Shown: piece by piece, positions 1 through 36,776 of the stretch
Layout: the number at the start of each line of letters is the position of its first letter
Numbering within the stretch: position 1 is the first letter of the stretch
DNA from: Nitrosomonas sp.
GTDB lineage: Bacteria > Pseudomonadota > Gammaproteobacteria > Burkholderiales > Nitrosomonadaceae
NCBI GenBank assembly: GCA_021774075.1
Contig: JAJFJK010000051.1
Span: 1-36,776 of the forward strand
DNA: 36,776 nt
Direction of reading: 5' to 3'
Notes under the pieces: generated by a model
Seen by the model: only the letters and a program-made list of their open reading frames with translations
Database searches by the model: none
Told to the model about the DNA's origin: nothing
Translations under genes and position numbers: made by a program

Positions 1-1
1 G

Positions 2-130
2 AGTGAGTTGCTTTTGGCTTTTGTAAGTGATCATGTGCAAGCTTTTTGGTGGTATCTCGTTGTTTTACTTGCATTATTATATCAAAAAATAGACAAATAT
101 ACCATGCAATCATATGGTTATAGTTTCTGA
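2..130 (+). CDS. C-terminal fragment of an unidentified protein (cut by window edge)
   Basis: The frame is open from the first bases to a TGA at 128-130, giving 42 residues. The stretch contains one hydrophobic segment (AFWWYLVVLLALLY) followed by a short polar tail, as in the last membrane helix of a membrane protein. The start lies outside the window and the family is not recognisable. From 131 to about 287 I see only AT-rich DNA with no gene. Confidence 0.35.
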   Translation, partial: SELLLAFVSDHVQAFWWYLVVLLALLYQKIDKYTMQSYGYSF

Positions 131-287
131 GTGGACTCTACTTACTTTTTGTATAAGGGTTAGAACTCGATGTCCTGAGTTTGAAAAATTATTCAATTTT
201 TTCTCTTTTATTTATTTTGCTTGATGCTACATATTTGATTAAGCGTATATTAATGTATTTTTACTTTTTTTGTATAGCCTACAAAAC

Positions 288-316
288 TTGACATCCAGCA
301 ACCATTTCTGTAACTT
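288..316 (+). promoter_or_regulatory. Putative sigma-70 promoter of the cobalamin operon
   Basis: A perfect -35 hexamer TTGACA lies at 288-293. After a 17-bp spacer comes TAACTT at 311-316, preceded by TG (extended -10). The -10 is weak, but the predicted transcript start (about 322-324) falls just before the first paired base of the riboswitch at 331, which is where a riboswitch leader should begin. The assignment rests on this fit. Confidence 0.5.
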
Positions 317-330
317 TCGCTGCTCTTACT

Positions 331-523
331 TCAGGTGCCTTCAGAGACTTTTCTTTGAAGGTTAAACGGGAAGCTGGTGCGTTCTGATTTGATTCAGGCA
401 ATGCCAGCACTGCCCCCGCAACGGTAAATGAGTTAACGGTTTGTAATATGCCACTGTGTAACAACATGGGAAGGTGCAAATCAGGAATTAACATTCCGCT
501 CATGAGTCCGGAGACCGGCCTGA
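331..523 (+). promoter_or_regulatory. Cobalamin (AdoCbl) riboswitch aptamer
   Basis: Class hallmarks appear in order: the P1 5' strand TCAGG (331-335), a GGGAAGCTGGTG block, the GCCAGCACTGCCCCCGCAAC core, GCCACTG (450-456), GGGAAGGTG (about 468-476), CATGAGTCCGG and the B12 box AGTCCGGAGACCGGCC (505-520). P1 closes with CCTGA (519-523). These elements bind adenosylcobalamin in known members and repress downstream expression when ligand is abundant. It lies upstream of btuB and probably controls the whole operon. A foldback element begins only two bases after the aptamer, so the distance to btuB is about 290 nt. Confidence 0.93.
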
Positions 524-524
524 A

Positions 525-665
525 GGGCGCTTTTGAAAATTCAGAGTTCGCCCAAATGCAAGGCGCAGAAAAAATTTTGCAGCGCAGCATATGCTTTATA
601 TGTAAGCAATAAATTTTTTCTGTAAAACAGCAGTTGGGATGAAATCTGGATTTTTAGAAGTGCCC
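525..665 (+). mobile_element. 141-bp foldback MITE, copy 1
   Basis: One of four related copies. The ends are GGGCGCTTTTGAAAA and TTTTTAGAAGTGCCC (inverted). The arms continue to pair imperfectly nearly to the centre (GCATATGC), so the whole element can fold into one long hairpin. Flanking tetranucleotides TGAA (521-524) and TTAA (666-669) match at three of four positions, suggesting a decayed 4-bp target duplication. It carries no gene. It sits between the riboswitch aptamer and the btuB start. Copies 1 and 3 share AGAAG tips; copies 2 and 4 have AGAGG. Confidence 0.88.
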
Positions 666-696
666 TTAAGTAAATACTACGGTATTGCGGCGGGCA

Positions 697-831
697 ATAG
701 TCGGCATTTCGATTGGTTTTTTCAAACTGGTCTGTTTGTCTATTTCTAAATTCCTCTGCATACCTTCACTTTTAAATTGAAAACGCGCGGGTGTGCGCGG
801 AGGAATTAGATTATGCAAAAATGCCGACTAT
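697..831 (+). promoter_or_regulatory. Candidate riboswitch expression platform around the btuB start
   Basis: Bases 697-709 (ATAGTCGGCATTT) are a perfect 13-nt reverse complement of 819-831 (AAATGCCGACTAT), four bases inside btuB. Pairing would loop out the start codon (813-815) and the Shine-Dalgarno GGAGG (799-803). Inside this loop a GC-rich hairpin, CGCGC (784-788) with GCGCG (795-799), overlaps the first G of the Shine-Dalgarno. This suggests translational control. Which conformer forms with cobalamin bound cannot be read from the sequence. Confidence 0.5.
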
Positions 832-2675
832 CGGCAATGGCTGTGCTATGGCTTAGTACGGCTACGACGGGATTTGCCCAGAATGCAAATCATCATGAAC
901 CTGTTATCGTTACAGCAACGCGAACAGCGCAAACCGCTGATGCATCGCTGGCTTCAGTAACGGTTATTTCACGCGCGGATATTGAGCGTCAGCAAGCGCG
1001 TTCGATTCAGGATTTGTTTCGTGGTTTGCCGGGTATCAGTATCGCCAACAATGGCGGGCCGGGAAAAAATACTTCCATATTTATGCGCGGCACGGAGTCC
1101 GATCATGTGCTGGTAATGATTGATAACATCAAGGTGGGTTCAGCCACATCAGGCACTACGGCATTCCAAAATATTCCAATTGAACAGATTGAGCGCATTG
1201 AGATTGTTCGCGGCCCGCGTTCCAGTTTATATGGCTCTGAGGCCATTGGTGGTGTGATCCATATTTTCACGCGCAAGGGTGATGGCGGTGGTTACAAACC
1301 CAGCTTTAGTTTTGGCGGCGGCAGCTACGGCTCACTGAATGGTTCGGTTGGGCTTTCCGGCGGTGGCAAACAAGGCTGGTTTAATCTGTCGGCCAGTGGC
1401 GAGGGTACGAGAGGCTTCAATGCTTGTACCGGGAAACCTTCTCCTGGCGGTGCAGGTTGTTTTACCGATGAGCAAACTGACCGAGATGGTTATCGAAATG
1501 TTGCCGGGTCTGCACGAGCCGGTTATCGTTTCCAGAATGGCCTCGAGGTTGATGCCAGCTTTTTGCATTCAGCCGGCAAAACAAGGTTTGATGGAAACTT
1601 TGTTAATAAGTCTGAGTTAGCACAACAGGTACTTGGCGGCACGGCCCGCTTCTCGCCAGTGGATTTCTGGCGCATCAATCTAATTGCCGGTCGCAGCAAG
1701 GAAAATTCGGATAATTTCAAGGGCAACACTTTTCAAAGTCGATTTAATACCATACGCGATACAATCACCTTACAAAATGATTTAACACTGGGTAAACACC
1801 ACTTGTTAACGATAGGTTCAGATTATCAAAACGACCATGTCAACAGCACTGAAGCTTTTGCTGTTGATACACGAAATAATTGGGGTGCCTTCGCGCAACA
1901 TCAGGCGACCTTTGACAAGCATAATATCCAATTGTCTTTACGTCACGATGACAATGAACAATTTGGCAGCCGCGTCACAGGGGGGGCTGGATGGGGTTAC
2001 GCACTCAACGAAAAAATTCGCTTGATCGCCAATTTTGGTAGCGCCTATAAAGCACCCACATTTAATGAGCTTTATTTTCCCGGCTTTGGCAATGCTAATC
2101 TGCGCCCGGAAGAATCACGCAGTTTTGAGTTTGGCACACGTGGCAATATGGACTGGGGCAATTGGTCGCTTACAGTGTATGAAACGCGCATTGATAATTT
2201 GATCGCAACCGCATTTGATGATGCTGAGGAAAAATTCTTTCCTGATAATATTGGTGAAGCACGTATCCGTGGACTGGAAGCTGTTGTCAATACACAAATA
2301 AAAGGCTGGCAACTGAATGGCAACCTGACTTTTCTTGACCCTGAAAACCGGTCTTCCGGTGCAGATAAGGGTAAACTATTACCCAGACGTTCTGAGCAGT
2401 CTTTCCGTCTGGATGCCAATCGCACATTTTTTGACAAATATTTGTTAGGCGCAATGTTTCTTGCCGAAGGCGAACGCCAAGATAATGTAGCCAATACGCG
2501 CAAACTCGACAGTTACACCAAATTTGACCTGCGGGCTGAATACAATATTAATAAAAACTGGCGTTTACAAGGACGCATCGAAAATTTATTTGATGTACGC
2601 TACGAAACCGCTTCATTTTTCAATCAACCGGGACGGAATTTTTTTGTAACCCTACGTTACCAGCCTTCGAGCTAA
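813..2675 (+). CDS. btuB: TonB-dependent vitamin B12 receptor BtuB
   Basis: Outer-membrane receptor importing cobalamin into the periplasm with TonB energy. The 620-aa protein starts with a signal peptide (cleavage likely after FA at residue 22), then a TonB box (EPVIVTATR, about 29-37) and a plug domain with RGLPGISI, RGTESDHVLVMID, and RGPRSSLYGSEAIGGVI (about 70-149). The rest is a beta-barrel ending with an aromatic-rich strand (FFVTLRYQPSS). The length matches BtuB (about 600 aa). The ATG at 813 follows GGAGG with a 9-nt gap. The upstream cobalamin riboswitch and downstream cob genes support cobalamin over other TonB substrates such as haem or siderophores. Confidence 0.93.
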   Translation: MQKCRLSAMAVLWLSTATTGFAQNANHHEPVIVTATRTAQTADASLASVTVISRADIERQQARSIQDLFRGLPGISIANNGGPGKNTSIFMRGTESDHVLVMIDNIKVGSATSGTTAFQNIPIEQIERIEIVRGPRSSLYGSEAIGGVIHIFTRKGDGGGYKPSFSFGGGSYGSLNGSVGLSGGGKQGWFNLSASGEGTRGFNACTGKPSPGGAGCFTDEQTDRDGYRNVAGSARAGYRFQNGLEVDASFLHSAGKTRFDGNFVNKSELAQQVLGGTARFSPVDFWRINLIAGRSKENSDNFKGNTFQSRFNTIRDTITLQNDLTLGKHHLLTIGSDYQNDHVNSTEAFAVDTRNNWGAFAQHQATFDKHNIQLSLRHDDNEQFGSRVTGGAGWGYALNEKIRLIANFGSAYKAPTFNELYFPGFGNANLRPEESRSFEFGTRGNMDWGNWSLTVYETRIDNLIATAFDDAEEKFFPDNIGEARIRGLEAVVNTQIKGWQLNGNLTFLDPENRSSGADKGKLLPRRSEQSFRLDANRTFFDKYLLGAMFLAEGERQDNVANTRKLDSYTKFDLRAEYNINKNWRLQGRIENLFDVRYETASFFNQPGRNFFVTLRYQPSS

Positions 2676-2791
2676 ATAAAATGTATATTTCCAATATTAA
2701 CGACTGCACAATCACAGCCATACCTTGCGAACAAGGCAATTCTGTTATTCTGATACGTTTTATATCTTAACAATCTTTAGAGGAATCAAAC

Positions 2792-3373
2792 ATGTTGACA
2801 CTATCCATCCGCAGCCAATTTGGTATTGGCCTGGCACTTGTACTGCTCATGATTATGACGCGCGGTTATCATTTTTCTTCCGTACATAACCTGCCGGGTG
2901 CATCCTGGGCAATTTTCTTTTTGGCCGGCGTGTATTTGCGTTCGGCCTGGCCGTTATTGGGGTTCTTCGCGCTGACCTGGTTGCTGGATTATGCGGGCTA
3001 CACCTGGGGCGGCACCAGCGGTTTTTGTTTGACGCCGGCTTATATTTTCCTGTTACCGGCTTACGCATCACTATGGTTGGCAGGACGTTGGTATGCCAAT
3101 AGACATCAGTTTGCGTGGCGCACGTTTATGCCGCTTTCCTTCAGTATCATGGCAGGTTTAACAGTATGTGAATTATTCTCCAGCGGCGGCTTTTATTTCT
3201 TCTCTGGACGCTTTGAAGAAACCACATTGTTTGAATTTAGTGAGCGATTAATTAGATTCTTCCCTATGTATATTGAATCGTTCGTATTTTATGCGGGTAT
3301 TGCAATCGTAACGCATGCCGCGTTTGAATTGATAAATCAGCAATCCAATCCGCGCAGCGGCACGACAGGGTAG
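2792..3373 (+). CDS. btuM: BtuM-type inner-membrane cobalamin transporter
   Basis: A 193-aa, very hydrophobic protein with about six membrane segments. It matches my recollection of BtuM, the small ECF S-component-like cobalamin transporter described from Thiobacillus denitrificans: RGYHFSS near the N-terminus, FFLAGVYLR, and the loop motif FCLTPAY with a cysteine at residue 79. In the characterised protein an equivalent cysteine (about residue 80) coordinates cobalt and allows decyanation. The ATG at 2792 has AGAGGA 7 nt upstream. Lying between btuB and cobO, it would be the inner-membrane step after BtuB; no btuCD ABC transporter is present here. The assignment is from memory of the family, not a search. 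Confidence 0.8.
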   Translation: MLTLSIRSQFGIGLALVLLMIMTRGYHFSSVHNLPGASWAIFFLAGVYLRSAWPLLGFFALTWLLDYAGYTWGGTSGFCLTPAYIFLLPAYASLWLAGRWYANRHQFAWRTFMPLSFSIMAGLTVCELFSSGGFYFFSGRFEETTLFEFSERLIRFFPMYIESFVFYAGIAIVTHAAFELINQQSNPRSGTTG

Positions 3374-3379
3374 CAATAT

Positions 3380-3521
3380 GGGCACCTCTAAGAATCCAGA
3401 TTTCATCCCAACTGCTGCGTTGCGAAAGAGAATTCCTTGCTTACATATCAACCATATGCTGCGCTGCAAAATTTTTTACGCGCCTTGCATTTGGGCGAAC
3501 TCTGAATTCTTAGAGGCACCC
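3380..3521 (-). mobile_element. 142-bp foldback MITE, copy 2
   Basis: Same family as copy 1, inverted relative to it. Ends are GGGCACCTCTAAGAA and TTCTTAGAGGCACCC. A perfect 4-bp direct duplication ATAT flanks it (3376-3379 and 3522-3525). It is inserted between the btuM stop (3371-3373) and the cobO start, and the last two bases of the right duplication are the A and T of the cobO ATG. Removing the element and one duplication leaves a 4-nt spacing between btuM stop and cobO start, so the two genes were tightly linked before insertion. Confidence 0.9.
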
Positions 3522-3526
3522 ATATG
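3513..3526 (+). promoter_or_regulatory. MITE-borne Shine-Dalgarno and start codon of cobO
   Basis: GAGG at 3513-3516 is part of the terminal repeat of MITE copy 2. It lies 7 nt before the ATG at 3524, an ideal spacing. The ancestral ribosome site would have been at the end of btuM (ACAGGG), now 140 bp away. cobO translation should now depend on the element. The other arm of the element is complementary to this site, so folding of the transcript would hide it. Confidence 0.6.
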
Positions 3527-4129
3527 ACGGATACCGAGCGTGCTGAGCGCCACCGTAATCGCATGCAGCGTAAAAAAGAAGTGGTTGATGCGGCCATTAC
3601 ACGCGCTGATAAAGAAAAAGGCTTGCTGTTAGTCCATACGGGCAATGGCAAAGGCAAATCCAGCTCGGCTTTTGGCATGATTGCACGTGCCTTGGGACAT
3701 GGCATGCATGTGGGTGTGGCACAGTTTATCAAAGGCCGCTCGGATACCGGTGAAGAAGCGTTTTTCCGCAAACAGGAAAATGTAGTCTGGCACGTCTTGG
3801 GAGAAGGTTTCACCTGGGATACACAAAATCTGGCACGGGATACCGAAACGGCACAACATGGCTGGGCCACTGTGCAGGAAATGCTGCGCGACCCGACACT
3901 GGATTTGATTATCCTGGATGAATTGACCTATCCACTCAAGTTTGGCTGGCTGGATTTATCTGCAGTATTACATGATTTAGAAAATCGTCCAGCCATGCAG
4001 CATGTTGTCATAACCGGGCGTGGTGCACCCGATGCGCTTTGTGAAGCGGCCGATACCATAACTGAAATGCGCGATATCAAACATGCCTTCCGGGCGGGTA
4101 TTCAAGCACAGAAAGGAATCGATTTGTGA
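3524..4129 (+). CDS. cobO: Cob(I)alamin adenosyltransferase (CobO/BtuR type)
   Basis: Transfers the 5'-deoxyadenosyl group of ATP to cob(I)alamin or corrinoid precursors. The 201-aa length and content match the CobA/CobO/BtuR family: the unusual P-loop GNGKGKSS (residues 40-47), AFGMIARALGHGM, the VAQFIKG strand, LIILDELTYPLKFGWL and the TGRGAPDAL segment near the C-terminus. It is not the unrelated PduO type. The start at 3524 lies immediately after MITE copy 2, which supplies the Shine-Dalgarno. Its 3' end overlaps cbiA by 4 bp (GTGA). Confidence 0.93.
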   Translation: MTDTERAERHRNRMQRKKEVVDAAITRADKEKGLLLVHTGNGKGKSSSAFGMIARALGHGMHVGVAQFIKGRSDTGEEAFFRKQENVVWHVLGEGFTWDTQNLARDTETAQHGWATVQEMLRDPTLDLIILDELTYPLKFGWLDLSAVLHDLENRPAMQHVVITGRGAPDALCEAADTITEMRDIKHAFRAGIQAQKGIDL

Positions 4130-5415
4130 GACAGTGCCCGGCATTGCTGATTAGCGCTCCGGCATCCGGGCAAGGCAAAACAACGGTTACTGCCGCAATG
4201 GCCCGATTTCATAGAAGCCGTGGTCGCAAGGTTCGTGTATTCAAGGCTGGGCCTGATTTTCTTGATCCAATGATTTTGCAACAAGCATCCGGTTATCCAG
4301 TTTATCAACTGGATTTATGGATGGTTGGTCAAGCGCATTGCCAGCAACTGCTATATCAAGCTGCAGCCACAGCAGATTTAATTCTAATCGAAGGGGTTAT
4401 GGGACTGTTCGATGGCGAGCCGTCCAGTGCCGACCTTTCAGCAGCATTCGGCATTCCCGTGTTAGCCGTGATTGATGCGACGGCGATGGCGCAAACTTTC
4501 GGTGCCGTGGCACATGGGTTGGCTACTTATCAACCCACATGCAAAATTGCCGGTGTATTGGCTAACCGCGCGGGAAGCCTTGTACATGAGGAAATGCTCA
4601 GAGAAAGTTTGCCAAATAATCTGGCCTGGTTTGGGGCACTGCCACGCCATGAGAAAGGCAATTTACCCAGCCGCCACCTGGGCCTAGTACAAGCAAAAGA
4701 AATTAACAATCTAGAACATTCTCTGGATCAATTAGCCGATAATCTATCTACTACCGGCCTGGATAAGCTGCCATCTGATGTCGTCTTTAACGCATCCGGC
4801 GCGTTGCCTGATCAATTACCCTCGCTTGAAGGAATACGTATCGCAGTTGCTTCAGATGCAGCTTTTAGCTTTATCTATCAAGCAAACTTAGACTTGCTAC
4901 AGGCCATGGGTGCTGAACTGAATTTTTTCTCGCCACTTGATGATACCGTGCTGCCAGAAGTGGATAGTCTGTACTTGCCAGGCGGTTACCCTGAGTTACA
5001 CCTGGAAAAACTTATGGCTAATCACGACATTCACAACGCTATTCATGCGCATTATGCTGCCGGCAAACCCATTGTTGCAGAATGTGGCGGCATGCTTTAT
5101 TTACTGACAACACTAACAGACTGCGATGGAAAAAGTGCAAGACTACTCGACCTGTTTCCCGGCAAAGCGACCATGCAAACCCATTTGGTCAATTTGGGGT
5201 TGCATGCTGCCACCTTCCCACAAGGTGAATTACGCGGTCATACCTTCCATCATTCGCAATTGGAAACAGATGTTCAACCTTCAGCCTATACACAGCCAAC
5301 AAGAAAAGGGCTGCGGTCTGAGGCATTATTCAGTTTAGGGCGACTAACTGCATCCTATATGCATTGGTATCTGCCTTCAAACCCGGCTGTCACTGCGGCA
5401 TTATTTTCACCATGA
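4126..5415 (+). CDS. cbiA: Cobyrinic acid a,c-diamide synthase
   Basis: Glutamine-dependent amidotransferase that amidates side chains a and c of the corrin ring with ATP. The N-terminal DRTG-like ATPase domain opens with SAPASGQGKTT (about 10-20) and contains IEGVMGLFDG. The C-terminal class I glutaminase-like domain has PGGYPELH and the nucleophile motif ECGGMLYL (Cys320), then TFHHSQ. The 429-aa length is normal for CbiA/CobB. The start is GTG at 4126, overlapping the cobO stop. Its own stop overlaps the bluB start (ATGA). CbiA is typical of the early-cobalt route, but I see no ring-building genes here that would confirm this. Confidence 0.92.
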   Translation: MRQCPALLISAPASGQGKTTVTAAMARFHRSRGRKVRVFKAGPDFLDPMILQQASGYPVYQLDLWMVGQAHCQQLLYQAAATADLILIEGVMGLFDGEPSSADLSAAFGIPVLAVIDATAMAQTFGAVAHGLATYQPTCKIAGVLANRAGSLVHEEMLRESLPNNLAWFGALPRHEKGNLPSRHLGLVQAKEINNLEHSLDQLADNLSTTGLDKLPSDVVFNASGALPDQLPSLEGIRIAVASDAAFSFIYQANLDLLQAMGAELNFFSPLDDTVLPEVDSLYLPGGYPELHLEKLMANHDIHNAIHAHYAAGKPIVAECGGMLYLLTTLTDCDGKSARLLDLFPGKATMQTHLVNLGLHAATFPQGELRGHTFHHSQLETDVQPSAYTQPTRKGLRSEALFSLGRLTASYMHWYLPSNPAVTAALFSP

Positions 5416-6065
5416 AAAAACATATCTTTAATGAATCGGAACGGGAAGCCATTTACCGTGTTATCGCCGAGCGCCGTGACATGCGTCACTTTCTTCCCGA
5501 CCCAGTAGACCCAATTGTATTGAAACGCATACTTGCCGCCGCACACCAGGCACCCAGCGTGGGCCTAATGCAACCCTGGCGGTTTATACGCATCACTGAC
5601 ATTCAATTGCGCAGCGCCATAGCCGCATTGGTAGAGGAAGAACGTGTACACACAGCCAAAGCCATGGCCGAGCGGAGCGATGAATTCATGCGTCTAAAAG
5701 TTGATGGCATTTTAGAATGTGGCGAGCTTCTAGTCGCTGCATTGGGTGACAAACGTGAGCAACATATCTTTGGCCGCCGCACCTTACCGGAAATGGATCT
5801 GGCTTCGGTAGCCTGCGCCATTCAAAACTTATGGCTGACCGCACGTGCTGAAGGTTTGGGCATGGGCTGGGTTTCATTGTTTGACCCTGAACAACTTGCC
5901 CAATTGCTAAACATGCCTGCGGGCAGCAAACCTGTCGCTATTTTGTGTTTGGGTCATGTCGAAGCCTTTTATCCCGCACCGATGTTAAAAATAGCGGGCT
6001 GGGCAGATGAGCGCCCTTTACAGGAATTATTATTTCATAACACCTGGGGCAGTATAGAAGAATGA
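5412..6065 (+). CDS. bluB: 5,6-dimethylbenzimidazole synthase BluB
   Basis: Flavin-destructase that uses O2 to fragment reduced FMN into 5,6-dimethylbenzimidazole, the lower ligand of cobalamin. It has the nitroreductase fold: RRDMRHF (FMN-phosphate binding region), AAHQAPSVGLMQPWRFI, GRRTLPEMDLASVACAIQNLWL, and GLGMGWVSLFDP. The 217-aa length fits the family. I chose the ATG at 5412, which overlaps the cbiA stop as ATGA; an in-frame start 48 bp upstream would lie deep inside cbiA and lacks conserved sequence. The gene implies that the organism makes its own DMB under aerobic conditions. Confidence 0.92.
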   Translation: MKKHIFNESEREAIYRVIAERRDMRHFLPDPVDPIVLKRILAAAHQAPSVGLMQPWRFIRITDIQLRSAIAALVEEERVHTAKAMAERSDEFMRLKVDGILECGELLVAALGDKREQHIFGRRTLPEMDLASVACAIQNLWLTARAEGLGMGWVSLFDPEQLAQLLNMPAGSKPVAILCLGHVEAFYPAPMLKIAGWADERPLQELLFHNTWGSIEE

Positions 6066-6973
6066 GCATCACGCTTGTTGTTTTGGCTGCATTACTGCTT
6101 GATGCATGGCTCGGTGAACCCCGTCGTTTTCACCCGTTGGTCGGATTTGGAAAACTTGCTGAATACACTGAGCGGCGTTTTTATGCAGACTCAAAGGTGC
6201 ACGGCTGCATGGCAGTGCTGCTACTGGTAACACCATTGATACTACTCGCAACATTTATAAATTTCATACCCTGGCACTTCGTTGTTGATATTTTAGTGTT
6301 ATATCTTGCGCTGGGCTGGAATAGCCTGGGCGCGCACGCCCGTATGGTAAAGAGCGCATTGTTTGCAGATAACTTGATTGCAGCACGTCAGCATGTGGGC
6401 TTGATACTCAGCCGCGACACAACTGAACTGGATCAAGTTGAAGTCACACAGGGCACCATTGAATCGGTTTTGGAAAATGGTAATGATGCCATTTTTGGCG
6501 TTATTTTTTGGTTTATCGTAGCTGGCGCACCTGGTGCAATCGCCTATCGGTTGATCAATACATTGGATGCCATGTGGGGCTATCGTAATGAACGCTACAA
6601 CCATTTTGGCTGGGCTGCGGCACGCCTGGATGATTGTTTAAACTTCATGCCGGCACGACTCACCGCACTCAGTTATGCACTAACTGGTAGTGTACGTAAT
6701 GCTTTTGTATGCTGGCAAACACAAGGCACAAGCTGGAAAAGCCCCAATGCAGGGCCGGTTATGGCATCAGGTGCGGGCAGCCTGAGCGTTTCACTCGGCG
6801 GCCCTGCCACCTATCACGGCAAACGCGAATCTCGCCCCATACTGGGAACTGGGCGCTTGCCTGATGCGAATGATATTGATCATGCCTTAGGGTTAATAAC
6901 ACGATCATTGATGCTGTGGTTGGTAGTTTTATGTGCAGGAGAATGGTTTGTTAAATTCATCCTGTCCACCTGA
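6062..6973 (+). CDS. cbiB: Adenosylcobinamide-phosphate synthase (CbiB/CobD)
   Basis: Integral membrane enzyme joining the aminopropanol phosphate arm to adenosylcobyric acid. The 303-aa protein begins with the family signature LLLDAWLGEPRRFHPLVGFG. It contains ESVLENGNDAIFGVIFWF, the NTLDAMWGYRNERYNHFGWAAARLDD stretch (split by the family's conserved NTLDAM and ARLDD motifs) and GGPATYHGKRESRP near the end, with several membrane helices. It starts with an ATGA overlap on bluB and ends inside the beginning of the next gene, so expression is probably coupled. Confidence 0.92.
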   Translation: MSITLVVLAALLLDAWLGEPRRFHPLVGFGKLAEYTERRFYADSKVHGCMAVLLLVTPLILLATFINFIPWHFVVDILVLYLALGWNSLGAHARMVKSALFADNLIAARQHVGLILSRDTTELDQVEVTQGTIESVLENGNDAIFGVIFWFIVAGAPGAIAYRLINTLDAMWGYRNERYNHFGWAAARLDDCLNFMPARLTALSYALTGSVRNAFVCWQTQGTSWKSPNAGPVMASGAGSLSVSLGGPATYHGKRESRPILGTGRLPDANDIDHALGLITRSLMLWLVVLCAGEWFVKFILST

Positions 6974-7967
6974 GAAATTACACCATGGCGGTCGTCTACG
7001 CACCGCAGCCAAGCGCTATAATATTCCTCTCGAAGATTGGGTTGATCTGTCAACTGGCATTAATCCCAATGGCTGGCCAGTTAAAATCATCCCCGCCGCC
7101 ATGTGGCAGCGATTACCCGAAGATGACGATGAATTGATCGAAGTGGCTTGTCGCTATTATGGCGCACCGTCGCTGTTGCCCGTCGCCGGTTCACAAGCCG
7201 CCATTCAGGCGCTCCCACAATTACGCCAACAATCCCGTGTTTGCCTGCTCAGCCCCAGTTATACCGAACACGCCCACGCCTGGCAACGCGCCGATCATCA
7301 CGTAACAACCGTCACGCCCGAACAAATCGATGACGCTTTACCAGATACTGATGTCCTCGTCATCATCAACCCCAACAACCCAACCGGCGCTGTTTTTTCA
7401 GTTGAACAATTACTCGACTGGCACTCACAACTCGCCAAACGTGGCGGCTGGTTAATCGTCGACGAAGCCTTTATGGATGTCACACCTAAGCAGAGTATTG
7501 CATCCCATACCGCATCCCCTGGTTTAATCGTATTGCGTTCATTGGGAAAATTCTTTGGTTTAGCGGGGGTGCGCGTGGGTTTTGTCTGCGCCAATGAAAC
7601 CTTATTGGCGCAAATGGATGTAGTGCTTGGTCCCTGGACAATTAGTAACGCGTCACGCTGGGTTGCGATTCAAGCGCTTCAGGATTATGGCTGGCAGGAA
7701 AGAACACGTCTAAACCTCGTCAAAGAAAATGAACGTTTACTATCACTATTGTCACAACACAACTTACCACCCGATGGCGGTTGTGAATTTTTTTTATGGG
7801 TCAATACACCCCATGCGGCAACCATTCATGAAAGGCTTTTACGTCAAGGAATTTTGACCCGGCTTTTTAATACACCGCAGAGTTTGCGTTTTGGGCTGCC
7901 GGGTACAGAGGTTGAGTGGGGGCGTCTGAGTGAAATATTGATTGGAATTGCTGATATAAGGAAATGA
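6948..7967 (+). CDS. cobD: Threonine-phosphate decarboxylase-like PLP enzyme (CobD/CobC)
   Basis: PLP enzyme of aminotransferase fold I, predicted to make (R)-1-amino-2-propanol phosphate, the linker attached by CbiB. The motifs are HHGGRLR, WVDLSTGINPNGWP near the N-terminus, VIINPNNPTGAVF, IVDEAFMD, and LRSLGKFFGLAGVRVGF containing the Schiff-base lysine. The start is chosen as TTG at 6948 because AGGAGA at 6937-6942 precedes it by 5 nt; a GTG at 6933 in the same frame lacks a good site. This gives 339 aa and a 26-bp overlap with cbiB. The symbol follows Salmonella usage; Pseudomonas calls the equivalent gene cobC. Confidence 0.88.
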   Translation: MLNSSCPPEKLHHGGRLRTAAKRYNIPLEDWVDLSTGINPNGWPVKIIPAAMWQRLPEDDDELIEVACRYYGAPSLLPVAGSQAAIQALPQLRQQSRVCLLSPSYTEHAHAWQRADHHVTTVTPEQIDDALPDTDVLVIINPNNPTGAVFSVEQLLDWHSQLAKRGGWLIVDEAFMDVTPKQSIASHTASPGLIVLRSLGKFFGLAGVRVGFVCANETLLAQMDVVLGPWTISNASRWVAIQALQDYGWQERTRLNLVKENERLLSLLSQHNLPPDGGCEFFLWVNTPHAATIHERLLRQGILTRLFNTPQSLRFGLPGTEVEWGRLSEILIGIADIRK

Positions 7968-8036
7968 GTACTCAAACATTAATAACTCCTGAATTCGTAT
8001 ATATTGCGTTATGTCATAAAACAATACGAGAACCTC

Positions 8037-8639
8037 ATGAGCGATGAGTTAAGACGTAAGGGACAAAGATTCGCTAAATTTCTGTCTGAACTAACTGGCG
8101 AACAAATAGCAGAGGGGAATAAAGCTAATTTCGAATCAGCACAAAATCAATTTGAACGATTTAAAAATGATTACAACCAAGGTCGATGTTATTTATGTCA
8201 CAAAGAACTCAAGTCATTCAGCAAAAGAACACCGTGTATTCATTGGCTCTTAAAGCCTAAGGGCTTTAAGAAAAAAGATTTATTAGCCATTGCTGACAAC
8301 TACGGATACTTCCAAATCCAGAGCTTGCTTCGCTGGTATGCTAACGAAGAAAGTTTTGGTAAAAATATTAATAGCTTAAAAGAAGAAGGTTCTGGCAACA
8401 AACTGTTTGAAGTGACAATAAAATATAAAAATATTGAGTGGTCTTTTTCATGTGCAAAATCTGATTATATGGGCCATGAAAAATCTCAACACTCCAAACA
8501 TGCCCACTATCACTTTCAAATGCGAGTTGATAACCGACCATATATTAATTTCAATGACTTCCATTTGCCATTTAGCGAAATGGACATTCTTCACATTGAA
8601 ACGATGCATTCTCAATCAGCGAGGGTAAAGCAAAGGTAA
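8037..8639 (+). CDS. Unrecognised protein with CxxC and His-rich segments
   Basis: I do not recognise this 200-aa protein. The first third is charged and probably helical (LRRKGQRFAKFLSEL), followed by CYLCHKEL, which looks like half of a zinc-binding site. The C-terminal half contains FSCAKSDYMGH and then a cluster of histidines (HEKSQHSKHAHYH), which may complete a metal site. There are no membrane segments or signal peptide. The DNA is clearly more AT-rich than the flanking cob genes. The ATG at 8037 is preferred to a TTG 33 bp upstream. It shares no link to cobalamin chemistry that I can see and appears inserted with the next small gene between cobD and cobQ. Confidence 0.7.
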   Translation: MSDELRRKGQRFAKFLSELTGEQIAEGNKANFESAQNQFERFKNDYNQGRCYLCHKELKSFSKRTPCIHWLLKPKGFKKKDLLAIADNYGYFQIQSLLRWYANEESFGKNINSLKEEGSGNKLFEVTIKYKNIEWSFSCAKSDYMGHEKSQHSKHAHYHFQMRVDNRPYINFNDFHLPFSEMDILHIETMHSQSARVKQR

Positions 8640-8666
8640 ACTTTTGGAGAGGGGATAGAAGAGCTT

Positions 8667-8954
8667 ATGGCGGATACGGACTTTTTAAACAAAGTCGTAT
8701 CCGGTGACGCTTTCACTAATAGCGAGAAAGAAGCAAGAGCTCCATTTAAAATAGATTCTTTAGTCTATGCTGGTGAAGGGAAAAAAATAAAAGGTGATGA
8801 CTTGTACAAGATCATTCAAGAAACGAAAGCTAAAAATGTTCCTGTTGCAAGCTTATTACATAAGCTACCCAATACCGATTCACAAATCATTGTCACCCCA
8901 GGCCCAGGTGTAGTTGAACAAACTCCTAGATCCGGGGGTAAAAACAACAAGTGA
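8667..8954 (+). CDS. Small unrecognised protein, partner of the upstream gene
   Basis: A 95-aa soluble protein, 27 bp after the preceding gene and on the same strand, with GGAGAGGGGAT and AGAAGAG upstream of its ATG. The middle (DDLYKIIQETKAKNVPVASLLHKL) looks like a small helical domain; the C-terminus is low in complexity and rich in Pro, Gly and Lys and may be disordered. No family is recognisable. Similar AT-rich composition suggests that it arrived together with its neighbour. A two-gene accessory module (for example toxin-antitoxin or defence) is possible, but no motif demonstrates it. Confidence 0.6.
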   Translation: MADTDFLNKVVSGDAFTNSEKEARAPFKIDSLVYAGEGKKIKGDDLYKIIQETKAKNVPVASLLHKLPNTDSQIIVTPGPGVVEQTPRSGGKNNK

Positions 8955-9001
8955 TGACACAGTGTTGAATAAAAAACCCGCCTATTAACTTAAACATGAT
9001 T

Positions 9002-9019
9002 AGCGGATGACGCTCCGCT
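9002..9019. repeat. Short palindrome before cobQ
   Basis: AGCGGA (9002-9007) and TCCGCT (9014-9019) form a 6-bp stem with a 6-nt loop, 12 bp upstream of the cobQ ATG. It has no U tract, so it is unlikely to be a terminator. It may mark the right edge of the inserted two-gene segment or affect cobQ translation, since no clear Shine-Dalgarno is seen there. Confidence 0.3.
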
Positions 9020-9031
9020 TATCCATCCCAT

Positions 9032-10510
9032 ATGAACACTAAAACCCTAATGATCCAAGGCACCACCTCCGACGCAGGCAAAAGTATGCTGGTGACAGCA
9101 TTGTGCCGTTGGTTGGCGCGGCAGGGTGCTCAGGTTGCACCGTTTAAACCGCAGAATATGGCGTTGAATAGTGTGGTTACTGAAGACGGTGGTGAAATGG
9201 GTCGGGCACAGGCGGTTCAGGCACATGCTTGTGGTTTGAAGCCGCATACGGATATGAACCCGGTGTTGCTGAAACCGAATACCGATGTGGGGGCGCAGGT
9301 GATCATTCATGGTCATGCCGTCGGCAATATGGATGCTGGTCATTATCACGACTACAAAACGATTGCACTCAACGCCGTACTTGAATCTCATGCGCGACTC
9401 ACTACCAACTATGACCGAGTCATTGTTGAAGGTGCGGGTTCACCGGCTGAGATTAATTTGCGTGACAATGACATTGCCAATATGGGATTTGCCGAGGCGG
9501 TTGATTGTCCGGTGATCCTCATTGCCGACATTGACCGGGGTGGGGTATTTGCCCATTTGGTGGGGACACTGGCGTTACTCAGTGATAGTGAGCAAGCACG
9601 CATCAAAGGTTTTGTGATTAATCGTTTTCGGGGTGATATGGCATTGTTGCAATCGGGGCTGGATTGGCTGGAAGAATACACGGGCAAGCCGGTGCTGGGT
9701 GTTTTGCCTTATTTGCATGGCTTACATCTTGAGGCGGAAGATGCCGTGCCGCATACTTCTGAGGCTGAAGTCTTTAAAGAAACGCAATGTATCAATATTA
9801 TTGTTCCTGTCCTACCGCGCATCAGCAATCACACTGATTTTGATCCGCTAAGACTACATCCACAAGTTAACCTACAATTTATTCGGCTTGGTGATGACAT
9901 CCCATCAGCTGATTTGATTATTCTTCCCGGTTCAAAAAGTGTGCGTGCTGATCTTGAATTGATTCGTCAACATGGTTGGGAAATGGCGATTAAGAAACAT
10001 TTGCGCTACGGTGGAAAAATCATTGGTATTTGTGGCGGCTTCCAAATGATGGGCAAACTGATTCATGACCCCGATGGGTTGGAAAGTAACGCGGGCAGTA
10101 GCAATGCGATGGCATTATTTAACATGAGCACTACACTGGCACCGGATAAACAATTACGTAATGTGTATGGCACATTGGCATTGGATGATTCAACTGTCAC
10201 TGGCTATGAGATTCATGCAGGTGTCACGACTTATCATTCAATTTACGCGCCAGCCGTTTGTTTAGCGCACGGGTCAGATGGTGCCATGAGTGCGGATGGG
10301 ATGATTCTTGGTACTTATTTACATGGGCTCTTTGAATCACCAACGGCTTGTACTACATTACTTTCCTGGGCGGGATTAAATGACGCAAAGCCATTTGATT
10401 ATCACGCATTGCATGAAACAGCAATTAATCGTCTGGCAGATACGATTGAGCAACATATGGATACAGCTCAACTCTATAAGCTCCTTAATCTTGAGAAGGT
10501 TCCATCATGA
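9032..10510 (+). CDS. cobQ: Cobyric acid synthase
   Basis: Glutamine-dependent amidotransferase that amidates side chains b, d, e and g of adenosylcobyrinic a,c-diamide. The 492-aa protein starts [18 protein letters not shown] with the ATPase loop. It contains [32 protein letters not shown], then the glutaminase domain with [11 protein letters not shown], the nucleophile motif [10 protein letters not shown] (Cys334), YEIHAG and [10 protein letters not shown]. All key motifs are present. It restarts the cob series after the two-gene insertion, and no strong ribosome site is visible before the ATG. The stop overlaps cobU by ATGA. Confidence 0.94.
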
Positions 10511-11034
10511 CAAACACACATACGCTAATCCTGGGTGGTGTGCGTTCAGGAAAAAGCCGTTTAGCGGAACGATTGGCGATTGAAAGCCAATTGCCAGTGA
10601 CCTACATTGCTACGGCCACGGCTCAAGATGAGGAAATGCACAAACGTATTGCAATACATCGTAAACAACGGCCTGATCATTGGCATGTTATAGAAGAACC
10701 CACCAAACTGGCAGCGGCATTATCAAATGTCACTATTGGACATTGCATTTTGCTCGATTGCCTGACGCTGTGGCTAACGAATCTACTCCTTACCGATGAT
10801 TCATCATTATTTACGCAAGAACGTGATGCTTTTTTAACCGTATTGCCCACACTTAAAAATCGTATGCTCATTGTCAGCAATGAAACCAATATGGGCATCA
10901 CACCCCTGGGTGAACTGAGCCGTCGCTATTGTGATGAAGCAGGTAGATTGCATCAAGAAATTGCACAACAATGTGAGCAGGTCATTCTAACTGTTGCCGG
11001 CTTGCCACATGTGCTCAAAGGAGAACAGTTGTGA
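10507..11034 (+). CDS. cobU: Adenosylcobinamide kinase / guanylyltransferase
   Basis: Bifunctional enzyme that phosphorylates adenosylcobinamide and then attaches GMP to give AdoCbi-GDP. The 175-aa protein begins with [18 protein letters not shown] (P-loop GGVRSGKS). It continues with [27 protein letters not shown], which carries the conserved histidine accepting [16 protein letters not shown]; and [11 protein letters not shown]. The ATG overlaps the cobQ stop, and the stop overlaps the GTG of cobT, indicating coupled translation. Confidence 0.94.
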
Positions 11035-12104
11035 ACCAGACGACCACACTTGATTGGTTAAACACACCAATTGCCACGCTTAACACACAAACACAACAAG
11101 CCGCTCAGACACGTCAATCACAACTCACCAAACCACCTGGCTCACTTGGTCGTCTTGAAGAAATCGCCATTCAGTTGGCGGCACTACAAGGCACAACGCA
11201 ACCAAGCGTTCAGCGCGTGCAAATAACAATCTTTGCGGGTGATCATGGCATTGCTTGTGAGGGTGTATCAGCCTTTCCGCAATCGGTTACCAGCCAAATG
11301 ATTAAGAATTTTGCGCAAGGTGGTGGTGCCATTAATGTTTTAGCCCGCACACTGAATGCCCAGCTCGAAATCATTAACCTCGGCACCGTACATGATACTG
11401 CGGCACTAACCAATGTTAAGCATTATCATCTGGGTCAAGGTACAGCCAATTTTCTGTATGAACCAGCCATGAGTATGCAGCAATTATTGCAAGCATTAAA
11501 CGTAGGTCGTGAAGTTGCTGATCAAGCCAAATGTAATAAAATGCAGTTGTCTATTGGTGGCGAAATGGGTATAGGCAACACCACCAGCGCAACAGCATTG
11601 GCAAGCATTTTACTCAATACGCAACCGGTGCATTTGACCGGCCCTGGCACGGGCCTTGATGAGAATGGCATTGCACATAAAATTAGCATTATTGAGCATG
11701 CCTTGGCTTTGCATAATCCGAATATTAATACGCCCATTGAAGCACTTTGCTGTGTCGGGGGATTTGAAATAGCTGCTTTAACAGGGGCATATATTCGTGG
11801 CGCTCAATTGGGATTACCCATGCTCATTGATGGTTTTATCAGCGCGGTGGCTGCTTTAACGGCTGAACATGTTTCTCCCGGTTGCAAACGCTGGTTTATT
11901 TATTCACACCGGTCTTCTGAACCTGGGCATAACATCATTCTCCAGGCACTCAATGCCACGCCATTGATTGACCTGAATATGCGCTTGGGGGAAGGTAGTG
12001 GTGCGGCGGTTTCTGTCAGTTTGCTGCGCATGGCTTGTGCGTTGCATAATGAAATGGCCACTTTCGCTGAGGCGCAGGTTTCAACAAAAAATCAATCTGA
12101 ATAA
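11031..12104 (+). CDS. cobT: Nicotinate-nucleotide-DMB phosphoribosyltransferase
   Basis: Activates the lower ligand: it transfers phosphoribose from nicotinate mononucleotide to DMB, giving alpha-ribazole phosphate. The 357-aa protein shows TKPPGSLGRLEEIA, FAGDHGIACEGVSAFPQSVT, GGEMGIGNTTSATAL, GPGTGLD and the C-terminal MRLGEGSGAA with the catalytic glutamate (Glu321). The start is GTG at 11031, with GGAG 8-11 nt upstream, overlapping the cobU stop by 4 bp. It would use the DMB made by BluB encoded earlier in the same operon. Confidence 0.94.
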   Translation: MNQTTTLDWLNTPIATLNTQTQQAAQTRQSQLTKPPGSLGRLEEIAIQLAALQGTTQPSVQRVQITIFAGDHGIACEGVSAFPQSVTSQMIKNFAQGGGAINVLARTLNAQLEIINLGTVHDTAALTNVKHYHLGQGTANFLYEPAMSMQQLLQALNVGREVADQAKCNKMQLSIGGEMGIGNTTSATALASILLNTQPVHLTGPGTGLDENGIAHKISIIEHALALHNPNINTPIEALCCVGGFEIAALTGAYIRGAQLGLPMLIDGFISAVAALTAEHVSPGCKRWFIYSHRSSEPGHNIILQALNATPLIDLNMRLGEGSGAAVSVSLLRMACALHNEMATFAEAQVSTKNQSE

Positions 12105-12110
12105 TTTGCT

Positions 12111-12704
12111 ATGGCTAAAATTTCCTATGTTGATCTGCTCAGGCATGGTGAAACTGAAAACAGCAATCGTTTCAACGGTAGTACGGATAATCCACTGACA
12201 GCATATGGCTGGACGCAAATGGGAACGAGTGTCGCAGAAACAAGCATACCATGGCATCACATCATTACCTCACCATTAATCCGCTGTGCAGGCTTCGCAC
12301 AATCAATTGCCGAACGTCATGCCATACCGATGACACAAGATGAGCGCTTCAAGGAAATACATTTTGGTGATTGGGAAGGCCGCTCTTCCAAGGAATTAAT
12401 GCAAACGGATGCGATTGCGCTGTCTCGTTTCTGGCGCAATCCAATAGAAAATCCACCACCACGGGGGGAGCATTTACTCGATTTTAAAACGCGCGTATTG
12501 TCCGCCTGGACGACTATTAATACGCAGTTTACAGACCAAAACATACTGCTGGTCACACATAGTGGCGTCATACGCACACTGCTCTGCCATATCAAACAAT
12601 ATCCGATTGAACGCCTGATGGAGTTTGAAGTGGAACATGGCGCTATCAAACGTATCCAGATAAGCAATCATAAAAACATACGGCAAGCTACGCTAGTCTT
12701 ATGA
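12111..12704 (+). CDS. cobC: Alpha-ribazole-phosphate phosphatase (CobC)
   Basis: Histidine-phosphatase superfamily member, 197 aa. It has LLRHGETENSNRFNGSTD near the N-terminus with the RHG catalytic motif, FKEIHFGDWEGRS, and VTHSGVIRTLL with the second catalytic histidine. In this context it should dephosphorylate alpha-ribazole phosphate or cobalamin 5'-phosphate. Only 6 bp separate it from cobT and there is no clear Shine-Dalgarno, so coupling is likely. Its stop overlaps cobS. The superfamily is broad, and the specific assignment depends on position between cobT and cobS. Confidence 0.85.
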   Translation: MAKISYVDLLRHGETENSNRFNGSTDNPLTAYGWTQMGTSVAETSIPWHHIITSPLIRCAGFAQSIAERHAIPMTQDERFKEIHFGDWEGRSSKELMQTDAIALSRFWRNPIENPPPRGEHLLDFKTRVLSAWTTINTQFTDQNILLVTHSGVIRTLLCHIKQYPIERLMEFEVEHGAIKRIQISNHKNIRQATLVL

Positions 12705-13459
12705 TGAAGCCATTTCTTGTCGCGCTACAATTCCTCACTCGCTTACCGGTATTTCTAAAAACACAGCCCAATGAAAAACAAATAGGCAACTCTTTGCTCT
12801 ATTACCCGCTCGTGGGCTTGTTGATCGGCCTATTGTTACTCTCACTGGGTTGGCTATTGAATCACACACAACCACTGGTAACCGCAGCACTGTTAGTTGC
12901 TAGCTGGGTTTTACTGACCGGCGCATTACATCTGGACGGTCTGGCGGATAGTTCCGACGCCTGGGTTGGGGGAATGGGTGATCGGGAAAAAACACTGGCA
13001 ATCATGAAGGATCCAAACTGTGGGCCAAGCGGTGTGGTCGCGCTTATTTTGATCCTGCTACTTAAGTTTGTCGCGCTTTACGGCCTGATTATTGCCAATG
13101 AATGGATAACAATATTACTCACCTGCATGCTTGCCCGCACACTGATACCCTTATTATTTCTAACCACACCGTATGTGCGCAGCGATGGACTGGGTTCACC
13201 GTTTGCGACACACCAACCACGTCGACTGAGTATTATTGTTGTGGCAGCAACACCGCTGCTAATACTTCTGTTGACCGATAGGGTCTATCTCTGGTTAGTA
13301 ATCGCAGCGGTCATGGCTTTTCTATTACTTCGCGCCTTGATGATAAAAAGACTTGGCGGAACAACAGGTGATACTGCCGGTGCATTGATAGAAATTACCG
13401 AAACAATTGTATTGCTGGCAGCGGTATTGATTCTGGATCCGACAAATAACCTGTTATAA
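12701..13459 (+). CDS. cobS: Adenosylcobinamide-GDP ribazoletransferase (cobalamin synthase)
   Basis: Membrane enzyme that joins AdoCbi-GDP and alpha-ribazole (phosphate) to finish cobalamin. The 252-aa protein has LQFLTRLPV at the N-terminus, LLYYPLVGLLIG, the acidic metal-binding motif LHLDGLADSSDAW, GDREKTLAIMKDPNCGPSGV, and multiple hydrophobic helices; all are family signatures. It overlaps the cobC stop. Two tandem ATG codons (12701 and 12704) are both possible starts. Its last codons overlap the end of the convergent zapD gene by 6 bp, leaving no room for a conventional terminator between them. Confidence 0.93.
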   Translation: MMKPFLVALQFLTRLPVFLKTQPNEKQIGNSLLYYPLVGLLIGLLLLSLGWLLNHTQPLVTAALLVASWVLLTGALHLDGLADSSDAWVGGMGDREKTLAIMKDPNCGPSGVVALILILLLKFVALYGLIIANEWITILLTCMLARTLIPLLFLTTPYVRSDGLGSPFATHQPRRLSIIVVAATPLLILLLTDRVYLWLVIAAVMAFLLLRALMIKRLGGTTGDTAGALIEITETIVLLAAVLILDPTNNLL

Positions 13460-14209
13460 ATTACAGAAAGTAAGCTCAAATTCTACATCTTCTTCGTAGA
13501 CTTTGATTTTTTGATTGGATTGCGATGGAATAAAGCGAATATTCAGCGCGTATTTATTTGCGCTAATTTCTGGCACACAAGGCACATCGCTATTAACCTT
13601 AAGTCTTAACATATGCGCCAGATAATCTGAGCCGGTTTGTTGGAAAACACCTTGCTCAGCGACGAACTGGGATGTTTTGCCGCTTTTTCTAAGCAAAAAA
13701 AGTACGATATCCATAGCATTACGAATCGGTTGCAGTGGCGCAAGCCATTCATTTAAATCACTGCGGCGTAGTGCTGTGTCCAGATTTAACCAATAATGGT
13801 AAGAAGGCAAATCAAACTCACAGACACCACCAGGTATTCCCACACGTTGTTTGATGGACATCAGCCATTCATTCTCACGTAAATGTTCACCAACTTTGCC
13901 GGATATATCCAACATTTCCCGGAAAGTAATCTTTATATTATTAAGAATATTATCAAGCACTTCTTCTGAAACATTTGGGTTTCTACGCAACATTCCCAAG
14001 ACCTGTTTTTGTCGTTCCAGTTCTTGCAACAAATCAGATTTAATGTCCGCACGGCCTGTGATTTCAAGCACCTCAAATAGCGCAATAAGAGAAGAATGAT
14101 GCTCAATAGCAGAATCTCTCGCAGAGAAAAATTCTATTTTATTAAACAAATCTTCAAGTCGTAATAGAGCACGAATGCGCTCATTAAGAGGATGTTCATA
14201 ACAAATCAC
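13454..14209 (-). CDS. zapD: Cell division protein ZapD
   Basis: Cytoplasmic protein that cross-links and bundles FtsZ filaments at the division ring. The 251-aa sequence starts ICYEHPLNERIRALLRLEDL, the ZapD (DUF1342) signature, and continues with QVLGMLRRNPNVS and LPSYHYWLN. The start is GTG at 14209. It follows coaE on the same strand, the typical order, but yacG, its usual downstream neighbour, is absent: the gene ends tail-to-tail with cobS. Confidence 0.92.
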   Translation of the reverse strand: MICYEHPLNERIRALLRLEDLFNKIEFFSARDSAIEHHSSLIALFEVLEITGRADIKSDLLQELERQKQVLGMLRRNPNVSEEVLDNILNNIKITFREMLDISGKVGEHLRENEWLMSIKQRVGIPGGVCEFDLPSYHYWLNLDTALRRSDLNEWLAPLQPIRNAMDIVLFLLRKSGKTSQFVAEQGVFQQTGSDYLAHMLRLKVNSDVPCVPEISANKYALNIRFIPSQSNQKIKVYEEDVEFELTFCNL

Positions 14210-14312
14210 GATTGAATGAATCCTAAGGAAGTGTGGAATATTGGAATCTTGCCCTATGTGACAACTTTACACAAATGAAAATTATATTTCTTACAACATA
14301 TTTTATTTATTT

Positions 14313-14915
14313 TTAGGTGTTAGAGAATTCCATATATTTGTGGTGCAACGCTGTGACTTGCTTTTTTAAATTCCCAATATCCTGATTATTCGCAATAATG
14401 TCATCCGCGTTTTGCTGACGTGCCGGGCGCGGTACTTGGGTCGCCATTATTGCTTTTACTTGTTGTTCACTTAACTGGCTACGTGCAATAGTGCGTTCAA
14501 TCTGTACTTGTTCATCACAATCAACAACCAGGATACGTTGCACCATATCATTATAATCTTGTGTCTCCAATAACAAAGGCACAACGACTATACTGTAGGG
14601 AGATTGCGCTGCCGTAATACGGCGTGCTGTTTCATTTAATATGAGTGGATGGAGGATTTTTTCAAGCTTTAATCGGAAGCTGTCATCTGAAAAAATCAGA
14701 TCACGCATTCTGCTTCTATCCAGCGCGCCGTCACCTGTAATAAACACATCCCCAAAAGTATCTTGTATGACAGCGATGGCTGCGCCTTTTGGTTGCGTCA
14801 GTTGCCTGGAAATCTCATCCGTATCAATGACATCAATGCCTAAATCCGAGAAAAACGCACTGGCAATTGATTTTCCACAACCAATGCCCCCGGTTAATCC
14901 AACCACAAAGGTCAT
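14313..14915 (-). CDS. coaE: Dephospho-CoA kinase
   Basis: Catalyses the last step of coenzyme A synthesis, ATP-dependent 3'-phosphorylation of dephospho-CoA. The 200-aa protein starts with VVGLTGGIGCGKS (P-loop GGIGCGKS), followed by IDTDEISRQL, LEKILHPLI and VVPLLLET. It lies 3 bp after pilD in the same transcription unit, the standard arrangement in beta- and gammaproteobacteria. coaD, encoding the preceding step, lies about 13 kb away in this window. Confidence 0.94.
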   Translation of the reverse strand: MTFVVGLTGGIGCGKSIASAFFSDLGIDVIDTDEISRQLTQPKGAAIAVIQDTFGDVFITGDGALDRSRMRDLIFSDDSFRLKLEKILHPLILNETARRITAAQSPYSIVVVPLLLETQDYNDMVQRILVVDCDEQVQIERTIARSQLSEQQVKAIMATQVPRPARQQNADDIIANNQDIGNLKKQVTALHHKYMEFSNT

Positions 14916-14918
14916 TGA

Positions 14919-15779
14919 TCAAAACAATCCAAAATAAGCATGATTTATTTGTTGTCCCCAGAATAATGCAATCAGCGCACCGCCCACCAAATAGGGACCG
15001 AATGGAATGGGTATATTTTTTTTGAGCTTAGCAGCAATCATTAATCCGACACCTACCACTGTTCCAACCAGCGAAGAAAATAGAATGACCAGCGGCAGTA
15101 TACTCCATCCAAGCCACGCGCCAATAGCAGCCAGCAATTTAAAATCACCATACCCCATTCCTTCTTTACCTGTGATCAGCTTGAAGCCCCAATAAACCAG
15201 CCACAAACACAGATAACCCGCAACAGCGCCGATAACCGCTGAATTAATATCAGTGAAGCCGCCCTTCATATTAACCAACAACCCGATCCACACCAATGGC
15301 AGTGTGATGTCATCAGGAAGCAACTGTGTATCAATATCGATTACTGCCAGTGCAATTAATGCCCAAACAAAAATCAATGTGGCAAACGTTATAAAGGCAA
15401 AGCCAAAATGCCAAGCCACAAAACCACTTAACAGGCCTGTAAAAACCTCGACAATTGGATAACGTATGGAAATACGATCATGACACTTGGAACAGCGCCC
15501 TCGTAAGGCCAGGTAACTGATAATTGGAATATTTTCAAGAATTGAAATTGTATGCCCACAATGTGGACATACTGAACGTGGCGTGGCTAAATTAAATGCA
15601 GTTAATTCTTTTTCACTTTCGCCACGTAATTCGGCACACTGCTGCTGCCAGGTTCTTTCCATCATTTTGGGTAAGCGATAAATAACGACATTTAAAAAGC
15701 TTCCCATCATTAAACCGATAACACTAACGAAGGCGATAAAAGTCGTTGGCGTATCTTGCAGCAGGGCGATAAATGACAT
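14919..15779 (-). CDS. pilD: Type IV prepilin peptidase / N-methyltransferase PilD
   Basis: Inner-membrane aspartic protease that cleaves and methylates type IV prepilins. The 286-aa protein contains an N-terminal SFLNVVIYRLP motif, then two CxxC pairs (CPHCGHTIS and CSKCHDRIS) forming the cytoplasmic zinc-binding loop. Further on are VIDIDTQLLPDDITLPL with the first catalytic aspartate, and GMGYGDFKLLAAIGAWLG with the second. About eight membrane segments are predicted. It lies between pilC and coaE. Confidence 0.94.
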   Translation of the reverse strand: MSFIALLQDTPTTFIAFVSVIGLMMGSFLNVVIYRLPKMMERTWQQQCAELRGESEKELTAFNLATPRSVCPHCGHTISILENIPIISYLALRGRCSKCHDRISIRYPIVEVFTGLLSGFVAWHFGFAFITFATLIFVWALIALAVIDIDTQLLPDDITLPLVWIGLLVNMKGGFTDINSAVIGAVAGYLCLWLVYWGFKLITGKEGMGYGDFKLLAAIGAWLGWSILPLVILFSSLVGTVVGVGLMIAAKLKKNIPIPFGPYLVGGALIALFWGQQINHAYFGLF

Positions 15780-15842
15780 AGAAAAAGAATATATTAAATA
15801 AGTTTATGTATGCTAATAAGTTGCGTGCCAGATTGCAGTAAA

Positions 15843-17069
15843 TTAGCCAGCAACCATACCCATTTTGAAAATTGGCAAATACATCGCTACCACCATACCA
15901 CCAATCAGGGTACCAAGCACCACCATAATCACTGGCTCCATCAAACTGGACAAAGCATCCACTGCATCGTCAACCTCAGCTTCGTAGAAATCAGCTACTT
16001 TACTTAACATGGAATCCAATGCGCCAGATTCTTCACCGATTGCAACCATTTGCAGCACCATGTTAGGGAATACATTTGCAGCAGCCATGGAAGCCATTAA
16101 GCTATTACCGGTACTGACCTCAATTTGAATACTTTTGGTCGCTTCATAATACACATAATTACCTGCTGCACCAGCAACAGAATCTAGAGACTCAACCAAT
16201 GGCACGCCTGCCGCAAACATTGTTGAGAGGGTACGTGACCAACGTGCGATAGTGGCTTTACGAATGACATCACCAAAAACAGGTAATTTTAATGCCAGCT
16301 TATCCATAACACGCTGCATCGCAACCGATCTTTTCCACATATACATGAAACCATAAATCCCACCACCCACGCCGCCGAATATTGCCCACCAATAATCAAC
16401 AAAAAAATCCGATATTGTCATTACAATAAGTGTTGGCGCGGGTAATTCCGCACCGAACCCTTCAAACATATCCTTGAATGCCGGAATCACGAAAATCATA
16501 ATGACCGCAGTAATAACAAATGCAACAACAATAATGGATATTGGATAGAATAGTGCGGACTTGATTTTACCTTTGATCGCTTGTATTTTTTCTTTATAGG
16601 TCGCCAACCGATCCAATAAAGTATCGAGAATACCAGCCGCTTCACCAGCACCAACCAAATTACAAAATAGCGCGTCAAAGTAAAGCGGATATTTGCGAAA
16701 TGCATCAGCCAGATTACTTCCGGTTTCAACATCTGCCTTAATATCCATGAGTAATTTACCCACGGCAGCATTGCTATGACCTTTTCCAACAATATCAAAT
16801 GCCTGCAGTAATGGAACACCTGACTTCATCATTGTGGCAAGCTGACGGGTAAATAATGTAATATCTTTATCTGTGATCGTACCACTAGACTGAACTTTCT
16901 TAATTTTTGTGACATTAATGCCTTGGCGGCGCAATGTTGATTTAATAACGACCGTGCCAGCTGCCCGCATTTCTCCTCTAATTACTTTACCGGCCTTATC
17001 TTTACCTTCCCACGAATAGCTGATTTCCTTGACCTTCTTCTTCTCTGTGCGTGCTGTCACAGTTGCCAT
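15843..17069 (-). CDS. pilC: Type IV pilus inner-membrane platform protein PilC
   Basis: Platform protein around which the PilB and PilT motors act in pilus assembly. The 408-aa protein has two GspF repeats: FTRQLATMMKSGVPLLQAFD in the first half and WSRTLSTMFAAGVPLVESLD in the second, each followed by hydrophobic helices, ending LIGGMVVAMYLPIFKMGMVAG. A strong AAGGAG lies just before the ATG. The pilB ATPase gene, which normally precedes pilC, is missing; upstream are 209 bp without a clear gene and then an unrelated SDR gene. The cognate retraction ATPases pilT and pilU lie 11 kb away. Confidence 0.94.
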   Translation of the reverse strand: MATVTARTEKKKVKEISYSWEGKDKAGKVIRGEMRAAGTVVIKSTLRRQGINVTKIKKVQSSGTITDKDITLFTRQLATMMKSGVPLLQAFDIVGKGHSNAAVGKLLMDIKADVETGSNLADAFRKYPLYFDALFCNLVGAGEAAGILDTLLDRLATYKEKIQAIKGKIKSALFYPISIIVVAFVITAVIMIFVIPAFKDMFEGFGAELPAPTLIVMTISDFFVDYWWAIFGGVGGGIYGFMYMWKRSVAMQRVMDKLALKLPVFGDVIRKATIARWSRTLSTMFAAGVPLVESLDSVAGAAGNYVYYEATKSIQIEVSTGNSLMASMAAANVFPNMVLQMVAIGEESGALDSMLSKVADFYEAEVDDAVDALSSLMEPVIMVVLGTLIGGMVVAMYLPIFKMGMVAG

Positions 17070-17278
17070 GTTTACTCCTTAATTACCCACGGATATTTAA
17101 CCCGGAAATTTCATCAGCAATTGGAATCCAATCTGCAACACCTTGAATAACGGATTCTAATTGACTGCTGAGTGGTTATAATTAGTCTGAATTTGCTAGC
17201 TATAACGGCAATATTCACAAAATTACTTAGTATTAATTTGAAACGGAGGGATATGAAAAAGACGAACAATATCTGCAA

Positions 17279-18172
17279 TTACATCGATGGATAATCTGTT
17301 TTAATGCCCTCAAAAACAGTTAGGTAACGCAGCTTCACACAAAGCTCTTTTTTTATGCGCTTATTGTTGAGCCGCTTGGAATCATTCATAAAAGACAGCA
17401 TACCTGGCGAAATACGCACTTTGGCCGCTTCACGGGTAATTCGTGCTGGGCGCGGCAAATCAAATTGGTCTGCAACGAAATCAAAGAAATCCCCCATTTT
17501 AAGTTGTGAATCATCAGTTGCATGGTAGACCCTACCTGGCTTGGCATAATATAATGCCGCGTAAATTATTCGCGCCAGGTCATCAGCATGAATATGACTG
17601 GTAAAACTATCCTCTTCCTCCAAAAGAGTGGGGTGACCTGCACGCAGACGAGCGAGTGGCAGGCGGCTCGCTGCATAAATACCAGGCACACGTAGAATAG
17701 AAACAGATCTCTGGTTACGTATCCCCCACCGGCGTATTTGTTTTTCTGCATCAACTCGCCGTAATGCACGATCATTTCCGGGGTTCACAGGATGTGTTTC
17801 ATCAATAAGTGCGCCGTCACAATTACCATACACACCAGTGGTGCTGATATAGATAAGACGTTGTGGTAAAATCCGATGCTGTAATTTTGTCTGCGCCGTT
17901 AATGCAGATAGAAGATGTGCAGTACGTGTGTCATGTGATCCATAACTTGGTGGTGGCGCCAAATGCAATACGAATTGTGCAATACCTGCCAACCTTCCAA
18001 GTGTCGAGCGATCATCAAGATCACCATGAATTGGTATGATGCCATGCGAACGTGCTTGATTAAAGTTATCTGGATTACGATATAAACCAAATATTCGGTA
18101 ATGAGACCGCAGTAGTGATACAGCACGTAATGCAATATCACCACAGCCGACGATTAATAGTGTTCTTTTCAT
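17279..18172 (-). CDS. NAD(P)-binding SDR-type epimerase/reductase
   Basis: Extended short-chain dehydrogenase fold, 297 aa. The N-terminal LLIVGCGDIALRAVSLL is a Rossmann glycine-rich loop of the GxxGxxA type. YISTTGVYGNCDG resembles the Ser/Thr-containing segment and catalytic tyrosine region of atypical SDRs (YeeZ-like). HIHADDLARIIYAAL and VYHATDD follow. The substrate cannot be read from the sequence. It is divergent from the ferredoxin-reductase fusion gene by 48 bp, so they may share a promoter region. Confidence 0.8.
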   Translation of the reverse strand: MKRTLLIVGCGDIALRAVSLLRSHYRIFGLYRNPDNFNQARSHGIIPIHGDLDDRSTLGRLAGIAQFVLHLAPPPSYGSHDTRTAHLLSALTAQTKLQHRILPQRLIYISTTGVYGNCDGALIDETHPVNPGNDRALRRVDAEKQIRRWGIRNQRSVSILRVPGIYAASRLPLARLRAGHPTLLEEEDSFTSHIHADDLARIIYAALYYAKPGRVYHATDDSQLKMGDFFDFVADQFDLPRPARITREAAKVRISPGMLSFMNDSKRLNNKRIKKELCVKLRYLTVFEGIKTDYPSM

Positions 18173-18220
18173 TTAAACTATTCTTTCCTATCCATTGTTA
18201 TTTTACTTATCCGCAACGCA

Positions 18221-19267
18221 ATGTCATACCAAATTATCATTAAGCCCAGTGGGCAGATCTTAAATACAGAACCCAGTGAAACAATCTTACAAACCGCATT
18301 ACGTGAAGGTTTTTCATTGCCTTATGGCTGTCGCAACGGTTCATGTGGTATTTGCAAAGGTAAAATCATACAGGGATCGGTTGATTATGGTCAGCATAAT
18401 GAAGAGACGCTAACTGAAGAAGAAAAACAGGCAGGCAAAGCATTGTTCTGCTGCGCCTCGCCATTAACTGAACTTGTTATTGAATGTCATGAAATTGGTG
18501 CAACTAAGGATATTGAAATTAAAACATTACCATGTCGAGTAGAAAAATTGGAGCGTGTGGCTGAAGATGTCATGGTTATTTCTTTGCGACTCCCTGCCAA
18601 CCAGCGCTTACAGTTTCTTGCAGGGCAATACATTGATATTCTGCTCAAAGATGGAAAACGCCGAAGTTTTTCGTTGGCAAATGCACCGCATGATGATGAA
18701 TTTCTAGAATTACATGCACGCAATTACCCAGGCGGCGTCTTTGCCGAACATGTATTCACGCACATGAAGGTCAAAGACATGCTTCGGTTTGAAGGACCCT
18801 TAGGTTCATTCTTCTTGCGTGACGAACCTGCTGACAGCGCCATTATATTTGTTGCCAGCGGCACAGGCTTTGCGCCAATAAAGAGCATTCTTGAACATGC
18901 TTTCTACCAGGAAAACAGCCGAGGCAATAAAAGAAAAATGACTCTTTATTGGGGAGTACGCAACAAAGATGAGCTATATATGACAGATTTAGCTTATAAC
19001 TGGCAGAAAGAACATGATAACTTCACGTTTATCCCCGTACTTTCTGAAGCATTACCCACGGACAACTGGATAGGCAGAGAAGGCTTGGTACATCAAGCGG
19101 TAATGCAAGATTTTGATGATCTTGAGAAACATCAAGTATACGCCTGTGGCGCTCCCGTCATGGTAAAAGCAGCTTACCATGACTTTACCAATCATCGTCA
19201 TCTACCTAAAGATGGCTTCTTCTCCGATGTCTTCACGCCCTCTACCAGCAATCCGCAAATCACATAG
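18221..19267 (+). CDS. 2Fe-2S ferredoxin-NAD(P)H reductase fusion (CDP-glucoseen reductase-like)
   Basis: Electron-transfer protein of 348 aa. The N-terminal plant-type ferredoxin domain has CRNGSCGIC (Cys37, 42, 45) and FCCASP (Cys77 or 78) for a [2Fe-2S] cluster. A flavin domain follows with RRSFSLANAP, and a nucleotide-binding domain with FVASGTGFAPIKS, YWGVRNKDELY and a C-terminal YACGAPVMV. This layout matches proteins annotated CDP-6-deoxy-delta-3,4-glucoseen reductase. No deoxysugar genes are nearby, so a general oxygenase or reductase partner role is as likely. Confidence 0.82.
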   Translation: MSYQIIIKPSGQILNTEPSETILQTALREGFSLPYGCRNGSCGICKGKIIQGSVDYGQHNEETLTEEEKQAGKALFCCASPLTELVIECHEIGATKDIEIKTLPCRVEKLERVAEDVMVISLRLPANQRLQFLAGQYIDILLKDGKRRSFSLANAPHDDEFLELHARNYPGGVFAEHVFTHMKVKDMLRFEGPLGSFFLRDEPADSAIIFVASGTGFAPIKSILEHAFYQENSRGNKRKMTLYWGVRNKDELYMTDLAYNWQKEHDNFTFIPVLSEALPTDNWIGREGLVHQAVMQDFDDLEKHQVYACGAPVMVKAAYHDFTNHRHLPKDGFFSDVFTPSTSNPQIT

Positions 19268-19301
19268 TAGTCAAGTCAAACAGTGCTTCCGCTTTTCTTC
19301 C

Positions 19302-20468
19302 TTAGCTCAACTGCTTTAACGCGAACCCAAGCCCTTTATTGTAATGATCCATAGCCAATTCATGCTTACCTATTTTCTCATTTAGCTGCGCCAGTGCGAA
19401 ATGTGCAGTGAACCCCGGCTCAACAGAAAGACTGGCTTCTAAATAGCTCTGCGCTTTGCCCCACAGCTCACAATGCGTACATAATTTACCCAATGCTAAT
19501 AATAAGTGGACATTATTGGGCTGTGATTTCAACCAAACCTCGGCACATTCAATTTGTCTGTTGACATGATAATCCAGGCATTCCGCATACAAACCGATTA
19601 ATTCATCATCCCAGTTTTCATTAATACACCGCTCAATAATTTTATGCGCCGTAGAGCAGTCACCAAGCGCCATATAAGCACGCGTAATCGCAGCGGTTAA
19701 TTTACTGTTATTTTTCTCCATTGGAGACAAGCGCATCCAATAGTTATTCAATGACTCAAGATCAGACGCTTTGTACTTAATATTTTTCAAATGTGCATCT
19801 TGTCTTAGCTGCGCGACCAATGTTTGGTTAACAGGATCGCGTTTTGCCAATATATCCGTTAACTCAATAACAGCATCCCAGTTTTCGGCTTGTTGTTGCG
19901 CTTCCAGTTCCAACCACAAAACCGCTGTTTGCTGTAAACCACCTGTTGAATACAACGATTGCAACGCTTCGAGTGCTTCTTCATAACGGCCATCATTGAG
20001 TAACAACTCTGTTTGAGTAACCAATCGCAGCGTTCTTTCATCCGGCGCTTCTTTCTCAACAATCGCCAAATATTCATCACGCAATGACATTTCAGTAAGT
20101 TTGTGCGCTGAGCGAGCGGCAATTACGGCACTAACCGCCTTGCTTGCGGATGAATCTGATAATTTTAACGCAGTGGCAGCCCTTTTCTTGGCATGTGCAT
20201 AATCTCCTTCAAAGTATGCCTTTAGACCTGAAAACAGCATGTTTTCAGCTTTTCTATGCCGATACCCAAAGACCCTTAAAGTCAGTCGAACTAGTATGTA
20301 AAAAACAAAAAATGCTGCGAACAAGCATGCTATAAAAATATCGAGTGACAGTTCAATTTTTTCATACGGTGGCATCTCCAATGTAGCTTGTCCTGTAATA
20401 TCTTTAGCAACAAGTGTTACAGCTACAGCGGCGGCAAATAATGCCAATACCCAAAGTACCAGTCTCAT
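19302..20468 (-). CDS. hemY: HemY-like TPR membrane protein
   Basis: 388 aa with two N-terminal membrane segments (about 1-20 and 42-62) and a long tetratricopeptide-like helical region (LALGKLCTHCELWGKAQSYLEASLSV is typical). It matches the HemY_N family protein encoded after hemC-hemD-hemX in proteobacteria. Its biochemical role is unsettled; it is not protoporphyrinogen oxidase, which shares the name in other bacteria. It lies downstream of a decayed hemX. It ends convergently with the ferredoxin-reductase gene, 34 bp apart. Confidence 0.86.
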   Translation of the reverse strand: MRLVLWVLALFAAAVAVTLVAKDITGQATLEMPPYEKIELSLDIFIACLFAAFFVFYILVRLTLRVFGYRHRKAENMLFSGLKAYFEGDYAHAKKRAATALKLSDSSASKAVSAVIAARSAHKLTEMSLRDEYLAIVEKEAPDERTLRLVTQTELLLNDGRYEEALEALQSLYSTGGLQQTAVLWLELEAQQQAENWDAVIELTDILAKRDPVNQTLVAQLRQDAHLKNIKYKASDLESLNNYWMRLSPMEKNNSKLTAAITRAYMALGDCSTAHKIIERCINENWDDELIGLYAECLDYHVNRQIECAEVWLKSQPNNVHLLLALGKLCTHCELWGKAQSYLEASLSVEPGFTAHFALAQLNEKIGKHELAMDHYNKGLGFALKQLS

Positions 20469-20476
20469 ATATTCTC

Positions 20477-20703
20477 CTAATAGCGTTGGAGCCGGTAATT
20501 TTGACTTGCACCAATGCTTGCAGATAAAGCCGGCACACCTATTCCAGCGACATCAGTTTGCAATTGATCCAATGTTTGACGCATCTCAACTACAGGCTCA
20601 GGGTTTTTATCAAATTACAATTAATCCAACTTATAGCTGTTTCAATATCAGCTTTCATACTGACCTCATCACGAGAAACAGTGAAGATCTTGCTAATGCC
20701 AGT
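20477..20703 (-). pseudogene. hemX: hemX remnant (C-terminal stub with frameshift)
   Basis: Between hemD and hemY, where hemX belongs, only about 227 bp remain. One frame reads TGISKIFTVSRDEVSMKADI then ETAISWINCNL before breaking. A second frame, picked up around 20600-20612, reads DKNPEPVVEMRQTLDQL through GVPALSASIGASQNYRLQRY and stops at 20477-20479. This resembles the C-terminal end of HemX (SWL..YFD..SPAVV....L..L followed by xxxPDLSxSL...RYRL), though this is from memory of the family. The N-terminal membrane helix and about 300 residues are missing, and there is no start codon. Confidence 0.65.
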
Positions 20704-20705
20704 TG

Positions 20706-21497
20706 TTATACCGAATGCCTGGCTACTTGAAAGTAGTCCTGCAAACCTTGCAGCAAACCTTTGTCTCCAGTAGCAGCTGTTTTCACTACTTTTTCCAACC
20801 CAAGATTTTTTGCAGTTTGCGCAATACGTTCATGCGTTGTGAACACCGGCGTTAATTTTATCAATTGTTGGCCAAGCTGGCCTATGATGTCAAATAAATT
20901 ATGCAATCCCTCGCTACTCGTGATGATAACAGCATTAATTTTGCCTTGTGACCACGATGTCAACAATGGTGTTGCATCAATATTTGGCTTGCCACGATAA
21001 TAACATTCCGCATATTCAACGACTGCACCACGTTGAATAAGCGTATTCCCCAGCAATTGTCGTCCGCCATTACCACGGAAAATTACGATACGCTTACCCG
21101 TCACATGCTGTAATACTTCCATCTCCAACAATGCTTCGCTATCGAAACGTTCAGCCGGGCTAATGACTTCACTGACGCCAAACTGCCGTAGCGCATCAGC
21201 ACTGCCTTTTCCCACCGTAACCAAACTTAAGTTTGGTGGCAATACACCATGTTTATTAATTAAACACATGGCTTTATTGACCGCATTCGGACTGACAAAT
21301 ATTGCCAAATCAAATTCATGCAAGCGATTAATCAATGCAACCAACGGGCCGAAATCTTTTACATCCGTTATTTCCAACACTGGAAATAACATAGGGTTGC
21401 CGCCAATAGCACGGATACCATCTGCCAAAAAATCTGCCTGATGTGTCGGGCGCGTCACTAATATATTCATTCCAGCAAGTGGCTTTACACCAACCAA
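20706..21497 (-). CDS. hemD: Uroporphyrinogen-III synthase
   Basis: Cyclises hydroxymethylbilane to uroporphyrinogen III, the branch point to haem and corrinoids. The protein shows ILVTRPTHQADFLADGI at the N-terminus, a weakly conserved middle, and VIITSSEGLHNLFDIIG and FTTHERIAQTAKNLG in the C-terminal half, typical of the divergent HemD family. The start is uncertain: TTG at 21497 has GGAAG 5 nt before it (263 aa), while ATG at 21470 begins right at NILVTRP (254 aa) but lacks a good ribosome site. It lies 2 bp after hemC. Confidence 0.88.
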   Translation of the reverse strand: MVGVKPLAGMNILVTRPTHQADFLADGIRAIGGNPMLFPVLEITDVKDFGPLVALINRLHEFDLAIFVSPNAVNKAMCLINKHGVLPPNLSLVTVGKGSADALRQFGVSEVISPAERFDSEALLEMEVLQHVTGKRIVIFRGNGGRQLLGNTLIQRGAVVEYAECYYRGKPNIDATPLLTSWSQGKINAVIITSSEGLHNLFDIIGQLGQQLIKLTPVFTTHERIAQTAKNLGLEKVVKTAATGDKGLLQGLQDYFQVARHSV

Positions 21498-21499
21498 CG

Positions 21500-22459
21500 C
21501 TACTTCCAGCCTTGTTCAGGGACTAAAGCAGCCAGAATCTCATCAGCACCTTGTGCGATTAGGTTTTGTGCTAATTGTTGCCCCATTGCTTCACCAGTTT
21601 CCGGCTTGCCGTTTAAGGTTTCACTAACCATACGCTTGCCGTCAGGACTGGCGACAAAACCACGCAAATAAAGATTATCACCATCAATTTCCGCAAAAGC
21701 CCCTAACGGTATCTGACAGCTTCCACCCAACACGCGGCTCATGGCACGCTCGGCGCTGACACAATATGCTGTTTCCTGATGATGTAACGGTTGTAACAAC
21801 GCGACCAAATCTGGTCTGTCAGCACGACACTCTATGCCTAAAGCACCTTGTCCCACCGCAGGCAGACTTTGTTCTGGACTCAGTAATGCAGTAATGCGCT
21901 CGGACAACTCAAGCCTTTTTAAGCCCGCCGCTGCTAAAATGATTGCCGCATATTGTCCCTCGTCAAGCTTGCGCAATCGCGTTTGTACATTGCCACGCAA
22001 AGGGTTGACTTGTAAGTGCGGAAATTGAGCACGCAACTGACTTTCACGACGCAAACTGGACGTGCCTACAACACTGTTTTCCGGCAGTGCTTCTAAATTT
22101 GCAAATTGCGTGGAAACAAAGGCGTCCCGTGGATCTTCACGCGCTGTAATGGTTGCCAGGGTGAATCCTTCCGGCACATTCATGGGCATATCTTTCATTG
22201 AATGCACTGCAATATCCGCGCGACCATCTTCCAAAGCCTGCTCCAATTCTTTGACAAACAAGCCTTTTCCGCCAATTTTGGAGAGTGATTGATCGAGTAT
22301 TTGGTCACCTCGAGTCGTCATGCCGAGTATGCTAATTTCAGTTTGCGGGTATAATTCGCATAAACGCCGCCGAATAAACTTGGCTTGCCACATGGCAAGT
22401 AGACTTTCTCGTGAAGCACTTATGATTTTCTGTGGGGGGGTAATAAGTGAATTGGGCAT
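21500..22459 (-). CDS. hemC: Porphobilinogen deaminase (hydroxymethylbilane synthase)
   Basis: Polymerises four porphobilinogens into hydroxymethylbilane. The 319-aa protein has [16 protein letters not shown] at the N-terminus, [56 protein letters not shown], and [16 protein letters not shown] with the cysteine that carries the dipyrromethane cofactor. It is first in the leftward hem operon and divergent from ppc across 233 bp of AT-rich DNA that probably holds both promoters. Confidence 0.95.
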
Positions 22460-22692
22460 TAAAATAAAATTAATAAATTACAAAAGTTCTTATAGAATTT
22501 CTAATTAATTTTTAGCTTGATAGTCGACGCGGTCAATGCAACGAAAAATTTAAACGTTTCAGCATCCAGACATCAAGCCATACATTAATCAGTAATTCTT
22601 TAACAATTATCATTTTAGCATGGTCAATGCCAACTGGGTTGTGGCTAATTACGGGCCATGGTCATTTTTAATACTGTAGGTGATGTAACAAA

Positions 22693-25485
22693 ATGAGTAT
22701 TTCTAGTTCAGAAAACAATAATCCCGAAGATAATTCATTAAATGACAAAGACTTGCCGCTTCGTGACGACATTCGTCTATTGGGGCGCATGTTAGGAGAC
22801 ACACTGCGCGAGAATGAAGGTGATGGCGCCTTTGATTTGGTCGAGAAAATTCGTCAGACAGCCATTCGCTTCCACAGAGAACAAGACCCGGAAGCACGGC
22901 ACGAACTTGACGTCATCCTCAACGAACTGAGTAACAAAGCCACTGTTACTGTCGTGCGGGCTTTTAGTTATTTTTCCCAACTTTGCAACATTGCTGAGGA
23001 TGTACACCATAACAGACGCCGTCGCGCCCATCTTTGCGCCGGATCATCACCGCAGGCGGGTAGCGTAACACTTGCGTTGGAGCGCGTACTGGCAAATGGA
23101 AAAGATAGCGCCGCACTCGCCAGCTTCTTTGCCAAAGCAATCGTTTCTCCTGTGCTCACGGCACATCCGACAGAAGTTCAGCGTAGAAGCATTCTGGATT
23201 GCCAATTAACTATTGAACGCTTGCTAAAAGATCGTGCCCGCACACAACTGACACCCAATGAGTTGCGCCATAATAAGGAAAATTTGCGCGCCATGATTCA
23301 AATTCTATGGCAAACACGTATGCTACGCTCAGTACGTTTATCCGTGCACGACGAAATTGAAAATGGCTTGGCCTTTTACAGTTACTCCTTTCTAACGGAA
23401 GTACCTTATATCTACGCAAAAATAGAGAATCTACTGGAACATCGCATGGGGCAAGACGCGCCAAATGTTGCTTCTTTCCTGCGTATTGGCAGTTGGATTG
23501 GCGGTGACCGTGACGGTAACCCCTTTGTCACACATCAAGTGATGCTGCATGCAGCAGAGCGTCAATCAGCATTGGCATTAGAATTTTATATCGATGAGGT
23601 TGAAAAAATCGGGCACACCATGAGCCTGGCTGAGCGTATGGTAAATGTTACCGATGAGTTAGAAGAATTAGCTGCATCGTCACCGGATATTCCTGCCTGT
23701 CGGATTGATGAACCTTACCGGCGTGCATTCGTCGCCATGAACGCACGTCTGACAGCAACTAGCAAACGCTTAGGGCACACGACAACACCCGGCCAAATTG
23801 AGCCGTCTGAACCTTACGCGGATAGCGCTGAGTTTATTCATGATCTTGACGTGATTACCGCGTCATTAAAACAACACAAATCGAACTGGCTGGCACGCGG
23901 CCCGTTACGTAATCTACGCCGCGCGGCCGATGTGTTTGGCTTTCACCTGGCACCATTGGATATGCGTCAACACAGCAAGGTGCATGAACAAGTGGTGGTT
24001 GAATTGTTTGAGCTGGGCACACATCGCAATGACTACCTGGATCTATCCGAAGATGACCGCATAGAATGGTTGTTGACCGAAATCAGCAGTCCGCGTCCGT
24101 TACTTTCACCTTACTTGGAATATTCTGATTCAACACAGGCAGAGTTACGCATATTGCAAATGGCCGCAGAAATTCAGAGCCGTTTTGGTCACGCCGCAAT
24201 GCCTAACTACATTATTTCCATGACAACAAACGTAATTAATGTATTAGAAGTCGCATTGTTGTTGAAAGAAGTCGGTTTGTTACAGGCAGGGGAAAACCCC
24301 TTCCTGGGTATGAATATTATTCCACTATTCGAAACCATCACAGATTTGCGAGATTGCGGTGTAATCATGGATCAGTTGTTTGCGCTACCCTACTACCGCA
24401 AACTACTCATGTCGCGCAAGAATGTACAGGAAGTGATGCTGGGGTATTCAGACAGTAATAAGGATGGCGGTTTTATTACGTCTAACTGGGAGATTTATAA
24501 AGCCGAGATTGAGCTGACAAAAGTGTTTGCCAAACACAATATTGAATTACGTTTATTTCATGGGCGTGGCGGCACGGTTGGGCGGGGTGGCGGCCCAAGT
24601 TACCAAGCCATACTGGCACAACCACCAGGTAGTGTGAATGGTCAGATACGTGTTACAGAGCAGGGAGAAGTAATTGGCAGCAAGTATGCCGAACCCGAAA
24701 TTGGCCGACGCAATCTTGAAACACTAGTAGCCGCAACAATTGAAGCGACGTTACTCGGCCACGACCCGCTTGGAGATAATGACGACCGTTACCATCAGGT
24801 CATGGAAAAACTCGCCGATCATTCCTTTTCTGCCTATCGTAATTTGGTGTTTGAAACACCTGGATTTAAACAATTCTTCCAGGAATCAACACCCATACGT
24901 GAAATTGCCGGATTACATATCGGCAGCCGCCCCGCTTCACGTAAGCAAAGTGATGATATCGAGGACTTACGTGCCATCCCTTGGGTTTTTAGCTGGGGAT
25001 TGAATCGTGCCATGATTCCGGGATGGTATGGTTTTGGTCTTGCCATTGAAGCATTCATACAAGAAAATCAATCTGATGTCGGACTAGAGCTGCTTCAGGA
25101 AATGTATCGCACCTGGCCATTTATGCAAACTTTGTTATCCAACATGGATATGGTATTAGCTAAATCTGATATGGGTATCGCTTCACGCTATGCCGAATTG
25201 GTAACGGATGAAGTATTACGTGAGCAAATCTTTGGACGGATACGTGAAGAATGGGAACGCTGCCAGAAATGGTTGTTTGCGATAACAGGAAATACAGAGT
25301 TATTGCAGGACAATCCAACCTTAGCACGCAGTCTTCGTAACCGGTCGCCATATATTGACCCATTAAATCATTTACAGGTGGAATTGCTGCGCCGTTATCG
25401 CTCCGGCGAGGACAGTGACGAAGTCAAGCGCGCCATCCATCTCACCATTAATGGCGTAACATCCGGCTTGCGTAACAGCGGTTAA
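22693..25485 (+). CDS. ppc: Phosphoenolpyruvate carboxylase
   Basis: Carboxylates PEP with bicarbonate to oxaloacetate, replenishing the TCA cycle. The 930-aa protein has the active-site motif VLTAHPTEVQRRSI with the catalytic histidine, GGDRDGNPFV, GYSDSNKDGG, the loop FHGRGGTVGRGGGPSYQAI, and the family C-terminal tail TINGVTSGLRNSG. All conserved motifs are intact. The ATG at 22693 follows AGGTGATG by a normal distance. Regulation by aspartate or acetyl-CoA is usual in the family but cannot be judged here. Confidence 0.96.
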   Translation: MSISSSENNNPEDNSLNDKDLPLRDDIRLLGRMLGDTLRENEGDGAFDLVEKIRQTAIRFHREQDPEARHELDVILNELSNKATVTVVRAFSYFSQLCNIAEDVHHNRRRRAHLCAGSSPQAGSVTLALERVLANGKDSAALASFFAKAIVSPVLTAHPTEVQRRSILDCQLTIERLLKDRARTQLTPNELRHNKENLRAMIQILWQTRMLRSVRLSVHDEIENGLAFYSYSFLTEVPYIYAKIENLLEHRMGQDAPNVASFLRIGSWIGGDRDGNPFVTHQVMLHAAERQSALALEFYIDEVEKIGHTMSLAERMVNVTDELEELAASSPDIPACRIDEPYRRAFVAMNARLTATSKRLGHTTTPGQIEPSEPYADSAEFIHDLDVITASLKQHKSNWLARGPLRNLRRAADVFGFHLAPLDMRQHSKVHEQVVVELFELGTHRNDYLDLSEDDRIEWLLTEISSPRPLLSPYLEYSDSTQAELRILQMAAEIQSRFGHAAMPNYIISMTTNVINVLEVALLLKEVGLLQAGENPFLGMNIIPLFETITDLRDCGVIMDQLFALPYYRKLLMSRKNVQEVMLGYSDSNKDGGFITSNWEIYKAEIELTKVFAKHNIELRLFHGRGGTVGRGGGPSYQAILAQPPGSVNGQIRVTEQGEVIGSKYAEPEIGRRNLETLVAATIEATLLGHDPLGDNDDRYHQVMEKLADHSFSAYRNLVFETPGFKQFFQESTPIREIAGLHIGSRPASRKQSDDIEDLRAIPWVFSWGLNRAMIPGWYGFGLAIEAFIQENQSDVGLELLQEMYRTWPFMQTLLSNMDMVLAKSDMGIASRYAELVTDEVLREQIFGRIREEWERCQKWLFAITGNTELLQDNPTLARSLRNRSPYIDPLNHLQVELLRRYRSGEDSDEVKRAIHLTINGVTSGLRNSG

Positions 25486-25555
25486 AAGCAACCCGCCAAC
25501 AATCGACTAAAACTGATTGATTAATATCACTTAATAGCCTGTTAGAGAAATTCTT

Positions 25556-26860
25556 ATGCCAATAAAACGCCTCATATTTATCTTACTGATCAGCTTTTAT
25601 TCACAATGGGTATTAGCCTCACCAGCTATTCAGTATTGGCAAACAGCCAATGGCGCACGCGTATATTTTGTTGAAAACCATGATTTGCCGATGCTGGATG
25701 TCAGTGTGGAATTTAGTGCTGGCAGCAGTACGGATACGCATGAGAAATCAGGTCGTGCCAGCCTCACTCAGCATTTGCTGAGATTGGGTGCCGGTGGCCT
25801 GTCTGAAGACCAAATTACCACAGCGCTTGCTGATGTTGGCGCACAATTGGGCGGACATTTTGATCGAGATCGCGCAGGCTTATCACTACGTACATTAAGC
25901 AGTGAACGCGAACGCAAACAAGCATTAGATGTTTTCTCCCGCATTATCCAGCATGCGAAATTTCCAGCAGACATTCTGGCACGCGAGAAAACAAGAAGCA
26001 TTGCAGGTTTACAAGAAGCCAGCACCAAACCCAGCTATATTGCGGGTCGCGAGTTAACGAAAATGCTGTATGGCAAGCACGCCTATGGATTAAACGGATC
26101 CGGTGAAATCGATACCATCCATGCATTAAAACGCGAAGACCTTGTCGCATTTTATCAATCTTACTATACCGCCAGGAATGCAGTTGTCGCCATCATTGGT
26201 GATGTCAGTCGACTCGAAGCAGCAGTGATTGCAGAACTGTTAACTGAGAATTTACCCGTACATGGGAAAACCAACCAACTATCCCCGGTTAAAATTCCTG
26301 ACGCACAAATAAAAAGGATCCCCCACCCTGCGACCCAGAGCCATATTCAACTTGCTTATCCCGGATTACGTCGCAGCGACCCGGATTATTTTCCACTTTT
26401 AGTCGGCAACTATATCTTCGGTGGCGGCGGATTTGTTTCACGTTTAACGGAAGAAATACGCCAACAACGCGGTCTTGCATACAGTGTGCACAGTTTTTTC
26501 GCACCATATAAAGAGCAAGGCCCCTTCCAAATCGGCCTGCAAACCAAAAAGGAACAATCTGAAAAAGCACTGGCGCTAACGCAGAAAGTACTTAAAGATT
26601 TTGTTACCAGTGGCCCCACAGAACAAGAGCTGATTGCTGCCAAGCAAAATATTATTGGCGGTTTTCCACTACGGCTGGATAGCAACCAGAAAATTTTAGG
26701 CTATCTTTCCATGATTGGATTTTATGATTTACCACTCACCTATGTGGATGATTATTTGGCCGCAGTGGAAGTTGTTACGACCACACAAATCAAGCAGGCA
26801 TTTCAGCGTCGCATTCGGCCAGAAGGTATGGTCACTGTGATTGTTGGCGCAGCAGAGTAG
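25556..26860 (+). CDS. M16-family protein without the zinc-binding motif
   Basis: A 434-aa protein with a signal peptide (cleavage near ALASPA, residues 19-24), so periplasmic. It has the M16 (insulinase-like) fold: an N-terminal domain with NGARVYFVENHDLPMLDVSVEF, and a C-terminal domain with GNYIFGGGGFVSRLTEEIRQ and RGLAYSVHSFF. Where active members have HxxEH, this one reads TQHLLR (residues 71-76), so the zinc site is lost. Such proteins usually pair with an active M16 protein encoded next to them, but ppc is upstream here. A structural or chaperone-like subunit is likely. Confidence 0.85.
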   Translation: MPIKRLIFILLISFYSQWVLASPAIQYWQTANGARVYFVENHDLPMLDVSVEFSAGSSTDTHEKSGRASLTQHLLRLGAGGLSEDQITTALADVGAQLGGHFDRDRAGLSLRTLSSERERKQALDVFSRIIQHAKFPADILAREKTRSIAGLQEASTKPSYIAGRELTKMLYGKHAYGLNGSGEIDTIHALKREDLVAFYQSYYTARNAVVAIIGDVSRLEAAVIAELLTENLPVHGKTNQLSPVKIPDAQIKRIPHPATQSHIQLAYPGLRRSDPDYFPLLVGNYIFGGGGFVSRLTEEIRQQRGLAYSVHSFFAPYKEQGPFQIGLQTKKEQSEKALALTQKVLKDFVTSGPTEQELIAAKQNIIGGFPLRLDSNQKILGYLSMIGFYDLPLTYVDDYLAAVEVVTTTQIKQAFQRRIRPEGMVTVIVGAAE

Positions 26861-26884
26861 CAACCCCTGTTATAACATTACGCA

Positions 26885-27908
<1,024 letters not shown>

Positions 27909-27916
27909 TTTTTTGA

Positions 27917-28174
<258 letters not shown>

Positions 28175-28328
28175 ACCACCTGAAACGCATCGCTTCAAAG
28201 AGAATACCGAAGTGTTTTTCTGATTCTCCACTGCTGCAAGAAAACATTCCTTTCAACCGCTTCATTCGATGAAACCCAATTCGGCGTTTGCCTGCCTTGG
28301 ATCAACTTAATTTTTATCTATTCCATCC

Positions 28329-28346
28329 GTTGACATGCTAGTCAAC
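28329..28346. promoter_or_regulatory. Palindrome overlapping a -35-like element upstream of pilT
   Basis: GTTGAC (28329-28334) and GTCAAC (28341-28346) are perfect inverted repeats with a 6-nt spacer. The left arm runs into TTGACA (28330-28335), a consensus -35. No convincing -10 is seen 17 bp downstream, so a promoter is uncertain. It could be an operator for the pilTU unit. This is the only structured feature I see in the 278-bp gap. Confidence 0.3.
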
Positions 28347-28452
28347 CTTAAAAATCAGTTATTCACAGCATAAACACTAAGGATTAAGGGATTAGTTACC
28401 AAAAACTGCCACTTGGATAAAGTCAGCATCACTGCCACAAAAGGACATCACA

Positions 28453-29496
28453 ATGAATATAGTTGAGCTACTTGCTTTCGTAGTTAAAAATGAAGCGTCT
28501 GATTTACACTTGTCTGCCGGTATGCCGCCAATGATTCGTGTACATGGTGATATTCGGCGCATTAATTTGCCAGAAATGGATCATAAAGAAGTACACGCTA
28601 TGGTGTATGACATTATGAATGACGGTCAACGCAAGTTTTATGAAGAGCATTTAGAATGCGATTTTTCCTTTGAAGTACCCAATCTTGCACGCTTTCGTGT
28701 GAATGCATTCAATACGCAACGTGGTGCCGCCACAGTTATGCGGACTATTCCCTCTAAAGTATTAACGCTGGAAGACCTCAAAGCACCCAAGATTTTCTCG
28801 GAAATTACCAAGCAACCACGCGGTGTGGTGCTGGTAACCGGGCCAACCGGCTCAGGAAAATCGACCACACTGGCCGCCATGATCAATGACATCAATGAAA
28901 ATGACTACGGCCATATTCTGACGCTTGAAGATCCGATCGAATTTGTACACGAAAGCAAAAAGTGCCTGATCAATCAACGTGAAGTTGGGCGCGACACATT
29001 AAGTTTCTCCAATGCATTACGCTCAGCGTTACGTGAAGATCCAGATATCATTTTAGTCGGTGAGATGCGTGATCTGGAAACCATACGCTTGGCAATGACT
29101 GCGGCAGAAACAGGACATTTGGTTTTTGGCACCTTGCACACCAGTTCTGCGGCGAAAACCATTGACCGTATTATTGATGTTTTCCCAGCGGAAGAAAAAG
29201 AAATGATGCGTGCAATGCTATCAGAATCCCTACGTGCCGTTATCTCACAAGCACTGTTAAAAACAAAGGACGGCAAGGGCCGTGTCGCTGCGCATGAAAT
29301 TATGATTGGCACACCAGCTATTCGCAATCTGATACGTGAAGCTAAAATTGCACAAATGTATTCAGCCATTCAAACAGGCCAGGGGGTTGGTATGCAAACA
29401 TTGGACCAAAACTTAACCGAAATGGTCAGTCGCAATGTTATATCTATGGCCGAGGCTCGCAGCAAGGCCATGAATAAAGACAATTTCCGGGTTTAA
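28453..29496 (+). CDS. pilT: Type IV pilus retraction ATPase PilT
   Basis: Hexameric cytoplasmic ATPase that depolymerises pili for twitching. The 347-aa protein shows SDLHLSAGMPPMIRVHGDI, Walker A GPTGSGKSTT (about residue 130), the Asp box LTLEDPIEFVH, the Walker B region DPDIILVGEMRDLETI, the His box TGHLVFGTLHT, and the PilT-diagnostic AIRNLIREAK near the C-terminus. AAGGA precedes the ATG. It forms an operon with pilU, 40 bp downstream. Confidence 0.96.
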   Translation: MNIVELLAFVVKNEASDLHLSAGMPPMIRVHGDIRRINLPEMDHKEVHAMVYDIMNDGQRKFYEEHLECDFSFEVPNLARFRVNAFNTQRGAATVMRTIPSKVLTLEDLKAPKIFSEITKQPRGVVLVTGPTGSGKSTTLAAMINDINENDYGHILTLEDPIEFVHESKKCLINQREVGRDTLSFSNALRSALREDPDIILVGEMRDLETIRLAMTAAETGHLVFGTLHTSSAAKTIDRIIDVFPAEEKEMMRAMLSESLRAVISQALLKTKDGKGRVAAHEIMIGTPAIRNLIREAKIAQMYSAIQTGQGVGMQTLDQNLTEMVSRNVISMAEARSKAMNKDNFRV

Positions 29497-29536
29497 TAGA
29501 TCAACAAGGCTGCCGCCAAATTTTCAGGAGCAAATA

Positions 29537-30682
29537 ATGGATCGAGAACAAGCCACAAAATTTATGCATGATTTGTTGCGTTTAATGCTCAGCAAAAACG
29601 GCTCGGATTTATTTATTACTGCCGGATTTCCACCTTCAATAAAAATTGATGGGAAACTGACGCCAGCCTCTCAACAGTCACTCACAGCAACGCATACAGC
29701 AGATCTGGTACGTGCAGTCATGAATGACAAGCAGGCGGCTGAGTTCGAAGAAACTCAAGAATGCAACTTTGCTATAAATCCACCCGGCATCGGCCGCTTC
29801 CGTGTCAATGCTTTTGTACAACAGCAAAGAGTCGGCATAGTGTTGCGTACCATTACCACTACCATTCCAGATTTTGATGATTTAGGCTTGCCGCAAGTAC
29901 TCAAGGAAGTCGTTATGAGTAAACGTGGCTTGGTGATTTTTGTCGGCGGCACAGGCTCAGGTAAATCGACATCCATGGCCGCGTTAATCGGGCATCGTAA
30001 TAAAAACAGTCATGGGCACATCATTACCATTGAAGACCCAGTGGAATTTGTGCATGAGCATATCAACTGTGTCATCACACAACGTGAAGTAGGCGTGGAT
30101 ACGGATTCGTGGGAAGCCGCTTTAAAAAACACATTGCGTCAGGCACCTGATGTCATCCTTATCGGCGAGATACGTGATCGCGAAACCATGGAACACGCCA
30201 TTGCTTTTGCCGAAACCGGGCATTTATGTATGGGCACATTACACGCCAACAGCGCAAACCAGGCGCTTGATCGTATTATTAACTTTTTCCCGGAAGAACG
30301 CCGCGCACAGTTATTAATGGATTTGTCCCTGAATATGAAAGCATTTGTTGCACAGCGTTTGATTCCATTAAAAGATGGCAAAGGGCGTGTCGCCGCGATA
30401 GAAATAATGCTCAACTCCCCGCTGGTCTCAGACTTGATTTTCAAAGGCGATGTACATGAACTCAAGGAAATCATGAAGAAATCAAGTGAAATGGGTATGC
30501 AAACCTTTGATATGGCCTTATTTGATCACTATGAGTCTGGCAAAATAAGCTATGAAAATGCCATGAGAAATGCGGACTCCATGAATGAACTCCGCCTGAA
30601 AATCAAACTTGAAGGCGCCGAGGCAAAAGACAGTGATTTAGATTCAAGCATCGCACATTTGACAATTACTGAATCTGATTAA
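29537..30682 (+). CDS. pilU: PilT-dependent retraction ATPase PilU
   Basis: PilT paralogue that assists retraction. The 381-aa protein has Walker A GGTGSGKST, Asp box ITIEDPVEFVHEH, APDVILIGEIRDRETM, and TGHLCMGTLHANSANQALDRIINFFPEE. It carries the extra C-terminal tail typical of PilU and lacks the AIRNLIRE motif of PilT. GGAG lies 8 nt before the ATG. A strong terminator follows 41 bp after the stop. Confidence 0.95.
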   Translation: MDREQATKFMHDLLRLMLSKNGSDLFITAGFPPSIKIDGKLTPASQQSLTATHTADLVRAVMNDKQAAEFEETQECNFAINPPGIGRFRVNAFVQQQRVGIVLRTITTTIPDFDDLGLPQVLKEVVMSKRGLVIFVGGTGSGKSTSMAALIGHRNKNSHGHIITIEDPVEFVHEHINCVITQREVGVDTDSWEAALKNTLRQAPDVILIGEIRDRETMEHAIAFAETGHLCMGTLHANSANQALDRIINFFPEERRAQLLMDLSLNMKAFVAQRLIPLKDGKGRVAAIEIMLNSPLVSDLIFKGDVHELKEIMKKSSEMGMQTFDMALFDHYESGKISYENAMRNADSMNELRLKIKLEGAEAKDSDLDSSIAHLTITESD

Positions 30683-30722
30683 GTCGACTGTTTACACACA
30701 CAGACTACTAAACTGCTAAAAT

Positions 30723-30762
30723 AAACCGGCCTCGGATCATATAATTCGAGGCCGGTTTTTTT
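30723..30762 (+). terminator. Intrinsic terminator of pilTU
   Basis: AAACCGGCCTCG (30723-30734) pairs perfectly with CGAGGCCGGTTT (30747-30758), 12 bp and GC-rich, followed by a run of T (30756-30762). This is a textbook Rho-independent terminator. A foldback element begins three bases later. Confidence 0.93.
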
Positions 30763-30765
30763 ATA

Positions 30766-30906
30766 GGGCACTTCTAAAAACCCAGATTTCATCCCAACTG
30801 CTGTGTTACAGAAAAAATTTATTGCTGTCATATCTAACATATGCTGCGCTGCAAAATTTTTTCTGTGCCTTGCATTTGGGCGAACTCTGAATTTTTAGAA
30901 GCGCCC
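30766..30906 (-). mobile_element. 141-bp foldback MITE, copy 3
   Basis: Same family, orientation as copy 2. Ends are GGGCACTTCTAAAAA and TTTTTAGAAGCGCCC. Flanking tetranucleotides TATA (30762-30765) and TAAA (30907-30910) agree at three positions. It lies between the pilU terminator and the ABM-domain gene. With copy 4 it flanks that gene in inverted orientation. Its tips carry AGAAG, not the Shine-Dalgarno-like AGAGG, and the downstream gene has its own ribosome site. Confidence 0.88.
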
Positions 30907-30947
30907 TAAATTGTATCGAGGAAAACATTCATTCAGGGAGCAAGTTA

Positions 30948-31250
30948 ATGGTCGTAACCATCGTGTATGTTTCCGTCAAAGCGGAAAACGTAGACGCCTT
31001 CAAAGAAGCCTGTCGGCTAAATCATGAAAGCTCTATCCAGGAACCCGGTAATGTACGCTTTGATATTTTGCAGTCAGCGGATGGACCGACAAAATTCGTA
31101 CTTTACGAAGCCTATAAAACACAGCAAGATGCAGCAGCGCATAAAAATACAGCGCATTATCTGGCATGGCGCGAAACGGTAGCGGACTGGATGGCAGAAC
31201 CACGCCAGGGTATTAGTTACGAAGGACTGTACCCGATAGTGAACGAATAA
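30948..31250 (+). CDS. ABM-domain (LsrG/YgiN-like) protein
   Basis: A 100-aa single-domain protein of the antibiotic-biosynthesis-monooxygenase superfamily (dimeric ferredoxin-like barrel). It shows VTIVYVSVKAENVDAFKEAC, RFDILQSADGPTKFVLYEAY and DAAAHKNTAHYLAWR, closest in pattern to LsrG-like members. The chemistry is unknown, possibly an isomerase or monooxygenase acting on small oxidised compounds. CAGGGAGC lies 6 nt before the ATG. Its TAA stop is part of the target duplication of MITE copy 4; before insertion it would have overlapped the alcohol dehydrogenase start as TAATG, so the two probably work together. Confidence 0.85.
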   Translation: MVVTIVYVSVKAENVDAFKEACRLNHESSIQEPGNVRFDILQSADGPTKFVLYEAYKTQQDAAAHKNTAHYLAWRETVADWMAEPRQGISYEGLYPIVNE

Positions 31251-31251
31251 T

Positions 31252-31392
31252 GGGTGCCTCTAAAAATTCAGAGTTCGCCCAAATGCAAGGCGCGGAAAAA
31301 ATTTCGCGGCACAGCATATGGTTTATATGTAAGCAAGAAATTTTTTCCGCAACGCAATAATTGGGATGAAATCTGGATTTATAGAGGTGCCC
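31252..31392 (+). mobile_element. 141-bp foldback MITE, copy 4
   Basis: Same family, orientation as copy 1. Ends are GGGTGCCTCTAAAAA and TTTATAGAGGTGCCC. A perfect 4-bp duplication TAAT flanks it (31248-31251 and 31393-31396). The left duplication contains the TAA stop of the ABM gene, and the right one contains the first two bases of the dehydrogenase ATG. The element thus split a TAATG stop-start overlap while leaving both codons intact. Confidence 0.9.
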
Positions 31393-31397
31393 TAATG
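31384..31397 (+). promoter_or_regulatory. MITE-borne Shine-Dalgarno and start codon of the alcohol dehydrogenase
   Basis: GAGGTG at 31384-31389 belongs to the terminal repeat of MITE copy 4. GAGG ends 7 nt before the ATG at 31395, the same spacing as at cobO (3513-3526). The native site would have been within the end of the ABM gene. The opposite arm of the element can pair with this site in the mRNA. Confidence 0.6.
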
Positions 31398-32588
31398 TTT
31401 GATTTTTCCATTGCCAAGCTACCGCGTATAGAATTCGGTGTTGGCCATTTTAATAAATTACCGGACATCATTGCCAGTTATGGCGCCTCAGTTTTACTGG
31501 TAACAGGTGGCTCGTCATTTTGCAAAACCAATAACTGGCAGCAATTAATTGATCACTTAAATGATCGATCCATCACCTGGCAGCACTGCACAGTTGCCAG
31601 TGAACCATCGCCAAGCCTGATTGATGAATCCGTTAAAGCATTCGACGAGCATTCCTTTGCAGTCGTCGTCGGCATTGGCGGCGGCAGCGCATTAGATGCA
31701 GCCAAAGCGATTGCAGGATTATTGCAAGTTAAGCGTTCGGTAATGGATTACCTGGAAGGCGTCGGGCCTGAATTGCCTTACCAAGGCCCGGCCATCCCCT
31801 TCATTGCAGTACCCACCACAGCCGGAACCGGCAGTGAAGCAACCAAAAACGCAGTATTAAGCGTACACGGTGAGCAAGGCTTTAAAAAATCTTTTCGCCA
31901 TGAAAAACTGGTTGCTGAATACGCCATCGTCGATCCGGAATTATTAACCAGTTGCCCACCAAACGTCATTGCCGCCAATGGCATGGATGCCTTAACACAA
32001 CTGCTGGAATCCTACGTCTCCACCCGATCCAACGCATTCACCGATGGCCTGGCAATCAGCGGCTTACAAGCTGCCAGGGATGCGTTAATCCCACTCTATC
32101 AGCAAAATGGGCAAAACAAACAAAGCAAGGATTACCGCGAAAAAATGGCCTACGCCGCCTTGATCTCAGGCATCACACTGGCACAAGTCGGTCTCGGCTC
32201 GGTGCATGGTTTAGCTTCCCCGTTGGGCGCCTTCTATCCCATTCCACACGGCGTAGTTTGCGGCACCCTGGTCGCCTCAGCCACCGAAGTCAATATACAA
32301 AGCATGTTACAAAGAGAACCGGAAAATAAGGCGTTGGCAAAATATGTTCAGGTAGCAGAACTACTGAGTGAGAAACACTTCAACGAACCAAAAATAGCCT
32401 ATGGTGCACTGGTAGACCTACTAGCAAAATGGACAAAGGAACTAGACCTCCCGCGTTTATCCCATTACGGACTAAAAGAAACCGGATTGGATCAGGTCAT
32501 CGCCAACTGCCGTGGCAGCAGCATGAAAACCAATCCTATTGTTTTGACGGATGATGAAATTAGGCAAATTTTGGTAGATCGATTGTGA
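31395..32588 (+). CDS. Iron-containing alcohol dehydrogenase
   Basis: NAD(P)-dependent type III dehydrogenase, 397 aa. It shows VLLVTGGSSF, GIGGGSALDAAKAIAGL (nucleotide binding), PTTAGTGSEATKNAVL, DPELLTSCPP, and the metal-ligand region NGMDALTQLLESYVS plus VHGLASPLGAFYPIPHGVVCG with the conserved histidines. The start is ATG at 31395. The frame is open a further 141 bp upstream, but that part is entirely MITE sequence and is not conserved protein. The substrate is unknown; the ABM-domain neighbour suggests a small aldehyde or alcohol. Confidence 0.9.
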   Translation: MFDFSIAKLPRIEFGVGHFNKLPDIIASYGASVLLVTGGSSFCKTNNWQQLIDHLNDRSITWQHCTVASEPSPSLIDESVKAFDEHSFAVVVGIGGGSALDAAKAIAGLLQVKRSVMDYLEGVGPELPYQGPAIPFIAVPTTAGTGSEATKNAVLSVHGEQGFKKSFRHEKLVAEYAIVDPELLTSCPPNVIAANGMDALTQLLESYVSTRSNAFTDGLAISGLQAARDALIPLYQQNGQNKQSKDYREKMAYAALISGITLAQVGLGSVHGLASPLGAFYPIPHGVVCGTLVASATEVNIQSMLQREPENKALAKYVQVAELLSEKHFNEPKIAYGALVDLLAKWTKELDLPRLSHYGLKETGLDQVIANCRGSSMKTNPIVLTDDEIRQILVDRL

Positions 32589-32673
32589 CCGTAGCAGCTA
32601 AAGGACAATGTATTTCTTCTCATGGAAAATCGACGATAATTGTATCTTGTTTAAAATTGACCAAGAAATACCT

Positions 32674-32700
32674 CGTTCCCACGCTCCTGCGTGGGAATGC
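32674..32700 (+). repeat. REP hairpin, left of the transposase remnant
   Basis: TTCCCACGC (32676-32684) pairs with GCGTGGGAA (32689-32697) around a TCCT loop, preceded by CTCG. The same unit occurs inverted at 33256-33283. It is a repetitive extragenic palindrome of the kind mobilised by REP-associated transposases. Confidence 0.85.
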
Positions 32701-32715
32701 ATTTCGGATTAAATT

Positions 32716-33246
32716 ATGGGTAGAAGCCGCTATAAAATCATCAACCCCGAGTTACCCCATTTTATTACCCTTACGGTATTACACTGGATACCTGTTTTTA
32801 CACGTCCAGCCACGGTAACGATACTTTTAGACGCTTTACGACATTTAATGGCGAAAGGTCTAACGGTCTATGCTTATGTGATTCTGGAAAACCATTGCCA
32901 CCTGGTTGTTCAAAGTGATGCTTTTGATCGTGATATTGCACGATTGAAGTCTTACACAGCAAAGCAGCTGATTGTTTATCTGAATGATAACAATGTAGAA
33001 CAGATTCTGGATCAACTGGCTTTTTACAAGAAGGCGCATAAAACAGACCGGGCGTACCAGTTTTGGCAGGAAGGTATTCACCCTGAATAGGTTCAAAATG
33101 ATGAGATGATGCGACAGAAAATAGATTATATTCATCATAATCCTGTTAAGCGGGGGTATGTGGATGAGGCTATTCATTGGCGTTACTCCAGTGCGAGAAA
33201 TTATATGGGGCAAGCCGGGTTGCTGGAGATTTGTACAGAATGGTGA
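32716..33246 (+). pseudogene. REP-associated tyrosine transposase (RAYT), interrupted by a stop
   Basis: The protein starts MGRSRYKIINPELPHFITLT. It carries the HUH motif ENHCHLVV (His60 and His62) and SYTAKQL, whose tyrosine is a candidate nucleophile. After residue 124 (EGIHPE) a TAG at 33088-33090 ends the frame. The same frame then continues VQNDEMMRQKIDYIHHNPVKRGYV through YSSARNY to a TGA at 33244-33246, which is the conserved RAYT C-terminus. One substitution (for instance CAG to TAG) explains this. The full length would be 176 aa. Inverted REP hairpins flank it. Confidence 0.88.
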
Positions 33247-33255
33247 GTTTGATAT

Positions 33256-33283
33256 GCGTTCCCACGCAGAGCGTGGGAACGAG
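33256..33283 (-). repeat. REP hairpin, right of the transposase remnant
   Basis: GTTCCCACGC (33258-33267) pairs with GCGTGGGAAC (33271-33280) with a 3-nt AGA loop, followed by GAG. It is the inverted counterpart of the left REP, differing mainly in the loop and one stem base. The pair encloses the transposase remnant, as in a REP-RAYT unit. Confidence 0.87.
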
Positions 33284-33391
33284 AAAAAAAGGGAAGTGTT
33301 GGGTTGGGGCCTAAAGTGTTATCCCTAAAAAGCGAAGCGCGTTAAGCGATTTGCAAGCTGACACAGAATTATGAACACTCTCGATGATGAG

Positions 33392-33444
33392 GCTGAAATA
33401 AGGAAATAGATTTTAGACTTGATCCGTATTTTCCTTATTTCAGC
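33392..33444. repeat. 15-bp inverted repeat downstream of the coiled-coil gene
   Basis: GCTGAAATAAGGAAA (33392-33406) is a perfect inverted repeat of TTTCCTTATTTCAGC (33430-33444), separated by 23 nt. It lies 32 bp beyond the stop of the leftward gene at 33477 and could stop its transcript or protect its 3' end, although there is no clear U tract. The rest of 33284-33476 shows no gene. Confidence 0.6.
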
Positions 33445-33476
33445 GCAAATGTTGTGTTCAACAATGTTTTATAAAG

Positions 33477-34523
33477 TTATAACGCTTCCATAGCTTCATT
33501 GAATTCTTCTTTGCATTGCTCTTCACGGCCACCTAAACCAAATAAGCCTGTAGGTCTCATGCATTCGTTGTATTCAAACAAGATGTCTTGTTTTTTCTGA
33601 GAAGTATCCACCGAAGCTGTCAGATGCTTCACTTGCTTTACAACATCCTGCAAATTGATATTGCCAATTGCGACACCAATCCCATCAATGCTTTGTTGGG
33701 TGTCATCAAGTCGTTGCAAAGATTCTTTATTTGATCTGCTTGCCTGTTGCGCAAAGGCTTGCTGGGCTTTGTTGGAGTAGCCTCTTAATTCCTCAATATT
33801 CAGTTCAGTAATGGCGGCCAGTTTTTCTTCATAATTGGTTAACTCAGTTTGCACGAATGAGTTGATGCCATTTTGGAAGCTATCCAATGAGCTATCAATT
33901 TCCTGTTTGAATGCTTGCATTTTACTTTCAATCAGATGATTAATGTCATCATCCAGGCGCTGCACGATATTGTCCGATATTTTTTCTACTGGCGTTCTGG
34001 AATCAATAATTTCAGTTTTTGTATCACTCAAACTTGATTTAATATCATTAGCATATGATTTTTGTTTGTCATCAATTTGTCCGAGGGATAATTTATCGTT
34101 CTCGGCCATTAACCAGGAAATTAAAATAAGATCGCTTTTCTTTTCTTTACTGAGGCCATAAATCAATCCATCCAGCATTTCAGCAGCAGCACCTTTGTCA
34201 GCTGCAGCGTCCAGGTGATTAATATTTGCGGCATTTAGTAATTCTTGCAGGCCACCTTGTATTTCTTCAACGTTCGCATCAGCCCGGGTCATTTCCGCTG
34301 ATTGACGCAGTAATTCGTAAGGTAAAAGAACCAGGGTAAGGGTTAAGCAGGTGGCGTAAATGGTCATCTTCCATTTCTTGGTTTTGAGGACAAAAAGATA
34401 ACTCAATAGCGCAAAAATCAACAGGACGGAAGGCGCCAGAATCAATGTGATATCTAACCAGCTCCTGCTCATAAGCCTGTCAAAGGAAAACAAATTTAAA
34501 AGTTCAGCTATATACTCATTCAT
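33477..34523 (-). CDS. Membrane-anchored coiled-coil protein of unknown function
   Basis: I do not recognise the family. The 348-aa protein has two membrane segments (about 24-46 and 52-70). A long, charged, helix-forming region follows (about 75-315) with many Gln, Asp, Glu and Lys and apolar heptad-like spacing (for example DNIVQRLDDDINHLIESKM). The C-terminus is short with two cysteines (CMRPTGLFGLGGREEQC). The layout recalls transducer-like or phage-shock/septum proteins, but no HAMP or signalling hairpin motif is visible. The ATG at 34523 is preferred over the adjacent TTG at 34526 because AGGAG is 6 nt upstream. No operon partner is evident. Confidence 0.75.
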   Translation of the reverse strand: MNEYIAELLNLFSFDRLMSRSWLDITLILAPSVLLIFALLSYLFVLKTKKWKMTIYATCLTLTLVLLPYELLRQSAEMTRADANVEEIQGGLQELLNAANINHLDAAADKGAAAEMLDGLIYGLSKEKKSDLILISWLMAENDKLSLGQIDDKQKSYANDIKSSLSDTKTEIIDSRTPVEKISDNIVQRLDDDINHLIESKMQAFKQEIDSSLDSFQNGINSFVQTELTNYEEKLAAITELNIEELRGYSNKAQQAFAQQASRSNKESLQRLDDTQQSIDGIGVAIGNINLQDVVKQVKHLTASVDTSQKKQDILFEYNECMRPTGLFGLGGREEQCKEEFNEAMEAL

Positions 34524-34604
34524 CAATTACTCCTAACTATTCATAAAAACGCAATCACGAAAAAAGTCTTCTTCGTTTGCAAAGTGTCCATAATTTATCA
34601 TGGG

Positions 34605-34872
34605 TAGTACTCCTTCAATTTGATATTTTAGGATACAGTTGGCTTTTCAGCGTTACTGGCAAGGCAGGTCTTGCAGGCAATGGTCATTCCCTTGTCAAGA
34701 GACATAACACCGCCAGTGACGCTGAAAAGCCAACCCGCAGGGCGATCACAAGATGTCCCGTCACTGCGTAGCGAGCACTTGCCAAGGGAACAACCATTGT
34801 CTGCGTGCTGCGCCTTGTGACGAAACATCTTGTGAACGCTGTATCCTAAAATATCAAGTTGAAGGAGTACTA
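34605..34872. mobile_element. 268-bp element with nested and interlocking inverted repeats
   Basis: Terminal inverted repeats of 34 bp (34605-34638 and 34839-34872) differ at one position. Inside are three more inverted pairs: A (34638-34660) with A' (34712-34734), 22 of 23 matching; B (34673-34699) with B' (34778-34804), about 23 of 27; and C (34743-34764) with C' (34817-34838), about 19 of 22. The order is TIR-A-B-A'-C-B'-C'-TIR'. This gives two hairpins whose loops (B and B') are complementary, within a closing stem. TA at both outer edges may be a target duplication, as in IS630-type MITEs. No convincing gene lies within. Confidence 0.85.
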
Positions 34873-34986
34873 GCATATTTTTTGTATAAACTATATTGCA
34901 CCGCTGATCAACTCAATTTGAGAGATTTTACCTCATCATCTCTTCGACTTAGAATTAATCGATGATGCCATTAATAATTATTTGAT

Positions 34987-35934
34987 ATGGTTGGGGGAAA
35001 ATTGCAGACCGCTTACATCAGCCACCCGGATTGCCGCAAGCATGAAATGGGCGGTTATCATCCAGAAAGTCCGCAGCGATTGGTCGCCATAGAAAATCAA
35101 TTGCAAGCTTCAGGCCTGTTGTCCCGGTTGCAACGCTATGCAGCACCGCTTGCCAGCATTGAGCAACTCGCGCGCGTGCATCCACCCGCGTATATCGAAA
35201 GCATACAATCTGCTGCGCCTGCGACAGGGCTGGCTTATCTTGATCCTGACACAGCCATGAATCCGTTTACCTTGAACGCCGCATTACGTGCAGCCGGTGC
35301 CGTCGTGCTGGCAACTGATCTGGTGATAACGCAAGCAGTAAATAATGCATTTTGTGCGGTTCGCCCGCCCGGCCATCATGCGGAATCTGCACGCGCCATG
35401 GGGTTTTGTGTGTTTAACAATGTAGCCGTTGGTGTTGCACATGCAATTGCAGCGCAACATTTGCAGCGTGTGGCAATTGTTGATTTTGATGTGCATCATG
35501 GTAATGGCAGTGAGGAAATTTTTCAAAATGATCCACGCGTCATGCTGTACTCAACCTTTCAGCACCCGTTTTATCCCAACTGTGGCGCGCATAGCGGCAA
35601 TGCGCATATCATCAATAGTCCCTTAGCCCCCGGTGCTGACGGCACTGTTTTTCGCAAAGCTGTGACGGACAATTGGTTACCGGCGCTGCAAGACTTTCAA
35701 CCGGAAATGATTTTTGTATCCGCAGGCTTTGATGCGCACCGGGACGATGAAATGGCACATTTGCAATTTGATGATGAGGACTACATCTGGGTTACACAAC
35801 AAATAAAAGAGCTGGCCGATAAATATGCCAGCGGGCGTATTGTGTCAGTGCTGGAAGGGGGTTATGAGCTCAACTCGCTGGCGCGTTGTGTGGGAGCGCA
35901 TATTGAAGCGCTTAACTGTATAGAGAACACATAG
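34987..35934 (+). CDS. Histone deacetylase-like zinc amidohydrolase (AcuC/acetylpolyamine type)
   Basis: Class II HDAC-like enzyme of 315 aa, probably deacetylating small amines or lysine side chains. It has TAYISHPDCRKHEMGGYHPESPQRL near the N-terminus (split motifs HPDC and HPESPxRL), RPPGHHAESARAMGFCVFNN with the catalytic histidine pair, VDFDVHHGNG with Asp and His zinc ligands, and SAGFDAHRDDE. C-terminal VLEGGYELNSLA is typical. ATG at 34987 lacks a ribosome site; TTG at 35002, preceded by GGGGG, would give LQTAYISHP, the usual family N-terminus, so the true protein may be 310 aa. Confidence 0.9.
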   Translation: MVGGKLQTAYISHPDCRKHEMGGYHPESPQRLVAIENQLQASGLLSRLQRYAAPLASIEQLARVHPPAYIESIQSAAPATGLAYLDPDTAMNPFTLNAALRAAGAVVLATDLVITQAVNNAFCAVRPPGHHAESARAMGFCVFNNVAVGVAHAIAAQHLQRVAIVDFDVHHGNGSEEIFQNDPRVMLYSTFQHPFYPNCGAHSGNAHIINSPLAPGADGTVFRKAVTDNWLPALQDFQPEMIFVSAGFDAHRDDEMAHLQFDDEDYIWVTQQIKELADKYASGRIVSVLEGGYELNSLARCVGAHIEALNCIENT

Positions 35935-36237
35935 TATTAGCTCAAATTGATCTGGCACCGCGCTAAATTAATCTCAATACGACCTGACAGTCGGTTATCG
36001 GCCAACAACAGCCGGTCATCAGATTCCAGTGAACGGCTGGATAACCTTGAAAAGCGGTCATTCCGCTACAGTCAAATGCCCAACTGGATGGTGAATATTT
36101 ATTTTAAACAGTAGCGCAATACTTTGCCGTTTTGCACAGCTTCGTGGGCATTGGGCCTTGTTCAACCCACTTGATCAAACCGTCAATTAACCAAATTGCC
36201 AATAATGCTGCGACAATATAGCCTTTAAGCCAAGATT
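35935..36237. other. Intergenic region without a recognisable gene
   Basis: About 300 bp between the amidohydrolase and the MscS-type gene. I see no RNA gene, terminator or repeat shared with the rest of the window. On the minus strand a frame ending at 36104-36106 reads a hydrophobic stretch (IVAALLAIWLIDGLIKW) but has no start codon and is bounded by stops, so at most it is a relic. Confidence 0.5.
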
Positions 36238-36776
36238 ATGACGCTTCTTGAACTACCCATTATTCTGTTAAACAGCAAACCATTACAAAGTTGCCTATTA
36301 ATTGTATTGTTGTTGCTAGCTCGAATAATCTTTGTTCATCTCATCAAACGTAATAGCTCCATACTATCTGAAAGGCAAAGACAGTGGGTAACCCGAGTTA
36401 AGAACCTAACTTGGTCAATCATTTTTATTGGATTGTTTGGTATTTGGTGGTCAGAATTCAGTAATTTTGCTTTTTCGATTGCCGCCGTAGCACTAGCATT
36501 GGTGATTGCAACAAAAGAACTGATTTTGTGTTTTAGTGGCGCATTAATGCGCGCAGGTTCTGGTGCATTTTCTATTAATGATTGGATAGAAGTGGGTCCA
36601 CATCGAGGCGAAGTCATTGACTACAATATTTTTTCCACAACTTTGCAGGAACTTGATAAAACACCTAATAGTTATACCTTTACAGGCAAGACAATTGCAG
36701 TTCCTAATAGCCTGTTTTTATCCGAGCCTGTAAAGAACCTGAATTTCTCCAAACGCTACGTGTTTCACAGTTTTGA
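36238..36776 (+). CDS. MscS-family mechanosensitive channel (N-terminal part, cut by window edge)
   Basis: The frame is open from ATG at 36238 to the window end (179 codons seen). There are hydrophobic helices at the N-terminus (LIVLLLLARIIFVHLI), about 60-78 (WSIIFIGLFGIWW) and about 82-98, then the beta-domain pattern of MscS proteins: FSINDWIEVG, HRGEVIDYNIFSTTLQEL, and TGKTIAVPNSLFLSEPVKNLNFS. The family opens in response to membrane tension or moves small solutes. No clear Shine-Dalgarno is seen before the ATG, so the start is tentative. Confidence 0.8.
   Translation, partial: MTLLELPIILLNSKPLQSCLLIVLLLLARIIFVHLIKRNSSILSERQRQWVTRVKNLTWSIIFIGLFGIWWSEFSNFAFSIAAVALALVIATKELILCFSGALMRAGSGAFSINDWIEVGPHRGEVIDYNIFSTTLQELDKTPNSYTFTGKTIAVPNSLFLSEPVKNLNFSKRYVFHSF

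Follow-up and report, generated by a model that had tools for sequence, protein, structure and literature searches.

We conclude that a short mobile element of Nitrosomonas, a MITE whose tips match those of an IS5-family insertion sequence (IS) in a relative, is probably tolerated 2 nt before start codons at close to the rate at which it inserts there, with insertions at neighboring offsets being purged. An insertion at this offset (offset 2) leaves the ATG intact, and the tip of the element places a Shine-Dalgarno-like GAGG 7 nt upstream of it. We infer that the tip may be used for initiation and that the scarcity of insertions at offsets 3 to 8 reflects selection on translation.

Anatomy of two insertions beside start codons

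The window, by which we mean the whole 36,776-nt stretch of Nitrosomonas DNA analyzed, holds two insertions of this kind. Copy 2 (142 bp; positions 3380 to 3521, minus strand) lies before cobO/btuR, identified by family match as a corrinoid adenosyltransferase gene (3524 to 4129, plus strand), and copy 4 (141 bp; 31252 to 31392, plus strand) lies before an iron-containing alcohol dehydrogenase gene (31395 to 32588, plus strand; family match). The right tip of each stops 2 nt short of the ATG, and the target duplications are perfect. At copy 2 the duplication is ATAT (3376 to 3379 on the left, 3522 to 3525 on the right), the right one holding the first two bases of the cobO start codon (ATG, 3524 to 3526). 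At copy 4 it is TAAT (31248 to 31251 and 31393 to 31396), and the right one again supplies the first two bases of the start codon, here that of the dehydrogenase gene (ATG, 31395 to 31397). The Shine-Dalgarno-like tips facing the genes read GAGG in copy 2 (3513 to 3516, plus strand) and GAGGTG in copy 4 (31384 to 31389, plus strand; GAGG at 31384 to 31387), in both cases with 7 nt between the GAGG and the ATG. This geometry, reported in a preliminary description of the DNA, agrees with our analysis base for base. Its statement that the two copies lie in opposite orientations, such that either end can serve, is equally borne out, the cobO start adjoining one tip and the dehydrogenase start the other.

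The gene 5' of copy 2 (2792 to 3373, plus strand), which has no family match, ends in a TAG stop 6 nt before the element. Upstream of copy 4, the gene for an ABM-domain protein (30948 to 31250, plus strand), which matched an LsrG-type isomerase model below the cut-off, has its TAA stop within the left duplication. The other copies have GAAG tips: copy 1 (525 to 665, plus strand) has no adjoining start codon, and copy 3 (30766 to 30906, minus strand) lies 41 nt before the ABM gene, not next to its start. Neither copy 2 nor copy 4 showed an outward promoter or a terminator in a consensus scan. The sole Rfam match at gathering scores in the whole window was a cobalamin riboswitch.

The starts of cobO and the dehydrogenase gene agree with those of homologues, many relatives starting there or a few residues off, and in the cobO product the Pfam Co_AT_N domain starts with residue 1. 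From a GTG at 31254 an open frame runs across copy 4 into the dehydrogenase gene, and a fusion adding 47 element-encoded residues is conceivable. However, the homologues begin at the later Met, and the listed cobO ORF has no comparable extension; we consider such a fusion highly improbable.

The element family and its target sites

The host Nitrosomonas genome carries at least 152 full-length copies of the element in the stretches taken; all copy counts are lower bounds, gene calls come from a custom script, and numbers near starts are small. The 61 copies first examined are 139 to 142 bp long, with no transposase gene, and in the relative G096 the element is mostly 141 and 180 bp. Terminal inverted repeats like GGGYRCYTCTAAAAA occur at both ends, and a perfect 4-bp target duplication flanks 98 of the 152 copies. 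The element is a MITE: it is short and dispersed, has inverted repeats, a duplication, and element-free counterparts, and shares its ends with an autonomous IS. This 1340-bp IS (locus L196), found in the relative G061 and not in the host genome, has the MITE's tips, a target duplication ATTA, and a 353-aa transposase ORF that scores 271 bits against the IS5 family model NF033581 (cut-off, 140) and matches PF01609 and PF05598 above the cut-offs.

We sought the parent transposase among the host's 14 PF01609 matches and rejected these candidates, as their loci showed no tip pair and a single tip at one (L194). At another host locus (L155), one tip is followed by IS-end-like sequence, the remainder lying beyond the stretch taken. 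At one locus of G034 (L198), tips are separated by 1258 and 1453 nt, and the ORFs are shorter and look broken. Co-variation of the two tips of a copy (GAGG or GAAG at both ends) was not significant (P = 0.17).

The MITE is nonautonomous, and its mobility most likely depends on an IS5-family transposase acting in trans from an IS with the same terminal repeats. Its target is a palindromic (C)TTAA(G)-like site, of which 4 bp are duplicated on insertion. The proposal that the element targets xxAT|G junctions holds in part. G follows xxAT at 14 of 27 ends in the host genome and at 35 of 45 in G096, and the junction is indeed favored, but as a variant of the (C)TTAA(G)-like target. Gene edges offer many such sites, since a TAA stop fits TTAA or TAAA and a start that follows TTAT, ATAT, TAAT, or TGAT fits xxAT|G.

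In the host genome, insertion at stop codons is a larger positional signal than insertion at start codons, with 27 insertions at offsets 0 and +1 from a stop (7.4 expected). Within 0 to 25 nt of stops we count 83 insertions in the host (27.4 expected) and 26 in G096 (20.5 expected), although the G096 stretches were picked for a tip with an ATG at most 12 nt away, which may bias this comparison. The hugging of stop codons is strong in the host genome but not in G096, and we do not claim it as a family-wide rule. Gene edges are not always spared, given that insertion shortened an upstream ORF at 7 copies; measured on the rebuilt sites, the loss ranges from 3 to 252 nt. Rebuilt empty sites suggest an interrupted gene at 1 of 152 copies (L081). 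This figure replaces a statement that no copy lies inside a gene, which rested on the gene caller (0 of 152 spanned) and is inherently weak, given the stops within the element.

In being short and AT-rich, with matching terminal repeats, a 4-bp duplication, many copies, and an IS with the same tips, the element resembles IS5-derived MITEs; it differs in that its duplications copy stop and start codons and its tip holds, at working distance, a motif resembling a Shine-Dalgarno sequence. The Acinetobacter element MITEAba12, of about 113 bp and with stops in all six frames, is likewise IS-derived and has features proposed to affect its neighbors, but these are outward promoters, its duplication is 9 bp, and the available passages describe no ribosome-binding site (PMC6382973). 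The pneumococcal BOX, RUP, and SPRITE elements are enriched downstream of genes, BOX encoding the 3'-end stop codon in 36 cases, and some BOX-derived ORFs are transcribed; those ORFs, however, lack a good Shine-Dalgarno sequence, and no start-codon duplication appears in the available passages (PMC3049150). Rickettsia palindromic elements, mobile and about 150 bp long, also meet reading frames, but insert in frame inside genes, whereas here a single rebuilt site in 152 resembles an interrupted gene (PMC10969869).

Survival of insertions next to start codons

An excess of insertions 2 nt from start codons, which the preliminary description had made the test of its idea, did not materialize. In the host genome, 4 insertions lie at offset 2, compared with 0.86 expected from the 4-bp duplication preference only but 1.96 once the base after the duplication is modeled (P = 0.14, not significant alone), and we dropped the claim of enrichment over chance. 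In G096, TTATG is in raw excess next to the tips; we rejected this as a start-codon signal too, only 3 of 33 being called starts. Offset-2 counts agree with the target model in both genomes, and in the genus sample most offset-2 ATGs (62 of 73) are not called gene starts. Both observations would be expected if the transposase simply prefers xxAT|G, so that offset 2 is the commonest ATG-adjacent position and the signal in the tip is irrelevant to survival. We nevertheless regard this reading as doubtful, as it leaves the depletion at offsets 3 to 8 unexplained.

That depletion is seen in two comparisons. In the host genome, no insertion was found at offsets 0 to 8 other than 2 (6.3 expected), and all 4 insertions at 0 to 8 nt from starts are at offset 2 (P = 0.003 under the target model). 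In the genus sample, which covered 30 of 33 and 30 of 42 of the listed places, the ATG is the called start in 11 of 73 cases at offset 2 versus 3 of 107 at offsets 3 to 8 (Fisher P = 0.0037); the latter fraction compares with 0.09 to 0.17 under the model. One of the 11 is doubtful (L433, which from its letters we take to resemble a transposase fragment), and its removal gives 10 of 72 (P = 0.007). A further locus (L274), at offset 2 at first, was dropped as no start was called there under pooled training, and the two offset-2 copies of the window fail the strict tip pattern of the genus ATG tally and entered only one later test. The suggestion that only such insertions survive is thus supported in part, by the host genome and the pooled genus sample. 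In G096 taken alone, the 4 insertions at the other offsets, compared with 6.8 expected, amount to no significant depletion (P = 0.19).

In the explanation we prefer, tolerance at offset 2 would follow from the geometry of the junctions. Insertion at xxAT|G would keep the right ATG whole and place the element's GAGG 7 nt ahead of it; on the left, the duplication and the element's first G would form a second ATG in the place of the native start. Other insertions within 8 nt of a start would split the native ribosome-binding site, offer no well-spaced substitute, and mostly be lost. This rebuilding of the start may account for the presence of the element inside operons, even before genes essential elsewhere.

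The genes behind offset-2 insertions across six species include coaE, ispE, lptA, and hisD (pgl, at L243, is outside the 11-site analyses, no left tip being found). An insertion between a Shine-Dalgarno sequence and a start codon should abolish translation, and this element family sits there before coaE, ispE, and lptA; these three are essential in E. coli, so initiation presumably works. If the tip is used, a bacterial mobile element has terminal repeats that also serve as initiation signals, operons are open to invasion without breakage, and the many natural insertions at rebuilt starts are a ready-made experiment on start-codon geometry, hairpins, and coupling in the control of initiation. 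Among open-licence papers we found none on MITE tips as start signals, and the main text of a 2024 review of prokaryotic MITEs contains neither ribosome nor Shine-Dalgarno, start codon, or stop codon (PMC10969869).

Judged by its motif, Shine-Dalgarno-like and at a working distance, the tip is a candidate portable ribosome-binding site. GAGG stands 7 nt from the ATG at 10 of the 11 offset-2 sites; the same spacing is the most frequent one for GAGG among 499 genes, although GAGG occurs at 0 to 15 nt in only 38. Predicted anti-Shine-Dalgarno pairing over the 11 sites averages -0.4 kcal/mol in the rebuilt empty sites and -6.0 kcal/mol with the element. The standard anti-Shine-Dalgarno sequence was used here, as no 16S 3' end turned up in the loci examined. 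Shine-Dalgarno matches of at least 4 are present at 2 of 11 rebuilt empty sites, at 10 of 11 with the element, and in 39% of 494 genes. At lptA, which has a GAAG tip, predicted pairing barely improves (0.4 to -0.5 kcal/mol). Element-free counterparts exist for both genes of the window: cobO in Nitrosomonas OFTM215, and the dehydrogenase gene at stop-start junctions in relatives. In relatives whose cobO lacks the element, the signal is already moderate (about -4 kcal/mol), so the element brings no clear gain there.

Another reading is that copies before starts were retained for their effect on expression, which they would raise or regulate. Signals at the rebuilt empty sites are weaker than those across the genome (P = 0.02), and the GAGG tip faces the gene in 3 of 4 host offset-2 copies versus 71 of 304 ends (P = 0.04). 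Yet offset 2 shows no excess over target preference, and there is no sign of long conservation, the tip being absent from all 27 cobO junctions of relatives among those listed. We think such recruitment unlikely.

Predicted fold and leader ORFs

As had been proposed, the whole element can fold in silico with its GAGG paired to the other arm. Predicted minimum free energies of copies 2 and 4 are -69.1 and -68.8 kcal/mol (z scores of -6.9 and -5.3 against shuffles), and the GAGG of both pairs with the opposite tip (unpaired probability, 0.0). At all 11 sites the Shine-Dalgarno sequence is paired in the predicted fold (0.0 to 0.02 unpaired; 0.26 at lptA), an arrangement expected to repress initiation as long as nothing opens the fold. 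The portable translational switch that had been envisaged is, with its Shine-Dalgarno sequence paired, physically possible; nothing seen implies a signal that would operate it.

New here is an ATG at the left junction that opens an element-encoded leader ORF. It is present at all 11 offset-2 sites; in copy 2 the AT of the left duplication and the element's first G form it at 3378 to 3380, and in copy 4 it lies at 31250 to 31252. The leader of copy 2 (49 aa; 3378 to 3527, plus strand) ends in a TGA that overlaps the cobO ATG as ATGA, and that of copy 4 (36 aa; 31250 to 31360, plus strand) ends 35 nt before the dehydrogenase ATG. Ribosomes arriving from the native signal or the upstream gene might start at the left ATG, translate the leader through the hairpin, free the Shine-Dalgarno sequence, and stop near the start, keeping downstream translation coupled. 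This would supplement our preferred explanation rather than oppose it, and we regard it as possible, if somewhat doubtful. Eight of the 11 leaders have their stop in the range from 35 nt upstream of the gene's ATG to an ATGA overlap with it, compared with 217 of 558 element ends generally (binomial P = 0.024), but the comparison was made after the fact and leader frames are mostly set by element orientation; the leaders of hisD, rnhB, and a VIT-like gene stop early. Holding the 5' tip open (11 nt) raises predicted Shine-Dalgarno accessibility from 0.0 to 0.82 at cobO and to 0.42 at the dehydrogenase gene, yet such opening alone frees it in the model at 3 of the 11 sites, leaving it at or below 0.25 at 8 and at or below 0.02 at 5. 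At U32/trhP and, judged by distance, at cysM and the VIT-like gene, there is no close co-directional upstream gene from which ribosomes could come.

In a fuller version of this relay, which we find rather doubtful, the start codon is copied to both junctions, the native start becomes the leader start, the hairpin hides a fresh Shine-Dalgarno sequence until a leader ribosome frees it, and TAATG or TGATG junctions are split without uncoupling the operon. Known stop-start translational coupling also combines stop-start overlaps with a predicted hairpin that hides the Shine-Dalgarno sequence (PMC12548453, PMC6728339), but here the coupling is putative and a mobile element would deliver both hairpin and Shine-Dalgarno sequence. 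The stop-start overlap is retained at the left junction in copy 4 and at a DevA-family site.

Junctions with start codons and identity of the element

We conclude that the start-codon geometry of this IS5-type MITE is genuine and partly explained. Copy 2 (3380-3521, before cobO) and copy 4 (31252-31392, before the gene for an iron-containing alcohol dehydrogenase) carry perfect duplications (ATAT and TAAT, respectively). Base-level inspection confirms the preliminary description: both stop 2 nt short of an ATG, with GAGG 7 nt upstream of it, and the two lie in opposite orientations. Both gene identities are backed by protein-family matches, many relatives have the start residue at the same or a nearby position, and the closest named relatives of the window's cobO are Nitrosomonas. 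Neither copy 1 nor copy 3, both with GAAG tips, adjoins a start codon. Copy 1 (525-665) starts at the 3' edge of a cobalamin riboswitch (316-537; Rfam RF00174, 117 bits) and lies between the aptamer and the gene that it precedes (813-2675), a putative TonB-dependent receptor from reading alone.

In the host genome (3.49 Mb in 225 contigs, the window being C172), one arm pattern gave 203 matches at 2 mismatches (18 with a reversed control) and a second gave 172 at 3 mismatches (control, 0). The 825 kb sampled, comprising 113 stretches around the matches listed plus the window, hold at least 152 full-length and 22 partial copies; the duplication is perfect over 4 bp at 98 of the 152, most commonly TTAA, TAAA, or TTTA. 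A relative, G061, carries at locus L196 a 1,340-bp insertion sequence with the same tips, an ATTA duplication, and a 353-aa ORF for an IS5-family transposase. The element is thus a MITE bearing the ends of an IS5-family insertion sequence. A first search gave matches in 15 of 61 genomes; within the genus, the tip-plus-ATG pattern was present in 24 of 85. In the relative G096 (L255-L314), a 180-bp form with an additional internal stretch accompanies the 141-bp form, and a number of contigs terminate within an element. Outside the host's family but within its order, a related element (L061, G059) is again followed by ATATG.

Target preference and distance to gene starts

The frequency of insertions at offset 2 (element end 2 nt before the ATG) is set by target preference. 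Outside the ends, the logo reads T-T-A-A and then G (40% in the host genome, 52% in G096). Sites with AT at positions three and four continue with G in 14/27 host and 35/45 G096 cases, which makes xxAT|G a favored target, as proposed earlier, though most ATGs so formed are not called gene starts. ATGs 8 nt outside the ends are also overrepresented (16 versus 6.1 expected in the host, 10 versus 4.2 in G096); 0/16 and 1/10, respectively, are called starts.

With gene starts from our own gene caller, start-facing distances for 135 host ends run 2, 2, 2, 2, and then 9 or more, with the single exception of an overlap (-27). In seven cases the ORF upstream is shortened by the insertion. Of the 152 rebuilt sites, 1 resembles an interrupted gene, which weakens the claim that genes contain no copies. 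Expected offsets were computed from element-free gene pairs, weighted by target preference. So modeled, the enrichment claimed 2 nt before starts falls away (4 observed versus 1.96 expected, P = 0.14), while the other offsets from 0 to 8 are empty (0 versus 6.3, P = 0.002). G096 has 2 versus 3.4 at offset 2 and a nonsignificant depletion elsewhere (4 versus 6.8).

A genus-wide sample of exact tips with a nearby ATG, including 71 loci of relatives from among the places listed, was scored for the ATG being a called start. At offset 2 this held for 2/9 (host), 3/33 (G096), and 6/31 (other relatives); at offsets 3 to 8, for 0/35, 1/36, and 2/36; and at offsets 9 to 12, for 2/17, 2/23, and 2/11. 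The pooled contrast, 11/73 at offset 2 versus 3/107 at offsets 3 to 8, gives P = 0.0037 (0.007 without the doubtful L433; 0.002 when the two window copies, which fail the strict tip pattern and lie outside the main sample, are also added). The fraction at offset 2 is close to the prediction for the two modeled genomes (0.16 to 0.19), and that at offsets 3 to 8 is under the 0.09 to 0.17 modeled for the host and G096. This scarcity around offset 2 suggests that the signals supplied matter. The alternatives raised earlier are each partly supported: xxAT|G is favored, and the depletion in the host and pooled samples, which is not significant in G096 alone, fits selective survival. We consider it fairly probable that target preference sets the rate at offset 2, neighboring offsets are purged, and the tip is used in initiation.

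Predicted Shine-Dalgarno pairing and leader frames

The element tip would act as a Shine-Dalgarno sequence for the gene 2 nt downstream. Genes so placed are cobO, the dehydrogenase gene, hisD, and lptA in the host; coaE, cysM, and pgl in G096; and, in other relatives, trhP (U32; G033), a DevA-family ABC ATPase gene (G008), ispE and a weakly VIT-like gene (G006), and rnhB (G068). At the 11 sites with both element ends found, mean predicted anti-Shine-Dalgarno pairing goes from -0.4 kcal/mol in the rebuilt empty site to -6.0 with the element (genome background, -2.8), and matches of at least 4 go from 2/11 to 10/11 (39% of 494 genes); lptA, with a GAAG tip, is the sole exception. Post-insertion decay could be an alternative source of the weak left flanks. 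Element-free relatives average -4.0 kcal/mol for cobO (63 sequences, other genera among them) and -2.1 for the dehydrogenase (25 sequences), and the predicted gain is therefore clearer at the latter.

Because the element begins with G, completing xxAT, the left junction also forms an ATG at all 11 sites. The cobO leader ORF (49 aa) ends in a TGA overlapping the cobO start as ATGA; that of the dehydrogenase (36 aa) stops 35 nt upstream. Leader translation might open the predicted hairpin, in which the Shine-Dalgarno sequence pairs with the opposite tip, and keep downstream translation coupled. The 11 left ATGs favor such a relay, as do the leader stops, which at 8/11 sites overlap the gene start or lie within 40 nt of it (217/558 among element ends generally; P = 0.024, a post hoc comparison). 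Forcing open 11 nt of the 5' tip gives predicted accessibilities of 0.82 (cobO), 0.62 (lptA), and 0.42 (dehydrogenase), but release is small at three sites (0.21 to 0.25) and at most 0.02 at five. The relay is a model, which we regard as rather unlikely. That the element splits stop-start junctions without uncoupling the operon, by this route, seems slightly less likely still.

Stop codons and native junctions

Loci lacking the element exist for both genes. The corresponding cobO junction of Nitrosomonas OFTM215 is element-free, and no tip lies within 70 nt before cobO in any of the 27 relatives' junctions listed. For the dehydrogenase, 16 relatives' start regions were recognized by motif (13 further loci were not); TA precedes the ATG in 8/16 and TG in 3/16, which we read as probable stop-start overlaps. 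The TAAT duplication at copy 4 supplied both neighboring genes with their codon; the G008 DevA-family gene has a like arrangement (TGAT duplicated from TGATG). Copies 4 (-1 nt) and 2 (4 nt) occupy the tightest native gaps among 81 tandem insertions.

In the host stretches (L069-L181), 27 ends fall at stop offsets 0 and +1 (7.4 expected), an excess absent from G096. In six further copies a TA joined to the G of the element restores the stop as TAG, and at 6 copies the frame ends at a TAA 12 nt within the element. Pneumococcal repeats are known to collect downstream of genes and to encode stop codons themselves (PMC3049150), and the host's element resembles those repeats in both respects. The window also holds a short ORF (32716-33090) resembling REP-associated tyrosine transposases (45 bits, under the model cutoff of 80) and an inverted repeat (34605-34638/34839-34872) whose 34-nt arms are 97% complementary and 200 nt apart.
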